Shown here: one piece after another, positions 1-64,000 of the stretch | Layout: every line of letters begins with the position of its first letter | Position numbering within the stretch: the stretch's first letter is position 1 | NCBI GenBank assembly: GCA_964017235.1 | Contig: OZ024935.1 | Location: 90,519,207 to 90,583,206, forward strand | DNA length: 64,000 nucleotides | Direction of reading: 5' to 3' | Origin: Sabellastarte sp. h YS-2021 | Lineage: Eukaryota; Annelida; Polychaeta; Sabellida; Sabellidae | Notes under the pieces: model-generated | The model's input: the letters and a program-made list of their open reading frames with translations, nothing else | Database searches by the model: none | What the model was told of the DNA's origin: nothing | Program-made: the position numbers and the translations under genes

Positions 1-2287
1 AGTTTACGAGTAAGTTAAATAGAGAAGGTAGGGACATATTTAAATCATATCCTATGTGTTTAATCATATTGCAATAAGTCAAAGCCTATCGCTGTTACAT
101 CTAATTGTGTGGAAATGGTATCGCTTTGGGATCCACTGCACCAGACTTCCGGTCAAATGATAAAATTTTTCCCTGCATGGGCATGTCATCATCCAACCCT
201 CAGTTTTATTGCCCACTGATCCAAGAACAGCAGTCGAGTCAGGGATCTGCAGGATACATGCCTTATTATCAATATATCAGTTGTTATGAAATCAGATTGA
301 AATTGTCCTGATTGGTGTAAAACCAGGATTAGTTGTGATAGGCTCCAAGACAAATACTGTGGTTTGTATTTCCATCATGATTTGTTCCCACCTTTTTGAC
401 AACTTTTGGCATATTTGACCCCAATCCACCCAGGTGTTAAAATCAGGACGTCTGTTCTAAACCAGTTTGAAAATGGAACTACCTCTGTATGTACATTTTC
501 ATTATGATCGGTGCATTTTTAACATACATATCAATAAACACCAGTTATGAACTATATGCTTTATAGCATTTGGAAAAGTTTTCCTAACACATCAAACAAC
601 ACCTTGGCAGTCTTTGGTGGTCAATTAATTAACATTTTATGAAGGTACTGCACGTAAAAGAATTATTTCTTAAAATTTCACTTTCTTTTCTAGGACCGCC
701 CCCTATAAACTCCATACTTTTCACAGTGTAATATAATTATATAGATAATGGCCAAGTGGCGCTCCATTATGTAAACTTAATGGCCTGAGGCCCTGAAAGG
801 GCCAAAGGGTCATTAAGTTTATATAATGGAAGCGCCATGAGGCAATTATCTATTATAAAACCCTGTAACCCTGTAAACCAATTTATTAATTCAATAATTT
901 AACACCTTGTACCAAATGATCAACCTAGGCAATCTTTGCAATGTTTCCTTTGGTGTGCATACCATATGGGGCTTTCACTAAATTAGTTCTATGGTTGTTT
1001 TATTTCATTTCAATACCCAATCAACATTTTGTCACCATGTGTACCACTGGTTTTCCTTTATGGGAAAAATAATTTTGGATAAAGCTTGAATAGTTTTAAT
1101 ATAACCTGACTGCCACAAAATTTAAGCATAGATAATGATAATCGATAAAATATGGATCTGTGACTTACAGAAAGCACTTTCCAGAAAAAATTAGACTACT
1201 TATTTAACAATTCTGTGGATAATTTGTTGAGGTGAGTGTTTCGTGTTACTTTATTAATCTGTGCTTATTTTAAGACAGTAAGCTATTATTTTTGTGTTTC
1301 AGGCATTGAAAGTACTAGAAACTGGAGGATTACTTACTTGTTTTATTTTGTGTTGAAGTTTTTGGGTTTCTCAAGATTTTTATTTTGTGTGCTCCTTTGT
1401 CTCTTAATTTGGAATCAAGGAAAAATGCCTCCTCGAAAGATTGCCTCCTTAAAAAAACCTCATAGAAAGAATGCCTACTTCACATTTTGTATTTCAGCAA
1501 TACCCCCTATGAAAATTAATCCAAAACATTAAGAACAAAATTAATTTCAACCACAAACAGTGTATCATTTTAGAAGTATATAACAAACTGTAATAAGGTA
1601 AATTAAAATCTTTGTTTTGAACTTAACAACATTGAAAATTTAAATCAAATTTAAACCCATAAGTAATGCATTTCAATACTGCATTTTTGAACTATGTTTT
1701 TTTTTCTCATTTTACTTGAGTAAATTTTGAGCCACTAAAAACATTCTTTTTAATATAGTATGCTGGGTTATATTTTCACATTGAGTTTGTTTAAAAGTTA
1801 GCTGCTCCTTTGATTAAGTTCACAGAAGATTATTGTAAAGTCAGATTGTACAGAAATGCAAAGAATTAAAAATTATCCAACTTTATAAATTAAATTGCTT
1901 GTTTTGTATTTGTCAGGAGGTATTTTTTCAAGGTGTGCATTTTTCCACGAGGTATTTTTCTATAAACACTGAATGTCATTCAGAATTGAAAAGACTTTGT
2001 AAATGACCCACTGAACTAATTAATATGAAAGAAGTTGTGAAAATATTTCTATATTGAATGCATTGTGCTGAGGATGACTGGCAAATACCCTTTTGTTCTT
2101 GGCAGACTGGACATTGAACTAAACCACAATCCACTGTTAGAAAATAATGTAGTGTTAACTCTCCATTATGCAAAAATAATGGAGAGTTGAGACAATGGAA
2201 GGGTCGCCCATCTGGGTTTTATTTAATGTTATTTCACCAATGTATTTCAGATATTGATCTTTGTCACTTGTTATTGATGGGGGTGCC
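1..2287. other. Upstream region of gene A, no gene seen
   Basis: AT-rich sequence with no exon I can support. Open frames here are short and low in complexity, and one begins at GTG rather than ATG. It contains a short hairpin element at 733-857. The promoter of gene A should lie toward the 3' end, but I see no distinctive core element. Confidence 0.6.
733..857. repeat. Short foldback element (about 125 bp)
   Basis: Imperfect inverted repeat. The left arm has ATAGATAATGGCC then GTGGCGCTCCATTAT and AAACTTAATG. The right arm reads CATTAAGTTT, ATAATGGAAGCGCCA and GGCAATTATCTAT. The loop includes GGCCCTGAAAGGGCC, itself a small hairpin. The arms pair over almost the whole length, as in a miniature foldback element. 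No target duplication is clear. Confidence 0.65.
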
Positions 2288-2357
2288 ATGCGTGTGACAT
2301 CACTAGTGAAACTGCTACTTTGGTTTCATTTTCAAAGAACACATTATGTGAGCCTTG
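2288..2357 (+). CDS. Gene A exon 1, putative signal peptide
   Basis: ATG in a GCCATGC context opens a hydrophobic N-terminus (MRVTSLVKLLLWFHF) and ends at a phase-1 donor G|GTATGT. That is the phase needed to join the acceptor at 5005/5006, giving a split Ala codon. The VTSL start matches exon 1 of gene B (MIAVTSLL), which supports homology. The hydrophobic core carries a Lys, so the signal is weaker than in B and D. An unseen upstream exon is the alternative. Confidence 0.6.
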
Positions 2358-5300
2358 GTATGTTTTGCAGTGAAGCTTGTAACTTCATTTCCTTTTCAGC
2401 CTTATATCAGTACAATAAATATAATAAATACAGTTCTTTTTGGGGATATTATTACTTAGTATTATTGATTAATTACAGTGACATAGTATTTCGTAAATAC
2501 ATGATTTAAAACCATTACTTATATCACAACATACCCAGGTCATTTGGGCTTATTAGTCACTACAAATAACATATCATATGGCAGTTAAGTGTACAGTAGA
2601 TTTAACATCTATATACTTGTACCTTACAGTTGGCCTCTTTTCCCCACATTATATTTATACTAAATTCATGTATACTTTTATTTTCTTATTACACATTGCA
2701 TCAATGAAGTGATTAATATAATTATAACAATCATTTATATATAACATAGTTTTAATGTGCATAAAGATTGCAACTAGATTTTGGTGGAGCATTATTTAGT
2801 GCCCATGGTACTTTCTAACATTTTTGTGTTAATTTTAATTAATTTTTAATTTGTATATGTTTCAGGATGAAAGTATATATTTTACAAACTCTTGCTTACA
2901 TTTCAATAAAATTTAGATTAAATAGCTACTGATACATTTGTGCAACTTCCATATTTAGAATGTGGGAAATAACAGCAAATGGGTTTTGATTGGGAATGTA
3001 CCCATTTAATACACTTTTTTATTTGTTTGGGGTTTTATGTCGCTTTCAACACTGTACAAGTCATATCACGACGGGTAATTGGAAGGGCAGAGGAAACCAG
3101 TACATACAGTTCACTAGGGTTCTGTACTGTAAACTGCCGACCAATGGCAAGCAACTACCAGCTTTCCCACTTGAGGCCATGACGGGGATCGAACCCCGGC
3201 CTCAAAGGTGGGAGGCGAGAGTGTTACCACTCTGCCACCGTGGCCCCCCTTTAATGCACTTAGTTCATGTAGAAATTCTATTATTGCCCCTTGAAACAAT
3301 ATATATGGTTAATTGGTTGGTAATATATATGAAACAATATATATGGTTAATTGGTTGATAATATATATGAAACAATATATATGGTTAATTGGTTGGTAAT
3401 ATGTATGAAACAATATATATGGTTAATTGGTTGGTAATATATATGAAACAATATATATGGTTAATTGGTTGGTAATATATATGAAACAATATATATGGTT
3501 AATTGGTTGGTAATATATATATGAAACAATATATATGCTTAATTGGTTGGTAATATGTATGAAACAATATATATGGTTAATTGGTTGGTAATATATATGA
3601 AACAACATATATGGTTAATTGGTTGGTAATATATGTGAAACAATTTCTATGGTTAATTGGTTGGCATCATTTTTGTTCCAACCCAAATTTGGCACAATTT
3701 GAACTGAAAAACTTATATATGCTTTGTCACAGTCAGACCCCAACTAACTAGTGTGTTAGCTTGAGAAAATCACACAACAGGAAGGAAAGAATTTATTTGA
3801 ACAAAATAATTTAATTACAATATGTACAAATCAGTGTTGAACCAACCAATACAGAATATATATTTAAAACAATAATAACTTAAACTTGTATAACTGTTAA
3901 TGACTTAAAAAATGTTATTGCGAGATTATTTAAATAGTTTCTTATCGATCACTCACAGATTATAGTCCATATAGCTGGATCAATTATATAGCCTGATCGC
4001 TTGAAAGTTTGTAGTCACCTGGTCTTGTATCAGTTGTAACAAACATCTCTGAAGAGTTGACTGCCTCTGATTGATATAGCTTCGAGAACAATGTGTTCGG
4101 TTATAACTGAGGTAAGAATTTCCTCAATTGGCACTATGCTGGACTTCTTGTCCCTGAGGTCTTCCACGAGTCTCCCCTTTTATTGCTGTGCTCAAATTCT
4201 TTGTTTTTGTGGACTTCACTTCCAGTTAATCTGCTAGATAGTGTCTTTTTTACCACACAGGTTGTTCAGTTAAAAAGTCCTTGGACTGTTTTTAACAATC
4301 CTTCACAGTTTTGAGTCGGCAATCCAATTTCTTCTGGGGTATAGAACTCCTGTCCCAACAATGCTAATCTGTAACTATGAGATGTCCAGCTTATATAGAG
4401 AAGTGATCAGAAACCTTACAGTTACAATATACACATTTTCTAAAAAAAATAACAACCTAAAACTTATACTTAATTAATCATAATAAACATTTCTTGAAAG
4501 TAATCCTGTTTTTGTTAAAACTGCAACTCACCTATCTTACTATTTCTCAATTTGACATACTTTCCTTACAAACAACACTCATCAGGATGTGAAATTGTAG
4601 GCCATTAACTGGAACATCTCTCTGCTGTAAACAGCTATAGAAATGATTTCTTGCAATTAACAAAGATCATCAGTGGCCTAGTTAGCTAGCAGGTTTGTCA
4701 TCTACTCACAGGCAACCATCTCTGTGTTGGTTCAACTCCAACAAGTGACAATGCTGAGGACCTGTCCCAATATGACTTGAACATATATTCATTAACGCAA
4801 ATGCAAGGTGTATTGTACTGAGTACATTGAACAGCCAATTAGTTCACATTTAACATGACAGGTGATAAATATAAATTCTACATGAAATCCACATCTCAAT
4901 TAGTACTGGACCAAGGGACAACCAAGCTATCAGGCTATATTTCTATTGCATTGATGCAGATGAGCTGGATCTTAAATTTATAGTTATTATTCTATACATT
5001 TCTAGCCGAACCATGCGAAGGCTTTTTTAACCAGACATGCATTTCTTGTGTGGATCAACCTCTGCAACTGCAATGTGACATTGGTGACGTCATCACAGGC
5101 TTTGTAAAGGCGGGTTTCCTTGACAACACACAGAGGAATCTGTCCTGTGTGTTCCAGGATGGGGATTGTATGGATGAGCCATTCCCATTGTTTGCAGAAA
5201 TTGCAGAGTGCCTCTGGAAGAAACAAGACTGCCAATTCACATTAGACCCTAAAGGTGAAAAGCCCAGATATGGAAAGTGTAACCTGGATTCTGAACCAGC

Positions 5301-8300
5301 TTATTTGATGGCAAGTCAGGTGGAATGTGTAGCAGGTAGTGTTTCGTTTGGTCAGCTTCATTCATATAGTGTATATTTTGTGAGTGAGTATCACTTTCCA
5401 ACAAAGAGTATATCAAATAGAAGCAAAATTTTCACAACTATACAAGTGGGCCATAGGGAGGCCCACTTCATTGCAAAGTGCTAGATTTTTCATATTTACT
5501 TATTTTATCTGATGTAGATAGGCCCTGGGAAATATGGAAGGGGGCCAATGAGAGGTTGAGCCAACTACCATAGAAAGAAAAAGGTTTACTTCAGGGAGTT
5601 AACAAAGTACAACACTGATATTTGCACACAGTGATCCATTAGTTTTGAGACAATCTTCCTCAGTTGTAAACTTTAACTTGGATCATTTGATCTTTTGATC
5701 ATTTGCATTTGAAAACTTATGTCTTCACTGTCTTTATATTTTGCTGTGATTCATGTTTTCTGCAGAAGGTAACCTTCATCGACTCTGTGCAACAGACAAT
5801 CAAGTGCTCGCCATCAATCCAGGAATGTATGGTTTCATCCTTAGTCCAAAGTTCCCCCAGCCATATGCGCAACATACATATAGATACAGAGAACCATGTA
5901 CAGTCACCATGGCAACCGCTAAAGGGATGGGTATCCAAGTTCAGAGTACATACATGGATTTGAAAGGTAAAACTAAAGGAAGTTGCCAAGAGCATTACAT
6001 TGAGTTCACCTGGGAGGACTACAGTGGGTCACATGATGTCAGACATTGTGGCAGAGATCCCTTACACGTGAAAATGACGTCACCAACAGCTGTGTTGACT
6101 TTTATGGTTAAATCTACTGATAACACAAACCAAGGTTTTGCTTTAAAATATACAGGTTTGTACATAGAATTTATTGTATGTGATTTTTTTCAAAATAGGG
6201 CATCACTGGTTTCATAACAATTATGATCTTAGCCGATATGAAACATAATATTTAATCCATGAATCTTAGAAGTTTGAACAAAATGCCTTTGCTTGAAAAA
6301 TTGGACTTCTTTTCGAATTAGATTGAAAATAACAAACTACGTGAGTTCACCATAATCAGTGTAGTAACCAAAATGGTTTGGTATGCAGTAAATATTTTTG
6401 TCAGTATATATATGTATATATATATGTTTTCCATTATATCAATATTTGGTAATGATCAAAGACGGATAGTTGAATAACAGTACCAACATTCCTGTTCTAT
6501 CTACATATCTGTGCAGTATGAAAATATTTTATTTCATTAAATGTGTCAGATTAAATCGAAGTAAATGTATGTTGCTACTGAATTTGTAATGCTATAAAAC
6601 CTCTACCTCAGTTTTGCTTTTCTGACTTGTCAATTGAAACCGCCCCAAAACTTTGAAAGCATGAACATGTAAGTCTTACCCCAGCCCAAGCATAAAGTGC
6701 AAGAACAAGTTCTGTGCTCAGAGACAGTATGATCATTTTCAAAAATTGTCCTGGCACAAACCAAATGGGAGCAGTTTTTGATCCAACAGGGGAAATGTTT
6801 CATGACATTTCCTGTGTGTTATGACTCCATCACTGCTACTTTCCCAAACATTTGACTATACAGTTACATGTTTTGTGATGCTAGAGATACTATCTGAACT
6901 GTGCAATATGACATTGAATTGTTTATCCTGGTACATTACTTGAAGACTAGACATTAGATCGCGTTCTTGTTTTCAATCAACTTCGAGGTCAACCCTTGGG
7001 TTTGAAACCCCTAAATAGGGATCCATATCCTGAATTTTTTAGGGATTTATTGATAATATCTGATTCATTAGTCATAATGTATTCCCATTAGAAACTTATT
7101 TTTCACATAAGGTGACATCCAGCTCTGGCTCGGTCCTGTACAAAAGTAATTAGAATGTGTTTGAAGACTTAAAAGGGATTTTTCACTAATTTTTAATTCT
7201 GGATAATTGGGTAAGGGAAAGCAAGCTGATCGGATCAGTTTGACCAGAAATACATAAAGGTCCCCTCAGTAAAAATATAAAGTAATGATTACTTTGTGTC
7301 ATGTTTTAGCATTTCCACTTCCTGAATCAGTGAGTCACATGACAACAAGATATCAGACCAAAACACTGGCTACCAATACAGGTATACATAGCTGTTTATC
7401 AGTAAATCTAAAAAAGAAATTAGCAGTCACACTTCAGACATAATTAAATTTCAAAAGTACATACATTTCCTCTTATTATTTTTATCTTACGTTTTAACTT
7501 TTTGAGTATTAATTCAATATCAGAAATAAGATTTTCTTCTCTGTAATTATTATCTCCCACCTGCAGCCAAAGGCCGTGGTCGGGAGATTATAAAACGCCT
7601 TCCGTGCGTGCATGCGTCCGTCCATTTGTCACATTTTTGCATAAACCTTAATATCTCATTCATTTATGAAGACATCTTCACCAAACTTCCAGGGAATGTT
7701 TATGGCAATGAAAACCTGTCTCTGCAAAATTTTAGCTTCATTTTGAAAAACAAAATGACCGCCATAGCTAATTGTTTGAAAATTGTAAAGGTGCTCTAAA
7801 TCTTGAAATATTCCAGCTAGCTTCATCCAATTTGCATAAAAGTTGTATGGCTAGAACAACTAGCCTGATAGTAATTGTGGCCTAGTTCAAAAACAAAATG
7901 GCCACCATATCACATATTTAATGTCAGAATTTTGTAACTTAGTGTAAGTTTGTGTTTGACGCAGCACACCACATTGTATAGAACAGACCATCAAAAGTCC
8001 TGGCCTTCAAATATTTTGCCTGAGAAAAATTTTGGCCTTATCTTGAAAAACAAAATGGCCGCCATAGCCAATTATTTTAAAATTATTAAGATGCTCTAAA
8101 ACTTAAAATATTACAGCTAGGTTCATCAAATATGCACAAACTATGTATGGGTAGGAAAGTTTGTCCTCTTCTTCAATGTCAAGTGGGGTTATCTTACTAC
8201 AAAGGCCTTACATCTCCTTTAGTTCTCCACTATTACTGATTCTAACGCAGGAGATAACCACTGCGGCAATGGCCTTGTTTTGTCTGAAACATGCAAATTT

Positions 8301-9599
8301 TGACTGGTCATTGCTTTTAATATGTAAAAGTTCTTGTCATAAGAAATATCCGCAATATATATTTTAATTGAAAGTCCGGGTTGATGATTACAATACTTCA
8401 GTTGCAAGCAACAGGTAACAGAATTTTGTACCTTAGTGTAAGTTTGTGTTTGACACAGCACAATACATTGTATAGATCATAATATAACAAGAATTGCTGG
8501 CCGCCCTAAATTGGCATTTTTTCGTGATTAGAATATATTTGCACTAAACCAGTTACAGGTTATAATGCACTCATACATCAAATAATATCAACTAATTCTC
8601 TCTTTAGTGGGGGCCCTTTTTAGGGACTGATAATGGAAGTTCCATGTAAAATTCAACTCATTAAATAGGCATATGACCAATCAGCTTACAGATTTTTGTG
8701 TGTCATTCAGCAAGATTTTCTACTGACTGACTGACCTATTGTTTAACTTTTTATGACAAACACTGGTCAAAACTAATACTTGTCTCATATTTGTATACAC
8801 CTATACACCCCTCCACCCCACCCAAATAGTCTCTAACTATATATAGCTTTAGGCTAGGAGGTCCATGTACACAGACGAGCTATGCAGTTCAGCTGTGACT
8901 GTTTTTTTTTGTTTTTTTTGTTTTGTATATTTGTGGTAAGTAATTTAACCTAGGTAATAAGATTATGTTAAATGGTTATAACTTGGGTTGTATCTTCATA
9001 ATTGTTCACCACCATGTATAGAATAGGAAGGATCGCAAGTAGTTTGTGATCATTTCAAACAGTTTAATATTGTCAAAAATTGTTGGTGATGAACTTGCAA
9101 TCCCTTCCAATTGGGAACATATCGCGAAGTTCCATAACTTCCGTACACGATGGGTTCACTATGACACTTAAGATCAGTGAGATGAAAAAAGATAAACCTC
9201 TCAACCTGACAATTTATAGGACCGCAAACCTGTCGCAAAGCATTAGCGCCAAGGTAGAACAGACCTTTTATGATAACTATACTAGATCCACTTATATATA
9301 TTTTTGGTCATTTGTTTTCAGAAATGCCAGCTGAATCACCCAGTGCAAAGAGCCAGAAGACAATGACAGATTGCACTAACCAGAACACTGTGTACTTTTT
9401 CCTCTCTATTGGGCTCTTATTGATACTCTTCATTATTCTGTTGATTTTTGGACTGGTTCTCTATTCTGTGAAGAAATCGCACAAAATGGCAATCGATGAA
9501 GCAAGGGAAGAGAACCAGTACAGGGCTTTGACAGACATGGATCTCAATAGAATGGATACAGCAGCTTCTGTTTCCACCTATCTGGTGGACAGTGTCTGA
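2288..9599 (+). CDS. Gene A: signal peptide - SUEL-lectin-like - CUB - TM receptor
   Basis: Predicted 379-aa type I surface protein. Exons: 2288-2357, 5006-5335, 5766-6155, 7310-7381, 9322-9599; every intron is phase 1 and the frame closes at TGA 9597-9599. Residues 1-23 form the signal peptide, about 24-133 a SUEL/rhamnose-binding-lectin-like domain with 10 Cys, about 134-263 a CUB domain, 264-287 a Ser/Thr-rich linker, about 311-334 the membrane helix, and 338-379 the cytoplasmic tail. Exon lengths match paralogue B (330 and 390 nt for the two domain exons). The ectodomain probably binds carbohydrate or another extracellular ligand; that is inferred from domain type only. No full-length match to a named protein is recognised. 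Exon 1 is the least certain part. Confidence 0.8.
3017..3249 (-). mobile_element. tRNA-derived SINE (minus orientation) in intron 1 of gene A
   Basis: Full-length copy of the window's main SINE. Read on the minus strand it has a tRNA-like head with A box TGGCAGAGTGG and B box GGTTCGATCCC, a central GGTCGGCAGTTTACAGTACAG body, and a tail ending GTCGCTTTCAACAC-complement and an (AAATA)n-like end. It is flanked by a 12-bp duplication TTTAATACACTT (3005-3016) / TTTAATGCACTT (3250-3261) with one mismatch. Confidence 0.85.
3294..3665. repeat. About 38-bp minisatellite, about 10 units
   Basis: Head-to-tail units built on GGTTAATTGGTTGGTAATAT followed by ATATGAAACAATATATAT. Units vary by a few bases (GCTTAATTGG, ATGTATG, AACATATA). 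It lies in intron 1 of gene A directly after the SINE. Long frames across it on the minus strand are artefacts of the repeat. Confidence 0.95.
3690..5005. other. Rest of intron 1 of gene A
   Basis: No coding exon seen. Around 4725-4790 is a fragment of a dispersed repeat (CAATGCTGAGGACCTGTCCC) that recurs elsewhere in the window. The intron ends in TTCTAG at 5005. Confidence 0.5.
5006..5335 (+). CDS. Gene A exon 2, SUEL-lectin-like domain
   Basis: One 330-nt exon, phase 1 to phase 1, encodes the whole domain. Ten Cys are present, starting with the C-x7-C-x2-C cluster (PCEGFFNQTCISC), then QC-DIGDVITGF, and later ECLWKKQDCQFTL and the closing VEC. Layout fits the SUEL/Gal-lectin fold. The usual rhamnose-binding motifs are altered: YGR is replaced by AGFLD, there is no DPC, and KYL reads AYL. 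Sugar binding is therefore not assured. N-linked sequons NQT and NLS are present. Confidence 0.8.
5766..6155 (+). CDS. Gene A exon 3, CUB domain
   Basis: A 390-nt phase 1-1 exon. It carries CUB signatures: GFILSPKFPQPYAQ (the usual G.I.SP.FP..Y), four Cys (RLC, EPC, GSC, HCG), FTWEDYSGS, and the closing F.L.Y strand (QGFALKYT). The acidic calcium-site residues are only partly recognisable. Acceptor is TTTCTGCAG at 5765 and donor ACAG|GTTTGT. Confidence 0.85.
6156..7309. other. Intron 3 of gene A, nothing coding seen
   Basis: AT-rich intron with a short TATATA/ATATAT microsatellite near 6406-6427. No exon or recognised element. Confidence 0.5.
7310..7381 (+). CDS. Gene A exon 4, juxtamembrane linker
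   Basis: Small 72-nt phase 1-1 exon (24 codons, AFPLPESVSHMTTRYQTKTL and on), rich in Thr and without Cys. It sits exactly where gene B has a 75-nt linker exon. Acceptor TTTTAG and donor ACAG|GTATAC are both good. Confidence 0.7.
7555..8530. repeat. Internally duplicated dispersed repeat in intron 4 of gene A
   Basis: Begins with CCAAAGGCCGTGGTCGGGAGATT. It contains two direct copies of a block with AAAACAAAATG(G/A)CCGCCATAG, near 7740 and 8046, each followed by a GCTCTAAA..TTAAATATT-type stretch. A second block (TTAGTGTAAGTTTGTGTTTG) occurs near 7940 and again near 8432. The pattern is a degenerate tandem duplication of one repeat, not coding. Confidence 0.7.
9322..9599 (+). CDS. Gene A exon 5, transmembrane helix and tail
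   Basis: Phase-1 exon (acceptor TTTTCAG at 9321) with a Ser-rich stalk, a strongly hydrophobic helix about residues 311-334 (VYFFLSIGLLLILFIILLIF), a basic stop-transfer KKSHK, and a 40-residue tail. The tail contains YRAL, a YxxPhi sorting-type motif, and ends in DSV, an acidic-x-hydrophobic terminus of the class III PDZ-ligand type. Both are motif matches only. Confidence 0.85.
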
Positions 9600-12050
9600 C
9601 ATTGGGGTGATCACCCGTCTCATCACCTGCCACAAAGGAGCTTATGTTTTGGAGTGTGTTTGTTTACTTGTCTGTTTGTGCTTGGCATAACTCCTGAACT
9701 AGTGCTTTCCTATGTGGAAAGGGAGCGAGTTCCACAAAGTTGGAGCACAGTGGCTGACGGAGTAAGAAAATTGTTTGTGTCATTTGTGAACATGAAAAGT
9801 GGAGACATAAAAGAACTTACATTTTTGGCTGCTACACTTAGTATTTCTGAATGAAGTGTATGAATGGATTATTTTCCACTATGTATGCTGGTTGACCCTG
9901 TATTAGAATATTGTGTATGTGATCTGGTCCATGTTGAATTGTACCCTGTGTATGGGGATATTTGTCTTGGTGGAGATTTGTGCTCTAGGAGTGTTTTCTC
10001 TAGTTTTATACATGGAGATCTGATATGTGTTTTAAGAATCCTCTTTACATTGTAGTTTATGCACCTGTTTCACAGTAACGAGTGTAGCTTTTCAACTAGG
10101 CAATTATGCAGTCATAGAATATGTGTTGACATGTGGTCTGTCTCAAAAGTCAGGAGTGTAAATACAGCATTTCTAACATCCCCCTTTTTTCAAACAGTCA
10201 GGCTACTGTTTCCCACCATAAGTTGGCACACCTATGACACACGCATAAAAAGTATTTTGATGGTTGTAAGTATGGTAACGTGACGTCTTTTGATTACAAT
10301 ATGCATTGACACAAGTGTTAGTTATACATTATAAACCTTTTAGAATACTTTTCTAAGGGGTGATAGTGTAATTTCATTATATAATTATCATTTGTAAGAT
10401 CATTTTCAGTAAAGGAATTTATCTTTCGGTCATAAAATAAAATCTGTTTATTTAAATTGCTTTTAGGATTACTTGTTGCTGGGCCTCCAGTTTAAAGTTA
10501 GCTATAGGTTGGTCATGAATATGGAAGAGTAGCATTATAAACAGTTTCTTTGTGAACAGTGACATCATGATGTGGGCAGGTGTTGTCAGGTGTTGAAAAT
10601 ATAACATTGTTTGTTATCTTATGGTATATTTGCTTATCAAATAACATTTGGAAAACCTACTGCATAAGTTTAAATTGGCACAAATGTAAAGCAATTAATG
10701 ACAATTATGATGTTTAAACTTCATGCTGATTGGTTATGTTGACTTTGGACTTCAGGTACAAGTTGTAGGAAATGTATTTCCATTCATAGAAAGTAAATCA
10801 GTTTACTACGTTTGCTTAACAGATCATTTCTAAGCATTGTGTTAGTCTTCATTCATAATCTCATCATTAAAAATTCATACTGATTTACATAAATTAGCAT
10901 ATCAATGAATATTTAAGTTGTGTCAGATTACCAATCCAAGCAGTATACATGACTGAACTAGTGCTTTCATTTGGGAAATTCCTGAAATAATTTTGTTTGA
11001 AAAAAAAGAATAAATTTAAATATTGACCACATTTTTTCCACAACGTTTGCCTGGGACTTAATTTGTGATGTATCCACACAAAGTCACAGTCTGAATGTAC
11101 GTTTACATGCATATGATCCACATATATGTAAGGTATGATTTCTTGATTATGAAACTGTCTTTTTCAAATGGGGCATCGATTTAATCATTTATCTATTCAT
11201 GAGAAGCTAATATCAGAACAGTTAAACCATAGAGAACCATAGAGAATGTCTAGAAGACATCTGAACATGTTTGTAGTTTGATATTGTATTCTTGTTCAGT
11301 CATCGTCAGTGTCAGAACAGTATAATTAAAGTGTCTAAAAGTTTTGGTATCTCAAGAAGTATTATATTGTGTGTTTACCACTTTTTTGTTTACCACTTAT
11401 CATTCCAATCACTGTAATAAGTTATCAATAATAAAAAGAATATCACGTAGTGATAAAGTTATAACTTTCACTGTATCCTTGTTACAAGATTTTAAGTTGT
11501 TTAGTTTATTCCAATGTCACATTTCAAGTATATATTTTTTTCTACACCAAAAGGTATTTAGTTACTTAGTCCCCACTCACATTGCATGTGGTATTACCTA
11601 CATTTAGTGGTCTTTTATAAGACCCATCATTCTTCCTGCTAATTCTGTGTTATTCTGTCTCTTTCTGTATCATCACTGAAGCTATAACTAGCTTATTATA
11701 TCTCTAGAGTATCTGTCGGTATCATTTCTGTATCAATTCTGTGTCACACTGTGGCCGTTGTTTTCCACAATTTTATTCTCTTCTGTAGCTAAACTGTAAC
11801 TAGACGTGTGTAGCTGGGTTTTACAGGAGGTATAGCACCCCACCGTCTGTTAAGCCTGCTGTCTATGTCCTCTGCAAATATCAGGTATAGTGTGACCGGG
11901 CCAATAATGTACAGGGATAAGTACAACTGTAGTCAATGTTTTAGACTTACCTTTTTGTGTATAATTGATTCATTTTTGTAATTTGTTGTGTTACTATACA
12001 TGTATTGCAGTCATCCTATTAATAAAATACTTGTCAGTGTACAGACTTTG
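9600..12050 (+). other. Probable long 3' UTR of gene A
   Basis: No further coding exon. A canonical AATAAA at 12021-12026 in a T-rich context is a plausible polyadenylation signal; others lie nearer, including AATAAA around 10436. A short dispersed-repeat fragment (CTTGGTGGAGATTTGTGCTC) lies near 9966. Confidence 0.4.
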
Positions 12051-12755
12051 TGTATCACAAACAGTCAGGGCTTTTTTGTAGAAACATACTAAAACTTGAT
12101 CCATTCAGACTAGCCTTCTGACCACCATAACCCTGGTGGGTGTTGCTGTTTTTGGTGTTGACTTTCCACTGTTATATTGTCTCTACTTGGATAACAAGGC
12201 CATACAAGTCAAAAAACAATATTGCATAAAAAGGAAAAATATTAAAAATTCCATGAAAATGCTCTAGATGTTTCATAAGATTTAATGAATTTTTCATTTT
12301 GTTACATCATACATCTGTTTAATGTATTTGGAGTAATCTTAAGCAAAACTTAAAATCATTGAACATTTGGTATTTTTTTATATCCAGTGTATGATATTGT
12401 CATTTATATAAATGATTATTCTTGGACTTATTTCGCTAAGAGATTTGAAATGTTCAACTTCTTTTTTTTATTTTTCTGTCCATTGCCCCTCCACAGGTGA
12501 AAAAAACCCAACTGGTTGTGATATTGCATCTCTTATTGTAATGATGTTTTGAACTATGATTCTGTTTCTTTTCCTTATTTAACTGTTGGTACGAAGATGT
12601 TGTGTCTGCCTGGACTTTATACACCGATCACTTTTTAGAGACACATGTAGCAACTATTTGGAGACATATTGAGCAACAAGAGTATATTTGGGCAATATAT
12701 CAGAATTGTCTGAAAGAAGTATTAAACACATGGATATTGAAAACTACAAGGCTTA

Positions 12756-13105
12756 TGCCCCTGTTCCACCAAAGGATTAATAACCGATTTGTCCTGGGAC
12801 CCTTAATCCTTGAGAGTCGGTGAAAAAAAAAATATGAAAAATTGTTGGGAAAATGGAATCCTGATACAGGTCTGGGATCAAGCACAGATCGTCTGAGGAG
12901 GCCTCAGGAAGCCGGAGGCTGGGAAATTTGTGGGACTGTGGATCGGTTACAGTCGTAGCATATATCAAACATGTTCGATATTTTTACCGACCACAACAGA
13001 CCCAAACAGACTCAAGCCGACTGTCCAGGACTCTACATTTTTTTTGGAAACCGGTCCCCAAAAACCGTAAATCAGGAGCCTTAGTCATGTGGTGGAACAG
13101 GGGCA
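12756..13105. mobile_element. MITE, copy 1 of a TGCCCCTGTTCCACCA family
   Basis: Terminal inverted repeats TGCCCCTGTTCCACCA (12756) and TGGTGGAACAGGGGCA (ends 13105). A 3-bp TTA sits directly outside both ends (12753-12755, 13106-13108), as expected of PIF/Harbinger-type targets. There is no transposase frame. A longer relative lies at 56021-56623. Confidence 0.85.
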
Positions 13106-13981
13106 TTAGGCAATTAAGTGTCATTTTTTTTTATATCATTTTAGTCCATCGGTATTTCTTTCACTTGACAAGGGATTTCCCCGAAAGGAAAACATGATAA
13201 AAATTGACTAAATTTGATTCATTTTGGGCCATTCAGGTAACAAAAACACTTTTTATGTTAGGTACACATGAGAGATATTTACCAAAGTTTTTCTGTGAGC
13301 CCTGGAACCGTTCATGAAAGGGTTTATATAGCCTGTTCCCAGACTCTAATCTAAGACTTTCAGCCCAAAGTTTAAAATTTAGGGTTGCATGTATCCTGTT
13401 CAACAGCCAGGGTCATACTGAGACGGGTCCTCAGCATTGTTATAGTTGTAACGGGTCAAACCCACACAGAGGTGACAGCCTGTGATTAGATGACAAACTT
13501 ACTTATCAAAGGTCACTGAGGATTTATGTTTCAGCTCAATTATTTGACACTCTTTGGCAGAACCCACAGTCTGGGACATACGGGATTTCTTAAAGAGACT
13601 CAATTTGGGATTTGACCGAATCCTGAGATTAACCTTAAGCCTGCCAAGGAGTTGTTTCATATCTGGAGCCCAGACTAACAAGCCTTGTATGTACCGTTTA
13701 AAAGAACACACATAGTGAATGAATTTTGTACTGTTTTCAAAGCTTGTACATTTAACTTGTAACTTAAGGATAAGGAGAAACACCGACGCTGTTACACCAA
13801 CTGACAACAAAATTTGCATACTTTTTCAAATATTCCCTTATCTGTAAAAAAAAGTCTGAACAGTGAACTTAAAGCCTCAACCAAATGAAGTAATTGTGTG
13901 TTCCAAAATATACATATTGAAAACCAATTGAGCTGGTAGAATGTAAGTAATTTAGTAGTTAAGACTTTTGAAGCAGACCAG

Positions 13982-14223
13982 GGGGCCACGGTGGGAGAGT
14001 GGTAACACTCTCGCCTCCCACCTCTGAGGCCGGGGTCCGATCCCCGTGACGGCCTTAAGTGAGAAAGCTGGTAGTTGCTTGCCGTTGGTCGGCAGTTTAC
14101 AGTACACAACCCTAGCGAACTATATGTACTGGTTTCCTCTGCCCTTCCAATTACCCGTCGTGATATGACCTGTACAGTGTTGAAAGCGACGTAAAACCCC
14201 AAATAAATAAATAAAATAAATAA
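13982..14223 (+). mobile_element. tRNA-derived SINE, full length with 16-bp TSD
   Basis: Head has A box TGGGAGAGTGG and a B-box-like GGTCCGATCCC. The body and tail match the other copies, ending in AAACCCCAAATAAATAAATA. Flanked by the identical 16-bp duplication TTTTGAAGCAGACCAG (13966-13981 and 14224-14239). The perfect duplication suggests a fairly recent insertion. Confidence 0.95.
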
Positions 14224-15589
14224 TTTTGAAGCAGACCAGTCTTAGTTGACCGGATTTTGTGAAATCAGATTTGATCGAGATTTAGATCAGCCTGAGACTT
14301 GGCTAACTGAGACTTTGCGTTAATTTGTCTAAAGATCTGAGGCTTGGAGAAAAAACAAATTCCCTTGGATTATGAAATTGGTCCCATATTTATATATTAC
14401 ATATTGTACATATTTGCCAATGTTAATTGAATATAATGGAGCTATAAACCCTCCATAGTTACTGATTAACAATGCATGATCATCTGAGATAACTTTGCAT
14501 AAACTGAAAATTTACTTCTTAATTTTAGTTGACTTATCTTCCGCCAGGGGCTCACTATGATAACACGAAGTGAACTTCTTAAAAATCCCACACGCAAGAA
14601 AAAGTAAGTGGAAAATGGATTTATTACGAGTGACATTTTTAAAATCAAAATGGTGTTCTAGCTACGTATTAAATCTAAAAGCATGGTATCTTTTATACGG
14701 AATTTGTTAAACAATATAAATTTACCAGTACAGAATATTATTGTCTGCTTGTAATTCTTAAAAGAGATTTTAATTTAAGGTCACTAAACATAAAAACACT
14801 TTTAATCAGAAAAAAACCTTATCTTCCTAGTTTTATGATCCGCATTTAAATAAACTTTTTTTTTCAAACTGGGCCAATTAATATCCATAATAAATAACTA
14901 AGAAAATGCTAATTTAAAGGATGTAGGTTAGTCAAGCTACTTCTAAACAAGGACTTTGGACACGAATCTTCAACAAAACAGAGATTTACTGATTTGGTAA
15001 TAATAGAATGTGAAAAACTTTGGTCAACATTTGAAAGGCATTAATCCCACAGTTTATTGGGGGGATCAATAAAAACCCAGAATTCGCTTTCAAATAAAAC
15101 TATATCATATCTTGTGTACAAAGGAGCTTTTCAACGTGGTAAAACTATTTACATATCTTGGCTTGTGTAATGTTATATTACACAATTTATAAATTATATT
15201 CTATGCTGTGTTTTAAAATGGTGGTTTATTAGTATAAACTGAAATATCTATGTGTGTACATTTGTCCAGTTTAAGTTTTATTAAATACTTTTACTGGGAA
15301 ACTTATTGAAGTGACTCTCAAGATATTCAAGTTGGAGTATTATGTTTTCACAGGACAAAGAAATACCTACATAAAACACTGGATTGTGCGAGTTGAACTT
15401 TGAAGTATATTTTGCAGGTCAGTTTTACAAGACAACTATCATAGTATCATTTCAAAGTAAAATCTTGAATGCTTTAAACAGTATAAAACATGCACATGAA
15501 ACCTATCTATATATAACCCTATAACAAAAAGTATTGCATTGTTTCTATTAGGTTGGATTATTTTGACTTCTACCAATGAGGTTCTGATT

Positions 15590-15790
15590 TGGCGGCATTT
15601 GTCTGTTTGTAAAATCAGTTGAACAGTGATGGATGGATTTTGAGGAAATTTTTCAGAAATGTTGAAAATGGCACGAGGCACAGATGATTAGATTTCAGTG
15701 GTGATCTGGATCACTGTCTGGATCAAGGAATTGAAGGATATTTTGTCATTGCATTCATAAGTAATATTATAGATGTTTAGCTTTAGCAGT
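15590..15790 (+). repeat. Dispersed repeat copy (GATCTGGATCA type)
   Basis: Contains GGTGATCTGGATCACTGTCT and TGGATCAAGGAATT, shared with copies near 42240, 49236 and 60950. An old, fragmentary member of a medium-copy repeat; no coding capacity. Confidence 0.6.
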
Positions 15791-17311
15791 TGTATGAGCT
15801 CGCTGAGTACTCTTGCTAATAATGCAAGTGTATCTTGTAAAGAGAGTATGTTTCTGTCCAAAATGGCTCTTTTAAAAAAAATTAGCATCATTTCAGACGA
15901 TAGTTATGCATTTATTCAAATACTTTTAGATTCCATTTTGGGCAACTTTGGTTGTTTTGGTTATTGATTCAACTGTGTTGTGACACCTCAGTTATACAGT
16001 ACTCGGGACAAAAATTCTCAATCATTATGCTTTTTATAGGGCTGTTCCACTGTGACGATTGTGTTACCGATTGGAATAGGATCCATCAACTTTGAAATTT
16101 GGGAAGTCAATCTGTTCATTTGAAACAATTCTTATAACAAACCACTACATTGGAATGATCATGTACAGCAGTTCCCGTAGGTCCTAACTCGATACATTTG
16201 CCAGTCAATCAGAAATAGATTTCAATAATATTAAACTGATAAAAATGTATCATAAACTGCCATAATCCTTACCATATCATGTATGTGGGGTTCCATCACA
16301 AACCCGTCTTAAATTTTTTTTTACATTGGTAAAGTCATCTGTTTTGACCTCACAACAATCTTACACCCCTCTCAACATACACAAAGCAATCTTTTCCACT
16401 TTAAGTCATTCCTTTAGGTTCATAAACCAATCGGTTAGATTGGAAAACTATTGCAAACTTCTTCGGAGCTTATCGGAAGACTTCTAAAACCAATCGCAAC
16501 ATCAGTCAGAAAGCTATTGGGAAAACATCAAAAACATATCCTACACTACACCCATGGATTGTGAGTGTTTGTATTTTAACCATTCAAGAGGTTTCAACAT
16601 GTCAAATATTTTTAACAAGTGTTTGAGCTTGTTAAATTTATACCCTTGAGCTTCAAGACTGAAGAGATTAGCCTTACGACCAATAAGATTACTCCTACAA
16701 CAACAAGATCAGGGCAGTCTGCAGACTTATTTACAATAGGGAAATAGGGGTATTAGGAACTTAGCTTTGTAATATATTATGGTTTATATCACAAAATAAT
16801 TCTGCCATTCTGCTCTTAGATTGTAATTTGTTCTGACAATGGAGACATAGAAATACACAGATACATATGCGTGTTGCATGAAGTAAGAATTCCATGTACA
16901 TGTAATTGTCATAATATTTGGCTGTAACACTTCAGCCTTTCACCTCTGTAGTTTGTTATGAAAATTGGTTGGCCTTGAGTGTGTTTATGTCTTCCGTTTC
17001 ACAGGAAGTTACTGAATGAAATATTTCAATACATTTCCTTTTTTTTTAGTACAAAATAATTTTGTATCATAAGCCTCAGCATTCATATCTTAATAGGCTT
17101 GAGAAATCTACTTTTTTCATAAATTCAAGAAATATATACATTTTTTGATGTGTGAATATTTCATGTTAAGCAAATATCACTTAGGACATTCTCAGAAAGA
17201 TTCTCGGTCACTGGATTAAATATAACATCATGCTAATCAGTTCTGACACTCTGTTACCTTCGATAGGTAAGTGTTCTGACGATCAAGTGCTATGTCTTGG
17301 TGATGTGTCCA

Positions 17312-17650
17312 TAGCTTGTTATAGGTTCCGCGACTTGTGGTTATATGCTCAGTGACTTGTGGTTAAAGCTTCACCAACTTGTGGGTATAACCTGAATGAT
17401 TTGTGGATATAGCTTCAGTAGCTTACGGCTTGTGAATGTAGTTTCAGTAACTTGTGATTATAGCCTCAGTGACTTGCAGTTATGGCTTTAATGACCTGTG
17501 ATTACAACTTCAGTGACTTGTGGTTGTAGCACCAGTTTCTTGTGGTTATAGCTTCCACAACTTGTGGTTATACTCTCAGTGAATTGTGGTTATAGCCTCA
17601 AAGACTTGTTGTCACAGTTTCAGTGACAATAGCTTCAAGTGTGGCATTCT
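17312..17650. repeat. Degenerate minisatellite, unit about 28-32 bp
   Basis: Repeated blocks on the theme CAGTGACTTGTGGTTATAGC with variable spacing (for example near 17350, 17505, 17540, 17575). The units are diverged, so this is an old tandem array. Not coding. Confidence 0.75.
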
Positions 17651-18197
17651 ATTCATTTAAAATGCCTCAGTTATAAAGTTTGATATGTGACCCATTGCCT
17701 CTCACCTCTATGATTGTGGCTTCAAATCAAGCTTGTGGTTGATTATTTGAGCTGGTGGTGATTTAGATAGCAACTGACCAAGAAATGTACATCTGTTGTC
17801 CTCGGTCCAAGAAATCTTTGATTGGCGGCTTCATGGGCACCATATTGGCATATCACCTCTGAGGTTGGAGTACCTCTCTCGCCCAGCATCAGTAGGGTTA
17901 AACTTACATTTTTCTGCTAATAACTACACGTTTTAAGTGCCAAAGTTTGACCAACTAGAATGCAATGCTTTTTCAGTAATTTTAATGACCATCTGAAGAT
18001 GTGCTGTTTTCAGTGCTGAGGATTCAGAAAATTTTAAGTTTCAAACTTGTGTACTATCTCAGTTGGTTCATTGTCAGTAATCAATCATTTCCTTGTACTG
18101 TGAAGTATTTGATAATAATCACATATTACTTCATTACACAAACTTTGTTATTGATGCATTCTTACAGTCAGTGCCAAAGCTGTGTTAAGTAGTTGCC

Positions 18198-18270
18198 ATG
18201 ATTGCTGTGACGTCATTATTAAGTGCACTTGCACTTTGGTACTGCTCCACAGAAATGGTGTTTTCTGAAG
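18198..18270 (+). CDS. Gene B exon 1, signal peptide
   Basis: ATG (GCCATGA) followed by a classic signal sequence, MIAVTSLLSALALWYC, ending at a phase-1 donor GAAG|GTAGGC. Splicing to 20710 gives a split Asp codon and then SPCENLTNNTC. Length, phase and the VTSL start match gene A exon 1. Confidence 0.8.
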
Positions 18271-21200
18271 GTAGGCAGCATTTTGTAAAATAATACATAC
18301 ACACATGTTTGGGTTTAACATTGCTTGGAGTAAGTTCTGTATGTGAATATAAGTTAATTAAAGGGATGGAGGAGAGTAATGCATACTTATTGGTTAGGAG
18401 TCTGTATTGCAAACAACGGGACATTATTTACTGCCTTATATATGGTGCCGGGGTTAGAACAGAAACCTGAAAGATGGGACATGAGAGCGACCCACCACGT
18501 CATGATTGCAAAATATTCCAGTTTTGACTAATTTACTTTTCCAGGATAAAATCCCCAACAAAAAGTTTATAAGAGTCTGAGAGCTAGTTGTGCCAAGTTA
18601 TGTAAGGACCAATAGATTAGACAAAATATTGAAATAATCCCCAGCAGTGAGACCCCTGGGGCTTTATTAAAATATGTAAGTTGATACATTGGACACAGAG
18701 TGAACAAAAGTCAAACACCCTGGATTGATTCCAATGTACACAAAATTTTGTCGCCTCGAGACACCATAACATTGTTGGGGTAAACTCTGAACACGTAAAT
18801 GGCAACCGGACAATTATAAGTCATAATACTTTATTAAACAGCCATTACACAAATTACCATTAATTTTTAACTAAATGTAATATGTTTATTGATAAAAATA
18901 TTGAATATATTTGATATACTTAGGCCTTGGCAACAACACTTCATCCACAAATACTAAAGTACATGTTTCTTTATATTGGATTTCATTTCTTTGAGATTTA
19001 CCTCTGGTTAAATATTTACCTACAATATACACAGAATGGTTTCACTGGCGGAGTAGGAATACATTCAATGCCCATGTGGGAATCTGTTAAGAGATTCTTT
19101 CAGTGTACATAGTCAAACATTCCACTAGATACAATATACATAGCTTTACATTTCACTGAAAGTTGAGTGTTTATATTTTTCATGCACAAGTATTAGCTCT
19201 TTGCAAATATATCATCGGGCAATTACACCTCCTATGTCGGGGAGGGGGGGGGGGGGTAAAATACAATGTACTTAATGCCACTTATGACACTACATAAGAC
19301 TCTGATTACTGTTTACACTGGAAAAGAAAAAAATGTGTTAACTAAACTGATAGGATGCCTTACAGCCTTATAACACATCTAAAAGCATGATTACCTGGGT
19401 ATTTGCACATAGATTTCCCCTGTTAGAGTATCTTGGTCAGTGTTTTCCTTGACACAATTACTGCTTTTTGAGATAGTACTATATAAGTGGGAGTTTAAGC
19501 TAGAAGAAAGCTTTACTAATTCTTCATTTTTGAAGAAATTCACTAGAATGTATTTTCACAAATGTTTTTTCTCAACTTAAGACATTAATACTGATTTAAA
19601 ATTCCACAAGGAATTAGTAATCACTGTCCAGCCTCAATACCCAAAGAAAGGTGGGCTAACAGTCACTACTGTATTGACTTGGGAAAACATTTAACAGAAT
19701 TAAGCTGTTCATGTACACCTGTATATGAGATATGTGTTCCTATATTTGTTATAATATATGATATAACATAATTCTTATCAACCTATTACTCGTAATCTGA
19801 AGTTAGCAAAACACCTATTATGTTATTACTCTCCATAAAGTGGGTGCCCCTTATATTGACTTGCCAAACCTCGAACCCATACAAAGAGGTCTGATTTAGT
19901 GCTTAGTAGGTTTGGCAATCATAGGCTCTCACCCCTGTATGTGTTGGACTTTGCCAAGCTGCAATACTGAGGACCTGTCCCAATATGATCCTGGCTGAAT
20001 GGGGGTGTAAAACCCTAACTTCGACCTTTGCCAAACACACACAAATAAAAATCACACCCGTGGATGATTTGTCGTGTCTGTGGGAACAGAACTTGATTTC
20101 ATTTCAAGCTAGTAGTTGGTCTAGGATTTAATTTTCAAAGGCAGAAATGCCTTTTAATTGGCAAAGAAATGTTCAGATTGTTCGGGAAAGAGGGGTTAAA
20201 TAGTGATGTTGAACAATAAACCTGTTTTACACTTTGTGAGAGAAAGGCACTCCCCCCTACATATTCACACTGTAGGTTTACTCCATAATCAGTTACACCA
20301 TAATAAATACCTTAATTTAATTATCTTCTCTGATCATTCAGTGAGACTCACAAACTGCAAATTCATATTAAATAGAAAAACTGTGTTGGCACAAAAAGCT
20401 AAAATATATTCACAATTTAGTTGGACTATTTTCCATTTAAAGCAAAGAAAAAAAATAAAATGTAAATTATCTTTTGTAGCCTGTCTACACCAGAGGTTAG
20501 GGTTAATAGATTTAGCATTTTAAACCGCCAAGTTTCCCAAGGAAGGCTGAACCATTCTGTTTTTGATACTATGCCCATGAGTTAAACCAAATACATAGAT
20601 TGGTTAAGTACAAAACTAAAGAAATCCTTAATTAAAATTGAATACTAAATATTGCTATCTAATATAGATATATTGTGTGTTATCACAATTACGTCTTTTT
20701 CCCTCTTAGATTCGCCATGCGAGAATTTAACAAACAACACATGCACCTCTTGTGTGGGTGAAGAGATGCTACTCCAGTGTCCGGCTGGTCAAATTGTCAC
20801 TGGATTCCTCCTTGCTGGTTTTGGGAAAGACTCTGGAACAAATGCAGTGTGTGGATACCAGTCCACTGACTGTGTAGGAAAACCAGCTTTGCTAAATGGA
20901 TATTTTATGAGCTGTATGTGGAAGAGACGAGTTTGCCGCTTCACATTAACACCTTATGACTTTACCATAGGATTCCTGTGCCCAACAGTGCAAAGTACTC
21001 CAAAGTACCTGATGACCTCCCACTTGAAGTGTGTATCAGGTAAATTTGCAAATGCAACATATTGCAAATGTCTCTCATATCTTGTATATATTTAAATTAG
21101 TAAGTAAAGTTTTATTGCTGAGTAGATCTGATGTCAAAAAAGGATATATCTAGATTCATATAATGGAACGTAACTGTCCATGTGTGGCTGTCAAGAGTAT

Positions 21201-24200
21201 TTTTTTATTTTTGTAACCAAAGTAAGTAATGTAGTTACCTCAGATTTATTTTTGCTTAAGCGTCATTTTCAATACAATGTACAGGTCATATCACAAGATA
21301 TAATGATTGTGCCAAGTGATGCATACTAACTAGGCAATAATCTGGGCATTGACAAATATGTTAGATTTCCTATTTCAGGCCAGGTCAAAAATATGAAATC
21401 ACAATCCCAGAGGCAGGATGCATGGGATAGAAACATGATATGGTTTAACAAGGAAATAACTGTCAGTTTACTTTATTGTGTTGTTGGAATGCTTAATTTT
21501 GCTGCCTGGATATCTAGGTCACAGCTGTTGCCTTTTTAACAACAAGGGTCATATTTGGACAACAGATAGATAGATAGTTGCCACATGTTAACATGGGTTG
21601 GATTAGAGCAAAATAACAACAATATGCTTTGTTGTATTTGATAACCATAAGGCCATTGATGTAATTATGGGAATATGAATATGCACGCTAAGATTTTTAA
21701 TTTATTTATATATTTTTTGTTTTACATCACATTCAATAGCCAGGGTCATATTGCGACGGGTAGTTTACGGGTGGAGGAAACCAGTGCATACTAGTAGGTC
21801 AAGATTCTGCACTGTAAACCACTGGGCATCGGCAAGTAACTACCAACTGTCCAACATGAAACTCCTGGACCAAGATTCGAACCGGTGACCTCAGAGGTTG
21901 AAGGCGAGTACTGTGATGACTAGGAAATCACCTACATAATTAATACTTATGTAATTCCATAAAACTGACTTACTGTCTTATTGTTCTAGAGTTATCGCTT
22001 CACAGACTTTCTCGAGAAGAGCATCAAGTCATCAGCATAAGCCATAACAATTCCGGATACATTGTGAGTCCAGACTTCCCAAAACCATATAGTCAGACCA
22101 GATCTAACCCTTGGGGAGAAGGGTGTACCATCTCATTAGCGGCAGCCCAGGGAATGGGTATTCACCTTCAAAGTATTTACATGGATATCCGCAGCACTGG
22201 GAATAACTGTCAAGATGACTATATACAATTGAATTGGACTGACCAAGGCAAGTCACGTGACATGACACATTGTGGTACAGACCCCATGAACATCTCCATA
22301 ATGGCATCACATGCAGTGCTGACCTTTCATTTTCCACATTCAGGCAATTCAAACGAAGGATTTGCTTTGCATTACAGTTGTAAGTATAATCATTCATGAT
22401 AGCAAGTTCAAGGCAATTTCACATGATTATAGTATAGTTTATCATTCATGCAAACCAAACAACAATAACTATAAATGCTTTTGCATTGTTCCAACTCTTG
22501 GGCCCGTATTCACGAAAGGTCTTAGGCTTAGCCAGGTCTTAGGCTTAAATCCAGTCTTAAAGTTAAAAGTCTCAGGTAAGTTTTGTCTTAAAACCGTATT
22601 CACTAAGGGTGGTTTTCTGTGTCATGTGACCTTTCTTTTCTATTCAAACTATACTATTGGTGACATATATCCTTCATTTAATGCATTTTATCTAAGGAAA
22701 AGTGCTGTTTTGAAATAGAAAACCTTGTTACCACATATAAACTTCCCAAAGACTGCTTTAGTAAGGCGTTCTGTATAATTATACTTTATTTCCAGCCATT
22801 TCAAATTTTGAAGCGGAGAAAAGTTTATGCGGCCATATTTATGTCTTATTTACAAAATTTAAGCCCACTACCAACCTTTCTTAAAGTTAAGCCCTTATTT
22901 AAGCCTAAGACTGGTCTTAACTTCTTTGTGAATACCGCTAAGACTAAGACAAAAGTCTCAACCTTAAGCCTACGCCCTGGCTAAGACCTTTCGTGAATAC
23001 GGGCCCAGGTTATTTACTGTCACACACCATATAAAGCCTGTATAGGGGTATACCCAGAGCGGAATATACATACGGAATATACATACGAATATTTCTTTAC
23101 CATGGATAATATGCGTCAACAAGTGCTGATTTTTCACAAATATCTCGGAAACTATGTCACCTACAAATATGTATTATATATCATTAAAAAGGTCTTTTCA
23201 CAGCGCTTCTGCTCATGTTTGTTGCATAATATCTGTGCAGAAATAGATGAGAAATCCCAAGTAATAGACCGAGGCTTTTACACCCATTTGTGCCCCTGTG
23301 TATATGGCAACCTTTTAAACTTTTTTTTCCTATTTAAATATGGATTTACATACAAAATGGTGGATATTTAAAGTAAAATATATACAGACATGTACAGAAA
23401 AAAATATATCACTCATGAAGATTAACAATATAATACTCTTACTGCGCACCTTTGTATAATATTGTCATCTTTATCCATGTATATATTTTTTTCTATATGT
23501 CATACAGGATGTTTTCCTATTACACAAACTGTTAAATTTTTTGTGTATTTTTTGTGATAATAAAATGATATTTCAGCATTTGAGATATCCAGCAAGACAA
23601 CTGTTAGTGAAATACCTGAGGCAACAACAATCACAAAGAAAACCATTACTGGTATGTGTAATTTGATTTTATAGTAAACATTTTATAGTGTAATATTTTC
23701 GGCATTGGCTATTTCCTAGCACTACAGTTTGAATGGTTGTAACAGTAAAAAGGTCCAGCCTTTATTTGAATTGTCATGCAACAGCACTAAAGTTTGTGGT
23801 TTAATATCGCCCTTTGATTAAGACCTAAAGTTTACACATTTAGCAACTATTTTCTTCAATTATATATAGAATTAATTGTATACAAATCCATTTTGCAAAC
23901 AGTGATAAAATGATTACAATGAGCACCATTTCATGTTTTAGATGACAGCACTGCTAAAAATAATGTAGAAGATCCAATGGAAAATTCAAATGAAGATCCA
24001 GAAAAAGATTACTCAACCATCATTGCCATAGTGTTGTCCATAGCAGTAGGCATTTTACTGATACTCCTGTGCATTGCAGTTTTAATGATTTGTCAAAAGA
24101 GGAAGAGTATGTATTCTCCTGAAGAAGAAACATCAAAGCGAGGTCATTCTGCATTTTCAGATTGCCACAGTGAATTTAGTGAATGGAGTGAACATGGAGA

Positions 24201-24207
24201 AGCATAG
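18198..24207 (+). CDS. Gene B: signal peptide - SUEL-lectin-like - CUB - TM receptor
   Basis: Predicted 377-aa type I membrane protein, paralogue of gene A about 8.6 kb upstream on the same strand. Exons: 18198-18270, 20710-21039, 21990-22379, 23577-23651, 23942-24207; all introns phase 1 and the frame closes at TAG 24205-24207. Signal peptide 1 to about 24, SUEL-like domain about 25-134 with 10 Cys, CUB about 135-264, Thr-rich linker 265-289, acidic stalk, membrane helix about 316-340, tail 341-377. Domain exons have exactly the same lengths as in A. The first CUB cysteine is missing (RLS instead of RLC), leaving an odd number in that domain. The tail (PEEETSKRGHSAFSDC, FSEWSEHGEA) is Ser/Glu-rich and unlike A or D. 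Ligand and function unknown. Confidence 0.85.
18271..20709. other. Intron 1 of gene B
   Basis: No coding exon seen. Contains a G run near 19242-19256 and, near 19855-20020, a copy of the dispersed repeat with GCTGCAATACTGAGGACCTG and a GTAAAACCCTAACTTCGACC end. Confidence 0.5.
20710..21039 (+). CDS. Gene B exon 2, SUEL-lectin-like domain
   Basis: 330-nt phase 1-1 exon. Ten Cys in the same order as A: PCENLTNNTCTSC, LLQCPAGQIVTGF, then VC, DC, SCMWKRRVCRFTL, FLCP and LKC. PKYL near the end keeps the KYL element of rhamnose-binding lectins, but YGR is AGFGK and DPC is absent. Sequons NLT and NNT lie in the N-terminal extension. Confidence 0.85.
21700..21925 (-). mobile_element. Diverged SINE (minus) in intron 2 of gene B
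   Basis: Shares the tail (TATTGCGACGGGTAG, GGAGGAAACCAGTGCATAC) and a recognisable B-box complement (GATTCGAACC) with the main family, but differs along its length and has no clear duplication. Likely an older subfamily member. Confidence 0.65.
21990..22379 (+). CDS. Gene B exon 3, CUB domain
   Basis: 390-nt phase 1-1 exon with GYIVSPDFPKPYSQ, GMGIHLQSIYMD, NCQDDYIQLNWTD, MTHCG and EGFALHYS. Three Cys remain of the four in A; the N-terminal partner is Ser (HRLS). Donor AGTT|GTAAGT is strong. Confidence 0.9.
22500..23006. mobile_element. Foldback MITE with GGGCCCGTATTCACGAA ends, intron 3 of gene B
   Basis: About 507 bp. Termini GGGCCCGTATTCACGAAAGG and the complement CTTTCGTGAATACGGGCCC, followed inwards by further paired blocks (CTTAGGCTTA / TAAGCCTA, GTCTTAA). 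Long imperfect arms and no ORF mark a foldback-type non-autonomous transposon. No target duplication can be named with confidence. Confidence 0.85.
23577..23651 (+). CDS. Gene B exon 4, juxtamembrane linker
   Basis: 75-nt phase 1-1 exon (25 codons), Thr/Ser/Lys-rich (SKTTVSEIPEATTITKKT), no Cys. Counterpart of the 72-nt linker exon in gene A. Confidence 0.75.
23942..24207 (+). CDS. Gene B exon 5, transmembrane helix and tail
   Basis: Acidic stalk (EDPMENSNEDPEKDY), helix about residues 316-340 (IIAIVLSIAVGILLILLCIA), basic QKRK, then a 33-residue Ser/Glu-rich tail ending HGEA. No tyrosine-based signalling motif is obvious. Acceptor TTTTAG. Confidence 0.88.
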
Positions 24208-27200
24208 ACCAAGTTTTGGTGCTTTGGAATCTCTACATGAACAGATGAGATGTAGTTCTTTTGGATGTTGTCCATAATGCATTTAAATGCATTTTAAAAA
24301 GTTCTTTTAGGGTTAAAGGAGTTAGTTACTCTCAACTACTGACTGTTTCTGAAGTATATATCAATTCAAGTCATACAATGGCATCTGTTAAATGCTTTCC
24401 TGGACATCCAAACTCAGAATGAGACTTTGCTGATTAATCCATTTCACTTTATTACAAGGACCAGACTGTGTATGTTGACTACATGTGCCATAACATGCTG
24501 TTCAAGAAAGTGCCGGCTTCTCATGACTGCTTCAGGAATGACTGATGTTCCTGATGGAATCTTTGTCTGATCTTCCAGAGATTGAAGTTGCCTCTCATAT
24601 ATGAAAATATACTGCTAACCCACTAGACTGCCTCTCTGTTCAGGATAACTTATCATATAAAATTATTATATTTTGGAACATTTTTGGACCGTGTCGTATT
24701 CTGGAAAGAGAATTAATTCTGAATATTCACAAAGCAGCCACCCTGGGCGGAAGTCTCACAGGCAGTTGAAGTAATGAAAAAGTAGTGCATCTGCACTGAC
24801 AGAGATTCTCCACTGAATGATCTCGTTGGTGCTAACTCTTCTACTTCAGATCAAGATTATTTGTAGAACTGAAAACGTTACCTTATCCCTTTTATTCATT
24901 ATTTATTGTTACTGTGGTGGTCACATAAGAAAAAGCAGGGGTGTTTTACATATCCCAAATTAAAATATATAGTTTGGGGAACTTGTTCTAGAAGGCTTTA
25001 ATGACGTGAAAGTGTAAGATGAATGACTGTAAAATGTTAACATGGTGTACTGGTGCTGCTTAGTACAGATTGTACTGATGTTTTATTATCTGATACATAA
25101 GAACAATATAAAACCTTGTGTGCCACACCTGTAATCCTGTAATATACTCTCATCTTTATTCCTGATATATTTTTGGTCTGCTATGCGGGAACTTTTCTGT
25201 GTTCTATTTTAAGCAAGTTTACTTTCCTGCTGTCACATGTACATGCTTAAGTTAACATTTTTTTCTGTTTATTTTTCATTTCATCAGATGTCTTCCACAA
25301 ATACTCTGTTTTGTAAGTACATTTCCTCTCTGTGTTACTGCCTGGATGCAAAATATTTTAAGTGTGGTGTGTTCTGCAAATCAGTTTGCTTTGGTAGTTA
25401 GTTTGGTCCATGGTGATCTAGTAGTGAACAAGTTTGGCCAAAGGTCAAAGTTGGTGTTTTACATCCCATTCAATAGCTATATTGGTACAGATCCAAAGCA
25501 TGGTCACTTGTCCAAGACAAACCTACATAGCGGTGACAGCCTGTGATTAGATGCCAAGCTTTCCAAGCCACTAGGTCACCAATTAACAAGCTTGGCATCT
25601 GAACACTGACTGTCACCACATGTGGCAATGCTGTGGGCCTTTCCAATATTTTATTTATTTAATTATTTGGGGTTTTAGATCGCTTTTAACACTGTACTGG
25701 TCATATCACAATGGGTAGTTGGAAGGGCAGAGGAAACCAGTACATACAGTTGGCCAAGGTTCTGTACTGTAAACTGCCGACCAACGGCAAGCAACTACCA
25801 GCTTTCCCACTTGAGGCCGTGCCTGGAACCAAACCCCGGCCTCAGAGGTGGGAGGAGAGAGTGTTACCACTCTGCCCCCGTGGCCCCCTTTCCAATATGA
25901 CTCAGTCTGTTGAATGAGACGTAAAGCCCTATTTGTAACATAAATCAGCATTAATTTGAAAATTATGTTGCCCATTTTCAAGTAAATAAATGTTCAGCTT
26001 ATTCAAAACACTGTTGAATGAATTAAAAACACTGCCGCAAATGTATATTGTTATGAGGGTGTGTCTAAATGAATGCCCATGCTAATGCATGAGGTTATAA
26101 CTGTACTAAAATGTTCACCTAAAAGGTTGTTTCTATATTTTTATAAAATATAAATTCAACACTTGTTTCTTTTTCCCCTGTGCTTGTTTACAGTTTAAGT
26201 ACATGGCAGCAGAAAGAATCTGTCACACCTTGGAAAATGTAATACATTGCCTTCTCTATAGACCTAGTGCAAGGTCCTACCTTAGTCCATTACGACTCCA
26301 GTGGGAACATTATCCAGAGAGAGTGTAAAATTCCGGCCTGTTATAAAGTGCAAGCATTCATTGTCTCAAAAAAATATCCCAAAGTGACGACTTGTGAGCA
26401 AGTCTACCTTCCCTACTAGTCCTGTTGGCTTCAGTAGTCCCCAATTTCAACTGTAAAGTCCACAATTCTCATTAAAAAGCTTTTTCTACATCTTTCAGTG
26501 ATAATGCACCAGTGTCTTTGGAACTCCCTTCACTTTTAATAAAAGAAGCAGTTCTTTGGTACTACTCTTTAGGAAGCATGTTAAGACCTATGCCCCCAAC
26601 TCAAGCTTCCCAACTTAGTACTTTCCATCCAATTACAGCCATAACCCACATCCTGCACTGTGTTGTAGTGGGTAACATACCTAGGAACAAGACATGGGTC
26701 AAAAATCAGGTACAGGCAGGTACATTTTGGCTCAACACATAAAATGGCGGCTCTTCTGCCATTGGGTCCTATCCCCTGTCGTAGGCTAAAGGACCTCAAG
26801 GACATTGATAAATGGTCATCAATGAGCCTCTGTCTTTGGAAGGGTCACATAATGCCTTGAGTCCTGTAGTACAAGGAGATATGTTAAGTATAAATATACA
26901 ACACACTACGACCATGCATTAACAATTTAGAACACCCCTTGAGTCACTTTTGTCATTCTTTTGTTTAGTGCACGGAAGACATTGCACCTGCCAAGCAGAT
27001 AGGCTGATATGAGTTAGGATCACTGAGGTTATACAGTGTTCATACTTACCTTGGAAGTGTCATCATCAAAGTGATGGTAGCTTTAGGTACCCTTTAGGTA
27101 CCCAGCACCACAGATGTAAGAGTCAAGTGAATTCCAAACTTATTAACCCATGAACCACTGATTTTGGCTGCTGCCGCATTGGAATCCCTTTCATTTTTGG

Positions 27201-28292
27201 CACGTATCTAACAGACCCTCCATAATACCATTCCATAGTAATGAATTTGTTACACTCTGGTTTGATGCATTTAACAATAATGCCAATGGTATTCAGCTTT
27301 TGAGTTCTTAAATGCAATTGGTTTGAATCATTTCTTATCTCTTCTCACCAAGTCTTTATCTTGTGATGCTTTTTAATCTCCTGCCTATTTCCTGATAATA
27401 AGGGTGTTCTCACCTCTCCATTTTCTTACAACATGGATACTTGGTCATTTTACCTTCTGTTCAGTATTGTATATCATAGAAATTATGAAAAGCTTTTCCA
27501 CAATAAACAGATTTCATTCTGGATCTAGTTCGTTTATTAATTGGTTAAGTTAAGTCATTTTTACTTATTTTCTGTGATCACAAAATTGTCAGAACCCCTG
27601 ATTCAAACCACAATCTATTATTAGGGTATCATGATATCAATAATACAATCCCTCCGAATGAAATGTCTGATGCTGACATCTGTTTTTGGCAAAATCACAT
27701 GAGAATAAGAACCTTTTTACAGTTGAATTATGTATGTCATCATAATACATTCGTACACACATGCACTACCACGTATTGCATGATGTTTACACCACTGTTG
27801 CACGATTGCCTTCTGCCTACCACACTAATTTAGGGAATGTTATATTGATCATAGAGCTTACATTTTCAGTTGTTTAGGTGAGGAGAATGGTCGTAGCAAT
27901 TGCCAGGAAGTGGGTTCAAACCCGTGCCTATTGCGGTGAAAGCTAAGTGAATGCAAACAAAAAACTGTTTACTATAGAGCCGCTCAGATATATTTGCACA
28001 ATATAATCAAGCTAGCATAGCATAGCAAGGTTTCATTTGAGAATGCATATGTTGCATGAATATTTCAAGTGTAGGTGATTTACAATCTTTACTGTAACGT
28101 GTTCTTCATGCCCATTATTCATGTTATCAGTATTTAGATCTAAGTCCCCCTGTGTACTTTTATAAAATGTGTGCATATACTGTTATACTTCGTGAAATAT
28201 ACTGAAATAGTAAGGTACACATTCAAAGGATGATAAACAAAAGTAAAGTCCAGGAAATCGAACACAGGAAGTGTGCTTTTTAAAATTGTATC
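24208..28292. other. 3' UTR of gene B and intergenic region to gene C
   Basis: No exon seen. The end of gene B is not clear: an AATAAA at 27502-27507 is canonical but distant. Stretch 25450-25640 is a dispersed-repeat copy (GGTGACAGCCTGTGATTAGA) and is followed by the SINE at 25650. The promoter of gene C should lie before 28293, but no motif stands out. Confidence 0.4.
25650..25887 (-). mobile_element. tRNA-derived SINE, 11-bp TSD
   Basis: Minus-strand copy with a (TTTAT)n start, GGGGTTTTAGATCGC tail and tRNA-like head complement (GGTGGGAGGAGAGAGTG). Flanked by the duplication CTTTCCAATAT at 25639-25649 and 25888-25898. B-box complement slightly decayed (GGAACCAAACC). Confidence 0.92.
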
Positions 28293-31200
28293 ATGGATTC
28301 TGATTGGCCAGCGATGCCAACACCTTTTGGCAAAGAGATGAGAGCTGAATTCTTATTGGACAATGGAGTGACATTCTTGAATCATTGTGCTAAAGGAGCT
28401 GTTCCAAGAAAAGTGTTTGAAACACAAGTAAGGTACTGTGACAATACTTTATATTCACTCAATTCGGGAAATTGTACTGTGATATTATGTCAGTTTAGAT
28501 GTACTGACATATTCTTGTGATATTCTTGAAAGGAAAATGTTAGTTTCTGTCAAGTTCGTGTTCACACTCAATTTGACTTAACTGGCAGTTGAATGGGATG
28601 TAAAACATTCACCATGACTGTTGACTGTATTTTACTAATTTCTTTTTGAAGCTGTTCCATGTTATGTTCTAGAATAATAATAAAACACACTTTGAAACAC
28701 TTTTAATACCTGCAAGATCCCTTTGTAACATGACATCAATGTCTGCCAATTTTAATTGACTCTTTGCATCAGGAAAACTGCTGCCATAAATATACTCCAT
28801 TGAAAGCATTACGTTCTTATGAAAATAGGGGCCATGCTACGGCCATTAATAGTTTATCCCAGCTAAAGCTACAACCCAGTGTGCTCATACACATTTAATT
28901 AGTTATGGGTGCATTCGTGCATCACCCACTATTGCCTCTTTCAGAAAGAAGCTCAAAACCTATCTCTACGCAAAGGCTTATCCTCCTTAGCTCATTTTCT
29001 CTTATGGCTTCTCCGTGGTGCCGACCTACTTCTGTCCCTGGACTTTGAATTTGCATATTGCTATTGTCTTGTTGCGCCTTAGAGTCCACTACTCAGTGGA
29101 GATTAAGCGCTATAAAAGTTACATTAGAATTAGAATGGGTGGCCATGTTCTGTCCAACTCGTATTTGGATAGGACCTGTTTGGGGAGATTCGTTGGGATT
29201 TGCATTTCAGATATCGGCAGGACTCATTTAATATAATACAATACAGCAAAGGAATGTAGGGGCCACGGTGGCATAGCGGCAACACTCTTGCCTCCAACCT
29301 CTGAGATCGGGGTTCGGTTCCCGGCCTGACCTCAAGTGGCAAAGCTGGTAGTTGCTTGCTGTTGGTCGGCATTTTACAGTACAGAACCTTGATTAACTGG
29401 ATGTACTGGTTTCCTCTGCCCATAAAACTACCCGTCTTGATATGACCTATACAATGTGTTGAAAGCGAAGTTAAAACCCAAAAAAATAAATAATAAGGAA
29501 TGTAGTTCGCATTGTGAGAATTTTGAAGTGCACCAAGATATGAGGTTTTGAGCTACATGAACAATTAGGCCTTGTAGTATAGTAGAAATAAAATGTGTAC
29601 AGAAATGCAAAGGTGTGACCTTAGCTTTATCAATAGGTTGTTTCTACAGTTCAGAGTTTACTTTGGTCAATATGGGAAAAATACCTTCACAAGGGTGGAC
29701 AGTCTTAAGGACAGAACAGTGCAATATACAAATGGTTGGACTAATTGCCTGACCCTTGTACCGTCCTGTCTGTAAGACTGTCCACCCCTGTGTATCACCT
29801 AGAAATCATTTAAAATCACCCAAACATCAACTAAATGAAAAATTATGTTACAAACCACAAATAATTCTCAATATATGGGCGATTTTGATGGGACAAACCA
29901 TCAAATTGTTCCTTGTTTTGTGTAGAAACAACCTTATTATCAAGAAGGAAAACAATCACTTGGCGTCTGTATGAGGTTTTAACTCTGACTTTGTAGTTCA
30001 TAAAAAGAGGTAGGGAATTACAGAGGACCTGAGAGTCAGTATGGCCTGGGGATTGAAAATAACCAAGACTGTATATGAAACATGTCTAGGAAAAATAATT
30101 CATTGATTACACCTTGTTTAGGCTGGCTCAGGAGATTGAGAAAAATCCCGAATATTATTGGAAACTCTCAAAGTGGGAACGATGGAACGGGAACTTACAA
30201 AAGATAGCCGACTTCCTGTGTGCTGACGTCACTAACCTCACTTTTGTGGAGAACACCACCAGAGGTATGATAGAAGTATGTGTGACGTCATAGACCTGTC
30301 ATTGTGACGTCATAGCAAGGAACGCTGAAACTCTTACACATTCCTCAAAATATTAGATGTATAAGAATAGTATCCGACAAAACATGGAAAAAAAACCAAA
30401 ATGTTATCACGGATTCGAGGTTTTAAATCAAGAAGGCTAAGAATGGCTGTTTATTTCCTAGAATCATGATGAAATTTTCGTTATCTCATGGTTTGAAGGG
30501 TGTTAATTAATTATTTCTATTCTAACATGACAAAGGTGAATATGTGAGAGATAATCGAGAAGCATTCTAAGTAATAATTAAAGTAATAATTAAAGTAAAA
30601 CTTCATTTCTACACTTTGTAGCAGACGCAGTTACCCAAATAAAGTATGTTCCTTCAATTCCTCTCAATTCACTCATTAAAATTGACAGTCTCACAAATAA
30701 TATTTCTTTCAGCCGTTCTAGAAATTATACCCCTATTCCTATAACAACCAGTCCCTTAGTAACATCTTACAGGAAGCATCTGAAAACTCACTTCCCCACA
30801 ACTCATGTTTCCCCACCTGATAAAGATTGAGTTGAGTGATCTTCTCCCAAAAGGCTATCAGTCATAGGATTCGCCTGAGCTACTGTACAGGAGTGGATGG
30901 GAGTTTTAGTACTTGAGTTATCTCTAGTAAGAACTAGAAAGCACTTGTAGAGGGCACACCTCCACCACGACACATTTCCAACAAATAGGGAATTATTTTT
31001 ATTTATTTATTTTTATTTATTATTTTTTTTGTATCCAGAATACAATCCAGTTCTTTTCCTAAATGTTATCACCTCTTCTTGGTCAGACCCTACCCTCATA
31101 TAACATTTCATAAAGAAAAGCTCATTACTTTTGGAATATTAGAGAGTTTGCGAACAATGTTTTTAATGTCCGTATCTACTATATATATCTGCGTTACACG

Positions 31201-31698
31201 TCATAGATTTGTGTGTTGGATGTATTTTCATAAGGTTTTAACTGCACAATGTTACGTTTTTTACGTGGCAAATGACTTTGCCACGTAACTTGTTTCCCTT
31301 ATGGATTTATTAATTATTGGAGCAATAAAGTGTGTTATACATGTCAGTACATAGTTCTTGAGAGACTGCATGTTCATTATTTTTATCAACTTTGTCAATT
31401 TTTGAAAAACCCGAGTGTACAATGACCAGCCTTTTTTCATCCCCTGTCATAAATTTTTTAAAGTAATAAACATAATCCTCCAAAGTTTTATGTACGTGCC
31501 TTTTAAAAGGTATTTAACTTGTGGGTTTATTGGTTGTTGGGCAAATAAAGTTTGTAATATATATCAGTACCCAGTTCATTCAGTACTGTAGATGATTCAA
31601 ACCAGTGTATTTATCTTTATTGATTTGTAGAATTACTAATTAATTTAAAAGAAATACTTGTAAAAATCCTAGTTCAAACGCTGTTCACAAACAACAAC

Positions 31699-31735
<37 letters not shown>

Positions 31736-34700
31736 ACAATGACTTTCTCCCGTATTGATTAATTATGTTGTGTGTTTTTGCAAGGAGCGTTTGTGAAACG
31801 TTGTTTGCAAACTCTAATGTCAGCCAGAAAACCTAAGTCATTGAAAATGGGACCTTTAAAAAAATAATGATTTTTAGTATGTTCCGGACTTGCCCAAAAA
31901 TTTAACGATAATTAATTTGGTGAGACAATACACAAATGATATCTTCTGAGAGGTATGTCAATTACTTTTGAGTTATTGCAAACACATACAGACAAAAACA
32001 CATAGCTCAAAACATAGTCCTATATCTTTTCACTTACAATTATATGGCTTGTCAAGTTTTCCCTCCAACTGTCATAGTAGTTTCCCGAGTTTAAAATCAA
32101 GAAGGTTTTACAATAACCCTCAAAGGTGTAACGGTGATATAAAAGTCAAATATACAAGTCCATCAGCATTCTATTTACACACCACATGCCAAAATATAAA
32201 TCTGTACCAATACAGATATAACATTGTGTATTATTTATGTTTCTAAGGCATCAGCAACATTCTGACGTCATATCCGTTTCAGGAAGGAGACGCCATTTTG
32301 TACAACAGTTTTACCCATCCAGTGGTGAAAAATCAGATCAAAGGGCTTCTTCATTCAAAGAAAGGTTGGTTATTATTCAATAGATGTATATAATAGGGAT
32401 GGGACTGAGTAATAATGCTTGACGAATCAGTCAAATGTCATGAAAATTCTATCCTGAAAGAGTCACACCTTTGTTAATTTTTTTCATTAAATTGCATAAT
32501 GTAACATTTTGACAATATTCACCATTTTAAATGTAGACATCAGTCATTCAAATGATTCAAGGCTTTTTTATCTTTATATTTTTTCTTGTTTATGTGAGTC
32601 GCCCAATTTGATGTTGTTTCCTGTCAAGGTACATACCAAACTTCGCAAGGGCTTGATGTTTAATCATTGTGGAATTGACCCCAATTATTTGTATTTGTCA
32701 TACTCATAGTAGGTATTGTGTTATTGCATAGACAAAACCCTTCAGTTATGTACAAGTACCATCCCTCTCAAAGGGCAGGGTGGGGGTATTGTAATCATCA
32801 CCACTTTTTCGGCATGCAAAAAACACAGAAAAATATACATGGATTGGGGGCATATTTTTACACAATGTAAGGTCTAGCCATGTCTCCGTCCTCCTCATGT
32901 ACAACTCAAACACTATGCAATAGATCAGGCTCATACCCGCACAGGGTGTGGTCTAGTCATGTCTCCATCTCCTCGTGTACAACTCAAACAGTATGCAATA
33001 GATCAGGGTCATATGCTCAGAGGGTGGGGTGTACTTATGTTTCCGTCCTCCACATGTACAACTCAAACACTATGCAAAAAATCAGGGTCATACTCACATA
33101 GCATGTGTGGTCTAGCCAAGCCTTTGTCCTCATGTAAAACTCAAACAGTATGCAATAGATCAGGTTCATACCTACACAGGGTGGGGCCTACTCACCAGGT
33201 TTGGTCCTACTCCATCATGATTTGAATAGATGATCCTAATTCGGATCATAATTAACTTATTACATTACTTAACAACTGACAAAAATGGGAGAGTAGTATA
33301 ATATTTTATATTGACTTATAAAGGAAATGTCTCTTCCATTACCAAGATCAAATTTTCACTCCCACAGAGCTGAATCTTGCTGCTGTTGAGGTACAGCTTG
33401 AGCTGCCTTGTCCAGGAAGTGACATACTACAGAAATATCATGAAAGTCTGAAGAAACACACAAACATCAGATTGGTTATCACTGGTAAATATTGAGTTGT
33501 CCTTTATTTGTCAAGTGGTATGGACAGGTAATCTTAGGCGTGTAGAAACAGGGCTCTTTTATATTTTGTCACTTGTAACAGAATAATAAAAAAACAAAAA
33601 ACAGGACCTGGGTATTAGCTTCTGCATCTTTTATAAAATTTTATAATCATTTTACATTTATTACCCACCACATTGTTTGCATGATAGGTAAAAATAGGTT
33701 CATATTTACCCAAGACAAGGAGCTTTTTCAGTCAGAAAACAGATTCATACTAAGAGGCACGAGTGAATACAAAAACTTTGATTCCTAGCTGTAGACATCT
33801 CCACCACTGTTTTTTTGAAGACAAGAAAAATCAATAGAGGCATTATCAAAATACCTTTCTAATGATATATATATACAATATATTTTGCAGGTAACATAAT
33901 TTCAGAACTACTTCCAAAAATTCTAGACTTTTTTTACAAAGAGAATAAATACTGTCATTCCAGACTATGTTTGCGGTAGGCCAGCCACGATGTTCCCAGT
34001 TCAGACATTGGTAGATCTGTGCTGTACACACGGTGTGCACATTCTGGTGGATGCAGCACATGCTTTTGGGTTACTGCCTGTACAACTGGACAAACTGGGA
34101 GCTGACTTCATAGTGGGTAAGACAGAGGCTAAAAAGAGAAATGACAGTTCCAATCTAATACAACTGAGTTTTATAGTGACTGGCCCTCTCTAAATCACAG
34201 ATTTTGTTATTGTCCGGATCAAACCCAGGACCACAGGGAGTCACAGAACCATTACATACCACACCTGTTAAGAACTCCGCAACTTGACCTTGTTGTATGT
34301 ACTCTTTACAAGTAAGTGTCCAATCCAGTGCTATCCGGTACCTTCAAGCTGACCATATATAATTAATACAATTGTCTGTTCTGTCCATTCATCTCACCCC
34401 CTCTGTCTTTACTACCTTAATATCCACACATATATGTAAACTTTACCTCCGTCAATAAGGTATTAAATTCATGACCATTTGGTAATTTGCTTGTTTGTAT
34501 GTGGTTGTTTTTTTTCATTTTAGCAGGATTACACAAATACTACTGGTCAGATATTCATGAAAAATGAGATGGGACTTGATCCAACTTAGATCCCATTAAA
34601 AACAGAAATTAAAACAGATTGTGTTAAAAGTAACAGAAAAAACAAAATGTAAAAAAACAAATACACCTAATTAAATAGACTATGTATTTTGACACACAAA

Positions 34701-37700
34701 ACAAAATATAGCCTACTTCTAATATTTGTAAAAATAAATATATATCCATGTATATAAATATTCGTTAATCATATGAGTATGATAAATTAATCAAATAAAA
34801 CTCTATGACAATAGTCATTAAAACCAATACAAAAATCATGTGTGTGTTTTAATGAGTTATAAAGCAACAAATATATTTTGTAGTGCTTTATCCTATAACA
34901 AAACTTTATCCCAAAAAGTGTCAAATAGTCATGAAATAATGTTCAACATAAACAATAAATAATTAGTTTATATTTCATGAGATTTGACTATCCGTATAAA
35001 TAAATCTCTAAATAGACACCTGATATTTGACCAGATCCCCAACACAATTTGGGCACTTGGTACAGTATAAAATTAAATAGTATTCAAAATATATACTGGC
35101 AATTATCAAGTTATACTATTAATAGTCAACACCCAACTTTAGACCAGTTAAGAGTGTAAGTAACACTATGGTCACACACTTCCAAATTTGGGACACAAGC
35201 ACAGTTGACACATCTCTTAAGCAACTCGAAGTGAACATAATTTCCTATGATACCTAACCGTCCTAAGTCATTAGGAGGCAATGGGTCTGAATGTTATATG
35301 AATCACATATAGGAAATTTTCCCCAATTTATTGACCAGAAATCGATAAATAATGAAAAATACTTACAAACAATTACTTTTTTGCACACTTTACCAAAAAG
35401 TGCAAAAAAGGTGCAATGCACCGGTGCAATTGCACCTCTGAAAAAGTACTTCAGGGAATGGGTTGCCCCCATGTCTCTAGCCTCTGATGAGAAATCACAT
35501 GTTTGATTTCGAAATACAGTTGGATCTACAAAATCTGAACAGTATAAGGCAAATTCACTAACAGCTATTAGTGAACATTTCTGTTACTATTAACACAATC
35601 TGTTTTAATTTCTGTTTTTCACAATGAGTGCTGCCTCAGAAAGTGTTAGTAACAGCACCTTGGTAAGTGCAGTCTCCAGACTTGGTATTGATCACAACCA
35701 TGAGGAGAGCACTAGATCAGACACTCCACTCCCTTAGGATAACATCTCAGATGAAACTATTAACCTCCTCATAGCAGCCAGCAGCAAGCTTTCGAAGGAG
35801 GCACCTAAGGAGCAAAGCCAAACTAACTCCTAGTATATGTACTAGATTGGGCAAGTGCACTTACTGCCCATTGATTCATAAAATCAATACAGTAAAATGC
35901 AAAATCACCAACAAAATAACACCAATCACTAAAATCCCAAAATTCACCACTTGTGAATTAAGTGACATCATATACCTTATTACTTGCAAAAAGTGCAATA
36001 AGTATTATGTGGGTGAAACCAGTCGCCCATTTAGGAAACGAATATATGAACATAGACTTTCAGTGAGCCAACCCAGGGAGAACAGAATCACCCCTGTCTC
36101 TAAACATTTCACAGAGAAGGGGCATTCAGTAAAAGACATGCAATTCTCAGTGCTTGAGTGGTGTTCCCTTAAATACCACAAACCAGATTCCAATCACAGA
36201 AAGATGAGAGAGAAATGGTGGATGTGGAATATTGGGGCAATCCACCCTATTGGCATTAACCAATTTATTTAATTATTGGTACATTTCCGTGTCCCTCACA
36301 CTCAGGACATCTTCGTATCTTAGATCCCATTAAATATTGAGTAATTTCTTAAAACAAATACATATTTGGACATTTTTACCTCCTCGAAGGTATTAAAATT
36401 CTTGATTGTTTATTTGTCTGTCGGTTTGTTTTTCTGTTTGTTTGCCAGATTACACAACTACTACTGGTTGGATCTTCATGAAAAAAGTGAGAATATATAT
36501 ATTTTTTTATTCTGAGTGATCCGGTTCTAAAATCAAAGATCCAGATTTTCCCAGTACTTATTATTGATCTGTTACATGCCTTGGCAGAGGTGTGCACTCT
36601 CAAAGTGCTCTTGATATATCCGGTTATTATGTGAGTGGTTGCGTGCTGTAGCTCCCAACCCATATATACCTATTTATGTTACATCAGGTAGTTTCTACAA
36701 GTGGCTGTTCTGCCCACGCGGCTGTGCCATCATGTACGTTCACCCCCTCTGCCAACCTCACATCAAGCCCAGTGTCCTTGCACTTCACAGTGAGGGTCCG
36801 TACCCCCAACCCTTTCTGGACCAAGGTACAAGAGATGAAGTACCTTACCTGTGTATAGGGGAAGCCCTGAGGTTTTACCATTGGTTGGGTGGCTATGTGA
36901 GTAGATGTATGATTATTAAGTATTCTTATCCCTTATATAATGTGCCTTACTGTATGTAGAAGTAACATCACAACATTTGAATTAATGCTCCTTACTCTCT
37001 ATATAACCCTAGTTTTATGTCCATTGGCAAGGATTACTGCGTTAATTTCAAACTACCCTTTTCTTGTGTCAGAAGATGCAACGTTCATTCTGAAGATGGG
37101 ACAATTGTTGCCTAAACTAAAAAATAGTAAAGTTTTAGTAAAGTAACCAATGTATTTCTATGTGGAATATCTTAAGGCTTTGCATTCTTTCTGAAAACAC
37201 AATTGGTCCAAAACTAAAAATAATAAGAGGAATATTAGTCCCTGGAATTTTTGAGAATGCTCCAAACTAACACGATATATGTCTGTACAAATGGTGACCA
37301 ATGATGGCAAATAACTAGCATTTTGGAACTGAAAATATTAACAAAGTTTTTTTTACTTTTGACTGTCCCCATCACATTGACATGGTACACACACCAAGCA
37401 TAATATAAATAATGGTATATAACAGTTACACAGTCATTCCATGTTTTCTAATGGTAAGCATTAGAGCACCAAACCTGAGAGTTATGGCAGGAGTTTAATA
37501 ACTCCCTCTCATATGAGTACTGATAATTAATCTGCACCTGTCAATCTAGGATGCCCTGTGTGCATACAACATCCCACTTGCTGATGCTGCCGAGGAATTA
37601 CTGTCCTCTAGTTGGGGTACCAGTCTAACTGATGTCCCCAGAAGTGAACTGGTTCCCTTTCTGAGGAATGTACGGCTACCTGCAATGAAAGCTTACTCTG

Positions 37701-39186
37701 CAGACCAAGTAAATTTGTGTATTTATTTATTTGTACATTATGTGTTTTACGCCCAATACATTTATATTTATTATATTATTATGGGTACATAGAAGAGTGG
37801 AAGAAACCAGTATACACTGACGGTCAAGTTTCCTAACCCCTGGCCAATAGCAAGCAACTACAGGTTTTCCCACTTGCAGTTGCACTGGGATTTAAACTCC
37901 GATCTCAGGAGATTGGAGGCGAGTGTATTACCACTATGACACCATTCTAACGATAATATATAAATTGACAAAAAGATTTCTTGTATTACTTGGTGGCAGT
38001 AAGCTGTATTGATAAAATGCATTTCAATTATAATGCATGGTACATAAACAAAAAGTGTAACCATGTGCTCATTCATGGCATGACAAATGGAAAATGCTGA
38101 GGGTCCATCTTAATATGACCTTGGCTATTGATCCTGACATAACTTACATACAACCCTACCTTGACCATGGTCGTTCATGGTGTAGCAACACACCACCTCA
38201 AGGCTGCAGGTTTGAATCTTGCCCTAAACAAAATTGGCAGATGCTTGCTAGTACCAAGTCCTCTTCAGTGTAGAATCTCTGTGTTGGTAACCGTGGTCTA
38301 TTAAATTTTCTATTTTTGATTTCTAATCACATATTATAGAAATATCGGCAACCCTTAATTCCATACTTTCACCATATAACTTGAATCAGCCAATCAGTTT
38401 ATGATTGATTACTGCGGTTTACTTCTGTTGATTACAGGCAGACTGCTCACGTCTAGGGTTTGATCTCTACCACAGGTTTCACATCTGGACGGGCGTGTTT
38501 CTGCACCAAGATGCATTGTGGGTAAGAGTTGCTGCACAGGTGAGCGGTCTAAACTATGCGTATACGCTCTAAAATTTGTTTTCATTAAAATGGAAGTTTC
38601 TTTTTAACTTTAAGTTTTAGTTAATAGTAAATTAATGGGAGTTTAAATTTAAATTTAAAAAGTAGTGAAAAAAAGACTTAATGAGCTGAATTTCAGTCCA
38701 GAAAAAATAAAGAGTAGCATAATGCCTGGTAGGCACCCTTCTGACGGCCTCTCTTCCTGATAGTAACAGTTAATGTACTCAAATAATTTACAGACCTGTA
38801 TTCTATTGGTGCAGAAAGTCTGTATGTAGGTATTTTATAAGTAGAAAATTTCACTAATTGTTCATTTTTAAGAAATTTACTAATAGCTAGTTTCTGCTTG
38901 AGATAGTAATGCACATTTTACCAGGAATTATTTTTGACTATCCAAGCTCATCAGCTTAAATAGTTAACATTAATGCCTGGAAAAATTGAACTTATACTGT
39001 ATCTATCACTGAAAAGTGCCTCAAAAAAATTCTGTTTTATGCATTTTTTGTCAGGTTTACTGCACTTTGGATGATTTCCGACTTTTGAGAGACGCCATAT
39101 TGGAATTAAAGGAAGAAGACCCAGCTAGTTCTCACCAAATGGAAAGCAGACGACTATTTGAGAGGGCTCATGTTTTGGCGCCATGA
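28293..39186 (+). CDS. Gene C: class V aminotransferase-fold PLP enzyme (isopenicillin-N-epimerase-like)
   Basis: Predicted 423-aa cytosolic enzyme with no signal peptide or membrane helix. Exons: 28293-28432, 30122-30264, 32248-32364, 33368-33484, 33964-34116, 36688-36896, 37550-37708, 38438-38539, 39055-39186; phases join throughout to TGA 39184. Fold-type I hallmarks in order: FLNHCAKGAVP near the N-terminus, VENTTRG (about 89-95, PLP-phosphate loop), ILVDAAHAFG with Asp202 (pyridine nitrogen) and His205, GADFIV, then GSFYKW with Lys228 as Schiff-base lysine and PRGCAIMYV. Class V members of this group act as epimerases, desulfhydrases or C-S lyases, and the substrate cannot be told from sequence. 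Length is usual for the family. It lies between receptors B and D on the same strand without visible functional link. Intron 5 holds a Penelope-like insertion. Confidence 0.88.
28920..29135 (+). mobile_element. LINE 3'-end remnant in intron 1 of gene C
   Basis: Short frame SFRKKLKTYLYAKAYPP then stop, like the extreme C-terminus of many non-LTR reverse transcriptase ORFs. It is followed by a 3' tail AGTGGAGATTAAGCGCTATAAAAGTTACATT. Related tails occur near 41822 and 62970. Only the 3' end is present, as in 5'-truncated insertions. Confidence 0.5.
29260..29494 (+). mobile_element. tRNA-derived SINE, 11-bp TSD, intron 1 of gene C
   Basis: Head GGGGCCACGGTGGCATAGCG, B box GGTTCGGTTCCC, shared body and an AAAAAAATAAATAAT tail. 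Flanked by AAGGAATGTAG at 29249-29259 and 29495-29505. Confidence 0.92.
30265..32247. other. Intron 2 of gene C
   Basis: Holds a second possible LINE-end fragment near 30640-31020 (frame SYRKHLKTHFPTTHV then stop, followed by an ATTTATTTATTT tail) and a pure 35-base C run at 31701-31735. No other coding feature. Confidence 0.45.
31701..31735. repeat. Poly-C tract (35 bases)
   Basis: Uninterrupted C run following ACAACAACAA. Either a true homopolymer or a site of assembly error; exact length is unreliable in sequencing. Confidence 0.9.
32865..33215. repeat. About 79-bp minisatellite, 4 units
   Basis: Units share GGTCTAGCCATGTCTCCGTC, ATGTACAACTCAAACACTAT and GCAATAGATCAGG. Later units are slightly shorter. 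It lies in intron 3 of gene C. The open frames across it are repeat artefacts. Confidence 0.9.
33964..34116 (+). CDS. Gene C exon 5, PLP-aspartate segment
   Basis: 153-nt phase 1-1 exon. Contains ILVDAAHAFG, where the Asp (residue 202) is expected to contact the PLP ring nitrogen and His205 to stack near the cofactor, followed by LDKLGADFIV. This is the core of the class V large domain. Confidence 0.9.
34440..34600 (+). repeat. Dispersed repeat copy, host of the Penelope-like insertion
   Basis: Starts CTCCGTCAATAAGGTATTAAA and has GGATTACACAAATACTACTGG and TTCATGAAAAATGAGATGGG. Similar copies are at 36379-36615 and 49236-49515. Its end CTTAGATCCCATTAAA is duplicated at 36319-36334 on the far side of the inserted element. 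Confidence 0.7.
34601..36318 (+). mobile_element. Truncated Penelope-like retroelement in intron 5 of gene C
   Basis: Bounded by a 16-bp target duplication CTTAGATCCCATTAAA (34585-34600, 36319-36334). The inside carries a GIY-YIG endonuclease frame (35847-36272) but no reverse transcriptase, so it is 5'-truncated or internally deleted. A 39-bp inverted repeat with one mismatch lies at 34598-34636 and 35581-35619 (core AACACAATCTGTTTTAATTT), as expected of the rearranged terminal repeats of Penelope elements. The left inverted repeat overlaps the last bases of the target duplication by 3 bp. Confidence 0.8.
35847..36272 (+). CDS. GIY-YIG endonuclease domain of a Penelope-like element
   Basis: A 141-aa frame from an in-frame ATG; the true N-terminus probably lay upstream in the missing reverse transcriptase. 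It begins with a Cys pair (CTYC), then CELSDIIYLITCKKCNKYYV (the GIY-YIG equivalent is IYLI..YYV), GETSRPFRKRIYEHR with the catalytic-type Arg, HFTEKGHS and a Trp-rich end. This is the usual C-terminal nuclease of Penelope-like elements. The frame is intact over the domain. It is a transposon remnant, not a host gene. Confidence 0.8.
   Translation: MGKCTYCPLIHKINTVKCKITNKITPITKIPKFTTCELSDIIYLITCKKCNKYYVGETSRPFRKRIYEHRLSVSQPRENRITPVSKHFTEKGHSVKDMQFSVLEWCSLKYHKPDSNHRKMREKWWMWNIGAIHPIGINQFI
36379..36615 (+). repeat. Dispersed repeat copy
   Basis: CTCCTCGAAGGTATTAAAAT, GATTACACAACTACTACTGG and TTGGCAGAGGTGTGCACTCT mark a longer copy of the repeat also seen at 34440 and 49236. It lies directly before exon 6 of gene C. 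Confidence 0.65.
36688..36896 (+). CDS. Gene C exon 6, Schiff-base lysine segment
   Basis: 209-nt exon, phase 1 in and phase 0 out. Opens GSFYKWLFCPRGCAIMYVHP, with Lys228 the PLP-linking lysine of class V enzymes. It continues with PYPQPFLDQGTRDEVPYLCI, equivalent to the loop contacting PLP from the partner subunit. Confidence 0.9.
37722..37946 (-). mobile_element. Diverged SINE (minus) in intron 7 of gene C
   Basis: TTTATTTATTTGT start, GTGTTTTACGCCCAAT, then AGAAACCAGTATACACTGAC and a tRNA-head complement ending TTGGAGGCGAGTGTATTACC. Older copy of the main SINE or a sister family, without clear target duplication. Confidence 0.65.
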
Positions 39187-39388
39187 TATCAAGGAATTGA
39201 AGTAGCATGTGTTTCTTTGCAACAAGTATTTTAGAAAGCGTATGTTTCCATCAGTACGGTCTGGGACAGATTATCACTGTGTTTATCAGTCATGAAATTC
39301 ACCTGAAATTCTCGAGTGAGCAAACCTCCATTCCATTTCCTGGATTTGTGGGTGATTCTTTACACCTTTGATATTATTGATAATGGTA

Positions 39389-40575
39389 CCTAGGTATTTG
39401 TCACATTGGTACAGAGATATTGTTCACACTGGTACAGAGATATTGTTCACATTGGTATAGAGATATTGTTCACACTGGTGTAGAGATATTGGTCACATAG
39501 GTACAGAGTTATTATCCACATGGTATACACAGATATTGTTCACATTGGTGCAGAAATATATTGTTCACACTGGTACAGGGGCGTAGGAAGCAATTTTTGG
39601 TTGGAGGGGGGGGTGAGGAACTAGATTGCACCAACTCGACACCAACAAATCCCAGACAGGCCATCCCTCACACCATAGTACAATCATTGGACTGGCTACG
39701 TCCAATAAACACACAGTAAAGAAAGAAGAACGTTCTTGGAAAAATCTTATCAGCTGACAAATTGCTGTGCTAAGCAATTGCTCTTGTGAATTTGAAACTA
39801 CATGTCTAGGTTCTATTTTAAATTTGTAACATGGTAAATTAAATGTAGAAGATTACGAAATGTATACATGATTTTGGTCTGCATAAGAGAAACATTTCAC
39901 AGAATTTTACAAATCCCATGACAGGTTCACTGAAAATGTTCCTTTGCAAATCATAAAAATAAATATTTTATAGTTCAAATGGTAGCTTACACGCATTATT
40001 GAGTTACCTGTAAAAATTTACATAAACTTCAATATTGGAGTTTAGTTCTATTGCAAAAAGTTGGGTGGGCGAAAATATATCCCCCCAACCATATCCGCCC
40101 AGTTCCTACGCCTATGAGGTATAGAGATATTGTTCACTTGGGTACACAGATATTGTTCACATTGGGACAGTGATATACTTTTCACACTGGTACAGAGATA
40201 TTGTTTACATCGGTACAGAGATATTGTTCACACTGGTACAGAGATATTGTTTACATCGGTACAGATATATTGTTCACACTGGTATAGAGATATTGTTCAC
40301 ATGGGTACACAGATATTGTTCACACTGGTATAGAGATATTGTTCACTTTGGTACAGAGATATTGTTCACACTGGTACAGAGATATTGTTCACACTAGTAT
40401 AGAGATATTATTCACACTGGTACAGAGATATTGTTCACATGGGTACACAGATATCGCTCACATTGGTACACAGATATTGTTCATATTGGAAAACTGGTAT
40501 TGTTCTCATTGGTAGACAGAAATTGTTCACTCTGATACATATATATTGTTCACATAGTTACACAGACATCAAGCA
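39389..40575. repeat. 23-bp minisatellite split by a MITE
   Basis: Unit GGTACAGAGATATTGTTCACAC with small variants, in two blocks: 39389-39576 and 40116-40575. The intervening 540 bp is the MITE described separately. All long frames here (HWYRDIVH-type repeats) are by-products of a unit length not divisible by three. Confidence 0.92.
39577..40115. mobile_element. MITE with GGCGTAGGAA ends, inserted in the minisatellite
   Basis: Left end AGGGGCGTAGGAAGC, right end GTTCCTACGCCTAT; inverted repeats about 14 bp with mismatches. Flanking GGTACAG (left) and GGTATAG (right) could be a 7-8 bp target duplication, though the host repeat makes this uncertain. A second fragment of the family (GCGTAGGAAGCATATGAGGG) lies at 53890. 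Confidence 0.75.
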
Positions 40576-41902
40576 AGTGTGAATGCTGCATATGTTAATC
40601 TTACGTTTCCAAATATGAGTTACAAACGACAACATTGACTGGCATTTGATTTTTTTTAAACCAAGCAAAATATCACTAGAAATAGCCAATTTTAAGAAGC
40701 CTTCTTCTTCCTTAAATGTTTCTTTAGAATGAGATATTTCCCGTTCACTTAAAATTACCAACCGCCTTCATCAGTATGATAAACAAACATCTCAATAGCC
40801 TGTCATGTGTCCTTTATGTGGAAACCTGAACTAACATAAGTCAAGTCAATTATTGATGTAACACTTTGGTGAAAAAATTACTGGTAATATCAAAACACAC
40901 GATCCTTGTTATAGAGTTTTTATCAATCATTACTGAACTTACAATAATTATAATGACTGGTCTAAATACTGAATATCATCCAATTATAAATGTTTTCTAC
41001 ACACAAGTGTAACCCAAGTCTTTGCCTTAGAACTTTAATAATTTGACAACTGCATTTGAATTTTTGTTATAAAATCATTAAATGTGACCTGGATATTGTA
41101 GTTTCTATTGTGCGTTTGAATTTTATTTATTTTCACTTTTTTCCCATGGGAATTAACAGTTACAAAAGTAACTCTAGAATTGGTGATTAGATTACACAGC
41201 TTGCATATCAACTAAATAATGTTGAATTCAATATATATCACACCTAAATATTTAGGACTGTTTTATTCTGGTTTGAGTCATTTCAATTTAGTTGTGGAGA
41301 ATTAATTACTTCTTTACCATAGACAGCTATGCATTTACCATTGCTTGTTTGCCCGTTTCTTGGTAAACTTAAAGGAATTTATATTGAGCCAATTTGACAA
41401 AATTTTTAGGCCATGTATCAGATATGACTTAAACACAAGAAGTCTATAGTATATGGTAACATGTGGTGTGTACTCAATGGTGCTCAGTGCTATGCAAGTG
41501 TCCAATTTTTGAAAGTAATCCATTGTTTACAAAGTCGCAAAGTGATCGAGTCAACAGTCCATTATTTTCAACGTTCGGACATTCCTACACCAGGGGAGGT
41601 TGGCACTCTTTTAGGGCTCTTTTTAAAATTAGTTGTAAGCTGTTTACAATGGGTGGAAGATTGATATCTGTTTTTTCAATGTGCAGAATCTTGACCTATA
41701 AAACAGGAAGTGGGAAAATTGTTCAGAGCTCGCTGGTGATTTGAACAGTGAACTTGTATTTCACTTCCTGTTTCACTATGTATAAAGGTGACAAATCCAC
41801 AAATTCTAATTGAACTTTTATAGTGCTTAATCTCTCCTTTGGAAGAGGACTCTATGGTACTACATAACCAAAACAGTGAACCAATATCAGTATCCAAAGA
41901 CA

Positions 41903-42032
41903 GGGGCCGTATTCACTAGTGGGTTCAAGCTCAAGTTGAGCCAAAAATCAGCTCAAGTTTAATATAAACAGTTGTGAACTAGAGCCGATTTTGGCTCAAC
42001 TTGAGCTTGATCCCTTTTGTGAATACCAACCC
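41903..42032. mobile_element. Short foldback MITE (130 bp)
   Basis: Ends GGGGCCGTATTCACTAG and GTGAATACCAACCC; inside, GGCTCAACTTGAGCTTGA pairs with TCAAGCTCAAGTTGAGCC. Nearly a perfect hairpin. The termini resemble the element at 22500, so both may belong to one GTATTCAC superfamily. Confidence 0.85.
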
Positions 42033-42234
42033 AGAAAGGGGTTGAGCACCATGAAAGACAACGGGGGGGGGGGGGGATATTAAGAGTAAAGTGGGTATGC
42101 CTTGGTGTAGAGATATGATTTCAAAATATTTAAGGACCAGTTTAATGGAAAATGTTATAAGCCATGGTAAAGTGGGTACATGTGTCACTGGCAGTACACA
42201 CTTGTTTGTTTGTTAGCAAAATAATTCAGAAATA

Positions 42235-42425
42235 TTTTTGAATACATTTTCAGGAAATGTCCACAATGGGACAAGGAACACAGGATTAAATTTTGGCTGC
42301 GATCTGGATCAACGTCTGGATCAAGGAATTTGTAAAGGCTTTTTAATCATTACAATCATAAGCCATATGGAAGGTATTATGTCTTGGTGGAGGTTTTGTG
42401 CTCTGCGAGTGCTGTTCTAGCTTTT
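42235..42425 (+). repeat. Dispersed repeat copy
   Basis: Contains AATGGGACAAGGAACACAGG, GCGATCTGGATCAACGTCTG and the end CTTGGTGGAGGTTTTGTGCT. Same family as 15590, 49236 and 60950. Confidence 0.7.
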
Positions 42426-42614
42426 TTGAGACCTTCTAATGACTGATACTTCATCAGAACAATAGGAAACGTATAAGTTTGGAGAAACAGATGATATTTT
42501 TACTTCATGTAGCATATAAAATAAAGTTTATTTACTTCAAAACATTTCGTGAGGAGTTTTCTGTTTTAAGCGGTTTTAATTTTCACAATCAATTGAAGCT
42601 CTTTGGCTTGTGGG

Positions 42615-42851
42615 AGGGGCCATGGTGGCAGAGTGGTAACACTCTCGCCTCCCACCTCTGAGGCCGGGGTTCCATCCCCGTCAGAGCCTCAAGTGGGAAA
42701 GCTGGTAGTTGCTTGCCGTTGGTCGGCAGTTTACAGTACAGAACCCTAACAAACTGTATGTACAGTGGTTTCCTCTGCCCTTCGAACTACCTGTCGTGAT
42801 ATGACCTGTACAGTGTTGAAAGCGACGTAAAACCCCAAATAAATAAATAAA
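42615..42851 (+). mobile_element. tRNA-derived SINE, 12-bp TSD
   Basis: A box TGGCAGAGTGG, B box GGTTCCATCCC, full body, AAATAAATAAATAAA tail. Flanked by identical TTGGCTTGTGGG at 42603-42614 and 42852-42863. One of the best preserved copies. Confidence 0.95.
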
Positions 42852-43472
42852 TTGGCTTGTGGGTGTTTTATAGGGCAAAATCAGTGGACCAGTTATTACT
42901 TCCACAAAGGAGGTTAGGCTTTAGGAGAGATCGGCACTCTATGAGTGCTCTTCTTCAAGAGGTCAGTCTATTTAGGTGGATAAAATGCAATTTCTACTTG
43001 TCACACATGATACATAACTAGTCAAAAAATAGCTAATAAATTAATGTGTTTACATGAGTGTGCCTGGTTGGTTAGATTTTTAAATTACTGTTTATTTCAT
43101 TTTTTGCCAATTTAAGACATGTGCTAAATTACCGAGCCTAGGAGTACATGGAAAAATTCACTTCAGACAATCCTAAATTCAGCTTAGCTCAATTTCTGGG
43201 GGGTTTACAGTGAAAATAAATATTTCTTCCCTATCTAACCAAAAGTGACAATGTTGATTGATGGAGTTAGCAGTAGATTTTCTGATTACCCTACTTCAGC
43301 TCTGAAGATCTTTCCTCTTATTGCTAGAGACAGAGAAATGGGCCCCTTAATCTGCATTCATTTCATGGCCAGAAGTGGACTCCTGAGCTTTAGTGGAAAG
43401 AGATTTTGGGGGGATTTTCCCCTCTTGGAAACTTACACTTTAGGACAAAAGTCAGTCATATAAACTTTTACA

Positions 43473-43590
43473 CACATTGATTGATTAATGGATTGACTGA
43501 TTGAGTGAGTGAGTCAGTGACTCAATGAGTCAGTGAGTGATTGAGTGATAAATAGATTAATCGATCAATTGACTGGTTGATTGATTGATG
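43473..43590. repeat. TGAT/TGAG-rich microsatellite
   Basis: Imperfect tetranucleotide runs (TTGATTGATTAATGG, GAGTGAGTGAGTCAGTGA). Directly followed to about 43745 by a decayed SINE-like sequence (GGGGGAAACAATACATACTAG). Confidence 0.75.
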
Positions 43591-43880
43591 CCCCTTTTAA
43601 TACATTACATAGTAAGTTATATCAGAAAGTTGAGGGTATGGGGGAAACAATACATACTAGTTGGTGAAGTGTCTGTACTGAAAATCATCTGGCACCTTCA
43701 AGTAACTACCAACTTTCCAACTTGGTGGGTTAGTGTGTCAACCATATACTCTCATGATATGCTCACAAATCCATGGAAAAATGTAAAAGGATTTCACGAC
43801 TAAAACACTTCCATGGGGGAAAATTCCATGACACAAACACAAATTTACTGCAAAATGTCAAGTCAGTTATATTTTATAAC

Positions 43881-44403
43881 CTTATACCTCAGTCACACTA
43901 TACAGGCGTTATGGCCCGCCGTTAGAGGTTTTTACTCGGCGGCAGAACCACCTCCAACAATGCCTCATATCTTCCAAGATTTGGTGTTTTCATCTCACAA
44001 CAGGCAGTATAATTTGCTGTTATAGGCGTTGGGTGAAACGCCCCTGTCCTTCAACTACTGTCCGAGGTGCGACCATGTGACACGGTGGTGAAACGTCCAT
44101 TTACCTTCACTATCTTTATGTCACCATATTAAACCAATAGACAACCAAATCACAACCTTACATACAACATGGACTACACCTTCAGTTACTGTAGTAAGAA
44201 GTTCATCTGCACATGTTCACATTCATCTATGCTTACGGTCAGAGGCGGAAATTATAAACATTTTAAAACTTCTATAATGGACATTTCACCATTGTGTCAC
44301 ATGCTCGCATACGAACCTTGGACGGTAGTTGAAGGACGGTGGCATTTTGCCAAGCGCCTATAACCACAGGACGTACCACCTCTAGTGTGACTGGGGTTTT
44401 AGG
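43881..44403. mobile_element. MITE with CCTCAGTCACACTA ends
   Basis: Left ACCTCAGTCACACTATACAG, right CTAGTGTGACTGGGGTTTT. Subterminal blocks CTTCAACTAC and GTAGTTGAAG, CGCC and GGCG also pair. About 520 bp without a transposase. Confidence 0.8.
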
Positions 44404-44645
44404 GAAACTCTGTGGTCGATGCACATAACACACTTGAGGTCAATCTGTGACACTGACCTTTAAAAACTAAAGCTACGGCTACTACCTACTGTCTTGCTTC
44501 AACAATAGTGGGTTCGTGTCAACAGGTCATATACTTACAGGTATTTGAGAGGAAGCAAGAAAATAGTATATGTTAATTGGTCACGATTCTATACTGAAAA
44601 CTAATAACTACACCAGGGGGACAAATGCCAATTTTCATACTCCCG

Positions 44646-44835
44646 GTGGGGGGGTGGGGGGGTGGCTCAGTTGGTAGCACACTCTCCTCCCACCTCTTAG
44701 ATCAGTGTTCAACCTTGTGTGAGAAAGCTGGTAATTGCATGCCCATGGACAGCACTTTACAGTATGATACCTTGACCAACTGTATATACTGGTTTCCTCT
44801 GCCCTTCCAACTACTCGTTACCATAAAACTGATAA
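44646..44835 (+). mobile_element. SINE of a related family
   Basis: Head GTGGCTCAGTTGGTAGCACA differs from the main SINE and looks like another tRNA, but the body from GAGAAAGCTGGTAATTGCAT through CTGGTTTCCTCTGCCCTTCC is shared. No clear duplication. This suggests head swapping between SINE families. Confidence 0.65.
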
Positions 44836-44995
44836 GGTACCAGTCATGACCTAAAAATACTATTTCTGGTTGGGTCAGGAATTGAACCCAAGGTCTAACA
44901 GTTGAAAAGAGAATGTGATTATGTCCCACCCACTATGTCAGAAAAAATAACAGCTCGGCTATTGTGCTTATGAAAGCAAACAACATGAAAATACA

Positions 44996-45300
44996 AGCGC
45001 ACTCAGGGGCGAAATGAGTGCACTCTTTGCAATATTTTTGCAATGTATATTATTTATTCTGTTTGCAAACCACTGGTCTGCTTACAGGGCGTCAAATGAA
45101 CTAATTGATTTCTATGGTAAAGTAACTGAAAAAGGACTCTAGATTCAAGGATATTGACCCGATCATGCCCCAATGTGAATCATTTCTTCCTGGTAACAGT
45201 TCTGATGATCTCTAAAAATTTTATAAACCATCCTTGCAGTATTTTTTTCAGTTATGCTGTAAACAAACAAACAAACAAACTTACAAATGAGCACTCAGGC
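44996..45300 (+). repeat. Dispersed repeat, copy 1 of a direct pair
   Basis: Contains GCGCACTCAGGGGCGAAATG, CTGCTTACAGGGCGTCAAAT, TTGATTTCTATGGTAAAGTA and an (AAAC)n end. Partner at 46050-46340. Between them are repeated phrases about GTAGCTATTGCTCAGCTATGG near 45410, 45570 and 45730. Confidence 0.75.
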
Positions 45301-46049
45301 CGTGGCTGAGTGGTAACTTCGAAATCTTGCTGCAATCTACTAATAACTTGCTGCATTACAAGATTCCAACTACACATCTTTTGCATTGGGTCCAAATTTG
45401 GCCAACTCAAAGTAGCTATTGCTCAGCTATGGAATGAGCTACAGTTCTGGAATTTTATTATGTTATGGCTGATCTAAAAGTAGCTGAATAACATATTTCA
45501 ACAAAATACTCTAAATGCAATAGTTTTAAAGTTACAAGTGATTTACTCAACAGTGACATCCTGAAAGTAGCTTTTGCTCAGCTATGGATGAGCTACAGGT
45601 CTACAACTTTATTATGTCATAACTTACCCCAACATAGTAAATTATGTATTCAAAGAAAGTCACTATGTGTGATACTTTCAAAGAAATTGGACACATTCTC
45701 ATTTTTAAATTGTGCTACAAATCAGGAAGTAGCTATTACTCGCTTAGCTAATGCAACTGAGCTCCAAACTATTCACCATCTTATAGCTAAAGATAAAGTA
45801 CCTGAACAACACATTTAACAGAAACACTCTAAATGCAATAGTTTCAGAGTTATAAGTCATTTACTCAGAGTAGCTAAAATGGTCATAGCTATGTTAAAAT
45901 GCTACCGATTTTGTCGAAATTTGGTCCTTCTTTATTCTGACACCTGACAATATTATAGGGAAAAATGAGAAACCTAGCTTCAAAATTGTGGCCTAGAACA
46001 TGCTAGCAAACATACATACATACAAACAAACAAACTGACTGACCAACAT

Positions 46050-46340
46050 AACAAGAGCACTCGGAGGCGAGCTGGGTGCATACAAAGTATATTACTCATT
46101 CTGTTTGGGAACCACTAATCTGCTTACAGGGCATTAAATCAATGATCTCATTGATTTCTATGGTAACTTAACTGAAAAATTGCTACAGAATCAAGGATAT
46201 TGATCCGATTATTCCCAAATTTGAATTACTTCTTCTTTGTAATAGCTCTGATGCTCCCCCAAAATTTCATAATCATCCGTCCAGTATTTTTTTAGGTTAT
46301 GCTGTAAATAAATAAACTTACAAACAGACTGAGTAATATA
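46050..46340 (+). repeat. Dispersed repeat, copy 2 of a direct pair
   Basis: GAGCACTCGGAGGCGAGCTG, CTGCTTACAGGGCATTAAAT, TTGATTTCTATGGTAACTTA and the TTATGCTGTAAATAAATAAA end parallel the copy at 44996. Confidence 0.75.
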
Positions 46341-46930
46341 CTTTGCAAAAATGATGTGTATTATCAATACCAGAATAGAATTTATTAAAAAGCTTGAACA
46401 TAATCTTTTAATTTCCGCATGCTTAGAACCTGAATTATACAATTTGTGGGAGCTATTTGCTGGAAGGTCTTTCTTCTGAAAGTACTATTTTTCTTGGAGG
46501 CAAGTCTCCTGTAGGCCTTTTCTATACTCTGCCCTTCTGGTTTTTACAAAACTTGGATTATACTTCCTCCAATTATTATCTTTTTCAAGAGTGGTCTGGT
46601 GGCTAAAATTAGTGGCTATAGATAACAAACCACTTTCCCCGTTATCTAATCTGCACAGCACACCAATTACATGCAGTTAGCCTTATTTCCCTTGATGAAG
46701 AAACCCAACAAGCGGTGGTGAACATAAAGCACGTGTTCCACTGAGCTGGAAAGCTAATATATCTGTGACCTTGAACCTGTTAAGAGAAACCTGATAGCCC
46801 CCAGCTGGATTAAAACAGTGAATCATTTATAAACATTGTGATAATAAAAGTTTGTACAAATGAAGCAGTTGTTTTGTAGAACAACATTGAGTGGATTTGA
46901 ATTAAGAGGTTGTTGATTTAATAACACAAA

Positions 46931-47024
46931 ATGATTTACTTCGAGAAATTCTGTGATATTCCAAGGACACTTACTTTGGTTTTGGTCACAGTTTTAGTGG
47001 GATGTATCAAATCTACGTTACAAG
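46931..47024 (+). CDS. Gene D exon 1, signal peptide
   Basis: ATG then a hydrophobic core LTLVLVTVLVGCI and a phase-1 donor CAAG|GTAGGT. It joins 50782 to give a split Glu codon and MSPCPDFQNGTC. Same phase and position as exon 1 in A and B. Confidence 0.8.
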
Positions 47025-48589
47025 GTAGGTGGATAATTGTAGAGAAAAATATATTTTCACTTTTGAGGAATATAGAAATTTGTCTCTTTGAACAGATATA
47101 TTTATCTCGGCCAAAAAGCTATATGATTGTTGGATTCTGTTTGTTTGTTTATGATAGAAAGATTACGAAAAAAAACTGCTCGGTGGATTTGCATCAATTT
47201 TCCACAGTAGGGTCCTGGCCTAACATAGAACTGATAGAAATTTTGGAAATGATCCTCAACCAATTCGGAATACAAGAATTTTTTCATGGCACTCGTAAGC
47301 AGTAGTGGAAATGTTGGACTTTGGCAGAGTAATGCACTCTCCGAGTATTCCTGATTGTAAATTTGGGTTTCTTTCTTTTGATAAAAAAGAACATCCATTA
47401 ATGTAAGTCTAACTTTCACTGTTCAGCCAGTGATATTTCTCAAGAAGTGAAATGTGTATTACCTACGTTAAAAATCGCCTATGACTAGCAAGATTTATAT
47501 ATAAATAAATTGAATGGGTACTTTTGATAGCAAGGCATAAGTATTTGGCTGAGCAGTATAGCTGTTGGAGACCAAAATAAGACTTGGCCCATCTTAAGAT
47601 GTGCTATAAGCACAACTCAAGATTCTGAGTTGGGCAGTAGCAACATTGGCCCTCAACAGAGGTACTTTGCATGAAAAGTCTCCAATTCAGCTTTGAGGGA
47701 GTTTTTACTCTGCTATAACACCACCTCCACTTGAAATATGTGCCCCAGATTTGGCACTTGACCAGTACATGTACAGTTTACGAAAAAAAAACTGTAAGAA
47801 TTATATCAATGATCTTGATTGCATACCTTTTGAATTTTTTTGTTGACATCATTTTGGTGTGAGTGCAACGTTTGTGCCAAATTACTAATCAACACAAATT
47901 TCCGAGTTCTTTTGACAGTTTACAGCAATTTATCAAAGACTTTTGATCAAAAATTTGGCTTATTAAGTTTATCATAATTTTACAAGGCATGTTTAGCGTT
48001 CATCTTGGCATGACAGTGACTAAGATCGCACGTTTATCATTGCAGTCGAAAGTTATATTCATCTCATATAAATTATTGATTTAATTATTTTATTTGTCTT
48101 CTGGGGGGATTTAACAAAATCAACATGTTTGGATCATATCGTTAATTTCATCACGGAATTGGCGAATCATATATATGAGACTAATAAAGAAATATTTCTT
48201 AGAACAAATTGAAAAACATGGTTCCTAGATTACCTAACGAGTTCTATGAAAACAACAAAATGTCACATTCAGGGAGAAAAATTTTAAATAAAATCGTCAG
48301 ATTCATGTTTGAATTTAGCCTTTTATATTGTTAATACATCGCAAAGTATGAAGTGTGAGATGCACATCTATAGGAATACAAACAGCCTACCACCATGCCT
48401 ACCCATCTGAAACCTTTAGCTATAACAAGGCCGTAAGGGGTTTCGGTCTACTAGCGCAAGCCACAAAGCCATCAGAGACATGAGTAGTGCACTGAAAACG
48501 GTCACCCATCCCAGTACTAACACACCACATTGTCGCTTGACTTCAGTGAAGAGACAGATACTCATCACGCTACGCCACCAGTCTGGAGA

Positions 48590-48620
<31 letters not shown>

Positions 48621-51600
48621 AAAAAAAGTGAAAATAAGTGATCTCTATAAGCATGAGACTCACTAGAGCTCGTGCTTAAGTAGACTCACATTTAGACTGA
48701 TACCTCTCCAGGAGCTAGCTTTTAAGTAAGTATTGTCCAGGTCACATCTTAACGGCTCCAAAAAGAGACCCTCTTATGTTAGTTATACAAATTTGAAGAC
48801 CAAGAGCCCCCCACACCTCAGCTTCTGAAGCACCCGAGTGGTATTTTAAACATTTCAAGACAGCTGTTCTGAACGCAAAATAGGTAGTTTGTTGTATAGA
48901 ATGACAATGGAGATACTCTCTACAGAAATACAAAGCAGACTGAATTTGGCAGGACCACAACCGGAAGTAAACGAGTACCCTTCAGTTGTAGCTCGTGACT
49001 CCAGTAAGGAAAGGTGTGAACTAGGTATATGTGAGAAATAAAGAATTAAAACCTTGGCATAATGATATCATATTACCATATTTTTAGATGTTTATCTTAA
49101 TCAATATATGGATGAAAACACAGTATCAGATGCCACTTGTACTTTTTACATTATTTGAGATGCATATATGCAATGATAAATTTGGCATGTAAAGTTGTAC
49201 TTGAACCCTTTATTTAGCTTGTGTGGATATAATTACCAAGGAGGTATTACATTCATGATCATTTGTCATTTTGTCCGTTTGCGTGTTACCAGAATTACAC
49301 AATACTACTAGTTGGATGTTCATGAAAGAATTAAAAAGAGGGGTCTTGGTCCAGCTTATATCCCATTAAATTTTGATGGTCGTTTAGATCACCGTCTGGA
49401 TACAAAAATATCAAAATCCTCATTTTATTATTAAGCTGGTTATTTTTTATTATCATTATTTTTTTTTTCAAAAATCATGCATGCCTTGGCAGAGATATGT
49501 GCTCTATCTCTTGTTACTATGTGCATTGATAATCAATTTATTGTTGAGCAGTCAGTATTAACATGTGAACCAGCTAGGCACCACTGTCTCCGCACCCCCA
49601 CCCCTCTGTAACTTCCCCCCACTCCCCCGATAACAATACTTGTATAGATATCTAAAGGCTCAGACACATCAATGACAACATGTTCCATTGCTATCTGATA
49701 GTGACATCGGAATTGCTATACTGTATCTTGTCTTATACATGAACACCAATACAACTCAGCAGATACTTTGAAAAATTTGCAAATGTTTATTGGAAATGAA
49801 AGGCATCAACAGCATAAAACACAGGGCCTTTGATTTTTCTTTCGGGTTTTCAATGAGTGTGAAAAAGGTATCTTATCTGAGTTTATCGTATCAGTTCGCG
49901 TTGGTGCGGAGAGACCTGTAGTGATCGATTAATTGCCATTTTGGCATTTAATCTCTTATTGCTCACAATTGAATTTGAGTCCAGCTAACAGCAAGATGTA
50001 CACTGAAGTGCACTGATGGGCCACTTGGATATGATCTTAACTGTAAAAGTGTTGTAAGAAATTCTTTGCATTTGACTCTCCTGGTCAGATAACTTTTTAT
50101 GTCTCTGACAATGTTCTCCCACCATCTTGGATGCTTTACAATCCTTACGAAAAAATCATATTATTAATCAAGAAAAGCTATGGTAACCATAAAATAAACT
50201 TGTAAAATCAATCAGTACTCATTGACATAATTCTGTTCTTGTACAAAAATCCTTGCAAGTGTGTTCTTAAAAAAAACCAAGCACTATAAATTGTGTTCTG
50301 TCACAAAATCCTTCTGCTTCAGTTGAGTTGTTGTACAAAGTCTTTATAAAAATTGTTTTCTTGTACAAAATAATAAATTGTGCTTTTTTCATGTAAATTA
50401 TACTGTTTTGTATATATACATAAAAGTTGTACTATTATACATAATGCCTGTCATTATATGTTAGAGTAGAATAGAATAGAATCATTTATATAGCACAAAA
50501 TTGATGCAACATCCTCTAATGCGCTTAAATACTAAGTGATAGTGTGTTGAGTATAAATATGCAAGTGTACTGTATTTTTGCTATATATTTATAAATGTTG
50601 TATTCTTCTCTGATATCTTCACTAAATATTGTACTTATTACAGAAACATTTTTGTGCATAAATTATATCTTGTTTGTGATTATCCAATGAATACAATTCA
50701 CACACATTGTGATCGTCTGCAAAAGCTTACTTGTGAATTGTATTTCTAGTTCTTTACATAGTTTTTATTCATACATTACAGAGATGTCACCCTGTCCAGA
50801 TTTCCAAAATGGTACGTGCAAAGCATGCCTTAATGAACCTCTGTCCTTGACCTGTGGAGAGAACCACACTGTGATTGGTTTCATCTATGCAGGATTTCGG
50901 GCCAACAGCCAATCAGATTGTATCCCTCGACCGGAAGACTGCTTTGCAGAACCAGTGCCGCTTATGGCAAAGGTAGAGAAGTCTAAAATGCCCCAGCAAG
51001 TTTTCCTATATTTACAATATATAAAAATAACTTATAATTTAATTATCTGTCCCTTTGGCCCAGCTAGTGGATGACAAAATCAGTAAGGAACTCGTAGAGC
51101 TTTGGCTTTTGAGTTCTGCGGTAAAAGTGATAATGTGTTGAGTATAAATATATAATTATCTTGTATTTTTATATATTTATATGCAATATCTCCATTCACT
51201 ACAGGGCTCAAAGCGTTATTTGACCCATCCGACTGTACAAGTACAGCCCAACTCTCAAGTGCTTTATGAACACCAAACATCTGTACACGTGTGCATGTTT
51301 AAAAAAGATATGGTACAAATTTGAGCCTTACGTAAGGCTTGGCCGCCACGTGACTTTCAAAGGCTAACGATAAATCACAAAAATGGAACTGGGGTGTACC
51401 AGTAGGAGGAAGGCTTTTACATTTACAATAAGGGCTAGCTGTTTTGTGATTTTGGCTGTTTTGTGATTTTGCTGTTTGTTCATAATACCATTCATGCTAC
51501 TGCAGGTGGCACGTTAATAAAAAAAAATATCTCTCTCTCTTTACAATTAACTGAATGAATGCAATTGGCTATCGCAATTTGCAAAGTTTGATGATTGCTG

Positions 51601-54600
51601 TCGGAATATGTACATAGAGGTTTTATTCAACTAACACATGAGATCTGGGATTTAAGATAACTTTAATACCTACTTTAGTTACATGATCTGAGAATTTCAG
51701 TAGCCATCCCATCTCAGATCTCTTAGACCATCGAGTCTAATCTCAGTCATGTCTTTAGGCGGAAAACAATGGTAGCTACTTGCTGATATCATGTAGCTGG
51801 TAGTACAAGATCAAATATATAGATGCTAATTACACATAATTCTCTTACATTATGGTAAAGACTAGCCATGTTGGGCAAACCGCAAAAAATATGTCAAAAG
51901 CTTTATTTGCCATTTTTTTGTGAACTTGAAATATATAAATAAATACGAGCTTCAATTGTAATGAAGATTAAATTTACTTGAAATACTAAACCAAGACAAC
52001 CACTGTGTCAAAAATTATACCTGCTATATTTATTTTATTTATTTATTTGGGGTTTTACCTCGGTTTCAACATTATACAGCTAGTCATATCACGATGGGTA
52101 GTTTTTGTGAGTAGAGGAAACCAGTACACACAGTTGGTCAAGGTTCTGTACTGTAAACTGATGATCAGTGGAAAGCAACTACCAACTTTTCCATATAAGG
52201 TCGGGGGTTTGAACGGCTTAAAATACCTCAAAGGTGGGAGGCCACCATGGTCCTAGACTTTCTTCAAGTCATTTTGTCTTATCTATTATACGAGAACTGA
52301 ATGACTTTTTTCAAGAATTTGGTGCTGAGAGCAGCAGACAAAAGCTTTTTCACCCATCCACTGGATTCATATATAATGATTCCATGTGTGTCAGATTTTG
52401 TGGAATTAGAAATACAAAGACTTTGAGCAAGTCTACTGTGATCTACTATAAACAAATTATCAAAATAACTGTTAAAAATCGTATAGTGTGTGGAAAAACG
52501 TGTTCTTGTAAATGAATATTTTGTAATATTTTGAAGAAGATTAATGTGAATAAGATCTGCTGTTTCACACATGATTGAATTTTATGGATCAGTTCTATAT
52601 ATGTGACTGGATTGTAAAATATTAAACCACTCCCAATGTTTAAATAGAGTTCAAGATATTTTTCTAATAGTTTTCCAATTAACATTGCCATTGGGCCTTA
52701 TTGGGGTCTGATTGTCTCCGGAAAACATTGCGATTGTTTCCCGATCCATCCCATTGATTCCCGAAGATATTTTTGATTCTTCCCGAACGGGTTGTGAATA
52801 CTAGGATCGTTTTAAGATCCAAAAGAGAGCTTTACGAATGTTAAAATAGGTTTAGAATATGAACAAGATCTGGTAAGAATTGCCCATAATTTTATGATAA
52901 TTTCAAACAGGTTTTCATTAATATCGGGGACACACACGATTCACTGCAGAACATACCAAATATTTCCCGAACCAAACCAGTCCCGAGATAGTCCCAAAAT
53001 GACCTTTCTACTTTTTCAACCTGGACAGAATAACAAACTGGCATGCACTGATATGCATCCTCAGTCAATGTTAAATGGAATAACTGAACTTTGTCACTTT
53101 GCTAGGTCATATCTAGACTTGCTCCAAGTCTTTAATTGTATTGCTATCCAACATATTGACTTAAACAGTTAAATTTAAAAATAGAAACTTTCAGGAGTTC
53201 ATTATACCTCAAGCATTCTGCTGTTTCTTCAAAAGTCATACAGTACCCATATATTATACAAAACACAAACGGATTTGGTGAAAATCAAGGTCATATCTGG
53301 CTTTAGACAGGTCTTTCACCATATAGTCTCTCCACTCCTTTTAATGCTGTTTTTGTAACAGTCTTACTTTCTTGGGATTTGGACTTTCCGTCTCTGACAT
53401 ACCATGCAGCTAATTCCCCCTGGAGGGTGCTCTCACCAATTTACAAGTGCTTATATTCTCAAGTATATGTTCAGATTTTCCAGTGCATGTGGAAGAAGCC
53501 AAGCTGTCTGTTTACACTCACACCCATTGATTTCCCGAGAGGACATGTCTGTGATTTCTCCCACAAACCTCAATACTTACTGACGTCACAGACACAGTGT
53601 GTTCCAGGTAATTATGGCGTCACATAAGTATTTCTTCTGGCACATGCTTGAATATTGCTGTGGTTTAATATTGTAACAGACAGACCTGCCTGACTTCAAG
53701 ATAATGCTTTTAATGGCCTTAAACTGAAGATCCTGCCTTACTGTTGTATTAACTGTACTTGTAATATTTGTAGACTTCTTGCTATGTCCCATTTCGTGTT
53801 ATGATACTGATTTCTTGGCCTCTACAGCAACGGTAAAACTTATATGGTGGACTGTAAATATTTGCTGGAGTTTTATATATATTATACAGTAGCGTAGGAA
53901 GCATATGAGGGGGGGGGGGGGGGGGGGGGGGGGGGGACAAAGTTAAGTTCTGCAGTTGTGTAAACTTATGACACCAGTGGAACTAAAACCATTCTCAAGG
54001 ACCCAGTAAACATTACAAACGTTTATAAACGTTTATAAACCTAACTATCAACGGTTTAGATAAGGTTTAAAATGATGGGTCCCTAAACGTTTGCCTATAA
54101 ACGTTTATAGGCAAACGTTTATTAACGTTTATATATAAACGTTTATAAACATTTATACACGTGTTTAAAATCTGGAGAAATATTTCTGTAAGTATATCTT
54201 GCTGTATCACTGTTGTTTGATTTGTTTATTTGGGGTTTTACGTCGCTTTCAACACTGTACAGGTCATATCACGACGGGTAGTTGGAAGGGCAGAGGAAAC
54301 CAGTACATATAGTTCGCTAGGGTTCTGTACTGTAAACTGCCGACCAACGGCAAGCAACTACCAGCTTTCCCACTTACGGCCATGACGGGGATCGAACCCC
54401 GGCCGCAGAGGTGGGAGGCGAGAGTGTTACCACTCTGCCACCGTGGCCCCCCACTGTTGTTTGAAGCCATCATTATATTCTAAGTAGAGATATAAAAGTA
54501 TATAATATAATCAAATTATATACTTCTATATATCTACTTAGAATGTAATGATGGCTTCAAACAACAGTGATACAGCAAGATATAGTAACAGAAATATTTC

Positions 54601-57600
54601 TCCAGTTTCTCTCAAAATGGCTGTGCTGATGTCATCATCCCAACTGAAAGTGAGGTTAAGGTATTTTTAACCCTTTGTAAAGGTTTAAAAACGTTTATAA
54701 ACCAAACTAATGTTGCTGAAACGTTTATAAACCCTTAATATTGAATAATTGTCAATATTTAGGTTTATATTTGGTTTAAAAAACGTTTATAGGTTTACTA
54801 AACGTTTATAAACGTTTGTATACTGGGGAGTCAAGGGGTTGTTAAGTGTAAACGTAATTACTTCTGTAATTTTGGGCTTTTTTTGAAGTCCTAAAGATAT
54901 TCTTTCAAACTTTTTGTATCATTTTTAGCGGAACAAAGGTAAAGTGGGCAGAATCTGCAAAATAGTCTGAAGAAATTGTCCTTAATCTTAAATGAATCTT
55001 CCATGAATGTACAACAAACTTTTACACTAACAGAAGTTACTGTATCATTGACAAAATACAAAAAAAAATATTCAATGGTCATTTTTTGCTTAAAAACACT
55101 AGCATGATTAACAATACATGATCAAATTCCAACTGGCAAGTTAACATTAGCAAAATTTGGGAAGAAATGGGAGGATGGGGGCATTCAGAAACTAGAAAAT
55201 CGCTCAAAGACCTTCATTAGTCCATAGGATCCCTAAACTCATACCCATTCTAGATCCACACTAATGTGCAAATAGTCAAACCTAAACTGTATAAAAGTTT
55301 GTTATAGTTGTATTCGGCATGTAATTATAGGCAGCCAGCTCTGGCATGATGAATTTGAATCCCACATGTGGCAATGCTGAGGGCCTATCCCTGTATGATT
55401 CTCTGGCTATTGAATGGGACGTAAAACCCTATACTTTAACCTTTGTTGTATTACAAACTTACTGTATATTTATGGGAATAAAGTGCTTTAAAAATAAGTT
55501 GTCAACCCGGGTTTAAGTCGAGCATTAATAGTGTCAATGGGTTATAAATGGTATATAAATGCATTTATATTTTGATGACCTATATATTGATCTTTCAATG
55601 TTACTTACGTTACCTAGATGCCAAATTTAAAAGTTCTAAGTAAAATATTTTTGAAGTTATTACATGCCAAAACAAATCTATGTGGTGGCGATGGCGGCAT
55701 GATTGGGCTTTATTAATCATATTCTTGTTTCCATCATTATAATATTCAAAGATCCAATTACAATCATCTTCCAGAAATCGACACTACATGTAAACCAGGG
55801 TATGTACACCTCAGTTCGGTTTTAGATAAGGCAATCTCACCCATCTATAGCATCCTCTCAAAAAACTCTTTCATGTAATTAAAATACCAAAATGTATACT
55901 GACTGATATAAAATAAATTTTGTTTTAAAAAATTCTCAAACTTTTATTGGACAGGTAGAGTCTGTCAGCTAGTCGTGCATAAGGCTCAAACTCATACCCT
56001 ACCTATTTTTTCAAAGTTTATTCCCCTATTCCACCAAAGGATTAATCCCCGATTGGTCCTGGGACCCTTGACCCTTGAGAGTCTGTGAAAAAAATCTGAA
56101 AAATGGGCGGGAAAATGGAATCTTGATGCAGGTGTGGGATAAAGCCCAGATCGCCCTCAGGAAGCCTCAGACATCCTTAGACAAGTCACTATCGTTCCTT
56201 GACTATGAGGTTTCAACCCCGATCCTGTCGGGGATATACCGACTGGGTATCAGACTGGTCTGAGGCTTCCTCAGGCCTCCTGGGACTAATAACAGATTTC
56301 CTAAGACAGCAATGGGGGATTTTTGTTGAGGTCTGGAACTAAGTCCACGCCTTCTGGGACTAAGAGTCCACGGCTTAAGAGTTGATGGATGCCTCAGACA
56401 ACATAGGATTGTGTAAATGTGGGTCTGAGGAGGCCTCGGGAAGCCTGAGACTGGGGACTTTGTGGGTAGGGGTGAAAGTGGATCGGTTACAGTCGTGAAA
56501 AATATCAAACATATTTGATATTTATACCGACCACAACAGATCCAAACAGACTGGCCATGACTCTGAATCCGATCCCCAAAAACCAGTAATCGGGAGCCTT
56601 AGTCTTGTGGTGGAACAGGGGCATAAGGTTTTAAGTCCCGTTCAACAGTCAGGGTCATTGGGACAGGTCCTCAGCATTGTCATTAGTGGAAGTGAACCGC
56701 ATCATATCTTTTTCAAACACGTGCACAGATAGTTGGTATTTGAAAAGGCACTGGTGCATGATAGGAGATATTAGCTCATTGGACAGAGGAGCCTTAGAAG
56801 TATGATGATGTAACAGCCAGCACATATAGGTGTGCATTATGTAAACCGATATTATGTCAACTGAAAGTTTTCTTAATTATAAAGAAACTGGAGCCTTAAT
56901 GTGAAGGCTAATCATCACCATGTAGTATAGACCTACAGTCGCTTGAAGGAAATAAACAGAAACTTCCTTATATCTAGTCCAATTTTAAACATCTTTTCAC
57001 CATTGTCTTCCAGAAGTATGATGCTGGTATGTCACTACCAGACCTCTAAACCCTAGGTGTAATTTGGACTTAATTCAGTTGTATCTTTAAATCTGTTAAT
57101 GCAAATCTTGAAATGTTTCTGCAGAGACCTTTTGAAAACCCTGGTTAATTGTCAGTCATAATCTTGTTAATTTGCACTGTATTGTACTTATTTCAAAGAC
57201 AGTGATCTACATTCAATATGTCACGACCCAGGCAGTCACATGACCATTAACAGTGATGTCACGGGTTATGTCATCAGTCCAAACTTCCAGCAACCATACA
57301 GCCAGAACATGAGACTGAACATGGAAGAATGCTGGTAATTAATGATGGTGTTTTAATTGAGATTTATACAATTATTATGCATATATATTTACTTTACACA
57401 TCTTTACATATGTGTGATTTTGGTGACTGCACGGGCCTCTGATTTGTCCTGCTGTAAAAGCTCAAAGTTTGATTATTTTGTGTTACTGTTAGAAGGATAC
57501 CCCAATTTTGGCAATTTCACATTGTGGTATATTTTACCTTTCCTGCCACATGGTTTGATGAGGGACTTCATCGTGTAATTTGTGTCATGCAATTTATCAA

Positions 57601-60287
57601 ATGGAATTTGATTATTGTTTCTTAATTTTAAAGGATGGTCTCAGCATTAGCTCTACAGACCCTGTTTTGCGTTTCATATTTCAAATGCTCAGTTCATGCT
57701 GCAATTCATTCCTCCATATACTGCCGGGCTTCTGTCTGTTAACTTTGCATACTGAGTCATTTTGTGATGTTGGTGAAGAGACATACAAAAGCTTTCAAAT
57801 GTCCAAAATTTCAGCTTACCATATGCATTATGGTTAACTTCCATAGCCAGCTACAACTGCATATTGTCCAATATTTTCTATAACTGTTCCACTACCTTTC
57901 CTTTCAGTTCTGTATTATTCTGTCTCTTTCTGTGACAGTTTTCTCTCCAGTTAACTTGTATATTTGCTGTAGTGCCAATGTAACTTTTCTGTATGTACCT
58001 TTTTTAATGTACCTTTTTCTGTTAATATGTCTTTTCTGTGCCATTCATAGCCATTGTCCTCCCAAGGCCAATTCCAATCCAAAACAAAATGGCTAAAAGT
58101 TTGTCAAACTGATAGAGGAGTTTGTAAACGCATTTCAAAGAAGCTAGAGCTATTCCCTCTCTGTTATTTCTGCCATCAATAACCAATGTAAATACCATCT
58201 ATAGTGTGATCTGGACATAACTGATATGCACATTTTGTATTCCATAGGGTCACCCTTCATGCTAGTCCTGGGTTTGGGATCTGTCTGGAGAGTTTATACA
58301 TGGATCTTCCCAGCAAGAATCCCAAGACAGGGATCTGCACAGGGGACTACGTGGAAGTCAGCTGGGAAACAGAAGGGAGTGATGACAAATCATCTAGTGT
58401 GTACTGTGCTGATGACATCATCAGTATATGTGTATTTTTCTCTGATGTCACTCTGATGTTTGTGATAGCACTAGAGGATCATACAAAACATGGATTTGCC
58501 ATTAAATATAACAGTAAGACTGATTTTTCTTTTCTGTAAAAATGTGCTCCTTATGTTATTAATTTTCCTTAATTTCCCCTTTGAGTTATTGTAGCTGTGG
58601 TCCAAATTAAAAGGACTTCACGGACCAAGTGATCTACAAGTTTATTGAATGATCACTATGCTCTCGTCTCTTGTAGTATTGGCTATTCTCTAATTTTATT
58701 TGTAAATAAACACAAAAACCATTTCACTGAGTTCTTGAAAAAAAAATTTAAATTTTATATTATTCAAACAAAGAAAGATTTTCTTTAATCAACCATGTTT
58801 TCCGGACATGTCTTTGGGGGTGTTTCTGGTACACATAATGTAGTAAATTACTGTTATATCTTTTTTCACCTCACATCAAAAATTGTCTTTGACATGTAAA
58901 TAAGTGTCTACAAATTTCTTGTATTTATGGAGCCTGTATTAGGACAGTGCAGACTATTTATTATGTGCCAAGTTTTGTGCACAAGAAGATCTCATCTGAC
59001 AGCAGTGAGTTAAGTCATTTACACCACTTCACTATCATGTGATAAGGAGATCTTCCCATGAGGCCAAAATAAGTAAATGGTCACCTCTTATCTTATTTAA
59101 TTAGTTTTAGCACACAATATATACACACTGCATAACAGCAGGTGAATTTTTCTTCATTTATTACCCTGTTCACACTAGAATCCGTGTTGACAAGGATTGA
59201 GGGTTGAAGCAGATTGAAGCAGATTTATCTTAATCCGGGCTGAGTGTCCTCACTACAGAGCTTAATCTGGATTGAGAAGTGTCCAAAAATGAGTACAGTA
59301 AAACTTCCAAATTTAGATGAATTTATGTTAAATTGTTTAAATGGAATCTTTTTTTCAATATGGATAAAATGACACAATTAATTAAAATATGCAAAATCCC
59401 TACATTATGTTATATCATACAGTAAAATAGTTTAATAACCTTTTATAATTAAAACAAGTATTTTATATTATTAAGTTTGTTAGTTTTCCAACAACAGACC
59501 AATTGCAATCTTTTTAAATAGTCTGCTTAATATATATTCTTACTATAATTACAAACATGTATTTTATGTCAAATTGCAATCATCCAGAAATCACACAACA
59601 GACACTTTTGGTGGCCTTTGTGTCAATCATGTACTCCTGCTTACAAAGGATTAAGATATATATATGTTAAGTTAAACAATTGTTATAAGGCAATAAGTCA
59701 ATTGGGTACAGTAACAATCCACTCAATCTTTGTCAACCCGGATTGAGAGGGTTCACACTACAAAGGGGGTTGAACCAATCTGCTTCAATCCACCTCTTGA
59801 GTGGGGGTTTGGATTTACCCTTGTCAACCCGGATTGTGAGCGTTCACACCTAATCCCAATCTGCTTCAATCTGTGTCAACCCGGGTTGAAACACAAGTCT
59901 GAACGCCCAGTATATCTGAAACATGTGGCTAACGTGACACTGATTACTCGTTCATATTTTTCACCAGGAATAAAAGAATTAGACATCGATGCCAGTCTCA
60001 TTTCGATTCCCACTGAATCTCAACCAGTTCCCACTATAGGAGTCACTTCGGAAGATGCTGAACATGTCCTTATCACCAAGGTAGTCATCTCTGTCTTCAT
60101 CAGCCTGGTCATTATCTTGAGCATAGTCATGGTGATCGTGTGTGTGGTGTGTGTGCTGCAAAGAAGACAGCATCATCAGCATAATGTTAGAGAAAGCCCC
60201 GGCATCATGTCAGGTGGAGTGAGGTTTGTCACACTGAAAGAAAATACACAAGATACAACACACGCAGGAGCAACAGGACATATCTGA
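46931..60287 (+). CDS. Gene D: signal peptide - SUEL-lectin-like - CUB - TM receptor
   Basis: Predicted 379-aa paralogue of A and B. Exons: 46931-47024, 50782-50972, 53475-53607, 57199-57334, 58248-58513, 59968-60287; the frame closes at TGA 60285-60287. Signal peptide 1 to about 31, SUEL-like about 32-139 (10 Cys), CUB about 140-274, stalk, membrane helix about 312-337, tail 338-379. Unlike A and B, the SUEL domain is split by a phase-0 intron and the CUB domain by a phase-2 intron. No separate linker exon was found; the last exon is longer and supplies the stalk. The CUB part has extra Cys. The tail starts LQRRQHHQHN and has no similarity to A or B. Gene span is over 13 kb because of repeat-filled introns. 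Confidence 0.83.
48495..48575 (-). repeat. 5S-rRNA-derived sequence (pseudogene or SINE3-like)
   Basis: On the minus strand it reads GTTAGTACTGGGATGGGTGACCG (positions about 48499-48521), preceded by GAAGTCAAGCGA. These correspond to the internal promoter of 5S rRNA (GAAGCTAAGC, then GGTTAGTACTTGGATGGGAGACC). The 5' half and the 3' end are too diverged for a functional 5S gene. A relic of a 5S-headed SINE is the likeliest reading. Confidence 0.55.
49236..49515 (+). repeat. Dispersed repeat copy
   Basis: ACCAAGGAGGTATTACATTC, GAATTACACAATACTACTAG, GATCACCGTCTGGATACAAA and CTTGGCAGAGATATGTGCTC outline a near full-length copy of the family also at 34440, 36379, 42235 and 60950. Confidence 0.72.
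50782..50972 (+). CDS. Gene D exon 2, first part of SUEL-like domain
   Basis: 191-nt exon, phase 1 in and phase 0 out. SPCPDFQNGTCKAC, LSLTCGENHTVIGFIYAGF and PEDCFAEPVPLMAK align with A and B. Donor AAG|GTAGAG lies between what are adjacent residues in the paralogues. Sequons NGT and NHT present. Confidence 0.82.
50973..53474. other. Intron 2 of gene D (absent from A and B)
   Basis: Splits the SUEL-like domain. Apart from the diverged SINE at 52028 it shows no defined element and no other exon. Confidence 0.6.
52028..52252 (-). mobile_element. Diverged SINE (minus) in intron 2 of gene D
   Basis: TTTATTTATTTATTTGGGGT start, TCACGATGGGTAG, GAGGAAACCAGTACACACAG, then a poorly kept head (CAAAGGTGGGAGGCC). 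Duplication not clear. Confidence 0.75.
53475..53607 (+). CDS. Gene D exon 3, second part of SUEL-like domain
   Basis: 133-nt exon, phase 0 in and phase 1 out: IFQCMWKKPSCLFTLTPIDF, HVCDF, PQYLLTSQTQC. It rejoins exon 2 with no loss or gain relative to A (PFPLFAEIAECLW versus PVPLMAK+IFQCMW). Acceptor TGTTCAG, donor CCAG|GTAATT. Confidence 0.82.
53885..53940. repeat. GCGTAGGAAG MITE fragment with poly-G
   Basis: GTAGCGTAGGAAGCATATGA matches the left end of the MITE at 39577 and runs into 28 consecutive G (53909-53936). Probably a truncated copy whose G-rich subterminal part has expanded. Confidence 0.65.
54002..54827. mobile_element. Long foldback element with AAACGTTTATA arms
   Basis: Ends CCCAGTAAACATTACAAACG and AACGTTTGTATACTGGG. 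Arms contain many AAACGTTTATA repeats near each end, and the inner arms pair over about 90 bp around a centre near 54505 (GGCTTCAAACAACAGTGATA on the right matches the left-arm sequence cut by a SINE). No ORF. Left arm is longer only because of that SINE. Confidence 0.85.
54221..54451 (-). mobile_element. tRNA-derived SINE nested in the foldback arm, 13-bp TSD
   Basis: Excellent copy: GGGGTTTTACGTCGCTTTCA, the full body, GGATCGAACCCC (B-box complement) and CCACTCTGCCACCGTGGCCC. Flanked by CACTGTTGTTTGA at 54208-54220 and 54452-54464. The right arm of the foldback shows the uninterrupted empty site. Confidence 0.96.
56021..56623. mobile_element. MITE, copy 2 of the TGCCCCTGTTCCACCA family
   Basis: Ends TTCCCCTATTCCACCAAAGG and TGTGGTGGAACAGGGGCA. 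Shares GATTAATC, CCTGGGACCCTT, GATCGGTTACAGTCGT and CGACCACAACAGA with copy 1 at 12756 but has about 250 bp more in the centre. So copy 1 is an internal-deletion derivative or copy 2 carries extra sequence. Confidence 0.8.
57199..57334 (+). CDS. Gene D exon 4, first part of CUB domain
   Basis: 136-nt exon, phase 1 in and phase 2 out. DSDLHSICHDPG, GYVISPNFQQPYSQN and MEEC align with the first third of the CUB exon in A and B. The chosen acceptor is TTTCAAAG at 57198; the AG four bases on would hit a stop. Donor TGCTG|GTAATT. Confidence 0.75.
58248..58513 (+). CDS. Gene D exon 5, second part of CUB domain
   Basis: 266-nt exon, phase 2 in and phase 1 out: WVTLHASPGFGICLESLYMD, TGDYVEVSWE, VYCADDI, SICVFF, HGFAIKYN. 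More Cys than in A or B (GIC twice, VYC, SIC), so disulphide pairing probably differs. Donor AACA|GTAAGA. Confidence 0.82.
59161..59912. mobile_element. Foldback MITE ending about 55 bp before the last exon of gene D
   Basis: Left TACCCTGTTCACACTAGAAT then TTGACAAGGATTGAGGGTTG; right TCAACCCGGGTTGAAACACA then GTCTGAACGCCCAGTA. Inside are several GATTGAAGCAGATT / AATCTGCTTCAATC pairs. Flanking TA on both sides. The 3' arm is an open frame that runs on into the transmembrane exon. Confidence 0.82.
59968..60287 (+). CDS. Gene D exon 6, stalk, transmembrane helix and tail
   Basis: Phase-1 exon after CACCAG at 59967. Stalk with Pro/Thr (PTESQPVPTIGVTSEDAEH), helix about residues 312-337 (VVISVFISLVIILSIVMVIV), basic and His-rich LQRRQHHQHN, tail ending GATGHI. 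Translating upstream in the same frame enters the MITE, so the exon start rests on the acceptor and on homology of position. Confidence 0.8.
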
Positions 60288-60949
60288 CAATTACATTATC
60301 ATCAGGTGTTTGTCGCTTGGAGAAAAGTTAAATGGTTGGATTCGTCTAATCTTCAGCAATTAAATCCAGTAGCTTTACATGGGATATATCCTTTCTCCAG
60401 CCAGGTTAAAGAATATTGGCTGACCACAAGATGCTTTGCTTTTGCAGAGTCCTGGTCGTCCACTCTTTACTTCACAAGGTGAACCGGGAAGTGGATTTAA
60501 GTCGTAAAAATATGTTAAATATACTTATCAGTTCTGTGAATTGTCACAAAATTAAGATTCCATGTTATAAAATAAAGAAACTGATGTAGTTTCAGTGTCC
60601 AATGACAAGTGTATCCATATAAAATATTAAACTTCTTTCCTTGGAATAAAATGCATCTGTACATAACAGCCAACGAGAAGAAAGGGGGTCTCGTGGTATT
60701 TCACTACAGGGTTCACCTTCAGTACTGAAGGCATTGGGCCAACATTGTACATCTAGTTTTCTTGGACATTGGCCAGATGTCTGCGGCCATCCGAGTTAGC
60801 ATTCAGTTCCACATGGTGAGCTATTGTAGAGCAATAAATGCTTTGCTTTTGCAGCATCGGTTCAATGAAATAAGCTTTGCCAGATTGTCACAGACCTGTC
60901 TCTTCAGAAAAGAAAATCACCTTCCTGTTTACATAAGTGATTTAAGAGG

Positions 60950-61145
60950 TTTTTTTTTGCAAGCATCCGTTTGTTTGTTTGTGTGTGTTTACTATTACTC
61001 AAAAAGTAATGAACGGATCTTTCAGAAATTTGTATGAGGGGAGGGTCTGAACGAAGATCCGGATCATATTCTGGATACAAAATAATTCACAATTTTCAGC
61101 AGTGCCCCTTGGTGGCGGTATGCATTGTATGAGTGCTTTCTAGTT
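60950..61145 (+). repeat. Dispersed repeat copy
   Basis: TCAAAAAGTAATGAACGGAT, GAAGATCCGGATCATATTCT, CCTTGGTGGCGGTATGCATT and GTGCTTTCTAG, the 3'-most part being well kept. Same family as 42235 and 49236. Confidence 0.72.
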
Positions 61146-61666
61146 TATTTTGTCATATCATAAGGAATATATGAAGTAATGTCGGAGACACAATAAATCA
61201 GTTAATTAAGATTTTGCACTGTAAAACATCAGGTATCAGAAGACACACTTTTTCACATTACATTTCATACTGACATGGTGGACAAAGTGTCAGTCCAACA
61301 AGTATCCCAAGATAAAGTTAAAATAAAGGTGATGTACTAAGTGTGAAGTATGAGTGAAGATAGCTGAATATAGTGGATATATTTCTGAAAAAGTGAGAAA
61401 ATAGAGACATTTTTATATTTCTATTTGTAAAATCATAATTAAAACATTTATCATTGCAGATCTATAATGTAAAAATATTGAGTTAATCCTGTCATATGTA
61501 TTTACATGGTATATGTCTAAAAATAGCACGAAATGTTGTAAACATGGCACTTGTTTGCATCTTGGAGGCCATTACAGTTGCTTCAAAGTGAACAAAAGGC
61601 AACTCTGTACTACATGGATCAATGTAAATGTTGCAAAGTCTCCATCAATTGTGTTGTCATATATTC

Positions 61667-61906
61667 CACTACATGGGTGGTCACAAAGATTAACGGTCAT
61701 AGAGATAAACGGTCTTAAAACTTTCACATCTAAGTGGTGTAAATCACAAAATTGCACAAACTAAGTGACAAAATATATTTAAACAACGCTTATGCTGACA
61801 TTCAGTTTGAGTTATATCATTATTAAACACTTTAAACGTTTTTGGTGTGATAATTTCTGAAGACCGTTTATCTCCATGACCGTTTATCTTAGCGACCCCC
61901 TTAGTG
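61667..61906. mobile_element. Foldback MITE with CACTA ends (240 bp)
   Basis: Left CACTACATGGGTGGTCACAA then GATAAACGGTCTT; right AAGACCGTTTATCTCCATGA then CGACCCCCTTAGTG. Arms about 48 bp. The CACTA terminus resembles CMC-type transposons, but there is no transposase to confirm it. Confidence 0.82.
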
Positions 61907-64000
61907 TACATTGAAATAAAACTACATTGAAGTCTGTTTTCCTTGTGATCCCACAGCTTCAAATTACAAAAATATGAAGGCATTTAACTGGTGAAGTCAA
62001 AAGACTGCTCCAGGATCAGTTTGTCTGAAGATGTGTGAAAGCCCCGTTAATTTCTTCAAGTAATTACAAGGCATTGGTATGACTGTCTTGAAGTTTGATT
62101 TTACTAAACTGAATGAAATGTTATAGGATTTGTGTGTCACTGTATCAAGTGATTCTGTAACATTTTAGTTTCTGTAGCTATAATGTGTGGCAAATACCTG
62201 TATATGAATGTCTGTATCAAAGTTAGTGATTATTTAAAATATACTCTTTTAAAGTTATTTATTATAAGTTATTTGTTATATATAATGCTTTACTAAAAGT
62301 TATTCATTATATAAAAGGTGTCTATAATTGCTATTCATTGATATGAAATGTATCTCATTTGTTTGGCTCTAACAATCAGTATTAACATTGTGTGTCTGAC
62401 AAGTATCTGCTATAATTTACATGATGTATAACTTTATAATTTATTTTGTATTTTAACGAAAGTTTGCAATTAAACTTGAAAATAAAATATTGTAGCATTT
62501 TTTTGTGGTGTTCAGGTTTTTTTTACATTAGTATTAATAATTCAGAAGATTTTGCCACATTTTCAAATTTCATATCAGCTGATTCTAATTCCAACTAATT
62601 TTACAGTGCTTGATTTCCATTAAAACGAGTCTCTTAAGTCGCAATAGTAAGTACATGTATATCATTTTAAAAAATCCAGGGCCAAGAATTAATGTCACAA
62701 AAGATACAGGATTAATGAATAGTCTAATTATGGGAAATATGCTTTAAGATATTGGTAGGACTTCCTATAATCTTCAAAGATCTTTTATTTTAAGCCTGTT
62801 ACAACCTGATGTGTGGACCAACACCAAAAGTATATTCAACACTATCATTTCTTCAACTAGCAGTGGACACCCCTGTGTGATTCACATATTTTCAGCACTG
62901 TTTAATAAAAAAGTCTCATTTACTATATTGTGCCTGAATACTATGTAAAGGAGAGAGTACTTTCATGGTGCTTAATCTCCATCATATGACAGACTCTAAG
63001 ACAATAGAACTTTAAAGGTAGAAGTTAAAAAAAATCCGAATCCACACACACAGCCAGCTGGCACCAGAGAATCCAGGGAGATGTCCTAACAGCTATGGAG
63101 AGTAATAACTTTACTGAAGTAGGAATTCAATTTGCACCTGAAAGATGACAGGGAAGCCGCAGTTGAGAGATCAGACAGCTCATTCCACCAATCTGGAGCT
63201 GTGGCTGAAGTGCTTGTTTTTATTTGTGCACTGAAGGCATAAACGGAGGAACCTTCAGGTACTTTCTGTGATGTTTCAGGTGCAGAATACTTGAGTAAGT
63301 TGAAGCTGAAATACTTTGGAAAACCAGTGTGGAGACTATTGTATTACAAGAATAAGAGTCTTGAGAGTGCAGCTTCATTCAAATGGCAATCAATGTAGAC
63401 TTTTTAAGGACAAATGTGATTCTGTGAAAATTTGTCACTGTTAAGATTTTAGCCAAGACACAGATTTTTCATACTGGTTTTGGATTTATGCAGTATGATG
63501 AACACAGCCAATGAAACTTTCAGTCTGTAAAATCCCTGAAATATTGGTCAATACTGCCTTGCTGATGAAGAGGTAAATAAAGGAATTATTTTTTCAGTTA
63601 ATCTTGTACTAGAACACCTTGTATATAGGTCATAATGCATAGCTGTGTGACTGATATAAGTCACTGCCACACTAAGCAGGGGTGTGTCACCGCTTTCTAT
63701 ATCGCTTTGTGAAATGTTATTGGTCGAGAGATAGTCTACTGTCATTCTTTTGGTAAAATATGGACTTAATTTACATTAGACATGTACAAAAAACTTGAAG
63801 GTTAGGTAAAGTCATTCTCAGGCCTAGTGGCCTGTATTGCCGCTGCTCATTTCCAATTCCCTTGTCACAAGTTTACCTCCACAACTGTTGTTGGTACATA
63901 TTTGTAGTCCTGCGTGAAGAGGGACACGTATGTGTAAAGTACCTTGTGAAAAGGGTACAGTCTCCATTCCATCACACAGCCAAGGTTCAAACTCCAGACC

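Follow-up and report, generated by a model that had tools for sequence, protein, structure and literature searches.

Three adjoining genes on one strand (A, B and D) of the 64,000-nucleotide stretch of DNA analysed here (the window), together with two further genes (E and F) found by whole-genome searches outside the window on the same contig (C11), form a family of proteins that combine a SUEL-like domain with a CUB domain. We read these five genes, with a probability of roughly one half, as one long-standing family of type I surface proteins that cross the membrane once, in which a SUEL fold and a CUB domain engage a protein ligand, and adhesion-type receptors or co-receptors are the most likely role for them.

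Gene models and domain folds

Rebuilding the models from the DNA gave proteins of 379, 377 and 379 aa for A, B and D, with GT-AG boundaries at every intron. Their exons are as follows.

Gene A exon 1, 2288..2357, + strand: start codon and weak signal peptide (ATG, GT donor, phase 1)
Gene A exon 2, 5006..5335, + strand: SUEL-like domain with 10 Cys (GT-AG, phase 1-1; model pLDDT 81.8)
Gene A exon 3, 5766..6155, + strand: CUB domain (PF00431 E 2.3e-7, 31.6 bits, cut-off 21.4)
Gene A exon 4, 7310..7381, + strand: linker (GT-AG, phase 1-1)
Gene A exon 5, 9322..9599, + strand: transmembrane helix, tail and stop (hydropathy 3.22)
Gene B exon 1, 18198..18270, + strand: signal peptide
Gene B exon 2, 20710..21039, + strand: SUEL-like domain
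Gene B exon 3, 21990..22379, + strand: CUB domain (PF00431 E 2e-8, 35 bits)
Gene B exon 4, 23577..23651, + strand: linker
Gene B exon 5, 23942..24207, + strand: transmembrane helix, tail with YSP and C-terminal HGEA, stop (hydropathy 3.36)
Gene D exon 1, 46931..47024, + strand: signal peptide
Gene D exon 2, 50782..50972, + strand: SUEL-like domain, first part
Gene D exon 3, 53475..53607, + strand: SUEL-like domain, second part
Gene D exon 4, 57199..57334, + strand: CUB domain, first part
Gene D exon 5, 58248..58513, + strand: CUB domain, second part (PF00431 E 6.1e-6, 27 bits for the spliced protein)
Gene D exon 6, 59968..60287, + strand: linker, transmembrane helix, tail and stop (hydropathy 3.43)

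All three genes run from a signal-peptide exon through a SUEL-like domain, with ten cysteines in each case, and a CUB domain to one helix, starting at about residue 316 (mean Kyte-Doolittle hydropathy 3.2-3.4), and a short tail, and phase-1 domain borders recur throughout. The SUEL and CUB exons are 330 and 390 nt in A and B alike, with a linker exon of 72-75 nt, and D spreads each domain over two exons and has no separate linker exon. The signal peptide of A is weak, and its first exon resembles that of B (VTSL...LW). The preliminary description of this DNA had given the common order, the single membrane pass, the three protein lengths and the equal domain exon lengths of A and B, and all of these hold in the rebuilt models. 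An Rfam scan of the window returned no match.

The CUB assignment is confirmed by profile search, with A, B and D all scoring above the Pfam cut-off for PF00431 (21.4 bits); E falls below it at 19.9 bits and F has no match. The CUB fold was also recovered among solved structures, where 1spp and 1sfp are among the matches and cubilin is the closest relative. In profile comparison the window's CUB gives a good alignment with the CUB domains of contig C3 (probability 97.4%), and close kinship with the CUB-like domain of contig C4 was rejected (0.4%).

The first domain needs more careful interpretation, since the evidence on its proposed SUEL identity is divided. The PF02140 profile finds no match at E<=1 in A, B or D, nor in E or F (B was queried with 270 aa, namely its first 264 aa and six residues read into the intron), and the domain has no sequence match in Pfam or PDB. 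Against this, the predicted structure of A's domain places latrophilin-lectin and rhamnose-lectin chains first in the PDB, and the eight SUEL cysteines align, this eight-cysteine framework being present in the family. A SUEL-class fold is moderately supported by the model and the alignment, if not proved. Close kinship with the SUEL domains of C3 was rejected, the profile-alignment probability being 1.6%.

Age of the family and related exons elsewhere in the genome

The likeness between A, B and D is not due to chance given their BLASTP E-values (8e-76 to 9e-49), with identities of 34-40% for A-B, 38% for A-D and 30-31% for B-D. Beyond the five genes no close member was found in the assembly at E<=1, all 16, 10 and 12 candidates having been scored. 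Third codon positions are the most divergent in all ten pairs of members, dS is at least 2.07 or not estimable, and A-B, the one window pair for which it can be estimated, is under purifying selection. The subfamily is small and old; the local expansion that had been suggested is upheld as regards the paralogy of A, B and D, but the picture is one of five long-diverged genes. E and F were also considered as full retrocopies, which was rejected as both retain splice sites and distant transmembrane exons.

The combination of SUEL with CUB had been put forward as unfamiliar; the pairing is real, but it is not confined to this cluster. A count that took in the SUEL hits from C4 and C19, 69 of the genome's 124, gave 67 SUEL and CUB-like pairs outside the window. 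Five tandem arrays on C4, which together contain 60 SUEL exons and 67 CUB-like ones, account for 60 of these pairs; of the 88 CUB-like hits, 21 had no SUEL partner in this count, and one more pair, on C3 (71.89 Mb), lies outside it. A few SUEL domains elsewhere in the genome also have ordinary CUB neighbours, as judged by eye. Sushi-like and transmembrane exons accompany all 12 fully read C4 array units, a figure that leaves out a thirteenth SUEL exon (28589346) at the end of the read stretch, and in the two C4 units checked both the SUEL and the CUB-like exons have phase-1 borders. One C4 CUB-like member gave a weak Pfam match to DUF7805 (E 0.024).

Three neighbouring C4 array genes are 91-96% identical in their tails and 65-86% identical in their SUEL exons. 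Positive selection in these genes was rejected, as dN/dS does not exceed 0.46 in any pair or exon that allows an estimate (two of the three SUEL pairs do not). Their dS drops from the SUEL exon to the tail, a pattern consistent with gene conversion or the exchange of exons, with no need for positive selection. SUEL and CUB-type exons with phase-1 borders are used more widely in this genome, and we propose that the C11 family represents one branch of that usage. More tentatively, the genome may hold a large and undescribed class of single-pass receptors with SUEL and CUB-type ectodomains, of which the C11 five would be an old, stable branch and the C4 arrays a diversified recognition repertoire in which adjacent genes retain SUEL domains of their own but have homogenised 3' exons and tails.

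Ligand binding and likely function

According to PMC2430599 (section 8), sugar binding requires a glutamate in the +1 position relative to the first cysteine of the SUEL domain. The first aligned cysteine is followed by V in A and B, L in D, D in E and G in F; with glutamate absent from all five, sugar binding is not expected under this rule. Sugar-binding rhamnose lectins also carry the motifs YGR and DPC, both present in several ordinary SUEL domains of this genome; here YGR is replaced by GFL, GFG, GFR, GFR and GWR, and DPC is absent from all five. The loop-2 lysine (Lys120 of latrophilin-1) is K in B and E and another residue in A, D and F. From the glutamate position and the YGR and DPC motifs we infer that rhamnose and galactose binding has probably been lost, and the label of lectin receptor given in the preliminary description is doubtful for the family. 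In A and B, however, a glutamate follows an additional cysteine closer to the N terminus, which lowers our confidence both in a protein ligand and in the overall reading.

We slightly favour the view that the SUEL domain, having no rhamnose or galactose binding, would act together with CUB to capture a protein ligand, by analogy with what has been proposed for the lectin domains of latrophilin and EVA-1. The architecture comprises a signal peptide, a probable SUEL-fold domain, a CUB domain, a linker, a helix and a short, non-catalytic tail; an adhesion receptor or co-receptor role is probable given that there is no catalytic domain. The tails are not simply divergent, as had been thought, since three of the five share Y-D/S-P and C-terminal HG-x-V/A motifs, which may recruit a cytoplasmic partner.

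An immune role, in which the ectodomains would recognise glycans or proteins on microbial surfaces, with the C11 genes as a small branch of a repertoire that includes the C4 arrays, draws on the tandem arrangement of 60 of the 67 pairs, on the contrast between conserved tails and differing SUEL exons in the three neighbouring genes, and on a bivalve SUEL lectin that agglutinates Gram-negative bacteria, according to PMC8878817. We consider it rather unlikely, given the loss of the aligned glutamate in all five C11 genes, the low dN/dS of the arrays where estimable with a dS trend that fits conversion or exchange, and the small size and age of the family. Endocytic or scavenger receptors, whose CUB would capture cargo and whose tails would carry sorting signals, are suggested by the structural relationship to cubilin; this is a less probable reading, as there is a single CUB here against 27 in cubilin, and YRAL occurs in one tail and is missing from the other four.

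Gamete or egg-coat recognition is less probable still: it has general precedent for both domains, in the spermadhesin CUBs (1spp and 1sfp) and the egg SUEL lectins (PMC2430599), but these precedents are secreted and the five proteins here have a membrane helix. Least probable of all is an artefact in which SUEL, CUB and helix exons come from different genes, for which introns of 0.3-4 kb leave some room. SUEL and CUB lie within one exon in both E and F, so the pairing is no product of the gene models and the SUEL-CUB join is nearly certain; the recurrence of domain order and phase-1 borders in A, B and D and of exon lengths in A and B argues the same way, as does a transmembrane exon that joins in phase 1 in all five members. 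Adhesion-type reception of a protein ligand remains our preferred reading.

Comparison with known systems

Among the matches listed for the open-access literature, titles and abstract openings describe no SUEL-CUB receptor. A compact SUEL-CUB family with degenerate sugar sites offers a small, soluble ectodomain with which to screen for ligands, and since the standard SUEL profile misses the window's genes, surveys that rely on it may undercount the receptor repertoire. One comparison lies within the genome: the C4 array genes share the order SUEL, CUB-type domain, helix and tail as well as, in the two units checked, the phase-1 borders, but between CUB-type domain and helix they have an extra sushi-like exon that the models of A, B and D do not, their SUEL is recognised by Pfam and their CUB-type domain is distant.

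CUB co-receptors such as neuropilin and Kremen have coagulation-factor, kringle or WSC domains as partners, and cubilin has its many CUB domains; the proteins described here have a single CUB and none of these partner domains. Unlike the secreted rhamnose-binding lectins SUL-I and CSL3, they are membrane-bound, have two extra cysteines and are missing the glutamate, YGR and DPC at the aligned places. Latrophilins are seven-helix GPCRs with olfactomedin and GAIN domains, whereas the complete 377-379 aa reading frames here contain one strong helix and a CUB. The latrophilin lectin domain (ADGRL1-3, LAT-1) is nonetheless among the top structural matches of A and is likewise attached to a receptor, and the titles of the matched entries name the protein partners teneurin, FLRT2 and TOL-1.

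EVA-1 (C21orf63) is a single-pass protein with two RBL domains that serves as an SLT-1/Slit co-receptor, with no CUB mentioned in the part of PMC2430599 consulted. A, B and D have one SUEL-like and one CUB domain before the helix in place of two RBL domains, but share with EVA-1 a SUEL-class ectodomain on a single-pass protein and degenerate sugar-binding residues. The same source gives the membrane proteins of metazoans that contain SUEL/RBL domains as latrophilins, PKD1-like proteins and EVA-1, and makes the case for proteins as the ligands of these domains.

A five-member SUEL-CUB family

The three same-strand genes A, B and D, each encoding a signal peptide (weak in A), SUEL-like domain, CUB domain, linker, helix and short tail, were rebuilt from the DNA, and the resulting models, in which all introns are GT-AG, bear out the lengths of 379, 377 and 379 aa given in the preliminary description. 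A and B have five exons each and only phase-1 introns. D is built from six exons; its introns at domain borders are phase 1, and those that split SUEL and CUB are phases 0 and 2. When the SUEL+CUB part of A was used to query the whole genome (a 1.786-Gb assembly of 647 contigs), the ten matches comprised the A, B and D exons plus two further loci, E and F, on the same contig (C11, OZ024935.1), where the window occupies 90519207-90583206.

SUEL+CUB exons of E and F
E, C11:90475992-90476738, minus strand: single open exon, 42.5 kb upstream of the window
F, C11:51839823-51840581, minus strand: single open exon, about 39 Mb from the window

Both exons are flanked by phase-1 splice sites, and a phase-1 downstream exon encodes a strong helix and short tail in each case (near 90465732 for E, at 51833172 for F); their first exons were not found in light scans. 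Since E and F hold both domains in one exon, they answer the concern, raised with the original proposal, that the SUEL and CUB exons might come from different transcripts. Searching the whole genome again with E and with D gave 7 and 10 matches, respectively, all within these five genes, and no sixth member at E<=1.

Pairwise protein identity among A, B and D is 30-40% (BLASTP). Most differences fall at third codon positions in all ten pairs of the five members, dS was not estimable in six of these pairs, and A-B gave a dN of 0.55 and a dS of 2.07. Codon positions and substitution rates thus mark A, B and D as old paralogues, with purifying selection indicated for A-B at least.

Other features share the window. 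Between B and D lies an aminotransferase class V gene exon (PF00266, E 2.8e-5; 33927-37800, + strand), apparently continued, by eye, in ORFs at 36615 and 37550 that have no Pfam match; within this region, a GIY-YIG domain ORF (PF01541, E 6.2e-7; 35775-36272) probably derives from a Penelope-like retroelement. A 23-bp tandem repeat forms two neighbouring arrays, at 39401-39578 (7.6 copies) and 40118-40566 (19.4 copies), the latter with several reading frames open. An interspersed element with translated ORFs similar by eye recurs at 3000-3250, 25690-25917, 29130-29552 and 54220-54450; it is probably mobile, and its conceptual translation should not count as a gene.

SUEL beside CUB-type domains elsewhere in the genome

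PF02140 matched at at least 124 places genome-wide (150 of 175 candidates scored), with none inside the window, and its matches on contig C4 are grouped in arrays. The second domain of one C4 array gene, used as a query, gave 88 matches genome-wide. This CUB-like domain matches PF00431 at E<=1 in four of five members (best 0.0025, below the Pfam cut-off), and its first PDB match is cubilin (E 1e-4, over 30 positions). Of the 88, 67 have a same-strand PF02140 match no more than 5 kb upstream, a count drawn from the 69 SUEL matches of C4 and C19, 67 of which were used in pairs.

SUEL and CUB-like matches in the five C4 arrays
15.2 Mb: 11 SUEL, 11 CUB-like
28.4 Mb: 21 SUEL, 24 CUB-like
90.1 Mb: 12 SUEL, 12 CUB-like
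113.4 Mb: 11 SUEL, 15 CUB-like
123.0 Mb: 5 SUEL, 5 CUB-like
Total: 60 SUEL, 67 CUB-like

These tandem arrays are far larger than the A/B/D cluster. In the four C4 regions read, each of the 12 complete units has both a sushi-like exon, called by a four-cysteine pattern (one such exon has no Pfam match), and a TM exon, placed ahead of the following SUEL or of the point where the stretch stops. In the two units checked for splice phase, the borders of the SUEL and CUB-like exons are phase 1.

Among three neighbouring C4 genes, identity is 65-86% for SUEL, 89% for the CUB-like domain and 91-96% for the tail. Positive selection was considered and rejected for this gradient, since dS also drops along the gene (SUEL, not estimable in two pairs and 1.84 in the third; CUB-like, 0.18-0.34; tail, 0.09-0.11) and dN/dS is <=0.46 wherever estimable, a pattern pointing to 3'-end gene conversion or exon exchange. 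An array tail exon was found at only four places genome-wide at E<=0.01, indicating that tails differ from array to array.

On contig C3 (84.71-84.73 Mb), SUEL exons alternate with ordinary CUB exons ahead of a strong helix candidate; a single protein with repeated SUEL-CUB units may be encoded here. Together, the C4 arrays and the C3 group indicate that SUEL and a CUB-type domain are neighbours repeatedly in this genome. Profile alignment joined the CUB of the window to the C3 CUBs (probability 97.4%) but not to the C4 CUB-like domain (0.4%), and did not join the window's SUEL to the C3 SUELs (1.6%). Partial, high-scoring CUB matches are also densely clustered on contig C2 (83.35-83.46 Mb), perhaps representing a cubilin-like gene or gene array.

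Ligand and mode of action

Two residues of mouse latrophilin-1 are important for rhamnose/galactose binding, a loop-2 lysine and the glutamate at +1 of the first cysteine; every substitution tried is reported to have strongly lowered or abolished binding (PMC2430599). The aligned +1 residue is V, V, L, D and G in A, B, D, E and F, and of the five only B and E have the lysine. The sugar-binding glutamate, YGR and DPC are missing at the aligned places in all five members; the arginine at YGR's last position is kept in D, E and F. As a counter-sign to loss of the sugar site, a glutamate follows an extra, more N-terminal cysteine in A and B (PCEG, PCEN), but hhalign, MAFFT and the spacing to the next cysteine all place the first SUEL cysteine after this one. 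Given these degenerate residues, and the argument in the same source that receptor-attached RBL domains bind proteins, a protein ligand is somewhat the likelier reading.

We favour, at a probability of roughly 0.52, a SUEL-CUB type I adhesion receptor or co-receptor that binds a protein partner. The proposed architecture, a type I surface protein displaying SUEL and CUB, is very probable; a protein ligand is slightly more likely than not, and whether the protein, having no catalytic domain, would act as a co-receptor is evenly balanced. The main rival, immune recognition, appears unlikely to us. Tail motifs may recruit a partner to such an adhesion receptor: the tails of E, F and B have in common a Y-(D/S)-P beyond the helix and an HG at C-terminal positions -4 and -3, both absent from A and D. 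Y(D/S)P occurred in at least three tails in 0 of 20000 shuffles of the five tails, and any dipeptide at equal distance from the end in at least three tails in 113 of 20000; because the motifs were picked after inspection, they serve as a lead only.

Comparison with described SUEL proteins

Titles and abstract openings among the open-access literature matches listed describe no SUEL-CUB receptor; within that scope such a receptor may be undescribed. Surveys record three SUEL genes in Aplysia (PMC9334734) and 23 SUEL-domain-bearing proteins in a mussel transcriptome (PMC5549309).
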